This document shows, one piece after another, positions 1 to 64,000 of a DNA stretch of 64,000 nt. Numbering within the stretch: the stretch's first letter is position 1; each line of letters opens with the position of its first letter. Origin of the DNA: Clytia hemisphaerica (lineage: Eukaryota > Cnidaria > Hydrozoa > Leptothecata > Clytiidae); contig CACVBU010000865.1 of the NCBI GenBank assembly GCA_902728285.1, positions 1,579,044 to 1,643,043 on the forward strand. Direction: 5' to 3'. The translations under genes were made by a program, and so were the position numbers. The notes beneath the pieces were generated by a model, which was not told the DNA's origin, searched no databases, and worked only from the letters and a program-made list of their open reading frames with translations.

Positions 1-17
1 TTTAGGAAGGATTAGCA

Positions 18-172
18 CAGTCAACTCTCTCTAACTCGAACTTCTGCTTTTCGAACTTTTGTACAATTTGAATTCGAATTTTGGTCCCCCTCAGCTAGAA
101 AATCGCATTAAATACTCTCCGTAATCTGAATTTTTGTACAACTCGAAGATCGGCGAATTAGAGAGTCAACTG
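18..172. repeat. MITE with CAGTCAACTCTCT ends (pogo/Tigger-like)
   Basis: The stretch begins CAGTCAACTCTCT and ends AGAGAGTCAACTG, a terminal inverted repeat of about 13 bp. The interior is AT-rich with repeated ...CGAA-TT... words. Related ends recur at 13492-13608, 17706-17873 and 47424-47607. CAG...CTG ends and TA target sites (shown at the later copies) fit pogo/Tigger-type elements. No protein is encoded. Confidence 0.6.
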
Positions 173-362
173 AATAAAACTTTCCAATTTTTTCTGCTGT
201 CTTCAAAACTCTCCATCTCTCTCTCTGGCTTTTTTTTCGGTTGAAAGACGCATTTGGATTTACAGAATACGAAGGAAAAAAAAGAATTTTAAACAGCATT
301 TTATGATAATTTGCACTGTAATTAGAGGAAAATATCTATCATGCTCAATTAGAAAAAATAAA

Positions 363-407
363 CCCAGCTGACACACAACGTTGAAACAACGTTGTGTGCC
401 AGCTGGG
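363..407. repeat. Foldback repeat, CCCAGCTG...CAACGTT family
   Basis: A near-perfect palindrome of 45 bp built from CCCAGCTGACACACAACGTT and its reverse complement. The same end sequence occurs at 5731-5828, 44746-44822 and 63542-63639, so it is a dispersed foldback family. Confidence 0.7.
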
Positions 408-493
408 AAAGGTGCCAACGCTAATATTTCTAGGAAATTGAGTTTGTCTAAATTTTAGCAAATTTCACAATTTTCTCACATCACAGCGTGCAG

Positions 494-774
494 GTTGGAT
501 AATGTGACGGTGACGGCAAAAAGAGTGAATGCGCAAATATGCATTCAAAAAGCATCCTACCCCGACAATCCTCTTCTTTCAATTTTAAAGACCTTCCCTC
601 AAGCCGCCAAATATTGTGGTGAATTACAAGGAGAGTTGTTACAATTTCCATCGCAAGCTGCTTACGATATTTTGGCTGACTTTATTACGGCAGACGAAGA
701 CTTGAAAAATATTGGAACGGTGCACTTAGGTGGTCACGATTTTGGTGTTGAAGGCCAAGTTCTATGGTTAGATG
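494..774 (+). CDS. Gene 1 exon 1 in window: CTLD1, N-terminal part
   Basis: Acceptor ...GCGTGCAG before 494, donor GTAAGT at 775. The first base completes an upstream codon, so at least one exon precedes it. The encoded segment contains AAKYCGELQGELLQFPS and ends HLGGHDFGVEG..LWLDG, the usual CTLD pattern of a Cys-bearing helix followed by WxDG. The exon ends in phase 1 inside the Gly of DG, a position reused in CTLD3 and CTLD4. Confidence 0.88.
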
Positions 775-3700
775 GTAAGTGCTCCTCACTGATATTTGTA
801 AAGCTCGAAGGGCTAGATAGGCAACTTTAAGCTCTCTCCAGCAAAAATAATTGAAGCAAAAATTTGACTTTTTAAACTTCGTGTCGATGGATAGGATCTA
901 GCATTTTAATTGTTTTCGAAGCGCGAGATCAAAAAAAGTAGGCGGTAAATGCTATTTCGCATCTCTCAAACCAGTGAAATTCTGTGTTGTCACAATACTA
1001 CCAAACTTGCCTCACTTTTCGATAAAGACCCTGGATGTATATTATATATTCATATTTTTCGAGTATTGCATACTCTTAGGTTCAAAATAAACGGGCATCC
1101 CCCGCTTGTTAATTTTTCAAAAAATTTCCAACCCCTCCGGACCTTATTAGGACTCCCCATTTATTAATTTTTAAGAATATTTTCAGCTGTCAATGAGAAG
1201 GCCCAAAATAGCCTGGTTTTAGTCTATATTTACCTTATTTTTGGGTTTTCAGAAGTACAATTTCCAGCCCCCCCCCCGGCAATTAGCCCCCCCCCCCCCC
1301 GTTTATTTGGAACCTAAGAGTAATGGTTCGCCATTCAAAAAATCCCGGAGTTAGCAGCTATCATTCCGGCTGTTTCATTTTAATTATAATGTTGATTTCA
1401 TTTTTCTTTAAAGGTACTAATGGAACAGAATTAACCATTCAATATACTAATGGTCTAACGATAAATGTCCTGTCCTACCTCACAACCACTAGAACTGTGG
1501 GCTGGGCTAGTGCCACAGCAAGTATTCCTTTCATCTGCCAATGGAAACGAGGTGATTATGTTTATCTAATCGGGGAAAACTTCGTCGGGGAAAAGTGACG
1601 AAATTTTGGACAAGTTATGAATATTTTCCCCGGCGAATTTTTCCCCGATAAGGTATCAAAGGAGCATGTTTGCAAACATTGAATTTTAAGTCCGAAGGGC
1701 TATATAGTGGAATCTTCAATCTTTTCCCAAGGAAGTGTAGCTTTTTAAGATTTTCGTGCTTTTAATGACGGATAGAATCTAGCGCTTTCTTTGTTTTCAC
1801 GTGGCCCATCTGGCGATGGATTTTACTTTTTATCTAGCGTTTTTGTAAAAACATCGCAGGAGATTCGCTCTGGATAGGAACGAGTGGTTTATTTTTCATC
1901 CAATGGGTTTCAATCCAATCCTTCAGGATGTTATCTCAAAGGGAGTGACGGCCGCCAAACATTAGGGCTAGCATAGAAATTGATTTGATACGTACGTATT
2001 TGGTACGGTATTGGGCTATCTAATCTCATAACGTATCATCCATTCTGCGCACACCATTCTTTACTCTTAAGAAATGTGGCGATTGCAATGAATGGAGTCT
2101 ATATACGGCGTTTGTATGTCATTATATGTTTTGCTTGCAACTTGCGATTCGAGGAGGGTCTGGAACGCTTTGCAACTTTTATACATATACAGAAACGTGC
2201 TAACGCGGAGTAATCAAAATCTACTCGGGGAAATTTTCACCAGTGATAGATACTGACCATCTAAGACAGTTTGCGAAATTTCACTTAGTCAGTCAGACAC
2301 GTGGGCGGTGGTTTCGATTTTGCTTTTAAAATTTGGCTGCAAGCTTGTATTATCAATATACCTAAAGGCTACTTAGACTACACAATATATTGACGAACAA
2401 TATTCAACAATATAGTTTTCGGACCGTAATGTACGAAGTAAAAATCAGGTACTCTATTATAAAAAGGATTTTCTTTCTTTAAAAATCCCTCTATATTGTT
2501 GAAATATTGCAAATCGAGCTGACAATATATTGCGGACACCTTAACAATATATTGTCTGCACTCAGCAATATATCGTCAATAAATTGTTTAGTGTATGTAG
2601 CCCTTAACAATTTTTAAAATTTCAAGTCAATAGTCAATTTTCCAATCCTTAGATACAGTATCTTAAGGCTGATTTACACAAAAAGGGCAATTTTAAGCCT
2701 TTCTGTAAAATACACGATATCAAGGTGGAAAATATCGATTCTATGCTCAAAAAATACATGTCACATGGAGTTGCCATGGAGTTGGGGGGGGGGCACCCCA
2801 AGATACTCAAAGAGTCAAAACTCGTGTAACTTATGGCATGTCCAAAATGACCAATAAGTTTGGCTCAGAAAATAGGAGACCTTTGGCGTAGCCCTAAAAG
2901 GTTATTCTTCAGTCTCAGCGGAGTTTATAAAGAAGCTTTTCCGTTTCAAAATTCTGAACGCAGTCACCAAAATTTCAAGAATAGGTGCAAATCAAATCTG
3001 CTGCAGATGGTTTCAGAAGAAAAACCTTGTTTTGACCTATGGATTCATAATGAATTTCTATCATTCATTTTTAGACAGGAGTAAGTGTGCTTTATTGGGT
3101 GGATATCAGTTCGGTGATCGGTGCTTTCGACATCTCTCGGTGAAAAATGGAGCTAAATATTCGGCTGATGGCTTATGTACAGAATGGCATACAGATGCTA
3201 CACTATTTACGCCACTTGAGACCCCCAAAGAGATGAGTTTTCTACAAAAATCCTTAAAAGATGTAGGCGTGAGTAAAGTATGGATGGGCGCTACATATGA
3301 CGTGGACACGTGGGTTTGGGCGGATTCTGTTTCACGTCCTAATTTATTGCAGCCGCCGTCGGCTCCGTTGTTTCTTGACACCTGTGCAATGCTCGATGTT
3401 AATGCGTCGCCAAGCGCTATTTACACCACTTTCATTTGTATTGATCCGTTCTCGGCCTATGATATACTGTGTCAATTGTCAAGTAAGTTTTTTTTTTTAC
3501 GTTTGTTTGTTTATATCCTAACTTCAACTGATACACGATTTTTTTTATAAGAATGGTGTAAATCCATTTCATCGTGAATATTCTTAACTTTTTTGGGAAA
3601 ATCATCCTAAAATATTCTTACAGCATTCAGCATTACACCATTCTTATAAAAAAAATCGTGTATCAGTTGAAGTTTAGACTAGATTTAACATTTAGTACAA

Positions 3701-6700
3701 ACGCCTCCAGCATAAATTGGCGTTTTTGTGAAAGGAGTGAGCCTTACAATGGACAATTTGAAAAGGCTCTAAAAATGACATTTTTAGCTTGAGTAGCCAT
3801 GATGGTGATTCTTAGTTTAGTCTTAGTTTTTTGGCAATTTTCATCATGGGCATTCTTATAAAGTGTATTCTTATAAAAAAACGTGTATTCCGATGGGGGA
3901 TTGGTGGTAGCCCACGCTAAAGCTCTAAAGGAGCGGGTCAATTTCCCATCAGAGAGGAATGATAGTCGGCCTTACATGTGCCACATCCCCAGTCGGGTTC
4001 AATAACCCTCGGGCGTAAGTCTGAAAATATTTCGGTTGGTCTGGCCAATTCCTGAAAATTTTATTTATTTATTATTATAGTAATGAGGGAATTTCGGGAT
4101 AAATTTCCCGAGGTCAATTTTGAAAACTTTTGAAATTTTGAAATTTAAAACATTTCGAAATTTGACCGAGGGTAATTTATCCAGAATTTCACGAAAACAA
4201 GCATGGGATTCCTGGTTAATCTCATGGTTTTGATTGAAATTGTAACAATTCTGAAAGACGTCAATTTAACACTGGAAATCAATCTGAAAATTTAAAAAGA
4301 GGTCTCAAAAAGTCATAAAAACGCAAATCGAGTTTTAATTGGATAGTATTCCATTTACTTAAGCCTTTGAAGTTAGTAGGAGATAGTAGGTATAGTAAGA
4401 AAGTCGAAAAAGGTGATGAATTTCCAAACGATGAAAATTTCACTTTTGCGGGAAATCACAAAGTCTAGGAGGGAAATTACAAAAGCTAGGAGGGAAATTA
4501 CAAGTTCGCGGGAAATTACAAATGAACGTAAGCAAAAACGTCAATCGAATTTCAATCAACCATGAGATTACATAAGTAAGTCTAATCAAATCCAACTATA
4601 ATAATTTCGGGATGAGCTGGAGTTTTTACAAGATACTTCACTAATTGGTCATTTAAAGTGATAGAAATGACGCGTTCTTTAGAAAAAGTAATAAGATTCT
4701 TTTATCACATCTTAACGACCAACCAAATCAAATAAGAGCTTGTAAAAACTCCAGCTTGTCCCATAATTTCGGATCCATAATTTCTAAGATAAGAGTAAAA
4801 ATTACAATAAAAAATCTGACTATGTACAGGTTTTACAGGTGCATATGGGTAAAATCGTGTTTAGAGCATTTTAAAATAGAAAAGTTGCATAAATTTTATA
4901 TTTTTAATGGGCAAAGCAAGGATTTATTATACACTGGATATACAAGTAACAGATTTTTGCCGATTTCTCGTGTACTAGCTATGTCCGCAGTAATGATGTT
5001 ATTGTTCACTCTCCTTCCCTCATTAAATGGTTTTTCGAAACACTCTTATTGCATTTCTTATCGAAAATCACTCATCCAATTCCCAAAAGAGACTTAAAAC
5101 TTTCCTGTGAGAGTCAGATTCTTCCACTTAATTGGTAATTATAAGTCGTTATGACGTGAGAAAGATGCAAAAGACGTGTTGTGTATAAGAAATTTAATGT
5201 TGACACCGGAAATTTTCAAACATCAACCTCAAAAAAACCACCTTGCCACCACGTGCCTCCAAAGGATTTTCATATCACAGTTGAGCCAAGACACTCAAGT
5301 CTTATGTATGTTAACTTAAGCTCTTCTGGGGACAGTCTTGGAAAGATATTTCCAATTGAAAATTTCGTGTCACTATAAGTTTTGTCTGAATTTCTTGTCT
5401 AATGATGTTTTTCTCACATTAGATTTCACAAATGTATCCAGCTCGGAATGCCAGCCTTACTTTCAAACTTTTTTTCTGCAAATATGCAAAAAGAGAGGGC
5501 AAGAGAACTTTTTAAAAATAAGACTGATATTAAACATTTTTAAAAATCAGACATCTTCGAGCCGCCATGACAGTTGTCCTTTGCGGACAAAGCTAGAACA
5601 TCAATTGTTTTCTGAAACAATGAAAATACAATGATTGCTCTCCATCGTTTTATGAGTCGTTTATCCAGTGTATAATAAATCTTTGGGCAAAGGTAAACGA
5701 AGAGTGGTGAGTGGGTTTCAAGACTTAAAACCCGGACGGCACACAACGTCAAAATAACATCCATTTGACATTCACAACGTCCAAATAACGTTATTTGAAC
5801 GTTAAAACAACGTTGTGTGCCAGCTAGGAACCCTTTCTGCGAAATTCCGTAATCTAAACTTTCCAGATGTTGAATATTTTCCCGACCGTCATAGATCTTT
5901 AATGTGTCGGATGAACATTTCTGCATAGGGTGCCTTATATCCCCTACCCTATTTGGTTTTAGGGCGCCCTGGAGGGCGGCCTAAGTAGTTAGGTAGACTA
6001 GGTTTTAGAGTCGAAAATTTCTGTACACGTTAATAAGTTGTTGCAATATTCCAGGTTTGAATTTTTTAAGCCAATTAACGTTACAATCATGGTCATAATT
6101 TTTAAGAAAAGAGGGAAATTCTCGCGAAATCTTATAGCCACAATCGATTTGGAAGCGCTCTAACTTATGTTGGAAGGGTAGAGTTTTAACATAAGACTTA
6201 AGGCTTAGGACCTTAGGATCTGAGGATCCAAAAGTTCAAAAATATTCCAATAAGGCTCATCATATAGCCTGGAAGTCTATAAACCCATGCCAAATTGAAA
6301 CATCCGATTGAATTTAAGAGATGGCCCAAAATCGAGTTTCTCGCCCGAACTCCAAATTTCGAAAAACGAGGAAATAAGCTTAATTCTCAATAGATTTTGA
6401 CCATGATTGTAGTTTTGGGGATCGTCTTGGTGGCATTCTGTTATCTTTATTTTTCGACGTTTTGTTTATGCCAGTAATCTATCGTCCTTCTGTGTTTCTG
6501 TCATGAGTTTTTCCCTCAATGATTTTCTTTGTTTACCCAAAAGGTGTAAAAATGTACTAAGTATTTCAGGTGTCATATAAAAACTCAGAGTTACACTCTA
6601 CTTTCCAACTGTAGTTTAAGGCGCTTTAAAAAGATTTTTGGTGTTTAGATTTTCACCGGGAAATCCCCGTTGTCTCAAATGTTTTGTCCATAATTGTAGT

Positions 6701-9700
6701 ACCTCACCAGATTTGTGATTTTCTGGAAAAATGGAAGCCTTTCAATTGTTTTTTTACACACATTGGATTTTTTTCGTTACTGCAAGAGCTTCAAAAGCTG
6801 CGACGTGACGCCAAAAAATTGAACGAAAGAATCGGAAAGTGGAATAGACGTTACTGCGTAAAGAAAACCGTGACATTTATTATAAGCTAAGGTGAACTCC
6901 AGAATAAACGTTCGTCTGACTTGTATCTGACTTTATTGCTCGAAAATTCAGAAACGTGTTTTTATTTTGATTTATAGTTAGTGATAGTGAAAGCAGCACT
7001 ACAACGACCACACCTGCTGGAACTACAACAACCACACCTGCTGGAACTACAACGACCACAACCGATGAAATTACAACGACCACACCTGCTGGAACTACAA
7101 CGACCACACCTGTTGAAGCTGATGGAATAACAACAACTGCTGCTGATAGAATCACCACTGAAGCACCTTCAACGGCAACGACCACTCCTGGCACTACAAT
7201 AGGTAAGCGAACCAGTTACACACATGTACGTAGAATTTAACTTAAAACCTTCAGGGATGGCGAATTTCCCTAAGCCAACGATACGTATTGTTTTAAGGTC
7301 TTAAGTGAAGTTTGTTTACTTTCAAAACGTTTTGAACGAAAGGAAAAGTTTCTTAAGCTTTTTTCACATGTACGTAAAGTTTTACTTAAGACCTTGAGGA
7401 ATGGGGAATTTTCTTAAGCTTACGTATTGTTTCAAGGCCTTTTTCATAAAAACAATACTTAAGCTTATGAACATTCCCCACATGTCAAAAAGCCCGTTCG
7501 AAACGTTTTGAACATAAGCAAACTACATAGGCTTAGGGGAATTCCCCAGTACTGAGTCTTAAGTAAAATTCTACAAGCATCTGATGCACGTAAAATCTTC
7601 GTTATGTTTTTTCACATGTACGTGAAGACCTTACGGAAGATAGTTCGTAAGACTGTCTTTTGGGAATTTCCCCATTACGTGACTTTTCCTTCTGTTTCAA
7701 AACATTTTGAAAGCAAGCAGGAAAGTTGATTTTATTTTGTTTTTTTTTCAGCCCCGGTGAATGGCTATTGGACTGATTTCGAATTATATGAAGATTCAAA
7801 ATGTTCAAAAACTTGTGGACTTGGAATCATTCTTAAGAAGGGCGTTTGTGTACCGCCCGTGGGAAATGGCGCCCCGTGTGACCCAGGGCTTGACATAAAA
7901 GCGTTTGATTGCAATCCACATGCATGTCCAGGTGAGGATACACGTTTTTTTATAAGAACATCAAAAAATTTTAAGCCTTGAGATTTTCTTAACTTTTTGG
8001 GTTTTAAGCCTAATATCGTTCTTAACATGTTCTTATTTTCACTAATTTAGAGTATTTTTGTCCATTTTCCATTTTTTTTACAGTCTACAAAGCCTTAAAA
8101 TGTTCTTTACTTGTTCTTAAGATTGTGACCATCGAAGCCTTATGTTCTTATAAAAAAAGGGGAGAATGATACATTTTTTACGTTTTTTAGAAAAAAGTAT
8201 AAGAACATAGGGATTCGAGGCAACACATTAAACAAAAATGCAAGACCATCCTCTTTGCTTATCACATATGGTTTAAGAGAACGACAAATTACGCATGCGT
8301 ATTACAATGGAAGGAGCCTACTGCTTTCTATCTACCTACATATGTTTACAGTTATTTTTCTTTTCCATTTTAGAGCCTTGTGATTTGCCGAATTCACCTC
8401 CGGGTTTTTTCAAATTCGGATCCAAATGTATCAAGATTGAGGAAGAAAATGTGACTTTGAACTATGTGGAAGGTAGAACAATTATTTTATTACAGCTTTT
8501 AGCTATTACCATAAGGGTATAAATTTTCGCGGGGATTATATTTCGCGAATTTTCGCGAATTTCGCCTTTCTCGTGAAATATAATCCCTCGCGAAAATTCT
8601 CAAAGTCTCATCTGTCGCTAAATTTGCGAAATTAAATCCTCACAAAAATTTACATTTGAAGTAAGTCCCGCGAAAATTAAATTATTTCGGGAGGGAAGCT
8701 GTCTCGCGAAAATTAGTTGCCGCGAAAATTAATTCCCTTAATTTCCGGCCGTAGTCGCGCGGTCGGGCGCGTGCCACTTTATTATTTAACCCCCCCCCTA
8801 AACTCGATTCAATCCTTTTTTTACACTTTTTCTTTTGTCTTTAGGTGCAAAAAAAGACTGGGACTGTTTTAGGGTAGTAAAACGGACAAAAAAATGCCCG
8901 CGCGGCAATTGGCGGCTACGGTCGAAAAGGTGTATTGGTACCCTATTAGTAACACTATATACTTTGATTTAGGTGTACATACACCCTCATAACAGCTTAT
9001 CGTTGGTTCAAGAGAAATCCAGGGAGAAAGAGCGGCGCTCTCCCCTATCTTCGGGTAGATAGCTATCGAAAGATGACTTCGGGTCGCCTGCGACTGCGGT
9101 TGCAAACTTACTATACTGCTACTATTAATATGAGTAATATATATCGTTTAGGTTTGGCACATTGCGCAAAGGAATATGGTGGAGAACTACTGACGTTGCA
9201 TTCAGCGGAAGAAACGACGAAAATATTCGACTATGTCGGTAATGTCGATAATTTTTTAACGGCTAGTACCGACAAACTTCAACAAGGGATACTTACTTGG
9301 CAAGACGGTAAGAAAAACGTATATAATTATTTTTTTTCGCATAAGTCCTGAATGGTACAGGATAGTAAGCCGCTGTCATCCACTAACGGATTCATGCTCC
9401 TTATACTACCTGTGGTTTTGTAGATCTTTCTTTGAATCGCCTAAGTACGTATCAAATCCGCACCACTAGATCCAGTCCCTTTTCGGAGAAAAACAAACAG
9501 ACAACCAGGACCAATTGACCAATTAAAAAGAAACTCTCAAGGGATTTGTAGTCGTTATAACTGGGTTTCTTTTATATATTTGCAGGATTTTCTGGCTCTC
9601 CAGTCGATTATATCACGCAGTCACCTGGAGATAATAAACATTGCCTCCGATTGAACGGAGAAAGGCAAATGCTTGAATGGTCTCGATGTGGCAATAAGGT

Positions 9701-12700
9701 TAATCGTGTTATATGTCAACTAAGAGAAGGTAAGTTCCTCATTGGGCTTTTCCAGAAAAAAAACCGTATACCCCCTATTGAGGAGGTCAATTTTTTTCCC
9801 AAGGGGGTAAAAGGTGTGATATGTGGTGGAAATCCATAGGGGTTACAAAAATCTGTCAAAAACAAATAGAATTCCATTGGGGTTACTCTTTAAATCAAAA
9901 CCTCTTTATCAATAAAACGCTACGTAATGTTGGGGAAATTCCCAAAAGACAGCCCTGTAAAGGAAAGTAGAGTTTTAACATTAGACTAAAGACTTAGGAC
10001 CTTCCAAATAATAAAAATCCAACGAAAGTACTGAAATTGCAATCCTTGCCCCAAGCTTCAAATTCTGAAAAAATTTCGACTGTATTTCATTGAAATTTAT
10101 TTTTCTCTCATTTCTGTTTTTTTTAGCAATGAGTGATTGCACGAAACAAAATGGCTTCCAATACAAAACAAAATGTTATCGAGAATTCAATGATGGTCAA
10201 CCAAGTCATGCTGAATCAGCAGATATATGTAAAGGCTGGAGTTCGACAGCGACGCTTTTTATGCCTGATAGTGGTGAAGAAATTGACTTTATTAAAGATT
10301 ACATGGCAGCAACAGAATATGCAGTATGGGTAGATGGGACTGACTTGGAAACTGAAGGATCACTGGTATGGAGAGACAGTAAGTTTGGTTCGTGGAATAC
10401 ACGTTTTTTCATACGAATATACTTTATAAGAATGTCTACGATGAAAAAAATTAAGAATGTGCTAAGAATATCACCATCATGGAATTTTGCTACTCAAGCT
10501 AAGAAGGCCATTTTAGAGCATTTTCAATTATGAATCGCCAATTACCCCCAAGTAAGGCTCATTCCTTTCACAAAAATTTTATGCTTGAGACGTATGTTAA
10601 ATCTAGTCTGAATTAGGATCCTAACCTAAGAATGCTGTAAGAATATTATAGGATGATTTTCCCAAAAAAGTTAAGAATATCCATAATGAAATGGATTTAC
10701 ACCATTCTTATAAAAAAAGCATGTACCGTATTACTTCGAATAAAACTCCGACTTCTTTTAAGGGGGGGGGGGGCTCGAATAAACGCCCCTCCTAAAAAAA
10801 TTATTGAATAAACGTCCCCTCAAATAAACGCCCCTTCGAATAATCGCCCCTTTAGGAGAGGGGCGTTGATTAAAAAGTTGTGACTTTAATACTTCAATAC
10901 CAGTGTTGACTGGGTTTGAAAAGGAAGATTTTAGTTATTTCTTGCAACCAGAGCAGTTTTCGATTCAATTTTAGTCGTTGAACCAAAGAAATTTTGCAAT
11001 AAAATCCTGATAAAGAACTGCTCTAAATACTCGACTTTAAAATAAAATAATTTAATAAACACCCCCTTCTTTTAAACGCCCCCCCCCTCGAAAAAACGCC
11101 CCTCCTAAAATCGAAAAAATTAAGTAATACGGTATACTTCACCGGGAAACCAAACACTGTGGTTTAACTTACTTTGAATTTGTTTACTGCACTCATACAA
11201 TTGAATCTTTAGTGAGTTAAAACATTACACGCTCTGATTTCATCCAAATCTGATGTCGTACCATGGCAAAGAATTTGGAACTTTTTCTATAGGGCTTTTC
11301 TATAAATTATGTGGGGGTGGAGAGGGTGTCAGTTTATGAGCAACCCCGACCCCCCCCCCCCGACAATCTTTGCACGCCAAATTTATGCTCTCATCACGAT
11401 TACAAAAATTGCCAAAATAAATTATTTATCATGCAAAAATAGCAAAAAATAGCCCGAATTACGCCCAAATTACGCCCGAATTAATCCACCTCAATATTTT
11501 TTCCTAACGGGCATCACGATTAAAACTTGACCAAGTCATCAAGCAAGTAAGGCCCCAATCACATCATCACACAAACCACCAAACTCTATGATGGTTTAGT
11601 TAATGGTTTATAAGGCATTTTGAACTGGAGGGGTCATTAAAAGATGTTCCATTTATAATGGGCTTTCCCAGAAAAAAAAACCGTACACCCCCTGTTGAGG
11701 AGGTAATTTTCTGTTCCTACGGGGTAAGGTTTGAAATGTTGCGGATTTTTAAAAATAAGCGGAATTTCATGGGGTATTGTTTGAAAACCCACAAAAATTC
11801 GGAATTCCAGAGGGTTTTGACCCTTAGGTTTCTTGGAATTCCAAGGGGGATGCAATATTTCAAGTTTGAATTCCAGGGGTAGCTCATGCAAAAGGTTGGA
11901 CCTCCTCAACAGGGGGTGTACGGTTTTTATCTGGAAAAGCCCAATTGAGGTTTGAGTTAAAGTGACTCCATTGTATTATTATTGCTACGACATTGGTACG
12001 ATTATTTTCCAACTAATTTTTAGGTCGAGTGCGAAATCATGTCACCATAGAAACTGGCTCAAACACAGTAGACAAAGATTGTCTTAAGTATTGGTTTAAA
12101 TTCCAATATAGCGTTTGTGAAAGCGATCAACCCCAATGGAAGAAAAAGACTTTGTGCCAAATTGGAACAGGTAAGATATTAGATTTTTACATACTCTTAG
12201 GTGCCAAATAAACGCCCCCCCCCCCCCCCCGCTTGTTAATTTTTCGATTTTTTTCCAACCCCCTCCCGGACCTTATTAGGACCCCCCCCCCGTTTATTAA
12301 TTTTTGAAAAAATTCCCAGCTACCAGAAGGAAAGTTCCTTGTTTTACTCTAAAAAGCCTAAATTTAGCCTATTTTGACCCTTTTTAGGGTTTTTTAAGGT
12401 CCATTTTCCAACCCCCCGGTAATTAGGTCCCCCCCGTTTATTTAATTTGAAAATTTTTTCCAACCCCCCCCCCCCCCCCCCCCCCCCTTTTATTTGGCAC
12501 CTAAGAGTATTTTTTTAGAGGGCCACTCGCATATCGATGTTTCCCGCGATTAACGTCATAACATCGTGTTTATGTATTTTCATTTTGAGGATGGTAGAGT
12601 GACTGAAGTGAATAGTTAAAAGGGCTGATTTACTGTCGTCCTTAGTCAGTCAGGTTTTAGCCATCAAAACCTAACTGTCTCCGTACGTAACATACACACA

Positions 12701-15700
12701 TTAGCGAGGTTAAGCACGGGTTTATTTTGACCGTAAAGTGCGATACCGTAGGCCTGTACATAACTTGCTAAAACAAACCATGCAAGTAAAATCTTATTTA
12801 CAGGCCTACCGTATCGCACTTTACGGTCAAAGTTATGCTATCACCGCGTTTACCCTACCAATTCAAACGCGGTGACTCGAATTTCCTTTCCGAGCCTTCT
12901 GGACCCTACTCAGGTCTTAGAACACCCCCTAGCCACTCAATTTTGCTATGTTATCACCGCATTTACCCTACCGAGCCAAACGCGGTGACTCGAATTTCCT
13001 TTCCGAGCCTTCTGGACCCTACTCAGGTCTTAGAACACCTCCTAGCCACTTAACCTCGCTATTAACACTAGTGACGCAAGGGGAGGGAAGCCAGAGACAG
13101 TGGCGCTAAGAAAATTGATCGATCGAAAAACACAGATCTTTATCGGAGTGAACGTTATTTGTGAGAAAAATTGATATATTAGTGGCCCTTTGTTGTGGCC
13201 AGTGCAAAATTCATAGTGCAAATCGAAAAGGAATAACTCAATTTGAGTCATTGTAATTTATAAAAACTTTACTCTTCACGTTAACCAAATCTTGCGCTTA
13301 TTTTACCTGCGTCTTTCATCTGCTCCCGAGGCAACCTCGTCCCCGTGTATTCCAGGCTTTATTTACGTTACTTATGGACGCCTCAGAATATTATCTAGCG
13401 CTATCAGTAAGCATAAAAAAGCAGGCGGTGGGATTTATAGTTTCTTCTCCAGATTTGGATGAATATTGAAGTTTTTTAGCGCAATGAAATACAGTTGATG
13501 CTCTCTGGTTCGATTTTCAAGGGGAGTTGGATTTCCGTCGAATAAGGGAGCTTATCGAATAATAGAGCGTATCGAATTGTAGAACGTCGAATTAGAGAGC
13601 GTCAACTGTAGAATGATTGCACTTAAATAATACCACCGCGTTAGCTCTAAAAGACACTTCATTTTCTTTATAATAAATGTGATGTTGGTCTATCTCCCGG
13701 GGGGTACTAGAGTTGCGAGCTGACGGGGGGGGTGCGGCCCGACTTTGAACCCTTACCGGGACTAAAAAGGAGAAAACGAAGGAAAATGTTTTGAATTTTA
13801 CGACCCTTACCGGGACAAATTTGAACAATTTCGACCAAATTTCGATCTTTCTGGGGGTAAAAAGTTGAAATTTTCCTATTTCTCTTACCCTTAGTGGGAC
13901 TGAAGTTTGATTTTCTGTTTTTTCCGACCCTTAGCGGGACTTTGGAAATCCAATAATGGTACCCTTAAGGGCGGCACATACCGTACCCTCCATTTACCTA
14001 AGTACCCCCCCCCCCCCGGGGTCTATCTAGAGAGTGTTTGCCCATTAATTGTGATATGTGAGTTATAGGCTTTAAAGAATTTTTATCTCTCGATGCATCC
14101 CCAAATTCACGCCCAAACCAACACACTTTCTTACGTTTCTTTTTATAGTCAAGATATCTCATTTCGCAATTATACGTTTGTCTCCTTTTCATTGTTTCCC
14201 CTTGTTTATGCTTAAGGTATCTTATGTCACTTCTTCAGACATTTCGACCATCTTCAAAAATACATTTTTGGGATTCTTCACTAGGCTAGGTTTTGATAAG
14301 GAATTAATTGTTAAACAAGCACTGTACCGTGAGATCGGGTTACTTTTTAAACGATAGTCAATTATAATTTATTCTTTAATATATATACTGTAGGATATAC
14401 TGTTAAATTTCACAATTGTTTTGGAAAAATTTTAAAGATATTTGATGAAAACCACCTAACAAAATTCGTTACATCTAATATTCAATAAATTCAAATAGAA
14501 CATAAATGTTCACAGTCGCTTGAACTTTTGGAGAGTGAAGGAAGGTTATCTTTGCTCCATGGAGTTCGACTGCCCCGGAGGCACAAGAGAACTGAACTCA
14601 AAAGATTCCAGACCATCGGTGGAGGCTAACATACATAGCCCTCAAATGACTGACCAATCTAAGCAGCAAAATTTCAAAACAAATGAACTACGCAGCTCCG
14701 CTTGCAGCTCTACTTTACCATTTTTGTTTTGATTTAATTTTGTATTTTAATGACCAGCCAGGTCATTCATTTGAGGGCTATGTATGTTAGCCTCCACTGA
14801 TGCAAGTTACCCGATCTCACGGTAGGTGTTTGACAATGTTCTTGGCTTAATAACGATGAAAGATGCATGTGGTCTTTCCAAGAATCCAGTATGGTGCATA
14901 ACATTATTCAAAAACAAAACATTGAATAAAGTTTAGTTGAAGTAAACAAATCCTTTGATTCACTTTATTGATCGGCCATCCATTTCTTTATAGATGAAAT
15001 TGTTTCTGCGTGGAGTCGATGGAGTGATTGTCCTTTAACATGTAAAAGAGGGAAGATGAAGAGAATAAGAATGTGTTATTATGAAAACAAACATGACATT
15101 GAAAAAGGTATTGCAACTCTGGTATATCCCAAACTGACCTTTATATGCCCTGAACTAAGCCATCTTTGGTTGGAGTTTCTCTGGAGTTGGTACCCGAGAA
15201 GATCTAGCGCTCTCGAGGCATTTACATTGCTATTGAGTAGTGCCGCCATTAGGGTATCACTTTTCAAAAAACTCCGATCGAAGATTTTTCTTGGCCGGGA
15301 TTGAGAAACTTAGTCCAGGGATATATAAAGAGCTCCAATTTTTTTCTTGCCTTGAGATAAATATAGTCTGCTTACTAATTCATGATATGCACCATTGTAA
15401 TGTCTTTCACGGACCCAACAGCTGATTGGTTTGAAAGTGACAGATTGATTGGTTTTACGTCACTTGCAGCCAATCAGTTATTGGGTCCGTGATGTAATGT
15501 CAGAAGACATTGCAATGGTGCATATCATAAATTGAATTTTCTTTTTCCATTTTTTCATTTTCAAGACACATGCGAAGGGCTACCACTAACAGAAGAAGAA
15601 GACTGTTTGGTTCGAGAAAATTGCGGATCTGGGTACTACCTGGCTGACCCTGGTCTTTCCTGTGCTCAATTCTGTCCTACGAAAGATGGTATATTGTGTT

Positions 15701-18700
15701 TCTTTTTAAAAGAACAAATTATAAGCATAATGTACTCAATTTCGACTTAAAAACATAATATTTGATTTAGAATGAAACAGCCGTAAAGACAGCTGCAAAC
15801 TCCGGTAATTGTCATTTTTGAATAGCGAATATCTTTATCGTGGTCAGCCTTTCTTAATATATCTAACATAAAATTCAAAAGAGTATATCCTAGTAAGTGC
15901 GAGCGCAAACGCAAACCAAATCGGGAAATCGAACCCGACTATCGCGGCGATTAATCGGATTTACGCACAATTACAAATGAAAAACACTGATTTTAAGAAA
16001 CTCCTTAACCGTAGTTTAATAGTGAGGTTAAGTAAATCGGTATAATCACGACGACGGACGAAAATGTAACAGGCTAGTGAGTTTCAACAAATCAATTTTC
16101 GTATTTTCACTAGCCTGTTACATTTTTTGTCCGTCTTCGCGACTATTCCGGTATACTTAACCTCACTAATAATCCTCTTTAAAGGAATAATCAGATGGTT
16201 TTTAATATTTGGCATGTTGGATCCTTCTATTGTCCTGAGCAAATCCCAAAATATTTTTGCCTAACTATTTTCCAAAGTCGAGATATTTAAGTTACAACAA
16301 TTTTTGGCTTTTAGGATGAAAACAATAGAATTTCAACGTAAGAACCGTGTAAGAACCCATTTTCAAAAATTTCAAATTTTAATATCTCGATTTTGGAAAA
16401 TTGTTACACAAAAATACTTTAAGGTTTTACTAAGGACCACAGAAGCTTTCTGTAATCTAAATATCTCACACTATCTGATTATAATGTACTCAATTTCGGC
16501 TTAAAAGCACAAGATTTATTTAGAATAACCCTTTTTAAAAGTTAATAAGTAAAGAAAACAAGCCTTGTTAGAGCTCTGTCAGTTAAATTTTATTTTTCAG
16601 AGGGTTTTCTTATCATATGCCTAAATATGCTTTTTCTATGCTTTCAATAAATTATTTTGACTGCAGCGACTGCCTTATTTTGAAACCATTTGGAATTACG
16701 GAAAACCCCGATGTAATTCTGTTTAAATTCTTTCTGTTTTTCAAGGAATGGGTTGTTTGGCTAACATCGAAACAGGTAATAGTGCAAACGGATTTGATGA
16801 CGTCATATTGTCATACACAACTGATGCTTCTCAAGCCACTTGGCAACGTCCATACGGCCCTGGATGTTTAGCCGGTGATATTTGCGTCGAGTACCAAGAT
16901 GTGCCAGAGGAAGTGAGTTGCGATGAAGTGCCGGTGACAGCTGGATACAGAAGATTATGTAATTGTCTTGGTACAGGTATATTACACACAGACACACAGA
17001 TATCTTGTATAAAACACTAGATAGAGCTACTCTGTATTCCCAAACAACGGTAGGTGAAGCAAAATAATGCGCCATCTTTGCTAAAAGTAGGTCCCAGTAG
17101 GTCACAGTTCGATACCGGCAATTTTTTCAACCAAGCAAAAAAACCTAAATGGCACGAAGCGACGAGACGAGCGACGAGACGAAAGACAGGCTTAACCAAT
17201 AAAATTGCCGGCGGCACCGAACTATGGTCTACTTATCAAAGATGGCGGATCATTTCGATTCAAATAGGGATAGAGTAGCTCTAGTTATTACAACGTAATC
17301 TTTCTCCGGTTCTTTCTATCTGTCTTCCTTAGCTCCTTCAACCTCTCCCTCTAATTTCTTCTCTCGACCTTATCTTAAATATTCCCTTCTCCTTTTCATA
17401 TACTTTACACAGCCGAGCCCCTTTTTAATACATAAAGTTATCAATTATCGCAAAGCAAGCTGCACAAAATTTAGGGAGCAATTTCTGAATGGTGTGTGCC
17501 AGCACCTGAAATCAGGCTTTCCCGGTTCGAATTCCCGTTCCTTGTCCTTTCAGTTATGAATACGGATTAAATTAGAAGAATGACGGTAACATAGCAAAGC
17601 CAGTTGGCCGTGGACCCCGTGAAATAATCAAAAGACTGTTTTAAAATCCTAGATTACTGGGCTATCTACATTAAATATCAACTCTATTGATTGATCTATC
17701 TACAAAACCCTCTCTAAATCGAACCTCATATTATTCGAACCTTTCTGTAATTCGAACTAAAACATTAGTCCCCTCATGTGAAATATCGTATGAATTACTC
17801 CCGGTAATCCGAATGTTTCTTTAACTCGAAAAGAAAATATTTGGCTCCTTGAAGATCGAATTAGAGAGTGTCATCTGCATCTACACAGTCTCTGAATCGA
17901 CCAATTCACCAAATCTAAAAAGATAATTATTTACGCTATCTTGATTGATTTGTAGACTTTTCCACAGTCGAAATGAATCATGGGTCTTGAAACAAACTTG
18001 TTTCCCTCTAGTAACGACTTCCGTTTGGCTAAACGCAAAAACTTCTCAAAACTTTGGACCAATTAATAAGTCGTCATTAGCGCGCAGTGGTCCTGATTAC
18101 CCATTACACTTTGACCGTAGTGCAGTGGTGGAGCATCCGGTCACGGTTCGGAAGGTTATGGGTTCAACCCCCAGCCGGGTCATACCAAATATTCTCAAAT
18201 TGGTACTTGAGGCCTCTCTACTTGATGCTCAGCAATTAAGAGAAGGATCGAGGGTAAGTGGAGAAATCTATGGAGAAAGAGTGACGTCCTCCCCTACCTT
18301 CGGGTAGATAGCTATCGATAGAGGAGCCTTCGACTGCCGTCGCAGACTTACTTGTATGCGACTGTCCTTACTATACAAATGTATTTTCTTCTTTTTTTTC
18401 AGATGATGTTGGTTTCGGTGGATGGTCACCATGGAGTGAGTGTTCTGCCACGTGTAACGGTACGCGATCACGTGAACGTACTTGTTTTAGCACGTGTACT
18501 GGTCCAGAAAAAGAATTCGAATCATGCGGTGCTGGTTCATGTCCAAGTGAGTTTGCGGACCAATTTTTGTTTGACAAATCAAGTGTTTTTCTTTTCAGAG
18601 TCCTGTAAGCGGTTCCCTAATCATTCCTGGGAAATATTTATATAATGCTTCTCATCTATACCTCTAATGTGATTCAGTAATTTATATTAACCAACGTCTT

Positions 18701-21700
18701 TTAATGACCCCCCCCCCCCCCCCGTTAGAATTACCGAGTTTATGTATGTGTGTTTTTCAGCGACGGAGACGGTAAGGTTCTAATTTGGCTAGATCCTAAC
18801 CAGCTGAGGACGACGGTAAATCAGCACTTTTACCGTCCTCGATTTTGCGGGTCAGAACTGCGGGTTATTCCAAATCGCTTCAGTCACTCTACCGTCCTCA
18901 AAAGTGCAAATACATAAACTCGCTACTATCAGATGTGTCACGTTCTAAATTAGCCAATATATCAGGTCCCAGACTTAAGGCTATAACTCCTGACAACTTG
19001 ATTTAAAAGGTCATAAACAGGATGCTTTTTGAGCGAGAATAAAAATACCTTTCTGATGGTACTAAAGCCATTGTATAACTCTCAAGTTACAAGCTTTTAT
19101 GCCGTTTGAAGTTTTGGATTTCAAAAAAAAAAAGTGAAAAGGAAAGGTTGAAAAAAAAGATACGTCAAAAAATTAACTTTTAAAACATGTTTTTCTGAAA
19201 ACGCAAGTCGGTAGGAGTAGAAAAAATGGTGAAACTTTTGCATAATCACCAGTACAGTAAAGAACTGGCAGGGATACAGCAATGTTTGTGGTATTGAAAG
19301 TCAGCCCTATTAATCATTGACAAATTGTCAAAGTTTCGTTTGAATACAAAGATCCGTTTTGAAGTTAGATCCAATTTAGTAAACACAATTGACTTCTAGA
19401 AAAATATTTTTTTTGTATTCTGGTCCGTAAAATAGACACCTACAAGAAAATTTCGGACAGCCAACAAGTAAATTCGGAAACTTCAGACATAGTGCTACAT
19501 GATGATATATGACTCCACGTGCCTCTACGACTGTCATAGTTGACCTCTCCCAGCTCCCTGACTAAATTTTCTTTTCTTGTTTAAAGTTCATGGTGGCATA
19601 TCACAGTGGAGTTCATGGACCAATTGTGACGTCACATGCGGTGGTGGGCGTACCACAAGAACCCGGGCGTGTGACAACCCAGAACCTAAGTACGACGGTA
19701 ATGGCTGTGTTGCAAGTTTAGAACAGTCAGATGATTGTGGAGTTATTAATTGCCCAGGTAATTTAAAAATCTTTTGCATGATTCTTTCTGAGTCTACCTG
19801 TTTATGATTTTTTCTCGACTTAGTCCCCGGGTCCAACCCGCAAACCTTGTTGATTTGCGAAGAGCTTGAAAATATTATTATCAATTAAAGACTTGTACTA
19901 GACGTCAACCGCTGCGTTTTTTTTCTACGTCATTAACGGGATAAAGAATCCCGGTTTTTCGTGAGGTGTTCGCTACACAGTTGTTCGTTCGTGTTTTTAA
20001 TCATAAGGATAGGTCATTTCACGGTCGAAGAGATCATGGGTAAACAGGACCACACTCTGATAACGACTTTCTTTTGGTCTAAAATTTTGGAGGTTTTTGC
20101 GTTTAGCCAACAAGAGGCCGTTTTCACTTTTTCTCAATTTCACTTTTCTCTCCTAGCATTAACACCTTTATGGTTCTCGATTTCTGAACTTTCGATTATC
20201 TAGTACTTTTATTTAAGGTTATTCTTTTAATTATTTATTTAGTACAAACTTAAAAAATTTAATATATTATCTATAAAGTTCGTTTCCTTGCTTCTTAATA
20301 TCACTTCTCGCTCTGACTTCTACCTCGGTTTGTGGAAATGAACTTTCTGGATAAAAAAATTAATTTATTGTTTATCCTTTTAATTTCTATGGAAATTTGT
20401 TGTTTTTATCCTTTAATTTGTAGACAGAAGAACCCTATTTTATTTTAGGGAAGTCGATCTTGTATGATAAAAAAAAAAAAAAGTTATGGGGAAATAATAA
20501 GTCCTGATTACACATGATTCATTTCGAGCGTGGAAAATGGCTGCAGTGTCCTTATTTTAGTTTTTTAACTTTCTTGAGATGTATTTCGTCATCCTTCTGG
20601 ACATGTTTTACACATGTTTACATATCCCGGAAACACCCGGTCTTTTTGGGTACTTCCGTATAAAACATTACGTCGTGAATATCAAAGGAAATTCGAACCA
20701 TCTTCAGCATTGTTTAAAAATAATTATTTTACTTTTCAGTGGATGCAACATGGGCCGAGTGGAGTCCGTGGTCTGCATGCGACAAAGCTTGTAATACAGG
20801 GCACTATGTACGCAGAAGGAATTGCAATCCGGCCAATTATGGGGGCATTCCGTGTTCAAGCATACCCGGCGAACCTACTGCCGAAGCTCCTTGTAATGAA
20901 TTTCCTTGCAACCGTAAGTTTTGAGAAATGTTTGAGAAATCTCTCCTTCGTCGTTGTCGTGAAAAAACTCGAAATACACGTTTTATTATTGATAAGAATA
21001 TAAAAATCTTCCCAATCCCAAAATATTAATAACAAGCTAAGAACATTTTAAGGCTTTATGGGGTATATCGATTTCTTTGGAAATTGTACATATAATACTC
21101 ATAAAATAGTGAAAATAATAACATATTTTAAGAACATTTTTAGGCTTATACTCTTAACTCAAAAGCAGATAACATCCGAAAGCTTCAAAAATATTGGATG
21201 TTCTTGTTAAAAAATGTATATCTTGTGAGAATTCAACCTTAATTATCGACAAACATACCAGATACTCCCAGATACTTGTGGATTTTTAGACCTTTTTCAA
21301 TAATTCCTTTATTTGACACGCTTTTTTATAAGAACCATTAAGATTCCTCAGACTGGGCTGTTCTAAACTTTTTCAGGCTTAAAATGTTCTTATGATGACT
21401 TTCATACGCTTAGTTTCTTCACTTAAAATCTTTGGTTGAAAAAATGGGTTTAAATCCGTAAAACCAGTACTTTCTTAGTAATTTCTGAAGTCTGAGGCTC
21501 AGGATTGTTTTTAATTTGTTCTTAGGCTTTTGCTGATTTTCATCCTTGTGTTCTTATTAAATTGTTCTCATAAAAAAAGCTGGTATTTCGTCTAATTATT
21601 CATGATATTCATGACGTAATTTTTTTCTACGGAAAGACCCCGGTTTAAAGTTTAAATTTGCCACTACTGGCTAAAACCGGGGTATTTCCGCAGAAAACAT

Positions 21701-24700
21701 TACGTCATGAATATCATGAATAATTAGCACTGTTTACTTTACAGGGACATACGCAAATCTTGTACTACACTTCAACCAAGACTATGAAAGTGGCATGGAA
21801 GATCCGAATAATTTCGAATATATCTTTTTCAGGGAGTCTCTGAGAGCAGAGGTTTGTTGAGCCTTATTGGGATTTTCTAGAAAAAATTTGTACCCCCTAT
21901 GTTTAGAAGGTCCTTTTTTGAGAAAGGTGACCTGGTTTTTTTTTAGTTTTTCAGGACCCCATTGGGTTTTATTTGCTTTTTAGACCACCCTGGATTTTCA
22001 ATCTCATTTTACTGACCATCCTGGATTTTCAACCTCATTTTACTGGTCAACCTTGATTTTCACCTCATTTTACTGAGCACCCTTGACTTTTGGAATCGTC
22101 AGAGAGATTGAAATTGTTTGCTAATAGGATTTACCTCTGACAGAAGTATTTTAACACCCCTGTCTCACAACTCGGTTGGAACTTTTCTACACAAAGTGGG
22201 GATAAAACTTTTATTCGAAATACCAATGGGGATAGAAATTCTCATGTTCCATTGTAGGTCAAAAATTCAATGGGCGTTGTTTTGGAGTGTATTTTTTTTA
22301 TTGAATTTAATTGGGGATGAAATCAAAGTCAATTTTCCAGTGGGGATGAAAATATAGGCTGTTTTTCAACCGGGACGAAATTTTGGCTAAAATTTCCAGT
22401 AGGGCTAGGGTCCTTTAACACAGGGGTGTATTTTAATTTTCATCTACTTTTAGACTCCCTCCCCCATCTGTTGGTTCGCCTTCGCTTTGGAGTGGCTCCA
22501 TTCTCCCCCTTTCTCATTGCGTTCGTTTTAAAATTAGATTTCAATATCTTTAGAAGGTAAACACAAAAATTATTCCCGGTATAACATACCTTAACTGTTT
22601 AAAAAAACTAATAAGTGCCATGAAAAATCAATCTCTATTTTATCTTTGATTTCTAGATTAATAGTGTTTATGAGGATGGTGGAGAAGTCATGCAGAATGA
22701 AGTGTTAGGGGTTGACTGTCATAACTTAGAGTAAGTAGGTTTTCTGCATTTCAAAAAATAGTAAAATACTACGTCACTGATAGGGAAAGGCAAAGTTTCC
22801 CTCACTGAGGCCTGGAAAGCGTATGCTAGCAATCGAAATTTCCAAAACAAAAGCTTTTGCGCTTCTCGTCTATATAGCAAAAAAGGTTTAAAGACGATAT
22901 AAATATTCGAATAATAGCCCTGGTAAAAATTATTGAAAAGTTCTTGAATAGATCTTATCAGAAACTTTGCTTATTCTTTTTCAGTTTCTTACTACGAACG
23001 TGCTAAGATCTTTCAAGATCTTTAACGGTCTGATAAGACTCTTTTATAAGTTTTGAATAAAATTCTTGTCCCTTACAGTGATTCAAGATCTTGACGGAAT
23101 CTTAAAAGTAAGTCGGAGGTGACCCGAAGGCTCCTCTTTCGATAGCTATCTACCTTAAGGTAGGGGAGGGATTGCTCCACTTTCCCTTGATCCTTCTCTT
23201 AATTGATGAACATCAAGCAGAGAGGCATCAAGTACCATTTTTGGAATCTTTGTATGACCCGGCTGGGGGTTGAACTCGCAACCTTGCGCACCGTAGACTG
23301 ATACTCTACCACTACACTACGGTCGCTGACGGAAACTTACTACTATCCCCGTTCAGTTATTGAGTAAGGGCCTAAGCTTCGTTTGAGTGACAGCATTCAA
23401 CTAATGACCTCGTGAATACTTCCCATTAATCAATTATTTCATTAATACAGTCAATGATAACAAACACACAAAAGAAAAACCACTTACCGTATTTCGAGGC
23501 TGACCATAAACTGCTTCGCAAATACTATCCTAAGAGATTGCTCTTCTTGAGTCTAAAGACTCCTTCTTATGAAAAACAATCATAACCAGAAATTTACGTG
23601 TTTTTAATATTCTTAACCCGAACTTGATAAGAACCACTAAGAATCTTAAAGCTTCTTTGCACATGATAATTAGTTAAGATTTGGAAAGTCTCTTTATAAA
23701 AACTTTACAAGTTACGCAAAGAATCTTGAAATATTTTATGGCTCAAGATTTCGTAAGATTCTACTTAAGAACTTAATAAGAAATAATAATTATCTTACTA
23801 TAAATACGCGGGAAGAATCTTGACAATTCTTATCGATTTCTTTACAAGATCTTTAAAGATCTATCTGTTGGAAGAAATTTTCAAGATTGCCTAAGGATCG
23901 TTGTAAGATCTTACTTGTTAAAGATCTTGAAAGATCTTCAACGATCTTTTCAGATCTTGTCATGAATTTTTACCAGGGAGAAATTCAAATGAGAGAGAGT
24001 TTAATGTCCCTTTAAATGCTCAACATGGGCAATGCAGTGACAATTTGAGAGAGTCTTGAATAATAGAAAGTATTCCCAAAGTATTTCATGAGGATTTCCT
24101 TTCGAAAGGAAATTCGAATTATATAAATAGAAAGTTCGAATTAGCGCGCGTTCAATGTATCTTTCTCGTTTATCATAGGGAAGGCAGTGTGATTGCCAAC
24201 TTCACCATCAATTACGCCAGTATGGATAAGGAACAGTTCCTTTTCTTCCAAGATATTCTGGAGACCAGTATTGCTGTTGGAAAAATGGAACTGGTCAATG
24301 GCATGAACATGTCCTTAACCATTGGACCAGATCGTAAGTGGTTTGATATATACCTTTTTTTATAAATTATTTAGTCTAGGAGCCAACTGACGGTATGTGT
24401 GCAGTGACATAATAGACTTTTAAAATCGAACCCTTACAGTGTAGCAAAAAATCGGTCGAGAAATTCGTACAATTACTTACAGAGCTTTTCCTGGAATTTT
24501 CAACCAAAAAAAATCAAAAAAAATCTAAATTACTTGGCAAAAAAATTCTTGGTTGTGTTGAAATTTCCACCCTCCCTGCTATTTTGAAAAACATGCCCTC
24601 TCATACCAGTTGGCCAATTTGTCTGACCCCCCCCCCCCCCGGGATTATGTAAAGGAGAGAAGATGAAATTTGAAGATTCCATTGATAGCAATCTGAGAAA

Positions 24701-27700
24701 ATAGTTGAAAATGATAAACATTTTAGTGCTGAAAAGGCTGTTTGTTAGCAGATAGCCAGTGTAGCTTATGTTTTGTTTATTTTTCTAGTTCTATCGGAAC
24801 CTCCGCCCAACGTTACCGCCCATTCGCCTTCCCCTGAAGTGCTCATTATTTCATGGGACGCCATTCAGAATACGGACCTGGATGCGTATGTCGTGTTCTA
24901 CCGTGAAAGATTGCTTTCCAGCCAGCCGTATTTCAAATATGCAACAGTTAACACCTCTGCCCATCTTACGTGGCTGAAACCTGGTACGGAGTACGTCTAC
25001 AGAGTGCTTGGTTATTCCGTGGCTAAAGGCAATGGTATCGCTAGCATGTTAGATGCTGTCTGGACGATGGAAAAACGTAAGCTTCATCTCCCTCGATATG
25101 TTTGTAAAATATTTATAAAAAAAAACAAAAATTCAAAAATTCATTTTTTGTAGTACTTTAGGTAGTCTGGAGATTCATACTCTCTATTCAAACTTACACC
25201 ACATAAGAAATAATCCCATCAGAAGCTACTCATTGAGAGTATGGTATTTTTGACCCAGTTTGAATTTGTTTACATTTGGTTTGAATTTCGTGCCAAGAAA
25301 GCCGTTGATAAGGTTAGCCAATCAGGTTCGCGCACTTCCAATCAAAACAATAATATGACGTGATTTCAACAATTGTTTAACAACCAATAGAATTCTGCGA
25401 CCAGATTTGGCATCTACAAAAATACCCGGCTACTCTGTTATTTCTATATTATTATTCGTTTTGACTAAATGCTATACTTCGAAATCACACAAACAGAGTA
25501 GAAGGGTCTCCCAGCTATACTTTAGGTTGATCTAATTTGTTTTGTATGTAGCTGATGATTGTACGCAAGAAACTTAAAGTACTACAAAAAATGTAGTTTT
25601 GAATTTTTGTTAAGGCTTCTTCTGGTAGAGCACCGTTTGTTGTTGTTGACAATCATTTTCAACTTTATTAATGTTTTTTTTATAAAAAACACCAAAATTG
25701 TTGAAATCTTTTGGGTCTTCTTAACTTTCTTGGCTTTGAAATTTTCGCTACTTTTTGAGTATTTTTTTTCAATTTTTCTAAGAAGTCGGATGTTTTAGAG
25801 CCTTAACATATTTTGGCCATCGAAGCCTCATGTTTTTAGAAAGTTTGCTATTATAAAAAATGTGTGAATGGGTAGGATAGTGTACTTTATTTGATCTAGT
25901 TGACAAAGTTACAAAAAGTGGCTAGACTTTTTGCATTCAGTACTCCTAAGGTCCCGAATAGTAGGGGTGTCCGAATAAAAAGGGGGTCCAAAAATCTTTT
26001 CAAATCTGATAAACGGGGGGTCCGAATAAAAGGGGGGTCCGAATTAAAGGGGGTCTGAATTAAAGGGGGTGGCAGTTGTACCTCCGAAAAACCCAAAAAC
26101 TAAAGCAAGGCTATTAAGTGCAAATCAGCTTGCTACGATAAAATTACTGTGAGATGCACAAAAGTAATATACTGAGTTAGTTATACAAGAAGCATGCCTG
26201 TTGGTCTAGAAAGAACATCGCATAAGTATATACGTAATTGACTCTTTATCTCTTTAATACAATTTTCAAGTGAACAATTTTTATTTACGAATTAGAAAGG
26301 ACGTTATAAAGATCTAAATGACACAATTTCGTAATTGAAGCGAATACCGAATTACGGAAAAAAATGATAAAGGCCCGATTCAAAGCTGTGAATCCATCCA
26401 TATTCTTTCCGTGTTTTAGTACCACAAGTGTCACCTTCGAACGTCACAGCAGAGGGCTCTGGCCCCTTCGAAGTTTACTTAACGTGGGTACGTGTTCCAG
26501 ACGACCAAATGAACGGAATCCCATTAGGTAAGTCACATGTGACTGTGCTTTTTTTAAATCAAATTCTTACTATGCCCTCGAAAGTAGCCGGGGTTTGACC
26601 AATGTGTGTTACTAAATAATTAAAGCATGGTTGGTCCAAAGTCCGGCTTTTTTCGGGTGCTTCAGCTATAACATTTATGCTTTCAACCCAAGTGTATTTG
26701 TATGCCAAAGTTATAGAAAACTGCTTAAATCTCGAAATTTGACGGACGAGCTCAACATTTAGTTTAATCCCCGTGAAATTTGACCCCATTAAACTTATTT
26801 GAAACTTTTCCATTTAACAAGGTCCCTCTGTGCCTGTGTTTTGAGTATTCAGCTTAAATTTTAACTTGTCTAGATCCATTACTTAATTCAGTACGTATAT
26901 TGACTAAGCTTGATTTTTTCGCTCCTTCACGTTTTATTATGTATTTAGGTTACAATATATACGCTTACCACAATGGCGCTTACGTGTCCAATGAAACGGC
27001 GCCCTTTGACTACAGCGGGTGGTCGTTTACGAAGGAACTGGAACCGAGTACGTCATATGTGTTTGACGTTTGCGCGTTCAATAGTGCAGGTGATAGTCCT
27101 TGTGATAGAGCGAACGCCCGTACTCTGGATTCAGGTAAGGCATATTTAGTTTCTATAGTAGAGATATACAGTGGAGTATCTTTCATTGAGTTTAAAGCCC
27201 AAATGGCTAGAGTAGAATCTTTATACTTTCCCAGGCAAGAGAAAGTAAAGCCACTTATTTCCCCTCCAGAACGCACCTAGAACGCGCCGTAATCATGACG
27301 ACGGATTGTATTTAGCGGTTCCTTTGTTTTTGAGGACTGTATTTTTTTAAATCTAGTGATAGATTTTAGTTTCAATCCGGTGTTTGTGTAAAAACCACAC
27401 GTGGGCGTCCTGGATGGGAAATAAGTGGTTTCATTTCCCATCCAGGAGTCTCGAGTCTAGCCCTTCGGACTTGGAAGTCAATGGTATCCATAACACGAAG
27501 TTCTATTATAACTTGAATATTTCCTTAACTCGAACAAGTTTTATTGTCCCTTCAGTTAACAAACCCTTATCAACCTCACTCCATAAATCTCTCCATAATT
27601 CGAACATATTTGTGTTCAACGTATTAGAATAATGAACACTCCACTGCATTTTAAAAAGGGGGTTTTACGATTAACCATATAACACCCCCTGATTAGACAA

Positions 27701-30700
27701 ACGTGTACTGCAGTACCTCCGCTACGGTTTAGGTAGATAGATATATATTAAAAGAGGAGCCTTCGGGTCGCCTCCGACTGTGGTTGCAGAATTACTATCT
27801 TTTTGTGGATTTAAGTATAAGACTTGATATAAAATACTTTTTTGCTCAGAATTTCATGCTGTATCCGATGATGATAACCATTTTTTGTTTGATTCCGAAA
27901 CTCCATCGTAGTAGTGAGTAGTAAGTAAGGAAGTTTGCAACCGCAGTCGGAGGCGACCCTTGATCCTTCTCTTAATTGCTGAGCATCAAGTAGAGAGGCC
28001 TCAAGTACCAATTTGAGAATCTTTGGCATGACCCGGCTTGGGGTTGAACCCACAACCTTGCACACCGTAGCCGGATGCTCTACCAATGCACTACGGTCGC
28101 CATCGTAGTAATAACTTAAGTCATTATTGAACACAAATCTTTCTTCTTAATTCATAGCACCCTCAGCGCCACCGCAGAATATCTATATCAGCTCCATCAA
28201 AACACAATCACAACTCACCATACACTGGTCTCCGCCACCGCCCGACCGTATCCATGGTGATTTACTGGCGTACAAACTCAAAGTGTTCGCAATGAAAACT
28301 GGAGCTGACGTTTATATCGATCCCAAGGTCGACGTCTATGATCTTCACCCTGGGTTTACAAGTTACACGTTGAGATTTTTGACCACTAATACGTTTTACA
28401 GTTTTGAGATTCTGGCTGTTAACCAATTTGGTGAAGGAGTCAGTGATGAGGTGGTCGGAAGTAAGGATGAGCTTTTTACCTTATACGACATCATTTAACG
28501 TACCAATATTGCTTACACATCATTTAAAAAAAGAATATCTTTAAGGGTATAAATTGTGACGAAGAGGAATCTTTGCAAATTCAAGTCAAAAGAGCTACAG
28601 ATTTTTTTATAATTTCAAGATACTTCTTGTACAATTTACTTAATACGGTTTGATTGGATAAAGGGTTTTATGAATACAATAATGGATAAATCGACATTTG
28701 TTGATAACGTACTGAACTTTTTTTCAATAGGAACTTGTCCTTGTCCAGCAGTCGTATCCAGTAATTTCTACCTCTACGCTCCGTACCTGACAAGAGATTC
28801 CGAAGGCAAACTCGCTAGTGTGTTCGGTGATGTCCTTGATGCTGCCATTTCGGCCACGTGTGGTGTGTGTAATACACCGAACGGTCCAGTTTATACCAAA
28901 CTTGATAAAATGCGGAACGGTCGGTTAGAATTCGCTGAGAAGTCACTCGAATTGAAAGTTTTAAAAGAAGTTGATGAATATACGGATTTATCTTTCCCGA
29001 TAATTGGGAATACATATTCGGACGAAATGGTTGGTTATCCTTTTGTTCCACTGGTCGGACACCCAGGTGTTGTAGCGATTGTCCGAGATAAAAATATCAA
29101 TGAGATTGTTATTGAAATGATCATGATGATATTGGGTATCTATCCTTTGATTGGATTGAATCTCTTGATGATGATTGCTGCTGGATATGTTGTCTGGTTA
29201 TTGGTGAGTATTTATTCAGTATTTATTTGTCTATTTCATAGGATTCGATTGGTGAGTCATTGCATTCAGCGTCACTTAATCGATGTAAATGAAAATCCGT
29301 CCAGTTCCGATTTTCCACTGGGATCTTCCGCCCTTTTAAATTTCTGACCATGGGATATCTAGAAGATTCGAGACTATATGAATTTCATCGATGAGGTCAA
29401 TGAATGAGGCCGGTAAATTGTAAATCTTTTGTGTGTTGGATAGATGAAATTTGACGTCCGCCGGGAGAAAATAAAACCTCTGATATTGCATTTATCTTTG
29501 CTCCTTTATTTTCAACTTCCAGGAAGCGTGCAACAGTGACGAAGGTTCAGTGGATTTCTCCAACTCGTGGATTCGTGGTATTTATGAAGGCTGGTATTGG
29601 GCTTTTATCACTCAAGGAACTCACGGGTAAATTTGCTGTCTTTCCATTTGTTATTTTTGCTTTTTATTTATATTCAGGATATTCATGATGTAAAGTTTTC
29701 TACGGAAATACCCCGGTTTTAGCCAGTAGTGGCAAATTTGAACTAGACAAAATTTGTATAAAATTTGCCACTACTGGCAAAAACTGGGGTCTTTCCGTAG
29801 AAAACATTACGTCATGAATATCATGAATATAATTTAATCTTAAGCTACTGCACTGACCTAAGTAAGTAAGTCTCCGACGGCAGTCCTCTTTCGATAGCTA
29901 TCTACCTGAAGGTAGGGGAGGGCGCCACTCTTTCTCCCTGGATTACTCCACTTACCCTTGATCCTTTTTTTAAATGCGGAGCATTAAGCAGAGAAACATC
30001 AAGTATCAACTAAGTACAATGTCTTTCATGTGACCCAGCCAAAAATTGAACGGCATAGCAGTAATCAACTTTTCATGGTTGAGCACTCTTTTGCGGATTG
30101 AGGTATAAGTTTTACACAGAAAGCAACACTAGAAAAGAGTTCTTGAATTCCCAAGTCAATTGGGTTTTTCCAGAAAAAAACCGTATACAGTTGAGGAGGG
30201 GGAGGGATTTCCGTTCCAAGGGGGTAAGGTTTGATATGTGGCGGAATTCCATAGGGAGATACAAAAATCTGTCAAAAACAACTGGGATTCCATGGCGGTA
30301 GCTTTTTAAATCCTACTAAAGTTCAGAATTCCAGAGGGGTTTAAACCTGAAATAGCCTGGAATTCCAGGGGTTACAGAGGGATGGACCCATTGAGTTTAA
30401 AGCCCGAAGGGCTCGAGTAGAATCTCTAACCTTTCTCAGGCAAGAAAAAAGTGAAGCCTTAAAAAATGCGCCGTATTTTTGACGACAGATTGAATCTAGC
30501 AATTCCTTTGTTTACGATTGATATTTGTTTCGAAATTTAGCGGTAAATTTTAGTTTCAATCTGTCATTTGTGTAAAAATCAGGCGAGCCGCTCAAGGCCG
30601 CGCAACTTTGGTAGGATTAGTTGGCTTCAAATCCTACCAAGGAGATTCGATTCTAGCCCTTCGGGCTTAGACTTCATTGGATGGACCTCCTCAACAGGGG

Positions 30701-33700
30701 GTATACAGTCTTTTTCTGGAAAAGCCCTGAATGATGAAAAAAAATCCCTCTAATGAATAAATATGTTTTATCCTTATAGGTATGGTGACTTTGCTCCAAC
30801 TAAAGTTGGTGCTCGAATATTCGCTATGATTTGGGCGTTAGTCGGCTTAGTGATGACTGGAATTGTAATTGGTGCCATAGTAACAGCCTTGACAACCGTA
30901 AATGGTGCCGCGCAGTTCAAAATTTACGGTAGCCAGGTAAATTGGCCATTACGCAACTTGAGTTTTCCACAAAAAATTACGCGATTACGAAGCTTTTCAA
31001 CGCAAAAAGATTCTTAGAAATATGTTATAGAATTTACAAAAAAATCCTTGGAAAAATTCTTTTTACACCTTGAAGTTAGGGTGGACGAACTAAGATCAGT
31101 CTTTTACCACCTGGAAAAGTTATTTAGACTAACTTTTTACAACCTGTAAAAATGAAGAAAAAAAAATTTTCCAGACCCTCTGGAAACTCATCTTGGATTT
31201 TCCCCTGGAAAGGTTTGTTCACCCCCCCTCTCTGTGTGGATGTAAAATTGATGTGATAGATAAATTTTTGTGATATATTTTAGAACGTATAAACCATTTC
31301 GATATTTTTCTCAACAGGTGGGAGCTTTGAACGGGACATTTGAAGCAAAACTTGGACTGCTCAGAAACGGAAAAGTCAATGAGAGTAAGGAAAAGAAAAA
31401 TTTAAAATTCTTTATATGTCACACCAGCTAATTTTGTCATCTTTTGATGATTTCTTTTTCTTTCAGTATTTACATAGTAGGCTTATACACCCCTGTCTCA
31501 CAACCCCGGTGGCACTTTTTCCTCAGTGGGGATAAAAATTCCTATTGAGATCATAATGGGGATAGAAATTCTATTGTTCCAAGGCTAAAAAATCCCAGTG
31601 GGGATGGTTTTGGAGTGCAATTTTTAAACATGGAATTTCGAGTGGGGATGAAATCAAAGTCGACTTCCCAGTGGGGTTGAAATTCAAGGGTATTTTCCTA
31701 CCAGAGACGAAATTTGTGCTTAATTTTCAGGTGGGGCTGGGGTTCCAGCGGGTCTGTGACACAGGGGTGTGCTTATAATTTTTGATTATGTATCTTCCAT
31801 GTAGAAAAAGCCTACTTAACAGTCGAAGAACTACGTGACGCATTATTAAACAATGACGTCGAAGGTGTCCTTCTAGATGCATACACCGCTGGAGCAAATG
31901 CAGATCTCTTCGCGGACGAAAGACTCCGCGCGGCCACGTTATTGGAATATCCGCGGTCGTACGGATTTGTTTTGTCTGGTGGTTTGAGAAGCGTGGCGGC
32001 AGAGTTCAAGAGCTTCATGAAGAGTGATGAAGATCGTATACTGAGTATTCTAACCAACTCCACTGAACCGATGGGGGTACGTTGAATTTTTCATCTTATA
32101 CACGTTTTTTATAAGAACATCCAAAATTTTTGAAGCCTTTGGATATTCTTAGCTTTTTGAGTTTTAAGCCGCCTAAAAATATTCTTAACATGTTCTGATA
32201 TATCTTCACCATTGTGTGAGTATTTTTGTCCATTTTCCTAAGAAAAAGGTTTTTTAAGTTCCGCAAAGCCTTAAATGTTCTTAACTTGCTCTTAATATTT
32301 TTGCCTTCGAAGCCTTATGTTCTTATATAGTTTGTTCTTATAAAACGAAACGTGTACTTGTGAGACTTTAGTTTATCTATCTGCGGACACGCATTAACTT
32401 TTAATTAATGAACTCTGCCGACTTTTTTTCCGGCGTTTTCCGGCTCTTTAAAAAATGGAGAGAAAATTTAATCATCAGTGGGGCTCGGGTAAGGGAACAT
32501 AGACTGCTGTTGATTTTAATTTTGTATGTTGGGAAGGAAGTAAGTTCGGCTTTAAAAAATGTCTTGTCTTTGAGTGATGTGGTATTTATTAGGCTAGATA
32601 AGAGAGGAATCTCCAACCTTTCTCGGGCAATCAAAAGTGGCCCTTTAAACCATACTCGGACATTATTGTCAAGCATCCCATCGGTATGGTTTTTGTTACA
32701 GATAGGAAGTGATCATATTGGTTTTGGAGTAAGAAAACGGAACAGTTCCGTTCCGATGAAAATAATGGAGCGAAACTGTTTCGATCTATTTTGCTTTGTA
32801 ACGTCTTACTTTTTTGAATTTTCAAATTCAGTCCAATCCAATGTCCACACATAGTGTTTTGGAACTATTTCGCTTCGAACCGTAATGTCTGGACTGTTTT
32901 AGATTTGCGACCATTGTGGGTAACAGATCAGATCTAGCTTTTTCTTTGTTTTCGCGTTGTACGTTGCGCATTGCACGTTTATAGCACGTTTTTCGGATTC
33001 TGGTGGTAAAGGGGCTTTTCCAGAAAAAACCGTATACCCCCTGTTGAGGAGGTCCATCCCTCTGTGGTTGGAAATGCTGTAATCCCATGGAATTCCAGGC
33101 AATTCAGGTTTAAACCCCTCTGGAATTCTGAATTTTAGTAGGATTTAAAAAGCTACCCCATGGAATTCCAGTTATTTTTGACAGATTTAGTTATTTTATG
33201 TTATTTTCAATGATCTTACCGTTGCTTTATTCGCTTTAGGTTGCACCACCAGCTGAATTGAAATCACCTTTCGATCCAGAATCGAGTATTTTAGCAACTG
33301 CCCTCATCTCTATGACAGTCATGTTGGTCGTTTTCTCCATTCTTGGCTTCATATGGTCACACTTCCTAAAGAAAATCAATGCTAAAAAGGAGCAAATTCT
33401 TGGTAAGTGAAAAAAAAAACAAGGGTTTGGAGTATTGAAAATTTTTGCTTGTCGTCTAGTACTAAATTATGACACGTCCCATAATGCTATGGCGCAAAAC
33501 AAACTGGAGTGCCTAGACATGATCATTTGTACGTCAAAAGAATGTAGCGTATTCATGATATGCACCATTGTAATGTCTTCCACGGACCCAACAGCTGATT
33601 GGTTGCAAGTGACGTATTGACTGATTTTACGTCACTTGCAACCAATCAGCTGTTGGGTCCGTGATGTAATGTCGTAAGACATTGCAATGGTGCATTTCAT

Positions 33701-34377
33701 GAATTAGGGTAGACGATGTTATCGTCCGTTAGAGAGTAGTAAACGCGGGAAAATGTATACGCGCAGAGTCGGGGCGTCCGGGCGGCTTATGGAAAAAACG
33801 TCACTGCTTACTCCGCCCAGGGCTAACCATCGTTTTAAAATGTACTCATGATCTTATGATTATTTTCGACCTTGCAATGGCCGATTTGAATTTTCTTTCG
33901 TTCATTCTTTCAGATCCCAAAGACGTTCTCGCCATGTGTAATTTGCTTGTCGAGGATTTCAAAGAAACGATGGATTCCAAAATGGTAGATCTGGAGGATA
34001 AACATTTATTACAGCGAGAGTTATTATATAAAGATTACCATGGTCACAGCGCTATTGAGCACCACAAGATGAATGGCGATAAATTACAAAAAATGCTTGA
34101 CGCCAAACTAATGCAAAACAGAGTTGCGCCTTGTCCTGATTCGGAACAACTTGTTGACGAAATGGAAACTGGACGACTTTCCGTCGCGTCGTCCGTCGCG
34201 TCGTCCGTCATGTCGAAACATATATTGGAAACGTCGATGGATGAGGAAACGAACGTCGAGAGTGAACAAACTCCTCCAGTAACTGAAACCCCCATTGAAA
34301 GTTTCGATGATGAGCAATATGAGGAATTCGAAAACTCTGAGGATGAAATTGATCAACAAAACAATGCTTCACCCTAA
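494..34377 (+). CDS. Chimeric lectin/TSP1/SEA/FN3 receptor with GluR-topology, K+-filter ion channel core (30 exons, 5' partial)
   Basis: I joined 30 GT-AG exons: 494-774, 1414-1551, 3075-3482, 6978-7202, 7752-7931, 8374-8472, 9152-9307, 9586-9729, 10127-10378, 12024-12170, 14994-15107, 15566-15688, 16746-16976, 18403-18546, 19587-19757, 20740-20913, 21745-21851, 22657-22730, 24179-24333, 24789-25076, 26420-26527, 26949-27134, 28158-28460, 28731-29203, 29523-29626, 30780-30936, 31318-31384, 31805-32076, 33240-33402, 33914-34377. All phases match and no stop interrupts, giving 1968 residues plus stop; the start lies upstream. Domains (residues from the first full codon): CTLD 1-140, CTLD 141-265, Thr-rich 277-350, TSP1 351-411, CTLD 412-543, CTLD 545-677, TSP1 678-735, Cys-rich 735-833, TSP1 834-881, 882-938 and 939-996, SEA 997-1107, FN3 1108-1204, 1205-1301 and 1303-1403, S1 1404-1527, TM1 1528-1560, pore loop with GYGD 1595-1598, TM2 1606-1632, S2 1650-1765, TM3 1777-1799, acidic tail. 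The inferred role is a plasma-membrane channel sensing extracellular matrix or glycans. Two adjacent genes remain possible, but no internal start or stop supports that. Confidence 0.88.
1071..1322. repeat. MITE with TACTCTTAGGT ends, G-family copy 1
   Basis: Begins TACTCTTAGGTTC and ends ...GAACCTAAGAGTA. The interior has C-rich runs and AATTTTT blocks. A second copy with the same ends is at 12192-12509. Superfamily unknown; no clear target duplication. Confidence 0.7.
1414..1551 (+). CDS. Gene 1 exon 2: CTLD1, C-terminal part
   Basis: Acceptor TTTAAAG before 1414, donor GTGATT at 1552; phase 1 on both sides. It completes CTLD1, ending PFICQWKR, where the final Cys of the fold sits in the usual F-(I/V)-C-(E/Q) context. 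No EPN/QPN or WND calcium-binding motif is seen, so calcium-dependent sugar binding is doubtful. Confidence 0.85.
1565..1653. repeat. MITE with CGGGGAAA...TTTCCCCG ends, TA target (J-family copy 2)
   Basis: Lies between TA dinucleotides, starting TCTAATCGGGGAAA and ending TTCCCCGATAAGG. The longer copy is 43310-43463, also between TA and TA. It starts only 13 nt past the exon 2 donor. Confidence 0.6.
1654..3074. other. Intron 2 remainder, old repeat debris
   Basis: A degraded piece with the ...AAGTCCGAAGGGCTA end (E family) sits near 1680-1920. Around 2340-2600 there are several ATATATTG/CAATATAT blocks in both orientations. No exon-like reading frame fits the phase of the flanking exons. 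Confidence 0.4.
3075..3482 (+). CDS. Gene 1 exon 3: CTLD2, whole domain in one exon
   Basis: Acceptor TTTTTAG before 3075, donor GTAAGT at 3483. It encodes a complete CTLD: KCALLGGYQFGDRCFRHLS, then a Cys-bearing helix, KVWMGATYD, TWVWADS, DTCAML and YTTFICID. It is phase 1 on both sides but, unlike CTLD1, 3 and 4, has no intron after the WxD motif, which suggests intron loss. No calcium-site motif is visible. Confidence 0.88.
3533..3885. repeat. TA-inserting MITE, C-family copy 1
   Basis: Starts CACGATTTTTTTTATAAGAA and ends TTCTTATAAAAAAACGTG, between TA dinucleotides. The interior contains GGTGTAAATCCATTTCATCG, shared with 10400-10723, 45565-45815 and 47303-47842. A secondary inverted copy of the end lies inside at about 3630-3660. 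Confidence 0.75.
3889..3956. repeat. Foldback repeat with CACGCTAAAGCTCTGAAGG core
   Basis: The core GCCCACGCTAAAGCTCTAAAGGAGCGGG lies between short inverted arms (CCGATGGGG/CCCATCAG). The same core recurs at 55178-55262 and 58886-58981. Confidence 0.55.
4070..5730. other. Intron 3 middle, foldback repeats, no exon seen
   Basis: A foldback around TTTCGAAATTTGACC at about 4090-4195 and a larger one at 4600-4771 (AGCTGGAGTTTTTACAAG and its inverse) occupy this stretch. The remaining open frames are short, lack splice signals in the right phase, and look accidental. Confidence 0.4.
4600..4771. repeat. Foldback with GATGAGCTGGAGTTTTTAC arms
   Basis: The left arm ATAATTTCGGGATGAGCTGG...TTTTTACAAG is mirrored by CTTGTAAAAACTCCAGCTTG...ATAATTTCGG about 170 bp later. 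Confidence 0.6.
5731..5828. repeat. Foldback repeat, CCCAGCTG...CAACGTT family, copy 2
   Basis: Starts CCCGGACGGCACACAACGT and ends CAACGTTGTGTGCCAGCTAGG, with internal CCAAATAACGTTATTTGAACG palindromic words. It is a longer member of the family at 363-407. Confidence 0.65.
6083..6411. repeat. MITE with ACAATCATGGTCATAAT ends, B-family copy 1
   Basis: Begins ACAATCATGGTCATAAT and ends TTTTGACCATGATTGT. The interior matches 48098-48425 at many positions (for example GGATCCAAAAGTTCAA and AAATCGAGTTTCTCGCCCGAAC). Two dispersed copies, no coding capacity. Confidence 0.7.
6978..7202 (+). CDS. Gene 1 exon 4: Thr-rich mucin-like linker
   Basis: Acceptor TTTATAG before 6978, donor GTAAGC at 7203; phase 1 on both sides. 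About 74 residues are dominated by Thr with Pro, Ala and Gly (units like TTTTTPAG). The DNA holds five 24-nt units at 6998-7117. Such segments are usually O-glycosylated stalks, so it should hold CTLD1-2 away from the rest of the ectodomain. The minus-strand Val-rich frame here is a shadow. Confidence 0.85.
7752..7931 (+). CDS. Gene 1 exon 5: TSP1 domain 1 (divergent)
   Basis: Acceptor poly-T CAG before 7752, donor GTGAGG at 7932; phase 1. It encodes a single TSP1 repeat with KCSKTCGLG, then Cys at CVPP, APCDPG, DCNPH and ACPG, so six Cys. The usual WxxW tryptophan ladder is reduced to GYWTDF. CSKTCG matches the O-fucosylation consensus of TSP1 repeats. Confidence 0.85.
7941..8160. repeat. 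TA-inserting MITE, A-family copy 1
   Basis: Starts CACGTTTTTTTATAAGAAC just after a TA, only 9 nt past the exon 5 donor. The right end ...TGTTCTTATAAAAAAAG is truncated. The interior shares GAAGCCTTGAG/ATGTTCTTAAC words with 32101-32354 and 46989-47235. Confidence 0.65.
8374..8472 (+). CDS. Gene 1 exon 6: CTLD3, first part
   Basis: Acceptor CATTTTAG before 8374, donor GTAGAA at 8473; phase 1. It encodes EPCDLPNSPPGFFKFGSKC, the standard opening of a CTLD (Cys, then G-F/Y-x(3)-G-x-x-C). The next exon completes the first helix. Confidence 0.85.
9015..9113 (+). repeat. tRNA-derived SINE, 3' half only
   Basis: Contains AGAAATCCAGGGAGAAAGAG, GGGTAGATAGCTATCGAAAG and CGACTGCGGTTGCAAACTTA, the tail half of the SINE whose full copy is at 18113-18353. 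It ends 39 nt before exon 7. Confidence 0.65.
9152..9307 (+). CDS. Gene 1 exon 7: CTLD3, middle part
   Basis: Acceptor CGTTTAG before 9152, donor GTAAGA at 9308; phase 1. It encodes GLAHCAKEYGGELLTLHSAEE, the Cys-bearing helix and following strand, and ends LTWQDG at the same WxDG intron position as CTLD1. Confidence 0.88.
9586..9729 (+). CDS. Gene 1 exon 8: CTLD3, last part
   Basis: Acceptor TTTGCAG before 9586, donor GTAAGT at 9730; phase 1. It ends CLRLNGERQ...WSRC...RVICQLREG, giving the two closing disulfide Cys of the fold. The usual WND calcium motif is replaced by LEWSRC. Confidence 0.85.
9744..9895. repeat. D-family MITE, left half
   Basis: Starts GGGCTTTTCCAGAAAAAAAA then CCGTATACCCCCTATTGAGG, 14 nt past the exon 8 donor. 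It lacks the matching right end. The full copy is at 11660-11942. Confidence 0.6.
10127..10378 (+). CDS. Gene 1 exon 9: CTLD4, N-terminal two thirds
   Basis: Acceptor TTTTTTTAG before 10127, donor GTAAGT at 10379; phase 1. It encodes SDCTKQNGFQYKTKCYREF, a helix with Cys (ADICKGW), FMPDSGEEIDF, AVWVDGTD and ends SLVWRDS. Intron placement after WxD matches CTLD1 and CTLD3. Confidence 0.88.
10400..10723. repeat. TA-inserting MITE, C-family copy 2
   Basis: Starts CACGTTTTTTCATACGAATA after a TA, 21 nt past the exon 9 donor. It ends ACACCATTCTTATAAAAAAAG then CATG-TA. The interior matches 3533-3885. Confidence 0.7.
10726..11132. repeat. TA-inserting MITE with CCGTATTACTT ends
   Basis: Lies between TA dinucleotides, beginning CCGTATTACTTCGAATAAA and ending AATTAAGTAATACGG. 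Its interior is full of GAATAAACGCCCC words. It abuts the previous element, sharing its TA. Confidence 0.7.
11660..11942. repeat. D-family MITE, complete copy
   Basis: Begins GGGCTTTCCCAGAAAAAA, then CCGTACACCCCCTGTTGAGG; ends CCTCAACAGGGGGTGTACGG then TTTTTATCTGGAAAAGCCC, so the inverted ends are about 45 bp. The interior carries repeated GGAATTCCA(G/T)GGG words. Other copies: 9744, 30162 and 33012. Confidence 0.8.
12024..12170 (+). CDS. Gene 1 exon 10: CTLD4, C-terminal part
   Basis: Acceptor AATTTTTAG before 12024, donor GTAAGA at 12171; phase 1. It encodes ...DKDCLKYWFKFQYSVCES...KTLCQIGTG, closing the fold with the conserved C-terminal Cys. No calcium motif is seen. Confidence 0.85.
12192..12509. 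repeat. MITE with TACTCTTAGGT ends, G-family copy 2
   Basis: Begins TACTCTTAGGTGCCAAATAA and ends TTATTTGGCACCTAAGAGTA, with poly-C tracts of up to about 27 bases inside. Same family as 1071-1322. Confidence 0.7.
12556..12730. repeat. Dispersed repeat, GACGG/CCGTC-rich (T family), degraded copy
   Basis: Words such as GAGGATGGTAGAGTGACTGAAG match, in inverse or direct form, the better copies at 18733-18945, 50950-51112 and 57683-57862. Ends are poorly defined. Confidence 0.4.
12835..13060. repeat. Tandem duplication, two 113-bp units
   Basis: TCACCGCGTTTACCCTACC at 12841 recurs as TCACCGCATTTACCCTACC at 12954, and the rest of the unit (CTCGAATTTCCTTTCCGAGC and onward) repeats with few changes. 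A separate inverted repeat with GTAAAGTGCGATACCGTAGG arms lies just upstream at 12735-12830. Confidence 0.7.
13492..13608. repeat. pogo/Tigger-like MITE, TA target
   Basis: Begins CAGTTGATGCTCTCTGG and ends AGAGAGCGTCAACTG, flanked on both sides by TA. Same class of ends as 18-172. Confidence 0.65.
13696..14020. mobile_element. hAT-like MITE (F family) with perfect 8-bp target duplication
   Basis: Starts CCCGGGGGGTACTAG and ends AGTACCC...CCCGGG. It is flanked by GTCTATCT at 13688-13695 and again at 14021-14028. The interior repeats GACCCTTA(C/G)(C/T)GGGACT several times. Eight-bp duplications are typical of hAT elements. There is no transposase. Confidence 0.8.
14326..14822. repeat. TA-inserting MITE with CCGTGAGATCGGGTTAC ends
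   Basis: Lies between TA dinucleotides with 17-bp inverted ends (CCGTGAGATCGGGTTAC / GTTACCCGATCTCACGG). A second internal inverted pair (GAGGCTAACATACATAGCCC at about 14622 and its inverse at 14774) makes it partly foldback. The 70-codon frame inside is not convincing as a gene. Confidence 0.75.
14994..15107 (+). CDS. Gene 1 exon 11: TSP1 domain 2, first half
   Basis: Acceptor CTTTATAG before 14994, donor GTATTG at 15108; phase 1. It encodes AWSRWSDCPLTCKRGKMKR, with the WxxW C-mannosylation motif and CxxTC O-fucosylation site of TSP1. The domain continues in exon 12. Confidence 0.85.
15377..15534. repeat. Long foldback (K family) copy 1
   Basis: The arms begin ATTCATGATATGCACCATTG and mirror at the right end CAATGGTGCATATCATAAAT, with CACGGACCCAACAGCTGATT inside the arms. 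It ends 31 nt before exon 12. A near-identical copy is at 33551-33705. Confidence 0.8.
15566..15688 (+). CDS. Gene 1 exon 12: end of TSP1-2 and start of Cys-rich module
   Basis: Acceptor TTTTCAAG before 15566, donor GTATAT at 15689; phase 1. It encodes DTCEGLPLTEEEDCLVRENC, which closes TSP1-2, followed by GYYLADPGLSCAQFCPTKDG. The second part opens a separate Cys-rich module that exon 13 completes. Confidence 0.8.
16021..16168. repeat. Foldback (M family), CTAGCCTGTTACATTTT arms
   Basis: The left arm AGTGAGGTTAAGTAAATCGG...AACAGGCTAGTGA is mirrored by CACTAGCCTGTTACATTTT...TTAACCTCACT. The right half recurs at 61418-61514. Confidence 0.75.
16240..16440. repeat. Imperfect foldback, GTCGAGATATTT arms
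   Basis: CCAAAATATTTTTGCCTAAC...TTTCCAAAGTCGAGATATTT is mirrored by AATATCTCGATTTTGGAAAA...ACAAAAATACTTT about 130 bp later. Confidence 0.5.
16746..16976 (+). CDS. Gene 1 exon 13: Cys-rich module
   Basis: Acceptor TTTTTCAAG before 16746, donor GTATAT at 16977; phase 1. With the end of exon 12 it forms about 98 residues containing YYLADPGLSC..FC, MGCLANIETG, GPGCLAGDICVEY, VSCDEVP and RRLCNCLG. I have no firm family name. The G-x-SC-x-x-x-C ... C-x-C layout resembles Cys-rich repeats found beside TSP1 domains in some marine invertebrates. Confidence 0.8.
17023..17284. repeat. Imperfect long foldback, AGAGCTACTCTGT arms
   Basis: The left arm AGAGCTACTCTGTATTCCC...GCGCCATCTTTG is mirrored by CAAAGATGGCGGATC...GGGATAGAGTAGCTCT, with GCCGG-containing inner arms. 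The rest of the intron to 18112 holds a pogo-like MITE (17706-17873) and nothing recognisable as an exon. Confidence 0.6.
17706..17873. repeat. Degraded pogo/Tigger-like MITE
   Basis: The left part AACCCTCTCTAAATCGAACC and right part GAATTAGAGAGTGTCATCTG match the ends of 18-172 with substitutions. Confidence 0.45.
18113..18353 (+). repeat. tRNA-derived SINE, full copy
   Basis: The head GACCGTAGTGCAGTGGTGGA resembles a pol III A box and GGGTTCAACCCCC a B box, as in a tRNA. The tRNA-like head is followed by a non-tRNA body with CTTGATGCTCAGCAATTAAG, GGGTAGATAGCTATCGATAG and a CGTCGCAGACTTACTT tail. Other copies: 23108-23326 (-), 27921-28100 (-), 29863-30088 (-, degraded), 54675-54935 (+), and fragments at 9015 and 27731. 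Confidence 0.8.
18403..18546 (+). CDS. Gene 1 exon 14: TSP1 domain 3
   Basis: Acceptor poly-T CAG before 18403, donor GTGAGT at 18547; phase 1. It encodes GGWSPWSECSATCNGTRSRE with six Cys in total, ending CGAGSCPS. WSPW is a C-mannosylation motif and CSATC an O-fucosylation site. It is a short but complete TSP1. Confidence 0.9.
18733..18945. repeat. Dispersed repeat (T family), best copy
   Basis: The left part GAGTTTATGTATGTGTGTTT...GACGGTAAGG and right part ACCGTCCTC...GCAAATACATAAACTC are inverted relative to each other. The core CAGCTGAGGACGACGGTAAA recurs inverted at 57780-57800. Between here and exon 15 I see nothing recognisable. Confidence 0.6.
19587..19757 (+). CDS. Gene 1 exon 15: TSP1 domain 4
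   Basis: Acceptor GTTTAAAG before 19587, donor GTAATT at 19758; phase 1. It encodes SQWSSWTNCDVTCGGGRTTR, ACDNPEPKYDGNGC and ends DDCGVINCPG: a canonical six-Cys TSP1 with WSSW and CDVTCGGG. Confidence 0.92.
19758..20739. other. Intron 15, no clear exon
   Basis: About 980 bp, strongly AT-rich from 20200 onward. Part of it (20030-20115, with GGTTTTTGCGTTTAGCCAA) is an inverted relative of 17955-18110, so it is repeat-derived. No exon in the right phase. Confidence 0.4.
20740..20913 (+). CDS. Gene 1 exon 16: TSP1 domain 5
   Basis: Acceptor ACTTTTCAG before 20740, donor GTAAGT at 20914; phase 1. It encodes WAEWSPWSACDKACNTG, CNPANYGGIPC and APCNEFPCN. Two overlapping WxxW motifs are present. 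The fucosylation site is altered (CDKAC, no Ser/Thr). Confidence 0.92.
20977..21220. repeat. A-family TA MITE, degraded copy
   Basis: Starts CACGTTTTATTATTGATAAG after TA and ends GTTCTTGTTAAAAAATG before TA, with GAACATTTTAAGGCTTTATG inside. Confidence 0.55.
21317..21584. repeat. A-family TA MITE, degraded copy
   Basis: Starts CACGCTTTTTTATAAGAACC and ends TGTTCTCATAAAAAAAGC, with AAAATGTTCTTATGATGAC words inside. Confidence 0.55.
21593..21726. repeat. Long foldback (L family) copy 1
   Basis: The left arm TAATTATTCATGATATTCAT...GACCCCGGTTT is mirrored by AAACCGGGGTATTTCCG...ATGAATATCATGAATAATTA. It ends 18 nt before exon 17, so the branch point of intron 16 probably lies within it. Copy 2 is at 29669-29833. 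Confidence 0.8.
21745..21851 (+). CDS. Gene 1 exon 17: SEA domain, part 1
   Basis: Acceptor TTTACAG before 21745, donor GTTTGT at 21852. It enters in phase 1 and leaves in phase 0, breaking the symmetric phase-1 pattern upstream. It encodes TYANLVLHFNQDYESGMEDP, matching the opening strand of SEA domains. Confidence 0.82.
21868..22110. repeat. Diverged D-family relative
   Basis: TTGGGATTTTCTAGAAAAAA then TTGTACCCCCTATGTTTAGA resembles the D-family left end, followed by three tandem CATTTTACTG(A/G)(C/T)CA..CCTGGATTTTCA(A/C)CCT units. Confidence 0.45.
22155..22428. mobile_element. hAT-like MITE (I family) with perfect 8-bp target duplication
   Basis: Starts CACCCCTGTCTCACAACTCGG and ends ACACAGGGGTG. 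It is flanked by TATTTTAA at 22147-22154 and again at 22429-22436. The interior repeats GTGGGGAT(A/G)AAA. Second copy at 31488-31769. Confidence 0.82.
22657..22730 (+). CDS. Gene 1 exon 18: SEA domain, part 2
   Basis: Acceptor TTTCTAG before 22657, donor GTAAGT at 22731; phase 0 in, phase 2 out. A 74-nt micro-exon encoding INSVYEDGGEVMQNEVLGVD and the lead-in to the GSV site. It joins cleanly to exons 17 and 19. Confidence 0.8.
22918..23978. mobile_element. Element with CCCTGGTAAAAAT ends, AAGATCTT-rich interior
   Basis: Starts CCCTGGTAAAAATTATTG and ends GAATTTTTACCAGGG. The interior is dominated by AAGATCTT and related words in both orientations. A minus-strand SINE is nested at 23108-23326. 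No transposase frame. Superfamily unknown. Confidence 0.65.
23108..23326 (-). repeat. tRNA-derived SINE, nested copy
   Basis: On the minus strand the head GCGACCGTAGTGTAGTGG leads, followed by GGTTGCGAGTTCAACCCC (B box-like), TTGATGTTCATCAATTAAG and the tail. It lies inside the 22918-23978 element, so it inserted later. Confidence 0.78.
24179..24333 (+). CDS. Gene 1 exon 19: SEA domain, part 3 (GSV site)
   Basis: Acceptor TATCATAG before 24179, donor GTAAGT at 24334; phase 2 in, phase 1 out. It encodes EGSVIANFTINYASMDKEQ and ends MSLTIGPD. GSVIA aligns with the G-S(V/I) strand turn where SEA domains self-cleave. Confidence 0.85.
24334..24788. other. Intron 19, no clear feature
   Basis: AT-rich intron with one poly-C tract near 24627-24640. 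No complete repeat family or exon identified. Confidence 0.4.
24789..25076 (+). CDS. Gene 1 exon 20: FN3 domain 1
   Basis: Acceptor TTTTTCTAG before 24789, donor GTAAGC at 25077; phase 1. One exon carries a whole FN3: SEPPPNVTAHSPSPEVLIIS, then W at SWDAI, DAYVVFYRE, and LKPGTEYVYRVLGYS, the conserved L-x-P-x-T-x-Y motif. Confidence 0.92.
25077..26419. other. Intron 20, MITE remnants and G-rich short tandem repeat
   Basis: A degraded A-family MITE is at about 25676-25866 (TTTTTTTATAAAAAACACC to TATTATAAAAAATGTG). At 25955-26065 GGGGTCCGAATAAAAG-type units repeat four to five times. The rest is unremarkable AT-rich sequence. Confidence 0.45.
26420..26527 (+). CDS. Gene 1 exon 21: FN3 domain 2, first half
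   Basis: Acceptor GTGTTTTAG before 26420, donor GTAAGT at 26528; phase 1. It encodes LPQVSPSNVTAEGSGPFEV, LTWVRVP and NGIPLG, the A-C strands of FN3. The intron falls before G-Y-x-I-Y, a common FN3 intron site. Confidence 0.88.
26949..27134 (+). CDS. Gene 1 exon 22: FN3 domain 2, second half
   Basis: Acceptor GTATTTAG before 26949, donor GTAAGG at 27135; phase 1. It encodes GYNIYAYHNG...LEPSTSYVFDVCAFNSAGDS, the C'-G strands with the L-x-P-x-T-x-Y motif (LEPSTSY). Confidence 0.9.
27184..27484. repeat. E-family MITE copy 1
   Basis: The left CATTGAGTTTAAAGCCCAAA and right TAGCCCTTCGGACTTGGAAG ends are inverted. Flanks TATCTT and TATCCA are a degraded target duplication. Better copies at 30389 and 42861. 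Confidence 0.65.
27731..27806 (+). repeat. SINE fragment (tail)
   Basis: AGGTAGATAGATATATATTA and GAGGAGCCTTCGGGTCGCCT match the SINE tail at 18300-18353. Confidence 0.5.
27921..28100 (-). repeat. tRNA-derived SINE, internally deleted copy
   Basis: The minus-strand head GCGACCGTAGTGCATTGG, B box GGGTTCAACCCC and CTTGATGCTCAGCAATTAAG are clear. The GGGTAGATAGCTATC block is missing. It ends 57 nt before exon 23. Confidence 0.72.
28158..28460 (+). CDS. Gene 1 exon 23: FN3 domain 3
   Basis: Acceptor ATTCATAG before 28158, donor GTAAGG at 28461; phase 1. One exon carries a whole FN3: APSAPPQNIYISS, LTIHWSPPPPDRIHG, AYKLKVFA and TFYSFEILAVNQFGEG. It sits directly before the channel module. Confidence 0.9.
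28731..29203 (+). CDS. Gene 1 exon 24: S1 half of ligand-binding-like domain and TM1
   Basis: Acceptor TTCAATAG before 28731, donor GTGAGT at 29204; phase 1 in, phase 0 out. The first ~125 residues (FYLYAPYLTRDSEG, DVLDAAISA, EYTDLSFPIIG) resemble lobe 1 of a PBP-like domain, as in iGluR S1. They are followed by IVIEMIMMILGIYPLIGLNL and more hydrophobic residues, TM1 (1528-1560). The iGluR arginine that grips the ligand carboxylate is not visible. Confidence 0.8.
29523..29626 (+). CDS. Gene 1 exon 25: pore-loop helix up to the selectivity filter
   Basis: Acceptor CAACTTCCAG before 29523, donor GTAAAT at 29627; phase 0 in, phase 2 out. It encodes SNSWIRGIYEGWYWAFITQG then TH and the first two bases of the filter Gly. 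WYWAFITQGT is the pore helix entering a K+-type filter. Confidence 0.88.
29669..29833. repeat. Long foldback (L family) copy 2
   Basis: The arms carry ATATTCATGATGTAA, TACGGAAATACCCCGGTTTT and the inner TTTGCCACTACTGG. The mirror image ends ATTACGTCATGAATATCATG. Same family as 21593-21726, with a larger loop. Confidence 0.8.
29863..30088 (-). repeat. tRNA-derived SINE, degraded head
   Basis: The tail half (GATAGCTATCTACCTGAAGG, CCACTCTTTCTCCCTGGATT, TTACCCTTGATCC) is clear. The tRNA-like head near 30020-30088 is strongly mutated. Confidence 0.6.
30162..30727. repeat. D-family MITE interrupted by an E-family MITE
   Basis: The left end GGGTTTTTCCAGAAAAAAAC is at 30162 and the right end CCTCCTCAACAGGGGGTAT...TGGAAAAGCCC finishes at 30727. 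The E element (30389-30679) splits it. Confidence 0.72.
30389..30679. mobile_element. E-family MITE nested in D-family, 6-bp target duplication ATGGAC
   Basis: Starts CCATTGAGTTTAAAGCCCGA and ends ...CCTTCGGGCTTAGACTTCATTGG. ATGGAC precedes it and follows it; one copy is what intact D elements show at this point (GGGATGG or GGTTGGACCTCC). Confidence 0.75.
30780..30936 (+). CDS. Gene 1 exon 26: selectivity filter GYGD and TM2
   Basis: Acceptor TCCTTATAG before 30780, donor GTAAAT at 30937; phase 2 in, phase 0 out. It begins (G)YGDFAPTKVGARIFAM and continues IWALVGLVMTGIVIGAIVTA, TM2 (1606-1632). GYGD followed by x-x-P is the K+-channel filter signature; iGluRs of vertebrates lack it, while GluR0-type channels have it. 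Confidence 0.9.
31318..31384 (+). CDS. Gene 1 exon 27: TM2-S2 linker
   Basis: Acceptor TCTCAACAG before 31318, donor GTAAGG at 31385; phase 0 in, phase 1 out. A 67-nt exon encoding VGALNGTFEAKLGLLRNGKV. NGT is a glycosylation sequon, consistent with the stretch after TM2 being extracellular. Confidence 0.8.
31488..31769. mobile_element. hAT-like MITE (I family) copy 2
   Basis: Starts CACCCCTGTCTCACAACCCC and ends GTGACACAGGGGTG. The flanks GGCTTATA and TGCTTATA match at seven of eight positions. Confidence 0.8.
31805..32076 (+). CDS. Gene 1 exon 28: S2 half of ligand-binding-like domain
   Basis: Acceptor CCATGTAG before 31805, donor GTACGT at 32077; phase 1 in, phase 0 out. It encodes AYLTVEELRDALLNNDVEG, ADLFADERLRAATLLEYP, then SYGFVLSGGLRSVAAEFKSF and RILSILTNSTEPMG. 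The helix-strand-helix order with S-Y-G-F-V-L fits lobe 2 of an iGluR/PBP fold. NST is a sequon. Confidence 0.82.
32101..32354. repeat. TA-inserting MITE, A-family copy 2 (intact)
   Basis: Between TA dinucleotides: starts CACGTTTTTTATAAGAACAT and ends TTGTTCTTATAAAACGAAACGTG. It starts 25 nt past the exon 28 donor. Confidence 0.78.
33012..33185. repeat. D-family MITE, left half
   Basis: Starts GGGCTTTTCCAGAAAAAAC then CGTATACCCCCTGTTGAGGA, with TGGAATTCCAGGCAATTCAG inside. The right end is missing. Confidence 0.65.
33240..33402 (+). CDS. Gene 1 exon 29: TM3
   Basis: Acceptor TCGCTTTAG before 33240, donor GTAAGT at 33403; phase 0 in, phase 1 out. After FDPESS comes ILATALISMTVMLVVFSILG and FIW, a clear transmembrane helix (1777-1799), then basic HFLKKINAKK, the expected cytoplasmic flank. 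Confidence 0.9.
33551..33705. repeat. Long foldback (K family) copy 2
   Basis: Nearly perfect arms: ATTCATGATATGCACCATTG...CAACAGCTGATTGGTTGCAA and the mirror TTGCAACCAATCAGCTGTTG...CAATGGTGCATTTCATGAAT. Confidence 0.85.
33711..33830. repeat. Dispersed repeat with GACGATGTTATCGTCCGTTA
   Basis: The word is followed by AGTAGTAAACGCGGGAAAAT. Same order at 40249-40340 and 58580-58665. Confidence 0.5.
33914..34377 (+). CDS. Gene 1 exon 30: cytoplasmic tail and stop
   Basis: Acceptor TTCTTTCAG before 33914; stop TAA 34375-34377. The 154-residue tail opens with a helical, charged stretch (LLVEDFKETMDSKMVDLEDK, possibly coiled coil). It then has a Ser-rich SVASSVASSVMSK from a 12-nt DNA repeat near 34180-34212, and ends very acidic (FDDEQYEEFENSEDEIDQQ). 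No known cytosolic domain is recognised. Confidence 0.9.
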
Positions 34378-34478
34378 TTTTGAAAAATGTCATCAAATCA
34401 TGAACATTGTTACAATTTAATGTAATCGGCCCATTCCATTTTGTATCCATACTGGGGATGGATGAACATTTTGAGAAG

Positions 34479-34660
34479 AATAGACCTTATCGGAGTTATT
34501 TATTTTTCTAAAAAGCGATGCATATTGTGGGATTGTTTCGGGGTTATTACAATAGAAATCTCTTAGGAATGCATCGAGGGATTTCTATTGTTATAACCCC
34601 GAAACGATCCCACAATGCATCGCTTTTTTAGAAAAATAAATAACTCCGATAAGGTCTATT
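34479..34660. repeat. Near-perfect foldback, ~82-bp arms, in probable 3' UTR of gene 1
   Basis: The left arm starts AATAGACCTTATCGGAGTTA and the right arm ends TAACTCCGATAAGGTCTATT, with about 18 bp between arms and only a few mismatches. It begins 102 bp after the stop. An AATAAA at 34635-34640 in the right arm could serve as a poly(A) signal. Confidence 0.85.
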
Positions 34661-36279
34661 TGCAGGGTGTATAAAGAAGTATCTTTTCATTTTTCCAGGG
34701 GGTAAAAAGTTATTTCATTGAGCAATATTTGTGCTAACAAAGGGGGGGTTTGTACTTTTACGGTGTAACGGGGTCCGCCCTTTTTTAGTACGTTATTACG
34801 AAATTTGCCGAAAAACAAGATGGGAAGACGGTATTTTAAAATCAGACGGTGACGGTGATTAGCCATTTTTTTGTCCGTATTCTGTTATACAAGTCTCTCT
34901 CTACAATGTGATTAGTCTTTTCAATTTTCGGGATTACGGGATTCAGCTAAAATTCTGACGGGAAAACGGTATTTCGAGCCCCTACAAACCCTTCCGCTCC
35001 CCCAACATAGTACACACGCGCTGGCTTCTGATATTAGAATGTAATTCGCTTTAAAAAAGACTAAACTGTAAAACCGGAAACATAAAAAATAAGACAGTTT
35101 TCCAGGCTGGAATTTCAGGCTAATCATTAAGACATTCTATATTAGAAATATGAAACCAAATTTTGTATAGCCTCAGTATAACGTTTTTTGATAAAATATC
35201 CAAATATGTTGTAGTTTTTTTGTACATATGTAATTTTCAATGCTTTTGATTTTATATCGTAGCAAGCACACCTACATTACATTATACATTACATACATTA
35301 TAATATATAATAACACTGGAAATACATTTTTGATACTCATATGCATTCACATTTTAAAATTGTTATTTTTACGGGGATTATTTCTTTTGTCTCGTCATCG
35401 ATAAGACTACTAAAACTTGAAATTTTTTGCTGAAATTTTGGGAAAATAGTCTCTCTAAAGGTGGTAAAACTGGACCAACGAAACTCAATTTATCTAAGGG
35501 TCACTTTCGAATTTTGGCTCGGACATACCCGTCATCTCGTAAACCTAGTACCCTCCCCTCTCCTTCCCGATTAACGAGTGCAGAATAGGATGGGTCCAGG
35601 CTGGTATAAGGTATACATGGTAAGGCTGGTATTGAAGCTTGGGTGGGTACGAGTAGTTTTGGAGAATGTCGGGTATACACACAATCGTCGAAAATCGACC
35701 CTTACAGAGACACAATCGTCGAAAATCGACCCTTACAGAGCAAATAGACGATATCGGCTTTCCGAATTCTCCCCGAATGATTACCCATGATGTATTGCGC
35801 AAATTTACGGAAAGTCAATATCGTCCGTGAATTTTTTTGCGCAATGCACCATGGGTAATCATTCGGGGCGAATTCGGAAAGCCGATATCGTCTATTTTCG
35901 AAAAATTTCCTAACCTTAGATTAGAGAAATCTTTTTGGATTGAATTTTCAACTTTCTACCCCTTGTCCCGCTAAGGGTCCAAAGTTCGAAAGTCAGGCAG
36001 CACCCCCCCCCCCCGTCAGCTCGAAACCCTAGTATCCCCCGGGGGGGGGGGGGCACTGTAGTTGTTGGAGGGGATATCTCCAAAAAAAGGACAAAGACAG
36101 TTTGATGAGGTTACTCTTCGTGAGAGAGTTTGATGTTCTAATGAAAAAATTACGCAAGCAAGAAAGATTAACAGCATGATAAAATTGTTTTAGTTTTTCC
36201 TTTGCATAAGGAATAAATCGTCTTTTAAATTGCAAGCACGTAGTGAGGTTATGATGACATCATTCTAATCAAACGAGTA
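34661..36279. other. Intergenic repeats downstream of gene 1
   Basis: Contains a 31-bp tandem duplication at 35680-35741 (ACACAATCGTCGAAAATCGA...), the foldback at 35742-35898, and F-family ends near 35535-35560 and 36000-36050 in reverse orientation. No gene seen. Confidence 0.45.
35742..35898. repeat. Long foldback with AAATAGACGATATCGGCTTT arms
   Basis: The left arm AAATAGACGATATCGGCTTT...GAATGATTACCCATG is mirrored by CATGGGTAATCATTCGGGGC...CCGATATCGTCTATTTT. Confidence 0.85.
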
Positions 36280-36650
36280 CACGTTTTTTTTTATTAGAAC
36301 ACCTAAAACTTGGCTGAACCTGGATGTGCTTATTTTTTTGGCAGTTTTCAGCCTAAAATGTTCTTAAATGCGTTCTTAATTTTTCAAACTACTCTAAATC
36401 GGCAATATCATGCCAAATAGCACTCGAACACTTAAAATTGGTAAAATTTGGACAATATTTGACTCTCGATTTTAGAAAATCCATCCCTAATAAGTTCGGT
36501 TAAAACTGCTTGAAAAGAGGAAAAAATTATAGTTTCTTGTCATTTTTTTCCAAACTGAGGCTGGGCATGTTCTTACGATGTTCTTAATTTTTCGAAGAAT
36601 TTCAGCCTCAATGTTCTTATAAACTGGGTTCTAATAAAAAATAAAACGTG
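36280..36650. repeat. A-family TA MITE, long variant
   Basis: Starts CACGTTTTTTTTTATTAGAA after TA and ends TTCTAATAAAAAATAAAACGTG before TA. Confidence 0.65.
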
Positions 36651-36729
36651 TATATATAAGAGGGTGTCCAGTAGGAGTAGGAGTCGCGTCCAACTATTTC
36701 TCCAGGATAGATACCCTCACATCAAAGTA

Positions 36730-37002
36730 CACTTTTTTTATAAGAACCAGTAAAGTTTTGCTGTGGCTCGGCTGTTCTTATTTTCTAGGCACTTTGAGCC
36801 TCAAATATGTCTTAACCTGTTCTAGCCCTGTTGTCTGGGTGCAATTGAGGTAATTTTGGCTTTATACCAAACTTTTACTAAATTGCAGAAATTGCTTGAA
36901 ATTGAGTAATTTAAGGCTCAGCATTGTTCTCAAGTTGTTCTTATTTTTGGGCAATTTTTCAGCCTCATTGTTCTCATAAAATTGCTCTTATAAAAGAAAG
37001 TG
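36730..37002. repeat. A-family TA MITE variant
   Basis: Starts CACTTTTTTTATAAGAACCA after TA and ends TGCTCTTATAAAAGAAAGTG before TA. Confidence 0.6.
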
Positions 37003-40000
37003 TATATAGAGGGGGGCGTACGGGGGTCGCAGACACCGAAATACCGATGCATATTTCTTGGATTACCGTCAACACCGACAGCAAAATTTGGTAAAATCCT
37101 TATTTTTGTCACTGCATGGCATGTTTGACACCGAAATACCGTCACTTTTTTCTTCAAACACCGAAACACCGACGGAAAAAGGGTTAATACCGTCACACCG
37201 TCAAACCCGTACGCCCCCCTCTATATACGATAGCTAGAAAAAAATGCTAACACTCCTTCTCAGAATTTGCATCAATATTTCTCAACAAACATTTTTATTG
37301 TGTAATTTCACCTACGGTGGAGTGAAAAATGACAGGTTTAGATGTTTTGATTAAAACTTTACGATTTTTTATAAGAACAAGGAAAACCTTCAAAATGGAG
37401 TCTTATATCTTCTGTACGTTGTTCTTAATTTTTGTTTAATAATAGGGTAGGACATTTCATTCATTTGTTTTGTAAATTATGCTATTACAGAAATTGAATT
37501 CAAAAGAAAGAATATTTGTTTACAAAAAGTGTTTCTTATAAAAAATGCATTTTGTCAATATTCAAAAGTGCACTACATAGTGTAAATACACAACGATGGA
37601 GTGCTTAATCATTAATAACACTCAAATCATAATAGAGAGCTTGAGAAATGAGCAAAAATATAAAACGGATGACATATTTGTAATGCCAAAGACTGGAAGC
37701 CGCGTGATATGATATATATCTTCAATATTGTGATGTATGACTTGTTCATGAGATGGCATAGTTCTGTTTTTTGATTTTGTTTATAAATTTTAAGTATTTA
37801 GAATTGTCGTCAATCGCTTTAAACTCTACGCATGTATTGTGTAGTGTAGGGTTGTAGGGTACGATCTTTAGGAGTGCTCTGTAAATGTTAGGAAGTTTTG
37901 TTTTGTATGCTACATGCTACCGTCTTGCATAAGATTCCCGCATAAAAATGCTCACTACTTTTCAGGAATTTTTCCGCTATTTTTCCCGGGATAGCTGACA
38001 TTTGATTGGAATATCTTTGTAATGTTTACTTACGAAACTAACCTAACTTGCCGAAGATTGATTTTCAACTACCCGAGAAGTCCTGACCTTTTTCTGCTAG
38101 AAATGGAAATGAAATCTTAGTGCAGGAAAGGGAATCTTATGCAAAACGACAGTTTACAATAAAGCCAAATTATCGGTTCTTTTCGATGACATAGATTGAT
38201 GGCAACTTTTGTTGAACATGGAAGTCGACACTCGATTAAAAAAAGGTTGTGTACGTGCGGCCCAAAAATGGGAGCTTTACAGTGCAGAGAAAATTCAATC
38301 AACTTTGAGTAAACTTTGGCGAAAAATCTACCCTTACTGTGCGTTTTCTAGAAGTTTTTTGACCATTTATAGACAAATATGGTCTGATGTTCCAAATTTT
38401 AACAGTGCACTTTTTCTCATCTTTGTTCATTTATTTCGACCATTACAGTGCACTTGGGAAGCTTGGAAAAGGGACCCTTAAGGGCCGCACGTACGGTAGG
38501 TTGTTTAACTTGAGTGCCTCCCCCCCCCCCCCGGGACAAAATTTTCATTGTATTGAGCCAATTGAATAAGTTAACAAAGAGTTAATAAATTTTGGAAAGG
38601 AAGTTGTTTCATTGTTTTATTTCTTCATTTTTATCAAAAATGGTTCTTTAGTCTATTTACGTATAATATGTCACGTGCCAAAAATTTCAATGGATTTAGA
38701 AAAACCTGTTTAACATGTATTTTTGTTTTCGTTTATTTAGCTTATCAACATTTGTACGGAAGTTCTTTGGAGATAGAGAGCTCTCCAACAAAGTTTGCAA
38801 ATCGAAATTTTCTTTGGTTGCACGTTGCACATGGGCATGTCCTTAGTGTGGATTTCATAAAATCTTTCTTTTGTGTGTATGTGCTGTGGATTTTGTCTGT
38901 CGTATTTTAGATTTTTATTTTAAATGTGGCTTGGTTACATTTGGGCAAGTTTTTTTTCTAGTTTAGTTTTGTGGGCCTAAGATAATTGTTTTGTTTTCTT
39001 GGTCATAAGCCAGAGATGATTAGCTACCACTCTTCTCTTATTAAAACAATGAGGCTGAAAATGCTAAAAATTAAGAACAATTTTAGATTCCATTAGCCTG
39101 GAATGGCTTCATGGTTGAATTTCTAACCAATTAAGGGTCAAAATAGTATAGACCAGGGGTTTTTAAAGCTTAAAACACCTCAATTTTGTCATAAATATAT
39201 ATGAAGAAATAAGAATCTCTGTCCAACTATATTCATTTCTAATCTTCAACCTTTCCTTGGTAAGAAAAAGTTAAGCCTAAGATTCGCATCACATTTTAAA
39301 TCTTGCACATTCTTTATTTTCTCACGTGGTATATTTCCGAAATGTGGCCCAAAATTCCGAAATCTACGGGTCCAAATAACAAAATTTCTTGAACCTTTGA
39401 GGGAGCCAATTGTTGATTTATGGTTTTTGTACCCCTGTGAGAGACTTTCGAGGGTGTAAAAAGGGGCACTTTATGGTCCAACACCCATTTTGCCCAAATA
39501 AAAATGGTATGGTAGAACCACACCCAATTTTACTCCCTCCAGCTACAGATAATGTTAAATTGAGTTTTTTTTTGGTTTGTATTAGCTCAACAAAGCATTA
39601 AACATGTTCTGTATCTTTGGTGAAGTTGATCTATCGTCACTTTGAAAAAAGTCTGGAATCTAAAGGGGGGCGTACGGGGCTCGCAAAATTTTTTCTAGCG
39701 ATTTAACCTTCTTCATTTTGCTTTGGTTAAAACTGCCGTTTTGTGGGGGTCCTAAAAAGGGGTAGGATACAATCGCCCTGTCCCCTATAGCATTACTACA
39801 TTTTGAGGATATTTTAGTTGCAGCTTAGCAAGTACATTGCAATTCACCAGCAACTCTTAATGTTTTTCAATTAATCTCGTCCATTTTTAATTGTCCTTCC
39901 GACTGCCGGTAATTTTTGTTGGCGTTGGGAACCTGTTTTTCTTTTTTTGAAAAATTGCACATTGAAAGTACATTAGAGTCTCCATAACTCAACCATACAG

Positions 40001-40820
40001 GGGGGGACACAAATTTGTTCAAGTTAAGGAAATTTCGAGTTATAAAGCAAGGTTTACGAGGCATTGTTAACTGAAGGGACCAGAAAACTTATTCGAGTTA
40101 GACATTCAAATTATAGAGGTTCGAGTTAAAGAGATTCCGCTGTTTATACATTTTGAGATGGTACTCATTGAAGAACTGAACTATGACCTTTTTTGCTTCA
40201 CAGTCGAAAGCTGAACTCACAGTGGGATGAAATTTCGGTAGTAGGAAGTAGACGATGCTATCGTCCGTCAGAGGGATAGTAAACGCGAGAAAAAAATATA
40301 TATGCGCAGAGTTTACAGCCATCACGGTGGTTTACGGGAAAAAATAGTGGCGGTAGAGTTTGGAACAAGCAAACACCTCCGCCATAGACTGGCACGCCAG
40401 TCGGGCTAGAACGGTATCACGCGTTAAAGGTGAGAGAAAGAAGAAATTTTGTCGGTGGCAAGGGCAGCCTCTCACCAAGTTTTTCTCGTTTACCTACGCA
40501 GCTCCTATTCTAGCAAACGACCGCCGCCTTTATGTTCCCACCCTCTGACATGATTAATCAACAGACTAGTTTGCTAGTCTACCTCCGCCAGTGCTTTGAA
40601 ATAAGGTAGAAGATTTCCAACACTATACTAATGTCCTCCAGTATGTCGAAGATTCTTAGAATGGAGGAGATAATATTTTAGTGTAGTTTTGCAATTTTTC
40701 TCACTGGGGAGAGGGAGGCGTTCCTTTTAACCTACCGGATTGTCGTGCAGGGACGTCTAAATAACCGAAAATTAATGAATCGCAATTTTTATGACGTTGT
40801 CGTTTTTTATTTTTCCCTAG
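37003..40820. other. Intergenic region, no gene recognised
   Basis: Holds another degraded A-family copy (about 37363-37556), a truncated F-family end (about 38465-38535, ending in poly-C then GGG), a pogo-like fragment with TCGAGTTA words (about 39983-40142) and a GACGATG repeat (40249-40340). Open frames are short and without codon-like character. Confidence 0.45.
40249..40340. repeat. Dispersed repeat with GACGATGCTATCGTCCGTCA
   Basis: Same word order as 33711-33830 (AGTAAACGCGAGAAAA, TATGCGCAGAGTTT). Confidence 0.5.
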
Positions 40821-40894
40821 GTAAAAAATAATATGACAAAAATATTTATAACATAAAAACACGATACATATCAATTATTTCCTTACGAAACAAA
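40821..40894 (+). other. Probable 5' UTR segment of gene 2
   Basis: A good acceptor (TTTTTATTTTTCCCTAG at 40804-40820) precedes 74 AT-rich bases and the start codon at 40895, so a further 5' non-coding exon probably lies upstream. No promoter motif can be assigned. Confidence 0.4.
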
Positions 40895-41002
40895 ATGGAT
40901 GCTCGAGAAATAGTTCTTCCTCCAAACACCCAATCAAGTGCAGCTGGTAACGCCCATCGTCCATGGCCCGCCAAACACCACCCTGGACCACATGAAGGAC
41001 AG
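40895..41002 (+). CDS. Gene 2 exon 1: start codon, N terminus
   Basis: MDAREIVLPPNTQSSAAGNA..., 36 codons, donor GTATGC at 41003, phase 0. It is the only ATG that links in frame to exon 2 with a plausible donor. The 6.9-kb intron that follows is by far the longest of the gene. Confidence 0.75.
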
Positions 41003-44000
41003 GTATGCTAATGGTTTTACCCCTGTATCGTTAGAAATAAGTAATTCCAGTATCATTTATGCAATATGAGGTATGTTCACTTTACGCTGATAGGGGTCCC
41101 ACTTTCTCTGACTCCAGAAGAATGTTTTGGGGCTCTGAATTTTTTACTACACTTTTTTTATGGGAACAATTTTATAAAAATAATTTAAGAATGCTGAGCT
41201 CAGAATTACTCAATTTCAAGTAGTTTAGGGGTCAATTTTGTAAAAATTGTTAAAACGGGGTTTTTCGACCCAATGAACTACCTTCATGAGGTTGTAACCT
41301 TCGATAAAGGGACTTTAAGGGGAAATAACTATATAGCTGGAATCAGCAGGGTCATCTCTGTGCAAAATCCAACCTTGATAGACCTATTTCCATCAGTAGA
41401 TGATTACGTGTCATGCGCAGAGTAATGGAGATTTGCTCGATGATTAGCTAAAAACATGCATAGACGGTCAAAGACATGCTGATTTAAAGTAAACTCAGTT
41501 TTCAGCAACTAAAGGCCAACGAGATCGAGACACATTTTATTCTGGCGTTATATGGACTTTGAAACAATGTGCCAGCCTAGTCTTGGCTAATCTCAGATTA
41601 GCGAAAGAGCAGATTCGATTACGCCGCCCTTGCACGTATTCCCTCTAAAGGCCATATCGCAGAGCATAGAGTAGAGTGTGGTATGGGTGAATTAGTGATA
41701 TGTTATGAGGTTAAAGTTCCGCTAAATTTGAAACGATCGGAAACTTTACACTTTTGTTTTTATGAAATCAGCATTACTAGGAATCTATACATTGAACCTT
41801 TTTGTTTGACCTTTTTGTCTTTACCATCGCATATATGAAAATCTCTATACGCTTCGTTTCATAAGAACAATTTTATAAAAACACGAAACTGAAAATCAGC
41901 AAAAGCCTAAGAACAAATTAAGAACAATCCTGAGCCTCAGACTTCAGAAATTACTAAGAAAGTACTGGTTTTAACATATTTAAACCGATTATGGGCCAGA
42001 AGATTAGATTCGTGATAAAACTTCAAGAATAAAAGTATCACCGATGACACATTCATAGCATTTGCGCCAAGCTAGATTCTCTAAACGACTAAGTTTGGTT
42101 AACGACTAACAGACTGGTTCTTATAAAAAAGCGTGTATTTCATGATGATTTCGAGGTAGCTTTTTTCGCTGCATTATTATCTACTTATGGTGTAAATTCT
42201 GTCCCATATTTACTTTACAATTCGTACGTTTTTGAAATGGTCGCTTAGATGCACTGACGAAGATAATCATTATTTATTATCTTCACTCTATAGTTTTCTG
42301 TCACGACGTCTCAATAGGCTTTGTTTTTAATTTAACTATATCGGGAGAAAGACTCAACAGTGTTCAACGAAGGTATTCAGTTTTGCTTGGGGATCGAACC
42401 CCCGGGGGGTACTAGGTTTACTGGATGACGGGGGGGGGTGCCGCCTGGCTTTCGACTCTTGAACCCTTAGTGGAACTTAAAAGAAAGGAAAAGTTGAAAA
42501 TTTTGTGAATTTCAGGGTTCCTTATTGGAACTAATTTGTCCAAATTTAGATGTTTTTAGGGGCAAAAAATTTAAAATAGTTTTCCTACCATTATTGGGAC
42601 TGAGATTTAATTTTCTGCTTTTTCCATCCCTTACACCGGGACTGCCAGGCTCCAAAAAGGCACTCTTAAGGGCGGTACATATACCTTTACTTGCCTAAGT
42701 ACCCCTCCTCCTAGGTTCGAACCGATTGGTAGTACTTAGCTAATTTATACCAGAGTATATGTAGCATAGTACCGAAATGAATTTTGAAATTTCCATTTCC
42801 AGATATCGGGTCTGCTCATAGACAATCACTTAGCCACAAAGAGGTACGGTGGTGTTCTACCCATTAAGTTTAAAGCCTGAAGGGCTAGAGTGCAATCTCT
42901 AATCCTTCCCAGGTAAGAAAAAGTGAAACCACTTATTTCCCATCCGGAACGCGCCTAGAACACGCCGCTACCATGACGACGAATTGTATCTAGCGGTTCC
43001 TTTGTTTTTGGGGATTGCATTTTTTGAAATCTAGCGATAGATTTTACTTTCAATCCGGCGTTTGTGGTAAAAACCACGCGTTGGGCGTGGCTTTACTTCT
43101 CATTCAGGATTCTTGCCCTTCGGGCTTGGAAGTCAATGGTTCTACACCCTCAGCTTCTTTATTACCTTTATCTTTTTCATTATCATTAGCGAATTTTTCG
43201 CAAAATTTAAAAAGCTATATTAATTCGCTGAAGTTACCATTCTCGAAGGAAAATATTGCTTAATGACCTTACCTTAGTCGTATCTTCTCTCTCCGAAAAG
43301 CAACATGTACCTTATCGGGGAAAGTTTTCGTCGGGGAAAATATTCGTCACTTGTTGGTAGTGGTAAACGCATTAAGGCTGGGGAAAATTTTCGTCGGTGA
43401 AAAATATTCGTCACTTGGCCAAAATTTCGTCACTTTTCCCCGACGAAGTTTTCCCCGATAAGGTACTCAATTTCGTTTAAAAGGAAAACTTAATCTATAT
43501 TTTCAATTCCGCTAATTGAGTAGTCGCTATTTAAAATCACATTCTTAGATTGAATCAGGCTCTACGTCCGTTACTGCTGTACATTCTAAAATGATAATTA
43601 ATTAATCATTGATGATGCTCGGCTTGCAATGACGTGCTTGTCACTTTTCCAGGAAACATTGCTAGACGTTCTTTCAAAAACAAAATAATGCTCTTTTGCA
43701 ACTTTCTAATTCCGTTTCTTAATATAAATCCGTGTGATTAATCATCAATCAATTAATTATGTCGTTAAATTTTAATTACACATCTAAATGTCTCTTAGTC
43801 TGAATCGCAGACTTCTACAAAACCCCAGGTAGTATAAGGAGCACGAACAGTAGCGGCCTGGCTTAATGTTTTTGGTGGTGCAAACTAACAAATTGGCGCC
43901 CCTGGTATTTTTGTCCTTATTTGCACCCTCTACCATTAAGTGAAAATATTAAACTGTAAGAGCAGTGACTGGTTGAAAGTAACGCGCGGAATCTCCGAGT

Positions 44001-47000
44001 TAACAAACTTTTATTTATACGAAGGTGGTGGTAATGATAACTTGATATCTATTTCCTTGTTATTTCCTAATTTTCCTTTACTCTCCATTAAAAATCAATG
44101 GCTGAAAGAGGCCCCAAAAATTCGAAAGTTGGGAGGAATAAGAATTCTTTGTAATTTAGGCGCGGCAGGCAAAAAAATTTGGTGCAAGAAAGGTCAAACA
44201 GCTTAAAAGACATTCTAAAAAGGAGAAAGTTAGTCCGCATAAGACCACAAAAACCACAGCGAGCAGTTTCGATCAATCAATGCTGATAGTAGTTTTGAAA
44301 AAATTCGTAAAATAAAAAAAAATTTACATTGCACTTATAGAAGGCGTGTCAAAGAGCGCCAAATCGCCCAACCAAACATCAAAAAAAATTTTGGCGCCCC
44401 CTTGAAAAGCTTTTTTGGCGCCCCTCTCAGGTCTTTCTGGGTGGTGCACTGCACACCCTGCACCCCCTGCCAGGCCGCCACTGAGCACGAATCCGTTAGT
44501 GGATGCAAGCAGCCCAAATCTCTCTCTGGGTGACTCATCTTCGCCCAACGGATTAAAATTTCGAAAAAGTTTCGAATTAGAGAGTCTTTAGTGCTATTTC
44601 GAAACTGGAATATAGAATCTCTATAGCTCGAACACGCATGGGGAACACATTGTTCGAGTTTTAAGGAAATTCGAGTTATGAAGTAAGGTTTATCATGAAC
44701 TTAAACCATTATAATCTAAAGGAACGAGAAAAATCGTTCGAGTTAGTTCAACGTTCATCTAACGTTATATGGGCGTTGTGAACGTTAGATGAACGTTGAA
44801 AAAACGTTATGTGCCAGCTGGGAGGATCATTTTAAGAACCTGCGTATCTGCAGTTTAAAAAAAATGTTTAATTTATTTCTCTAGCCCGCAGAACTAAAAT
44901 GATGAGAACATTCTCAATTATTATTGATGTTCTTATAAAAGAACATATTGATGTTCTTATAAAAGAAATTGTGCAACGCCCATCATTATAAACATAAGTT
45001 TGGGGAAATTCCCAATCGATTAAGAAACCATTTCAATAAAACAATGGATCATTTATGATACTACCTATTTTCTTAATTGCAAAAGTATTTTACGATGCTA
45101 TAATTACAAATGCGGTTTTTCAATTTCTTGCTCTTTCTATGAGAACATGTCATTAAAAAGTGATTCATTATTAATGACTTTCCAGAAACCGAGAGGAAGT
45201 TTATTAATAAGCATGCAGAAGGAGTGTTTTTCTTCCGTTTTGTTTTCCAATTATGGAAGTTGCCTGCTCTCCACCTTGTTATATGAATGCACGCCAAAGC
45301 AAATAATGAAGCAATTATTCTTTTTCGTTTCTTGCGGCTTTCTATTCTTTGCATGGTCGATTGATTCAGATAATAAGCCCTGGAATTACTCCAATTAATG
45401 ATGCTCGTTTACTCTTAGAATTGTTTTGATTTGATGCGTTGCCAATGCATTCATTGCTTAATTGCTTTCGGCTAAAGATTGCCGACAATGTCTAAAATTA
45501 GATATGTCTGCGCGCTGTGGCTTGTGCAGATGTATGTATTCGTATCTAAGAGGTTTAAAAACTACGCGCTTTTATAAAAATGGTGTAAATCCATTTCATC
45601 ATAGATATTCTTAACTTTTTTGGGAAAATCATCCTAAAATATTCTTACAGCATTCTAAGGTTGCTTAGGTTAGGATTCTAATTCAGACTAGATTTAACAT
45701 TTAGTACATACGTCTCAAGCATAAAATGGCATTTTTGTGAAAGGGGGTACTTGGGGGTATGTAATTGAAAATGCTCTAAAAATGGCATTCTTAGCTTGAG
45801 CAGCGAAATTCCCAACCATCAGTATTTTGGATAAATTTTCATACCTTCATTTGCTTAAATTTCATAAATTTCAGCCATTCTAATGTTCTAAATTTTTAAC
45901 AAAAAAGGGTATTTTAGAGGGGGTTGGTCCCGGGGGGTACTACCCTTGCTGACCTCCGTGGGTGTGCCGCTGAGGTCCGAAAAATGTACCCTACTTGGGA
46001 CTCACTTTTGCAAAAAAAAAAGTGACCCTGAATAGGACTGAATTTCAAAAACCTTCTCGAATTTTTCCTCTTTTTTCCAAATTTTTCGTCAAAAAGGTAC
46101 CATACGAGGGGCGTTTTTGCAACCCTACGTGGGACTCATTGAGGTGAAAAAAGGTCCCCTGGCCAGCGGCATATCCCCGTACCTACTTTTGCTCAAGTAC
46201 CGGAAAGTCGGTAGACTCCGTCTAAGCTGAACCAAATAATGGTAAAGTCAAAAATAGAATATTGCAGCGAAATTTGATATCGTTAAAGTATCATGGGAGT
46301 AAAGTCATTTGAAACCCTTGTTGTGGATAAATCGCACACATAGCAAAGAAACCTGATCCTCATTTGTTTATCCCACTTCAAATTTCATCCATTTAAGAGA
46401 CTGTTAAATAGCTATATGACGTTACAAAATATATCAGTTTTCAATATTTTCCTTCGCTATATATATATACGTTTCTTTTTTTATAAGAACAAACTATATA
46501 AGAACATAAGGCTTCGATGGCCAAAATATTAATAACACGTTAAGAACATTTTAAGGCTTTGTTTGTGGACTCAAAAACACTCGTTTTCTTAGGAAATGGG
46601 TAAAAATGGTCACAAAATGGTGAAAAATTTTAAGAGTATTTTTAGGCTTAAAACTAAAAAAGTTAAGAACATCCCAAGAGGCTTCAAAAATTTTGGTCCT
46701 ATAAGAAAAGGTGTACTGTGTGTTTTTTTTTCTCATACGCCCCCTCCTAATCATTTACAAATTATGATGACTCATCATCATTTTATTCGTTGTTTATTTC
46801 AACAGGTTGATCAAGTTTCAAAACCAAGTTCCCACTTATCGCTCTTCATCACTGAGAGCCTTTTCTGAATGCTTCATAAGAAATGTAATCAGATTTTACA
46901 AGGTTTACGAGGTGGCGGGTACGTTAAAGCCAAAATTGACCCTGTGACAGACTGATTTCGAAAATGAACGCTGCAGATCTCTGTACTACACGTTTTTTTT

Positions 47001-50000
47001 ATAAGAACATCCAAAATTTTTGAAGCCTTGGGATGTTCTAAACTTTTGAGATTTAAGCCTTAAAAATGTTCTTAACATGTTCTTATTTTCAAAATTTTGT
47101 GGGTATTTTGTCTGTTTTCTTAAGAAATCGGGTGTTTTGGAGTCTGTGAAGCCTTAAAATGTTCTTAACTTGCTCTTAACATTTTGGCCATCGTAGCCTT
47201 ATGTTCTTATATAGTTTGTTCTTATAAAAAACGTGTATGCTTTTATCTTTCCTTTTTCGTTTGTTTACACATTTTCATCATCATTCAGCATGTTTTCGAA
47301 TACACATTTTTTATTATTGAATTGTGTAAATTCATTTCATCGTGGACATTCTCAATTTTTTTTGGGAAAATCGTTCCGAAATATTCTTACAGCATTCTTA
47401 GGTTAGGATCCTAATTCAGACTACAGTAAATTCTCTAATTAACGGACACTCTAAAAGGCGGACACCTCTGATTAGCGGACAATTTCATTTTCCCCGGCCG
47501 TTTCCAAGTCAAATACTCAAAAGTTTCTAAAAGGCGGACACTTCTAATTAGTGGACACTAAACCCTTTCCCCGATGGTGTCCGCTAATTAGAGGTTGGAT
47601 TCCACTGTAGATTTAACATTTAATGCAAGCGTCTCAAGCATAAATGGCATTTTTATGAAAGGAGTGAATCTTACTTGGGGGTAATTGACAGTTTAAAAAT
47701 AGGTTATTATACTCTAAAAATATCATTCTTCGCTTGAGTAGCAAAATTCCATGACGGTGATATTCTTAGCATATTCTTAATTTTTTGGCCATTTTCATCA
47801 TGGACATTCCTATAAAAGTGTATTCTTATAAAAAAAGCGTGTACCTTTATCAGGAATTTTCATAAATCTTTCTATTTTTCTATTCAGATTCCTATTCCGC
47901 CAGGATCGCTTCCCGCCACTAGCAAGCCGCCAATGCCTAATCCACCCGCTGGTGCTGTACCTACCCATACCGCCCATTGGAATAGTGGTGGACATCCTTC
48001 CAGAGAGGGTGCTTCATCGACATCTGATCGAGCGGCTGATATCATGCTTTTGAAACAAGAAGTATGTTACACGTTATTTTTATTTTAAGAACAACACACA
48101 ATCATGGTCGTAATATTTGAGAAAAAAGGGAAATCCACCGGGAAGTTTTGAAACCACAATCGATTTGTAAGTGCTCTAAAGTAGGTTGGAAGGGTAGAGT
48201 TTTAACTCTGAGTTTTAACATGAGACTTAAGATCTGAGGATCCAAAAGTTCAATAATGGTCCAATAAGGCTCATAATATAGCCTGCAGGCCTATAAACCC
48301 GAGCCAAATTGAAATATCCGATTAAATCTGAGAGATGGTCCGAAATCGCCTTTCTCGCCCGAACTCCAAATTTCAAAAAACGCGGAAATAAGCTGAATTC
48401 TCAATAGATTTCGACCATGATTGTAAATAAGAACATAAGGCTTCGGTGGTCAAAATATTAAGAACAAGCTAAGAACATTTTAAAGTTTTGGGGACTATAA
48501 AACTCAAACTCAAAAAAATGAAAATAAGAGCATGTTAAGAACATTTTAGGCTTCGAACTCAAAAAGTTAAGGACATCCGAAGGCTTCAAAAATTGTGGAT
48601 GTTCTTATAGCAAAAAAAAACTTGTAGTGCCTGCTTTTATTATCGCCTCGCATTATTCAACCTTTCTTTTTGTTTTTGACCAAAATGGAAATTAAATGAC
48701 ATCAAAATTTTTGAACTAGTATGGTTTGGCGGGGTGATAGTGTCTTTTTTAATTTATAACTCACTATAATAATTCCATTCTTTTATAGGCGTCACCTCGT
48801 TTTCAACCCTACCGCCATCATCACGCTACACCTCCAGGCGGCCCGCCCACATCAACAACGGGTGGTCACAATGTACGTCCTAAAAAGTTCCCTAAATTTA
48901 CAGCGAAAGATATTGAACGGTAAGAACAAGAGTTAACTCTTAAAATTTCTGTTCTTAGTTTATTACTACCTGGAACTAATTTTCGCAGGAATTAATTCTA
49001 GCGTTTTTTGGCAAAACCGCGAAATACATTTTTTCCGATTTTATAGAAAAATTTGAAAAATCCCTAGGAAAATGAAAGAAATTTGTCCAAAAAAGGGCAA
49101 AAACGCGAAAATTAAAACCCGCGAAATTCAATTTTTCCAATTTCATTTTTCGACCGCGAATTTATAACATGCATTAAGCAAACGTATTTTCCCACATTCC
49201 CCTAAGAAGTACTTTCGGGCATATTATGCAGTTTGACCGATTTAATCATCTCTTTTTCACCATTCCTACCAAAAATCTACAAATTTGGGACTTTTCGGCG
49301 AGATACTTAAACTGTCTGTGTTTTCATCACCTTTAAAACTGACAATCAACTTCCTGCAAATAGCTGAGAAACTTAACACATTCAGTTTCCAGCCTTTTTC
49401 AGAAATCAAAGATGTGACCTCTTGGAATTTCATTCAATGTATGACTTTCAGAGGCTCCTATGGCCTTAAATTTACTTCAAATACCTTCAAACTGTACACC
49501 GATTGTCGCAGAATTTCACGTAGATTCCAATGAAAAAAAACAAAAAAGACCCCTGAAGGATGCTTGCTTTTTTTTCAATTTGGAAAAATACATAACAATT
49601 ACGAATAAATAATATAAACAAAACGAACGGAAAGAAATGTATAGCCCCCCTACAAGGCACTAAATGATATCGCCATGAGTAAAATTTCTCTTTTTTAATG
49701 ACACAGGTATTTGTATGGTCGCCAAGAGATGAAAATTGTCAACATTGAAGAGACGAAAGAAAAGCAAACTGCTTGTGGTCCAAAAGAAAACGGAGTAAAA
49801 TCTGAAGACAAAAATAAACCTGCAAAATGTAAGAAAGTTTTACTACAAAAATACATGTTTATAAGCATACAAGCTCAGTTTTGGGTACCTAAACAATGGC
49901 TCTATTGTTTGAGAACAATAGAATACTAAGCATAATACGATCCTGATAGGGATAGGGACAGACACTCGCTTATATAAAAAAAACTTTACAGATTTGCAAT

Positions 50001-53000
50001 GAAAAATGATGACGTTGTTATTTTTTCTAATGTTTAATGTGTCATTTTATCGGTCAAAATTTCACAAATAATTTTAATAATTTTTAATTTCTCAATAGGA
50101 TAGAATTCAAAACACTTATCTTCATTTTCTGCATTTTTCTTTTACAAAGGGTGTGATTTATGTCAAGAAATTCGTTTTGGAGAATGCCCTGAACATGGTC
50201 CTTTGACTGCTCAAAGAGATTCTATCAATCTTCAAGGTAATATTTCATTCTGTGTAGGATTTTTTTCACAAGGGAAACAAATAAGATCTTTTTCCAACGT
50301 TTGTGCGAGCTCGTACGACTTGTGCGATATTTCTTATTTATATTTATCTGTCAACAGAACAGACCCGTTGTCTACGGAAATTTTCAAAATTAATTTCCTT
50401 ACTACGCTACGTTGTACGTGAAATACACTCTGGTACATCCATAACTCGAACAATTTTCCCATGCGTGGTCGAGTTATGGAGACTCCACTTAGTAATTATT
50501 TCAGTAAAATTAATATTCTCAACATTCACAAACCATCACGCTTTTCAGGACCGAAATCGTACGCCATCTCGACATTTCCCGACGAAGTTGGTCTTTGCGT
50601 CTCCACAATCCCAATGTCAGGTTATGGTGTCTTTGCTAGGCTATTTATCCCGCTCGGCACATGGATCGGACCATACGAAGGAAAGAAAATCTCTGTAGAT
50701 GATGGCATGAAGATGGTCGGAAAAGGAGAAGGAAATTTCTTGTGGGAGGTAATATATACTGGTTATACTAGTTTAAAATTTTTATATACTAATACTTTTG
50801 TTTTCTACAAGACAGATTTTACATATCTTCACTATATTTTATTTGACTGACTTATTGACTGAAAAGCTCTATAGTTCTTGTTGAAGTTAGGTTGATAAAT
50901 TGCACCTTAACTTCCATTTAATCAGAATGCTTAGATATCCTGTGTTTTCTACGGAGGGTCGGTTAATTCTAGATTTGTCTAGATCATGACTGACTGAGAA
51001 CGATTGCTAACACTCTTAACCTGCTCTTTCCGTCATCGACCTTGCGGGTCAGAACCGAAAGTCTTTCAACAATTTCTGTCACTCTCCCGTCCTCAGAAGT
51101 GTATCGAGGGTTTTAGGTATCAGACCATTGTTCCTTGCTATCTCATCATTGTTCGTGTTGTCAAAGTGATGCATACGCACTGAACCTATCCAATAGGACA
51201 GAATCAAGACAATTTTTTGAGTAAAAAGTCCCGAGTTTCTTAGGCCTTGCGTTTTAAGAAATGCCGTGGCTCCTTAGAGTAAACATTCTTTAGCACCGTT
51301 TTAAAGCGTGGTTTTGAATGTTTTGGCTGAACAACCAGGTCAGATCGTCATATGCGCATATCCCTTTAGAGCAGAATGTGGTGTGCGCAAAAATTAAAAA
51401 TTTGTCAGAAATATATATTATAACTCCTTTTCTACTTTTAGATTCACGAGAACGGCCGCTTATCCGCATTTTTGGACGCGAGTGACGAAAAGACCTCATC
51501 GTGGATGCGATTTATACAATGTGCTCGACACAAAGGAGAACAAAATCTTTTCGTCTTTCAATATTATGGAAGCATTTATTATCGAGCTTTCAAAGACATC
51601 ACGGTATGGGTTTACTTCGTTAAGTGCTCACTTTCTGAGACTTTTATTTGTATGTGAAGAAATTCAAAGTATTTCTGCCCAACTATATTCACTCAGAAGA
51701 TTTGTCTGGCAGAGCAGCATATGCACTTCGTCCTTATAAGAACTCGTCAGCACTGCATACTGCACCCTTGCTAGGCAGATCGAATTATGTACCATCTCGC
51801 ACCATAAAGTAATTGTGGCACAGACTAAAAGTCACACACATAGTCACACAGTTGACTCTTTAATTCGAACCTCTATAACATGAATTTTCTTTCATTCGAA
51901 TGAAACATTAGCCCACTCAGACCACCTAGAAAGTTGTGTAAAATGATGTCTATAATTCGAATCTTTATCCAATTTGCTTTTAAATAAGAGTGATATCCTT
52001 TGCTTATTCTCCAATCTTAATTTACAGGCTTTTTTATATTGAATTGACACGTGTGTGGAGCAAGATTGGTCAGAGAGAGGGAAAAAAATATATTTTGTTT
52101 ATATCAGCACAATATAACAATAGGCAGACAATGTCCTGATATGAAATATGTGCCTGCTATAAAACGGGAACACTTATGTGAAAATATAGCCTTTAATCTC
52201 TTTTTTTATATTAGGTTGGTGAGGAGCTCTTGGCTTGGTATGACGATAAATACCCTCAATATTGTGGTATCCCTTACGAAATGTCGGACTTTGCATCTTA
52301 CCTTACAGAGAGTAAGTCTCGTGGCTTTAAATTCATATTAAGATTGTTCTTAATTTTGTTCTTAGGTCGTGGTCAAATGGTTCCGTCCCCGTCCCCGTCG
52401 CCCTCCTCCTCCCTGGATTTCTACAAACATAGGCCCAGTTGTTTGGGGGAGCTGAAATTTAGCAATTTGATAGGGTTCCCAACCAATTCATTGGGCTTGC
52501 TTAGCTGATCTGAAAGAGACTCTTGGGGCCTGTTTCCTAGTATTTTTCAAAATAAATACTGCAGAAATTTTTATTTCCAGATTTTAGGAATGATAAGAGA
52601 CGTGACGATTTGTTGAATTTAGTAAAATGATCTCGCTAGCCATTGTTTTTCTGCTAAATTACGGATTTAATTGTCTTTTATGTATATCTTTTTATAGCTG
52701 GACAAATACCGCCAGGAGACGGTCCACCAAAGGGTGGAAACCCTGCTGAGTTTGACCGTCACCATCCTCCATTGAGTGAAGAAGGATACCCGCCACACAA
52801 CCCACATCACTACCACCACCCTAGAAGTGGAGGTTCCCATCTAATTCAAGGGCCTGGTAGCAAACCAAAGACAGGCGGTGATAAGCATCGGAGTGAAGTC
52901 AGTAAGCATCCACCTAAGCATGGTCCTAAAGAATACCCACACGCTCTCGCGCAGCCACCCACCTTAAGTCAAGCACCGCATGGAACTGATTCCCGTTTTA

Positions 53001-54124
53001 TAACATCTGCAAGTGGAAAAGCGCCACCAAAGCAACACCCACATATGTCGCTGGCCCGTTTTTCACCGCGCCCCGGAAGTGCCTCATTTCGACGTACGGA
53101 GCATGCACACAATTCAATGCTACGCTCTATGAGTGAAGATGATCTACGCCACAAACCGCCCAAACATCACGAGGGCGCCCGCCCTCACGGCGCCCGTCAT
53201 CGGCCTCATTTCGATCGAGAACACCACGAGCACCACCCGCCTGAGCATATGATCCCACACGGCGCCCCACCTCATTTTATGGTTCACCAAGGTGGTCCGC
53301 ATGGTACGCCACAACCTCATACCTCACCTGTCACCAACTACTCGCCTCTCCGTCCTGTCATGTCCATCACACCGCTCGATCGATCAAAAGGTTCGCGCGA
53401 TGATCTGAACAAACTCCAAGGGGCAGGTGGTCACCCTGAAAAGGGGTTTTATGAGAAACATTCATCAGAGTATATTTTAGAACATGAACGTATGTTACAC
53501 CTACACGATCAAGCACTTCACGGCGAACGTGGCCCCAAAAACGGGCGTATGCCGCCCTATGGAGGGCAGGATTCAGGTCCCGAGATGCGTCACATTGGTC
53601 GAAAATTTACTCATAAACAATCTTTTGATAGTCCAATGGTTGGCGAGGGCGTTGAAAAGCACCTTCATTATCCGCCCAATACATGTACACGGTGTCAAAT
53701 TACCATCCCTGATCCGAGGGAATTTCATGAACACATGATGAGTCATCGCGAGAGAGATGGTAACCCATCTATGAGCGAGCGACCGCCATTTTGGTGTGGT
53801 TTATGTGCTCGATCTTTTTCAAGTGCCACAAGTCTTAAAAATCACATGAAAATGCATGATAAAGGTCAACCTCCTCCGGGTTCACCTGTAACTGTAGCTA
53901 AGAATATGCCAACTGGTGTCCCTCTCCCACCCGGTGGGAGCACGCTATCATCTGGTGGCATGCCACCTCCCCAAGGTGGGGAGCTACTACCTCCAGTCCA
54001 TGCTACAAAAGATCTAAATGCTACAAAACCGACAGACTGTATGAAGTGTGGAAAGACCTTTACGAAATCGTCAGACTTTGCTAAACATTTAGCAACACCA
54101 GGAGAATGCGTCCCTCATACTTGA
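40895..54124 (+). CDS. PRDM-family SET-domain zinc-finger protein (9 coding exons, complete)
   Basis: Exons: 40895-41002, 47888-48061, 48789-48919, 49707-49828, 50150-50236, 50549-50748, 51442-51603, 52215-52311, 52698-54124. They sum to 2508 nt, 835 aa, with matching phases. N-terminal Pro/His-rich residues 1-137 are followed by a zinc knuckle (C180-x2-C183-x7-C191-x2-H194), a PR/SET domain (about 208-362), a His/Pro/Gly-rich region (about 365-680), C2H2 fingers at 690-710 and 727-747, and a C2HC-like finger at 808-831. PRDM proteins are nuclear regulators; PRDM9-type SET domains methylate histone H3. The SET sequence (GPYEG, WMRFIQCARHKGEQNL, FQYYGSIYYR, GEELLAWY) is closest in feel to PRDM9/PRDM7. 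There is no KRAB and no long finger array, so a meiotic hotspot role should not be assumed. Confidence 0.93.
41849..42135. repeat. A-family TA MITE
   Basis: Starts CGCTTCGTTTCATAAGAAC after TA and ends GGTTCTTATAAAAAAGCGTG before TA. The interior overlaps in sequence with the inverse of 21317-21584. Confidence 0.65.
42400..42714. mobile_element. hAT-like MITE (F family) copy 2
   Basis: Starts CCCCGGGGGGTACTAGG and ends TAAGTACCCCTCCTCCTAG. The flanks GATCGAAC (42392-42399) and GTTCGAAC (42715-42722) match at seven of eight bases. Confidence 0.78.
42861..43138. mobile_element. E-family MITE with direct flanking duplication
   Basis: Starts CCATTAAGTTTAAAGCCTGA and ends CCTTCGGGCTTGGAAGTCAATG. 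TTCTAC precedes it and follows it (GTTCTAC if the shared G is counted). Confidence 0.75.
43310..43463. repeat. TA-inserting MITE, CCTTATCGGGGAAA ends
   Basis: Between TA dinucleotides; inverted ends CCTTATCGGGGAAAGTTTTC / GAAGTTTTCCCCGATAAGG with internal ATATTCGTCACTTG repeats. Short relative at 1565-1653. Confidence 0.75.
44746..44822. repeat. Foldback, CCCAGCTG...CAACGTT family, copy 3
   Basis: GTTCAACGTTCATCTAACGT, a GGGCGTTGTGAACGTT centre and the end AACGTTATGTGCCAGCTGGG. The left CCCAGCTG end is missing. Confidence 0.6.
45565..45815. repeat. C-family MITE, right end lost
   Basis: Starts CGCGCTTTTATAAAAATGGT after TA, with GTAAATCCATTTCATCATAG and AGACTAGATTTAACATTTAG inside. The latter is the uninterrupted form of the site where a pogo-like MITE sits at 47424. 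Confidence 0.65.
45929..46205. repeat. hAT-like MITE (F family), right end lost
   Basis: Starts CCCGGGGGGTACTACCC; the interior has repeated CCCTA(C/A)(T/G)(T/G)GGGACT. It ends near CTCAAGTACCGG without the poly-C end. Confidence 0.6.
46469..46714. repeat. A-family TA MITE, opposite orientation
   Basis: Starts ACGTTTCTTTTTTTATAAGA and ends TCCTATAAGAAAAGGTG before TA. The interior is the inverse of 46989-47235 (GAACATAAGGCTTCGATGGC). Confidence 0.65.
46989..47235. mobile_element. TA-inserting MITE, A-family copy 3 (best preserved)
   Basis: TA, then CACGTTTTTTTTATAAGAAC ... GTTCTTATAAAAAACGTG, then TA. The 247-bp body carries alternating AAAATGTTCTTAAC words. Tc1/mariner-like by target site. 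Confidence 0.78.
47303..47842. repeat. C-family TA MITE interrupted by a pogo-like MITE
   Basis: Starts CACATTTTTTATTATTGAAT and ends TTCTTATAAAAAAAGCGTG before TA. Removing 47424-47607 plus one TA restores the order seen at 45565-45815. Confidence 0.72.
47424..47607. mobile_element. pogo/Tigger-like MITE, nested, TA target duplication
   Basis: CAGTAAATTCTCTAATTAAC ... GGTTGGATTCCACTG, 184 bp, flanked by TA on both sides within a host repeat whose empty site reads CAGACTAGATTTAAC at 45690. CTAATTAGCGGACA words recur inside. Confidence 0.82.
47888..48061 (+). CDS. Gene 2 exon 2: Pro-rich N-terminal region
   Basis: Acceptor TCTATTCAG before 47888, donor GTATGT at 48062; 58 codons, phase 0 both sides. 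Pro/Gly/Ser-rich (IPIPPGSLPATSKPPMPNPP), no known fold, likely disordered. Ends AADIMLLKQE. Confidence 0.85.
48098..48425. repeat. B-family MITE copy 2
   Basis: ACAATCATGGTCGTAATATT to TTTCGACCATGATTGT; matches 6083-6411. An A-family remnant follows directly (48426-48627, ending TTCTTATAGCAAAAAAAAAC). Confidence 0.7.
48789..48919 (+). CDS. Gene 2 exon 3: Pro/His-rich, basic end
   Basis: Acceptor TTTTATAG before 48789, donor GTAAGA at 48920; phase 0 in, phase 2 out. It encodes ASPRFQPYRHHHATPPGGPP and ends basic (RPKKFPKFTAKDIE). Confidence 0.85.
48920..49706. other. Gene 2 intron 3, nothing recognised
   Basis: AT-rich with several AAATTCGCG/CGCGAAATT words. No clear ends of a repeat. Confidence 0.35.
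49707..49828 (+). CDS. Gene 2 exon 4: charged linker before the zinc knuckle
   Basis: Acceptor GACACAG before 49707, donor GTAAGA at 49829; phase 2 in, phase 1 out. Lys/Glu-rich (MKIVNIEETKEKQTACGPKE). No SSXRD motif was recognised. Confidence 0.85.
50150..50236 (+). CDS. Gene 2 exon 5: zinc knuckle
   Basis: Acceptor TTTACAAAG before 50150, donor GTAATA at 50237; phase 1 both sides. It encodes WCDLCQEIRFGECPEHGPL, the C-x2-C-x7-C-x2-H knuckle that precedes the SET domain in PRDM9-like proteins. Confidence 0.9.
50549..50748 (+). CDS. Gene 2 exon 6: SET domain, first part
   Basis: Acceptor GCTTTTCAG before 50549, donor GTAATA at 50749; phase 1 in, phase 0 out. It encodes FPDEVGLCVSTIPMSGYGVF, LGTWIGPYEGK, ending NFLWE. 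G-x-G-V-F-A and G-P-Y-E-G are PR/SET landmarks. Confidence 0.93.
50950..51112. repeat. T-family dispersed repeat
   Basis: GACCTTGCGGGTCAGAACCG and TCACTCTCCCGTCCTCAGAA match 18840-18905 with changes. Confidence 0.45.
51442..51603 (+). CDS. Gene 2 exon 7: SET domain, core
   Basis: Acceptor TACTTTTAG before 51442, donor GTATGG at 51604; 54 codons, phase 0. It encodes SSWMRFIQCARHKGEQNL then VFQYYGSIYYRAFKDIT. The N/Q-CAR and YYR positions line up with the cofactor/substrate segment of PRDM SET domains, with the Tyr kept. Confidence 0.93.
51604..52214. other. Gene 2 intron 7, pogo-like fragment
   Basis: CAGTTGACTCTTTAATTCGA at 51849 starts a pogo-like MITE without a clear right end. At 51980-52180 the sequence AAATAAGAGTGATATCCTTT...CAGCACAATATAACAATAGG also occurs, diverged, at 61640-61850, so it is another dispersed repeat. 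Confidence 0.45.
52215..52311 (+). CDS. Gene 2 exon 8: SET domain, end
   Basis: Acceptor ATATTAG before 52215, donor GTAAGT at 52312; phase 0 in, phase 1 out. It encodes VGEELLAWYDDKYPQYCGIP. The G-E-E-L-L-x-W-Y motif closes the PR/SET fold; Asp replaces the Gly often found after WY. Confidence 0.92.
52698..54124 (+). CDS. Gene 2 exon 9: His/Pro-rich region, zinc fingers, stop
   Basis: Acceptor TTTTATAG before 52698; stop TGA 54122-54124. About 300 residues are rich in His, Pro and Gly (clusters such as HHEHHPPEHMIPHGAPPH). Finger 1 is CTRC-x12-HMMSH (690-710), finger 2 CGLC-x12-HMKMH (727-747), finger 3 CMKC-x12-H-x6-C (808-831). The GC content is visibly higher than in the surrounding DNA. 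Confidence 0.93.
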
Positions 54125-54674
54125 CAAAGGCCCTATTTACATTTAGATTTTTGAAATATGACCCATTCATACTGCTATTTCTATAGGTTTTTGATGTTTA
54201 GATATATTTTTTATTCATAGTTATTGAGTTAGTTTCTTTTGATAAAGTTCTTGACTATTTTCTGATAATTATTTTTGTACTATATTATTATGTTTTAGGC
54301 GTGACTAAATGATTTATTGTTCTCTACAGGCCCGGTCGACCCTGTTTCTTTCAAAACTGATATCTACTGTTACTGATTCTAAACGTCACAATTTTTTAGA
54401 TCTTGACCTTCCGAACCCTAGATTTTAAGAAATTTATTTTTAGTATACCGACCGACTGACTGACCGACCTTCTTCTTCCCGACACATGCATTGTCAACAC
54501 ACGCATTACATTTTACCACAATTTCTTTACTTTTTTTTTATTTCATATTTTACTTTAGTTTTTTTAGATTTATTATTTTCCTTTGACTTTAACCGTTGTT
54601 GTTAATAAGCGATGGTAATCATGGTGGTATCCATGACGTAATGTTTCATACGAAAGCATTCTAATTAGATGTCT
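54125..54674. other. Probable 3' UTR of gene 2 and AT-rich spacer
   Basis: No AATAAA was found in the first 500 bases, so the transcript end is unplaced. A short GACCGACTGACTGACCGACC run lies near 54450-54475. Confidence 0.4.
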
Positions 54675-54935
54675 GCGGTCGTAGCATGAAGGTAGAGCAT
54701 CGAGCTACGGTGCACAAGGTTGTGGGTTCGAACTCCTGCTGGGCCATACCAAAGATTCCCGAAATGGTACTTGATGCCTATCTGCTTGATGTTCAGCAAC
54801 TAAAGTTAAAGAGACGGATCAAGGGTGAGTGGAGAAATCCAGGGAGAAGGATTAACACCCTTCCCTACCTTTGGGTAGATAGCTAGAGAAAAGGTAGCTT
54901 TCAGGTCGTCCTCGACTGGGGTCCCAAACTTACTT
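54675..54935 (+). repeat. tRNA-derived SINE
   Basis: The head GCGGTCGTAGCATGAAGGTA and B box GGGTTCGAACTCC are more tRNA-like than in the other copies. The body TTGATGTTCAGCAACTAAAG and tail GGGTAGATAGC follow. Confidence 0.75.
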
Positions 54936-56066
54936 AAGTTAAAAGGTCTAATGGTGCACCACGATTGTATTGGCCATTAATCATTTGTTCATTATTTACT
55001 TATGCCAAAAGTTTGCTTAACATTCAAATCAATCTGACTGGTCAAATCTTTAAATTGTTATGCAATAGAAAAGCCAAGTTGACCAATCAGTGCTCAGAAG
55101 TATGATGTCAATGTTGAGCAAACTTTTAGAAAGATTAGCCGTATGTACGGTATAAAGTTAGAGCCCGTTTCAATCTTATCTGATATTCTAATGGCGGCCG
55201 CTCACGCTAAAGCTCTGAAGGAGCGGGCCAATTTCCGAGCCAATTTCTAAGCTAATTTTCCCGACCTTCAAAGATTTAGCGTGTTGGATGAAAATTTCTA
55301 CATCTGGGTGCTCGATAAGTCTCAATCGCTCTTACGGGTGGTCTCGTATAAAACATTACGCAATGATGATTATCATGCATTACATATGAGATACGATACG
55401 GTGGCTTGCGTGAAAACGTCGTGTTTATGCATCATAATTTTTGTATTTTTCTACATTTATATATATTTTTGGACACTTTCTCATTATATGAAAACGGATT
55501 TATTTTTTGTAAATATTGGTAAGAGACAAAAGGGTTTCTTTTATTTTGTTGACTATACTATACTGTTACTTTAAGTTATGTTTTTGATTTTTCGGGCTAT
55601 TTCCAGTTTGAATCGCAGAATCGCATTTACGGCTAATTTCAAAATTCATTGTCGTAGAGGGTCTGTTGTCATTGTCTTTTCTCTTTTTTTTTACGCAGTA
55701 ACGTCTATTTTTTTTATGTTCGGAGTCTAGGTTTTTGGGTTCTAAACATTCCATTTTTTGGCGTAACCTAACTTTAAACTTTCGAAGCTAATGCAGAAGC
55801 GAAAAAAACGAATCTGCGTCAATACACTTGAAAGGTTTTAGCGAGCACCTCCCCAAAAACCTGGATATTTTGTAGAAAAAACGCGGGTGACGTCCAGTAT
55901 AGGCTAGAAAGGTTTCCGATTTTCGAAAATTATCAAACCAAGAAATAGAATGAAAAATCCTGTTTTTGGAAAACTGCTTGCTAAGAATCGGATAAACATG
56001 TACAAAGTTTCTACTTTTACCTGGAAGTAGAGGGCTATAGAAGAACAAATTCGATTACCCCAAATA
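54936..56066. other. Intergenic, repeat fragments only
   Basis: Contains an S-family core at 55178-55262 (CACGCTAAAGCTCTGAAGG). Other open frames look random. Confidence 0.4.
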
Positions 56067-56316
56067 CACGTTGTTTTTTTTTTATAAGGAACACGTTTAT
56101 AAGGAACTCGAGGCTGAAATTTGTCCAAAAAATAAGGAATTGTTTAGGAACTGCTCAGGCTGAGAATAAGAAAACAAGTTTTAAAGAACAGTAAGAGATG
56201 GTTATCCAAACTTAGCAGCTATGTAAATAAGGAACTTTGAGGCTGAAATTCTCTGTAAAAATAAGCAACTCCAGGCTCAGAGCAAAGTTAAGGTTCCTTA
56301 TCAAAAAATAAATGTG
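56067..56316. repeat. A-family TA MITE
   Basis: Starts CACGTTGTTTTTTTTTTATA after TA and ends CCTTATCAAAAAATAAATGTG before TA; AAGGAAC replaces AAGAAC throughout, marking a subfamily. Confidence 0.6.
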
Positions 56317-56648
56317 TATTCCCCACATTTCATACTTTAACCCTTTATGCGAGGAGTTCACCAAAAACTGGATTTCTTTATCTCTTTATTTCTTTTCTTT
56401 TAAGAAACCTTTTCCGAAATCTTAAAGTTGATTTCTTTTTTAACGATCCTTTCTTTAATTTATAGTTCCAAGCCCAGTCTATATGGGATTTTCAAGGAAG
56501 TTCTCGTTGATAACACTACTGACTAACCGACCGACCGACCGTCTGCGACTGCGACTGCCATTGTCACTGATTGAAATCTTTACGTAATATAACGCATAGT
56601 TTGGTCAAACTCCTCTTCTCGGAAAAGACATGCAAAGTACGAGTACGA

Positions 56649-56856
56649 CCATTGAGTTTGGAGCCCCGAAGAGGCTAGAGAGGAATCTTTAACTTTTCTC
56701 AAGCAAGAAAAAGTGAAGCCTTGAGATTTCCCACACATTTAGAAATTTAGTCTGAAAACCGTCACGCGTTTAAGATGGGAAATAAGTGGCTTCATTTCCC
56801 ATCCATGAGTTTCAAATCTAGCCCCTTCGGGGCTTTGAAATCAATGAGTACAACAG
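56649..56856. repeat. E-family MITE
   Basis: Starts CCATTGAGTTTGGAGCCCCG and ends CCTTCGGGGCTTTGAAATCAATG. The flanks AGTACGA and AGTACAA are close to a target duplication. An isolated E end (TTATAAAGCCCGAAGGGCTA) lies at 56918. Confidence 0.68.
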
Positions 56857-56916
56857 GGCAAGATTTATAGGAAAGAAAATCTGCCCTTGGGTTTCGTTCA
56901 GGATGGTAACCATCGA

Positions 56917-58579
56917 TTTATAAAGCCCGAAGGGCTAGATGTCGTGCTTTAAGCCATTGCAGGCAAAAATAAGTGAATATCGGAAAAAAGATTGTTGCTA
57001 TTGTTTTCGAAAACCTGCAAATCTTCTGATTGGTCAAGCGCTAAAATTCTTTTACAATGTCACGTGACCTAGGTAGGCACACTTTTCAGCAAAAGCGCAC
57101 CATCTAGCCATTTGGGCAATTTATAAATCTAATGATGATGATAACGAATCAAGGTCAAGTATCAATGAAAATTAATGAAATAAAGCTTTTTCGCTTTGTA
57201 TTTTTCGCAGGAAAAAAGTAATAAAGAAAGAAATAAAATGATGAAAGTTTAAAAAAAACGAAAAGAACGCAAGAAGTCTTGTAAGTTGGCTGTTCGAGTT
57301 TGGATGAAAAAGAAATTTTAAGAAATGATTGCTCATCAAAAGTCAACTATAATAACGGCAAGAAAATGTAAGATGACATTGACAAATTTCTTCGGTGAGT
57401 TAATAAATTGTTATTTTAACTTTTTAAAATGTTTTTTTTTTTTGAGAATATACCAAAGGCGTAGGTTTGTCGGACCCGGGACACTGTTTGGAAATTTCCT
57501 CAAAAACCACAAGTGAATATCTAGGCAAAATGGAAATAGTTACAGTTTCAAGACGCTATATTTGTAAACGTGTTCATTCACTCAGCCTGTAATACAATGC
57601 AAACGGCCTTACGACGGCCCTAGACTGGTTCCATCCTCTAACAAATTCGTGCTTCTTATAGTGTTTCCGTCGCATGAGAAAATATTAGCGAGTTTATGTA
57701 TTTGCTCTTGTGACTGAAGTAATTTGAAATAACCCGCACTTCTGATCCCCAAAATCGAGGACGATAAAAGTGCTGATTTACCGTCGTCCTCAGCTGGTCA
57801 GGATCTAGAACAAATTAGAACCTTACCGTCTATGTCACAGAAAATCACACATACATAAACTCAGTATTGGACGGTGTAAACGAAAATGCCTTCACTACTT
57901 GCATGACCCGATCAAACATTCCCCGAAGTAGCACGTTCACATGCTTTGATCGATTAGGAGCCGTCGAACCAATGCTGGTGGAATGAGCGAGCGCGAGGAA
58001 TGATTCTGTAAAGATTCGTTTTAACCCGCTTTATATATTTGTGAAAATGTAAGAATCACTCAAAGGCTGGGCTGAGAGGAATGCTATTGATTTCAATTCC
58101 CTATTGATTTTTTCTTAGTTATTCCTGGACACTAGTCAGGGTGAACATTTTTCACGAAAATGGTTGAAAGATGTTAGAAAAAAATAAAACATTTCACTCG
58201 GAAAAAGACTTACGACGGGTTAAAATCGCTAGCGAAAATCAAAACGCTGCAGAGAAAGGCATTCTAAAGCTCTGAATACACATTTGGTTATCATTATAAA
58301 GATATTTCACAATAACTTCCCGATTTTTGTAGTTACTAATGCCATTACATGAGTAGGAATTCTCTATTTGTGGTTTTAGCTGTTCTCTCGACACCTTATA
58401 CTGCTCTCGTCTGGTGGTAAAAATATCTGTCTGGAGTAGGGTGGCACTTTCTCTGAGGTGGTCCTCCCTATATCTTAGATTAAAAGATTGGAAAAATTTG
58501 TGGTGGGTTATATGCTATATGTACAGAATTGATTTATACAAGGAAGGGAGTAGTCGTTTGAATAGGGAAACCCTGGTTA
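56917..58579. other. Intergenic, no gene recognised
   Basis: The T-family repeat at 57683-57862 is the only well-defined item. AT-rich elsewhere. Confidence 0.4.
57683..57862. repeat. T-family dispersed repeat, inverse of 18733-18945
   Basis: GCGAGTTTATGTATTTGC, CCCAAAATCGAGGACG and TTTACCGTCGTCCTCAGCTG, ending ACATACATAAACTC. Confidence 0.6.
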
Positions 58580-58665
58580 GAGACGATGTTATCGTCCGTT
58601 ACAGTAATAGTAAAGGCGGGAAAATATGGCGGTATGGCGTTATGGCGGGAGAGTTTCGAAGACTG
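58580..58665. repeat. Dispersed repeat with GACGATGTTATCGTCCGTTA
   Basis: Third copy of the word set at 33711 and 40249 (AGTAAAGGCGGGAAAATATG). Confidence 0.5.
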
Positions 58666-58885
58666 GCAAACTCTACCGACTGTAGTAAACTCTTTTCGGC
58701 AAAAAGCCTGTTTGCGAATTTTCTTCGGCTTTGGGCTTATTTCTTAGATAGTGATTTGTTTTAGACTATAACATAGTCTAAATTTTGGTTTGATGTTTTT
58801 GTGGCTAAGCTCTTTAGCATTTTGAACAAATCGGCAATTGATACACATTTAACATTTTTTTTGCCGATCCATTGTTACAGCGCCT

Positions 58886-58981
58886 ACTGTATTATCTGAT
58901 ATTCCGATGGTGTATTGGCGGCCGCCCACGCTAAAGCTCTGAAGGAGCGGGCCAATATCACCATCGGAGACCTATAGTAGT
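58886..58981. repeat. Foldback repeat, CACGCTAAAGCTCTGAAGG core
   Basis: Arms CCGATGGTGTATTGGC / GCCAATATCACCATCGG enclose CACGCTAAAGCTCTGAAGG. The clearest of three copies. Confidence 0.65.
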
Positions 58982-59212
58982 CATCGTTTGATGTACCGCA
59001 TCACAGTCGTGTCTAGCTGTCTACACTTTTTGCTTGACCATCGGTTGCACCCGACTGAATTTAGCATGAAAATCTCTGCTGCCTGAGAAACCTTACAAAA
59101 AATGAAAAATGGTAACCCAAAGGTTCCAGATGTTAAAATTTTCCCGACCTTCAGAGCTTTAGCGTGTCGGAAGAAAATTTCTACATCGAGTACCAGATAA
59201 CCTACTGTAGTG

Positions 59213-59482
59213 CCCGGGGGTACTAGGGTTGCGAGATGATGGGGTGTACCGCCCGACTTTTGACCCTCGCACCCTTAGTGGGACTAAAAAAGAGGAAGAA
59301 TTGGTATATTTTATGAATTTTGCGACCCTCATTGGGACTAATTTGACCAAATTTCGATATTTTTAGGGAGTGAGATTTAATTTTCTGATTTTTCCAACCC
59401 TTAGTGGGACATTGGAGGTCCAGAAAAGGTATCCTTAAGGGCGGCACATACCCGTACCCTCCTTTTGCCTAAGTAAGGCCGG
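59213..59482. mobile_element. hAT-like MITE (F family) with perfect 8-bp target duplication
   Basis: Starts CCCGGGGGTACTAGGG and ends CTAAGTAAGGCCGG. CTGTAGTG is at 59205-59212 and 59483-59490. Confidence 0.82.
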
Positions 59483-59570
59483 CTGTAGTGGATTATAGTA
59501 ACGTGTCCAGCATTCTTCGCGTGAGGTTTTTGGACCTACCCCGGTGGGGTGGAGGTCCTATAAATTAACT

Positions 59571-60088
59571 TGCGTTCGTTCGTTCGTTCGTTCGTTCGTT
59601 CGTTTCGTTCGTCGTTCGTTCGTTTCGTTCGTTCGTTTCGTTCGTTCGTTCGTTCGTTCGTTCGTTCGTTCGTTCGTTTCGTTCGTTCGTTCGTTCGTTC
59701 GTTCGTTCGTTCGTTCGTTCGTTCGTTCGTTCGTTCGTTCGTTCGTTCGTTCGTTCGTTCGTTCGTTCGTTCGTTCGTTCGTTCGTTCGTTCGTTCGTTC
59801 GTTCGTTCGTTCGTTCGTTCGTTCGTTCGTTCGTTCGTTCGTTCGTTCGTTCGTTCGTTCGTTCGTTCGTTCGTTCGTTCGTTCGTTCGTTCGTTCGTTC
59901 GTTCGTTCGTTCGTTCGTTCGTTCGTTCGTTCGTTCGTTCGTTCGTTCGTTCGTTCGTTCGTTCGTTCGTTCGTTCGTTCGTTCGTTCGTTCGTTCGTTC
60001 GTTCGTTCGTTCGTTCGTTCGTTCGTTCGTTCGTTCGTTCGTTCGTTCGTTCGTTCGTTCGTTCGTTCGTTCGTTCGTTCGTTCGTTT
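59571..60088. repeat. (GTTC)n microsatellite, about 515 bp
   Basis: Uninterrupted GTTC units from about 59677 to 60087, with a few CGTTTCGTT/GTCGTTC slips in the first 100 bases. Open frames encoding RSFV or ERTN repeats here are artefacts of the repeat. Confidence 0.98.
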
Positions 60089-60136
60089 TTTCATCAGGAT
60101 CTTTTTATTTTTGGTCCAAAAATGGTGGTGGCCAAA

Positions 60137-60930
60137 ATGTGACGGACCCCGATTTTCGAAAAAAAAATTTCTTTGGCAAATTGGGCCAAAAAACGGCTAA
60201 AAAATGGGTTTTTTGGACTTTGTGAAAAATTGGATCATCAATTTTTTCTGATTTTTTGCATGAAAGTAGGGTACCATCATAGGTAAAAGATGACTCAAGC
60301 AGACTTTTGCAAAAAAAATTGTTGGCTCAAAAAGCGCATGTTTATCTATAAGAATCACTATTAATAAGCATACATCAATGTTCTTAGTCAAATTACTCAA
60401 TTTTTCTATGAGATAGATGTTTTTTTTGCTCATTAGGGCTTACTTTTGATAAATATTAGTGTTTAGAAATGAAATTTTGGCTGCTTGGCGTTTCTTCATA
60501 GAAAAACTGGCCAAATTCGATATTTTTTATAAGCACATTATCAATTACTTAGGTATTGCCTTTTTTCGAGATTGGCTCTTTCATTCTTTATGAATTTTTG
60601 CACAAAGATACATAACTATAAGCCCTCGAATGTGACGGAGCCCGATTTTCGAAAAAAATGTTTTTGGGCAAATTTGGGCCAAAAAACAGCTAAAAAACGG
60701 GTTTTTTGGACTTTGTGAAATATTTTGGGTCATTGTTTTTTTCTGATTTTTTGCATGAAAGTAGGTAAAAGATGTCTCAAGCAGATTTTTGTAAAAAACG
60801 AATTTTTCAGCTCAAAAAACGCATCTTTATCTATAAGAATCACTATTAATATCAAGCATACATCAATGTTCTTAGCCAAATAACTTAATTTTTTTGATGA
60901 GATAGATGTTTTTTTTTGCTCACGAAGTCT
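60137..60930. repeat. Direct duplication, two ~300-bp units 493 bp apart
   Basis: TGTGACGGACCCCGATTTTC at about 60138 recurs as TGTGACGGAGCCCGATTTTC at 60631. The following GGCCAAAAAACGGCTAAAAA and TATCTATAAGAATCACTATT also recur in order. Confidence 0.65.
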
Positions 60931-61084
60931 TGAATATGAAAGAATATGAAAGAGCATGAAATTTTGTTTTCTAAACGTTTTTTTTATAAGAAACAAACGA
61001 CTAGTATTAATAGATTGTCACTGTTTATAATAATAATAATAATGCTATATAAGTTCGCAGGCCACCGTGCGAGCACATGGGCCT

Positions 61085-61421
61085 CTATGAACCGTTCTTT
61101 GTTCGGTTTACAATTTTCTTAAGATAGAGTTTTTTTCTAGGGCTCCCCCTGACTTTGAATTTATAGCTTGCATCCTTTAGTGACGTGTTCATTTCTTGGG
61201 CTTTCATACACCACTCTTTGATTGTCTTCCTTTCTTTTTGCGTAAGATCTTCTGTCACACGGAAGGGCAATTTTTCTCCTTTAGTGATTGCTCTTAACAC
61301 TGTATTTTTGTCTTCTTCGTTTGCAAATCGAACTTTTATTGGTCGATAGCGTTTTTCATCTTCCTTTTCCTTCGAAAATTTTCCGATTCTATTAGTTTCT
61401 TCAATCTTTATATTTATAGGC
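61085..61421 (-). pseudogene. LINE ORF1-like remnant (C-terminal part)
   Basis: The minus-strand frame runs from about 61421 to the stop at 61085-61087, with no start codon at its upstream end. It reads NIKIEETNRIGKF, RYRPIKVRFANEEDKNTVL, LPFRVTEDLTQKERKTIKEW and ends VNRTKNGS. The order (R-I-G, R-P-I-x-V, D-L-T-x-x-E-R) is that of the RRM plus C-terminal part of LINE ORF1 proteins. It is cut upstream by a foldback (61418-61514). Confidence 0.6.
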
Positions 61422-61514
61422 TAGTGAAAATACGAAATCTGATTGGTTGAAACTCACTAGCCTGTTAAATTTTCGTTCGTCGTCGTGATTTTACCGATTT
61501 ACTTAACCTCACTA
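61418..61514. repeat. M-family foldback, partial
   Basis: GGCTAGTGAAAATACGAAAT...CACTAGCCTGTTAAATTTTC...ACTTAACCTCACTAG; right half of the 16021-16168 element. Confidence 0.6.
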
Positions 61515-61860
61515 GTATCTTAAACAAAATAGAAGCTCTAAGGCAAATAATGGAACTCTATATTTCCAATATTTTGTCCGGTTACGTCGTTGAAAATGGA
61601 GTTGACGTTCTATGACGTTTATATTAAAGGCTTTGTTTTTAAATAAGAGTAATACCGTTTGCTTACTCATCAATTTTGATTTGCAAGCTTTTTCACATTG
61701 GTTTGACACCGATGTGAGGCAAGATTGTTCAGAAAAAGGAAAACAAAAACATTTTTTTTGCTTCTATCAGCATAATATAACAAAAGGCACACTACTGTAC
61801 TGATATGAAATATGTGTCTGATATGAAACGAGAACACTTATGCAAAAATAAAACCTTTAA

Positions 61861-62483
61861 CCCTTTGAGTGCCAGGGTCCTTTTTTCTAAGTTTTTTTTT
61901 TAAAATTGCTAGTTCAAACTTTAAGGGCTTATATCTTCTGATCTAGAATGAATTAGAAGCTCGTATATAGCTCGTTGGATAGCTTAGAGTCTCCTCTTTC
62001 TTTTGGGCGCCTTCGGCGCCGCCCGATTTAGGAAGGGCGTGGTGGGCGGCGGCCAAGGGGGGGGGGGGGGTAGGTTAGGGAATTAAAGCAGTCAGGCCCG
62101 CTGCGCGGACCTGACTGAACTGATGGAAAGGTGCCCAGTGGAAAAACTTCAAATCGATTCACTAGAAGACAGAATAAAGTAAAAAACAGGGCCAAATTTG
62201 GAGGTTCTTGGATCACTCGTTGACCAAAAATAGTCAAAAAAACGGTCAGAATCTCAAAAAAGTGAATTTTTGTCAATTTTTTGCATTTTTTTTGACTTTT
62301 TGCTTAAAATCTCGCTGGAAAGACTCACTTTTGAATTTTTTTTTGCTTGACCATAAAGGACAATCTAATTCCTACGAGTTCGACCAAAAATAACGATTTC
62401 TAAATCAAAAACTGGGCATTACAGAGGGCTTCGCCCTCCTATATAGCCCATGTCGTATATATACGACATCGGCACTTAAAGGG
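61861..62483. mobile_element. piggyBac-like MITE copy 1, TTAA target
   Basis: TTAA, then CCCTTTGAGTGCC ... GGCACTTAAAGGG, then TTAA. 623 bp, no transposase. Internal hairpins: GGGCGCCTTCGGCGCC, TGTCGTATATATACGACA and AGGGCTTCGCCCTCCT. TTAA targets and CCC...GGG ends are the piggyBac signature. Confidence 0.85.
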
Positions 62484-62608
62484 TTAAACAAAGTGAAAAA
62501 AAAAATTTGAAAATGTGATTTTTTGGTGTTTTTCAGCATTTTTGAGTGATTTTAGGCCAAAAATTGAGAAATTTAAGAAAAAAAATAATTTTTGCAATTT
62601 TTCTTTAA

Positions 62609-63223
62609 CCCTTTGAGTGCCAGGGTCCTTTTTTCTAAGTTTTTTTTTTTAAAATTGCTAGTTCAAACTTTAAGGGCTTATATCTTCTGATCTAGAATGA
62701 ATTAGAAGCTCGTATATAGCTCGTTGGATAGCTTAGAGTCTCCTCTTTCTTTTGGGCGCCTTCGGCGCCGCCCGATTTAGGAAGGGCGTGGTGGGCGGCG
62801 GCCAAGGGGGGGGGTAGGTTAGGGAATTAAAGCAGTCAGGCCCGCTGCGCGGACCTGACTGAACTGATGGAAAGGTGCCCAGTGGAAAAACTTCAAATCG
62901 ATTCACTAGAAGACAGAATAAAGTAAAACAGGGCCAAATTTGGAGGTTCTTGGATCACTCGTTGACCAAAAATAGTCAAAAAACGGTCAGAATCTCAAAA
63001 AAGTGAATTTTTGTCAATTTTTTGCATTTTTTTTGACTTTTTGCTTAAAATCTCGCTGGAAAGACTCACTTTTGAATTTTTTTTTGCTTGACCATAAAGG
63101 ACAATCTAATTCCTACGAGTTCGACCAAAAATAACGATTTCTAAATCAAACTGGGCATTACAGGAGGGCTTCGCCCTCCTATATAGCCCATGTCGTATAT
63201 ATACGACATCGGCACTTAAAGGG
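62609..63223. mobile_element. piggyBac-like MITE copy 2, TTAA target
   Basis: Same orientation and nearly the same sequence as 61861-62483, differing mainly by short indels in G, A and T runs. Flanked by TTAA at 62605-62608 and 63224-63227. Only about 120 bp separate the copies. Confidence 0.85.
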
Positions 63224-63541
63224 TTAACGTAAAGAGCCTAGCGCAGGCGTAATTCGGCGACCGTTTTGTCATATCAATGTTTTAAATATCTGAATAATTT
63301 AAAGCAAAATATTGATATATGAAATTCTGTTACTAAAGAAAATCAAAATCAGATTGAAAAGAATTATATAGAAAGAGAAGAAAAATCAAAAATTAAAAAT
63401 AAATTATTGATGGCTTTAGGTTCAATAGCTGTTCGAAAAGCTGAAAGTTTGTTTCTAGAACTGAGTTACCTATCATACTAAATATTAGCTGTATAAGTTC
63501 ACCTACCTGAGCTGCATGCAACAGTGTTGCAATTTTTCCTT

Positions 63542-63639
63542 CCCAGCTGGCACACAACGTTGTTTCAACGTCCATCTAATGTTCCCAACGTCCATATAAC
63601 GTTAGATGGATGTTGAAACAACGTTGGCACACAACTGGG
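63542..63639. repeat. Foldback, CCCAGCTG...CAACGTT family, copy 4
   Basis: Starts CCCAGCTGGCACACAACGTT and ends CAACGTTGGCACACAACTGGG, with inner GTCCATCTAATGTTCC / GTTAGATGGATGTTG arms. Confidence 0.7.
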
Positions 63640-63903
63640 TTCTATAGATGAAAATTCGTCCAGTTCACTTTTTACTGAAATTTGCGTAACAATTGTAAGC
63701 CTTGGAATAACGAAATTTTTTAAACTCTTTTCTAAAATTTTAAACTTTCCACCAAGTTTTACGTAAGGTGGTTGCAGCGGAGGCTCAAGATTGGATTCGA
63801 AAAATCTTTCCGCAAATGTATCGTCTCGGTTTGCCGTCGTAACTGCAATCATGTTCCAAATCGTTTCAATCCTTCCCCAAAAGGGTATATCAATAAACTC
63901 CAA
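63640..63903 (-). CDS. Possible exon or gene fragment, unknown protein
   Basis: The minus strand is open for about 88 codons outside the adjoining foldback (FIDIPFWGRIETIWNMIAVT, RDDTFAERFFESNLEPPLQP, KNFVIPRLTIVTQISVKSEL). The composition looks protein-like, but there is no confident start, splice site or family match. It could be part of a gene that continues beyond the window or a transposon remnant. Confidence 0.25.
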
Positions 63904-64000
63904 TTAAGTGGTGTTGAGGGAGACTGGTGAGGGGGAGGAAGATCTTCCAAAAGTGGTATTAGCCCCCCCCTCAGAGGGTATCGGATTCCACAATTTCCCG

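Follow-up and report, generated by a model that had tools for sequence, protein, structure and literature searches.

The gene at positions 494-34377 on the plus strand of the window, a stretch of 64,000 nucleotides of Clytia hemisphaerica DNA, is, judged from its sequence, a member of an undescribed medusozoan family. Its product belongs by predicted fold to the ionotropic glutamate receptor (iGluR) superfamily. As a whole, we explain it as a putative channel subunit of the iGluR fold with a K+-type filter, in which an adhesion ectodomain replaces the amino-terminal domain (ATD) and contact or pull would gate the pore. On balance, we cautiously favour this explanation. On this view, potassium flow might be controlled by contact or by force acting on the cell surface. 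The family has several members in Hydrozoa and Scyphozoa, and the K+-type filter is present in all 11 copies. Because the family occurs in Clytia and Hydractinia, how K+ selectivity arose and was lost among animal iGluRs can be tested in laboratory animals.

Gene model and extracellular modules

Thirty exons were assembled by hand from splice sites (Table 1). AG stands ahead of all 30 exons and GT at the start of all 29 introns, and 23 of the 29 junctions are of phase 1, the first 16 among them. The spliced frame is open throughout, gives 1968 amino acids and closes with a TAA stop at 34375-34377. The thirty phase-consistent exons of the initial annotation are therefore confirmed by independent assembly. 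The protein equals, letter for letter, residues 280-2247 of P0002, an uncharacterised Clytia hemisphaerica protein of 2247 amino acids, which is a second gene model from the same species and not an independent sequence. The gene is truncated by the window edge: exon 1 opens at a splice acceptor, and P0002 has 279 extra residues upstream.

Table 1. Features of the gene, in positions of the window.
Feature	Exons	Positions	Strand	Basis
C-type-lectin-like domain 1	1-2	494..1551	+	exon model; identity to P0002; Lectin_C in 3 stretches of the four-CTLD piece
C-type-lectin-like domain 2	3	3075..3482	+	exon model; Lectin_C in 3 stretches of the four-CTLD piece
Thr-rich mucin-like linker	4	6978..7202	+	translation
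TSP1 repeat 1 (weak)	5	7752..7931	+	TSP_1 E 0.016; 5 TSP_1 stretches in P0002
C-type-lectin-like domain 3	6-8	8374..9729	+	exon model; Lectin_C in 3 stretches of the four-CTLD piece
C-type-lectin-like domain 4	9-10	10127..12170	+	best Lectin_C stretch, residues 572-670
TSP1 repeat 2 and beginning of Cys-rich module	11-12	14994..15688	+	exon model; Pfam
Cys-rich module	13	16746..16976	+	exon model; by eye in relatives; without Pfam family
TSP1 repeats 3-5	14-16	18403..20913	+	exon model; Pfam
SEA domain	17-19	21745..24333	+	family-profile match to ADGRF1/GPR110; weak Pfam SEA
Gly-Ser of the SEA autoproteolysis motif GSVIA		24183..24188	+	predicted scissile bond between the two codons
Three FN3 domains	20-23	24789..28460	+	3 fn3 stretches in window piece and P0002
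S1 half of PBP-like clamshell	24	28733..29089	+	predicted fold; model residues 1404-1522
TM1 (M1)	24	29141..29203	+	AF2 helix 137-159; hydropathy
Pore helix and first half of filter (T-H-G)	25	29556..29626	+	AF2 helix 169-189, low confidence
Second half of filter, completing G-Y-G-D	26	30780..30789	+	exon model; copies in relatives
TM2 (M3 equivalent)	26	30805..30909	+	AF2 helix 201-235; hydropathy
S2 half of clamshell	26-28	30910..32076	+	predicted fold; invariant RN motif, invariant Asp
TM3 (M4 equivalent)	29	33285..33402	+	AF2 helix 373-411; hydropathy
Acidic tail (cytoplasmic by inference) and stop	30	33914..34377	+	exon model

The modules follow each other in the order CTLD-CTLD-mucin-TSP1-CTLD-CTLD-TSP1-Cys-rich-3xTSP1-SEA-3xFN3-S1-TM1-P-TM2-S2-TM3-tail, where CTLD is a C-type-lectin-like domain. 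The module set named by the initial annotation (four CTLDs, a mucin linker, five TSP1, a Cys-rich module, SEA and three FN3) was recovered, but its order was not, as the CTLDs do not all come first. The count of four CTLDs was made by eye from the exon translations; in Pfam, Lectin_C passes in three stretches of the 676-residue piece containing all four. Five TSP1 and three FN3 were found in P0002 with Pfam, which gave no match for the Cys-rich module or for the first 193 residues of P0002. By eye, the Cys-rich module (15566-16976) was seen in seven of the eight other proteins of the family, P0009 being the one in which it was not recognised. ANF_receptor, the LIVBP-type family of the ATD, had no match at E<=0.1 in the Pfam scans of P0002-P0010. 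Among these nine proteins, Lectin_C was listed for P0002 and P0003 only, and the lectin head is thus a variable part. Where P0002 has lectin domains, the N-terminal heads of P0005 and P0010 carry repeats with Cys residues, which by eye resemble beta-trefoils; the P0005 head had no match in Pfam and the P0010 head none in the PDB.

An SEA motif sits between TSP1 and FN3 in all nine proteins, and the G and S of its autoproteolysis site are unchanged in 10 of 10 copies; the window's GSVIA fits the motif G-S-[VIL]-[VIA]. The outer region likely carries a self-cutting hinge, as these motifs suggest. The SEA family profile (A6) matched ADGRF1/GPR110 in the PDB (E 1.3e-5). For the window's own SEA, the Pfam match is weak, with E 0.028 and 15.0 bits where the cut-off is 26.4. 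One of the nine proteins, P0005, is over the cut-off; P0003, P0006, P0007 and P0009 are under it at E<=0.1, and P0002, P0004, P0008 and P0010 are not listed at E<=0.1. In the AF2 model of SEA, which is of low confidence (mean pLDDT 62.9, residues 79-113 below 50), the Gly-Ser pair is placed in the turn that links strands 55-64 and 67-74.

Elsewhere in the window, exons of a PRDM-type gene were found at 50422-54121 on the plus strand. A PRDM2-like PR domain extends over two ORFs, 50422-50847 (weak) and 51442-51654 (E 1.3e-19), and a 488-residue ORF of the same gene carries C2H2 zinc fingers. A tandem array of CGTT occupies 59573-60087 with 128 copies and 98% matches, and several of its frames are open as FVRS/RTNE repeats. 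The introns contain, by eye, interspersed similar repeat copies around 'gggcttttccagaaaaaa...ccgtatac', which lie on both strands, and also inverted-repeat elements around 'aacgttgtgtgccagct'. Example positions for both kinds are 9740-9900, 11660-11940, 30150-30370, 33010-33170, 362-410 and 5755-5825. These repeats are probably small mobile elements.

Protein family and predicted fold of the channel half

Three protein searches were carried out, each scoring about 8000 best-word candidates. The channel part was searched against 5.8 billion predicted proteins with lengths of 0.55-1.75 times the model, and 7999 best-word candidates were scored; at least nine proteins were found at E<=1, with P0002 first. 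P0002, P0003, P0004, P0007 and P0009 are from Clytia, P0006 and P0008 from Hydractinia symbiolongicarpus, P0010 from the scyphozoan Rhopilema esculentum, and P0005 from EukProt. According to Pfam, TSP1, FN3 and channel stand in the same order in all nine. Because the architecture recurs in eight further proteins besides P0002, chance is excluded. The third search, with a profile over proteins of about 0.55-1.75 times 412 residues, found only P0001 among the candidates scored. P0001 is a 445-residue ORF on a JGI contig of 2364 bases, with 72% identity over 399 residues, and it looks like a spliced cDNA.

P0005 is a model of 3141 residues with two complete TSP1-SEA-FN3-channel units head to tail, and could be a genuine two-channel chain or two neighbouring genes merged. 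In a tree of 11 channel cores, drawn with a midpoint root and with a long Rhopilema branch, Rhopilema stands with P0005, the hydrozoan rows stand together, and P0001 falls among the Clytia paralogues. A scan of prokaryotic contigs with the channel profile, which used two short pore patterns and would miss distant GluR0 relatives, gave 15 pattern matches and no bacterial or archaeal relative.

The initial annotation had assigned the iGluR order to the channel half. The order S1-M1-P-M3-S2-M4 was found in the exon model, the hydropathy and the AF2 helices, which bears this out. Structure prediction of S1 and S2, proposed there as a check, gave a PBP-like bilobed fold and so no refutation. The top structural match of the PBP/iGluR-fold model is the GluR0 core. 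The whole-chain matches superpose loosely, with TM-scores of 0.34-0.51 on the query and an rmsd of 6-12 A, and two of the five AF2 channel models were poor (53.6 and 53.5). With hhalign, the probability of a match to PBPs was low (6.5%, E 0.0057); the negative control of three ABC ATPases gave E 0.3, and the score against PBPs was 16.4 when the rows were reversed. One GluA2 S1S2 sequence was aligned over 16 C-terminal columns only (E 0.18). S1+S2 alone, as a single sequence against the PDB, found no PBP and one calcium-binding protein (E 0.92). Pfam Lig_chan is over its curated cut-off in P0005 only (51.3 against 30.8 bits). At E<=1, it was found in 10 of the 11 channel rows; the exception is the window's cut, and the window's longer piece gave E 0.93.

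Two sets of matches were rejected. The S1+S2 profile found Rad50 and Far1 in the PDB and no PBP, which was dismissed as chance, and an ABC2_membrane_3 match in one of the 11 rows (8.4e-07) was dismissed as a hydrophobic chance match. The SYTANLAAF-type M3 motif is a mark of the eukaryotic iGluR. It is absent here, and the window's M3 reads ...VIGAIVTALTTVNG.

Proposed working and alternative readings

S2 is most likely outside, with the pore loop entering from the cytoplasmic side, because the ectodomain is outside and a sequon is found at +60 or +61 from the filter Thr in nine of the 11 copies. With its N terminus outside, the protein would, like GluR0, hold its pore inverted with respect to a K+ channel; for GluR0, the abstract of PMC13099474 reports an orientation opposite to that of a K+ channel. 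We infer that the subunits form tetramers, in which opening would let K+ pass, hyperpolarise the cell and quiet it. The head would bind a glycan, the matrix or an adjacent cell. A pull or contact would pass through the SEA joint, cleaved and non-covalently held, and then along the FN3 stalk until it reaches the S1 lobe; the clamshell, moved via this lobe, would open or close the gate. Under a strong pull the SEA joint could give way and the head be lost, which could switch the state of the channel permanently. The initial annotation had suggested, with similar reserve, a potassium channel gated by glycan, matrix or force.

If the ectodomain gates the pore, the protein would be a chemo-mechanical receptor with adhesion, autoproteolysis and K+ flux on one chain, and a candidate modulator of cnidarian contact with prey or self. 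Discharge of cnidarian stinging cells is stated to respond to sugars and touch in the excerpts of the literature available. A broader proposal is a class of contact- or force-gated inhibitory jellyfish channels, in which an iGluR-fold K+ channel works with no transmitter and the autocleaved SEA is the breakable mechanical link of a lectin/TSP1/FN3 ectodomain. We put this forward tentatively, as an idea that is possible and rather doubtful.

In iGluRs, the S1 arginine binds the alpha-carboxylate and an acidic residue of S2 binds the alpha-amino group. In the main rival explanation, the S1/S2 clamshell would bind an amino acid or small molecule and open the K+ pore like GluR0 and AvGluR1, and the ectodomain would serve for placing or anchoring only. 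In its favour stand the complete PBP/iGluR fold, which matches the GluR0 core best, and an S2 Asp that is invariant in all 10 rows (A3 column 179) and aligned with the PBP Asp. However, Arg does not fill any S1 column across all 10 rows. In the ligand-site registers, which came from hhalign and by hand and not from a structure-based residue alignment, the place of the PBP arginine is taken by V, I, M, A or T (hhalign), by V or I in all ten rows (by hand on the DFS/DLS match), or by mixed residues that are basic in at most one row (by hand, guided by the model strands). The sole all-basic S1 column, 64 (R/K), belongs to an NG[RK] motif, which none of the registers tried puts at the equivalent place. 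AMPA receptors have a Gly-Ser-Thr motif in S2; at its position, with the register set by hand, an invariant RN is followed by [GA][KE][VIM]. The simplest reading of these residues is a clamshell that is intact, yet would lack canonical amino-acid binding. The clamshell, in which the Asp and the RN motif are invariant, may still bind a small ligand, and the ectodomain then need not gate. We regard the rival as unlikely, though still a serious competitor to gating by contact or pull.

The filter is interrupted by the intron between exons 25 and 26, and its sequence is ...WYWAFITQGTHGYGDFAP. THGYGD is found in all 10 channel copies of P0002-P0010 and THGFGD in P0001, and the GYGD filter described in the initial annotation is accordingly present in every copy of the nine ectodomain-bearing proteins. 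Where the usual filter has Val (TVGYG), every one of the 11 copies has His, an unusual replacement that might make the pore less selective for K+. Because of this replacement, the K+ selectivity suggested by the filter is likely and not certain. Animal iGluRs are mostly non-selective, and a non-selective or mixed cation pore in the same architecture would agree with the His and with the differences at other pore-lining residues. Against this, hydrozoan and scyphozoan copies alike retain the GYGD core and the Thr, one of them with GFGD, and the channel-row profile matches only K+ channels among the best 60 of 262 PDB matches, which leaves the non-selective pore improbable. Ion_trans_2 passes in P0002 (38.6 against 22.5 bits), and an NCBIfam search gave pore matches plus noise. 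Confidence in the AF2 model is lowest at the pore loop, where blocks 161-200 have pLDDT 52-70.

Block identities were measured against P0002 for P0003, P0004 and P0006-P0010, seven of the eight relatives. For TM1-P-TM2, the identities are 78% in P0003, 76% in P0004, 63% in P0006, 53% in P0007, 46% in P0008, 48% in P0009 and 43% in P0010. S2 is the top block in two close Clytia paralogues (80%). Beyond these paralogues, TSP1 repeats 3-5 are kept about like the pore (44-55%), and the values are lower for SEA (26-32%) and FN3 (30-42%). The head has 39% identity in P0003 and 17-29% in the other alignable relatives, P0004 has no head, and TM3 and the tail are variable. The large adhesion ectodomain and the well-kept TSP1 repeats would suit a non-conducting adhesion receptor or auxiliary subunit with a vestigial channel module, but in seven of seven comparisons TM1-P-TM2 either leads or trails the leading block by 4 points at most, and the G[YF]GD core is retained in 11 of 11 copies, so that we see only a slim chance for it. 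A merging of a lectin/TSP1/FN3 adhesion gene with a separate channel gene by the gene model, conceivable with large introns and with relatives that are likewise mostly gene predictions, is hardly credible, since nine proteins are predicted with the fusion and three named species account for eight of these, since the frame is open over all 29 junctions, and since the 445-residue ORF of P0001 runs unbroken over the channel counterpart, starting inside exon 24 and reaching exon 30, the FN3-S1 join lying outside its span; the one-gene claim of the initial annotation has held.

Comparison with known systems

A K+-type filter in an animal iGluR is not new, since it is preceded by AvGluR1 of Adineta vaga, reportedly from the work of Janovjak in 2011. 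In the available parts of PMC11479355 and PMC12332018, K+-signature filters are described for the iGluR-type channels GluR0 and rotifer AvGluR1, and K+-selective iGluR-type channels, known there from cyanobacteria and one rotifer, are proposed as ancestors of glutamate receptors. GluR0, the prokaryotic glutamate-gated K+ channel of Synechocystis or Nostoc, is without M4 and ATD according to the same part of PMC11479355. Unlike GluR0, the Clytia protein has M4, a C-terminal tail and a giant ectodomain, and has no conserved S1 arginine. AvGluR1, compared here by its partial description and without its sequence, resembles the Clytia protein in combining animal iGluR architecture with a K+-signature filter, and differs in having a eukaryotic iGluR architecture and not an adhesion ectodomain.

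Among cnidarian receptors, the available text of PMC12226733, a broad iGluR phylogeny of 2025, names AKDF and NMDA types; Clytia is not mentioned in it, and neither is any cnidarian receptor with a K+ filter. In titles and abstract openings of mostly non-subscription literature, no description was found of a cnidarian K+-filter iGluR or of this ectodomain fusion. The order S1-M1-P-M3-S2-M4 and the fold are common to the Clytia protein, the animal iGluRs (AMPA, kainate, NMDA and delta) and the plant GLRs. In contrast to these receptors, the Clytia family has no ATD by Pfam, a GYGD filter, no conserved S1 Arg and no SYTANLAAF-type motif. It fails the defining features of amino-acid-gated and ATD-bearing iGluRs and is therefore classed as a variant, not as a glutamate receptor.

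MUC1, GPR110/ADGRF1 and GPR116/ADGRF5 have one TM helix or seven and are not channels. They carry SEA with a GSVVV/GSIVA-type cleavage motif at the corresponding place, and the cleaved halves of such adhesion-receptor SEA stay joined until force separates them, as far as the available part of PMC6954182 describes. By analogy, we propose SEA cleavage and force transmission in the Clytia protein. The Polycystin-1 family also sets a large lectin-bearing adhesion ectodomain with an autoproteolysis site on a channel-type membrane part. Its membrane part is of the TRP type and its cleavage site is GAIN/GPS; the resemblance to the Clytia protein meant here is one of working plan only.
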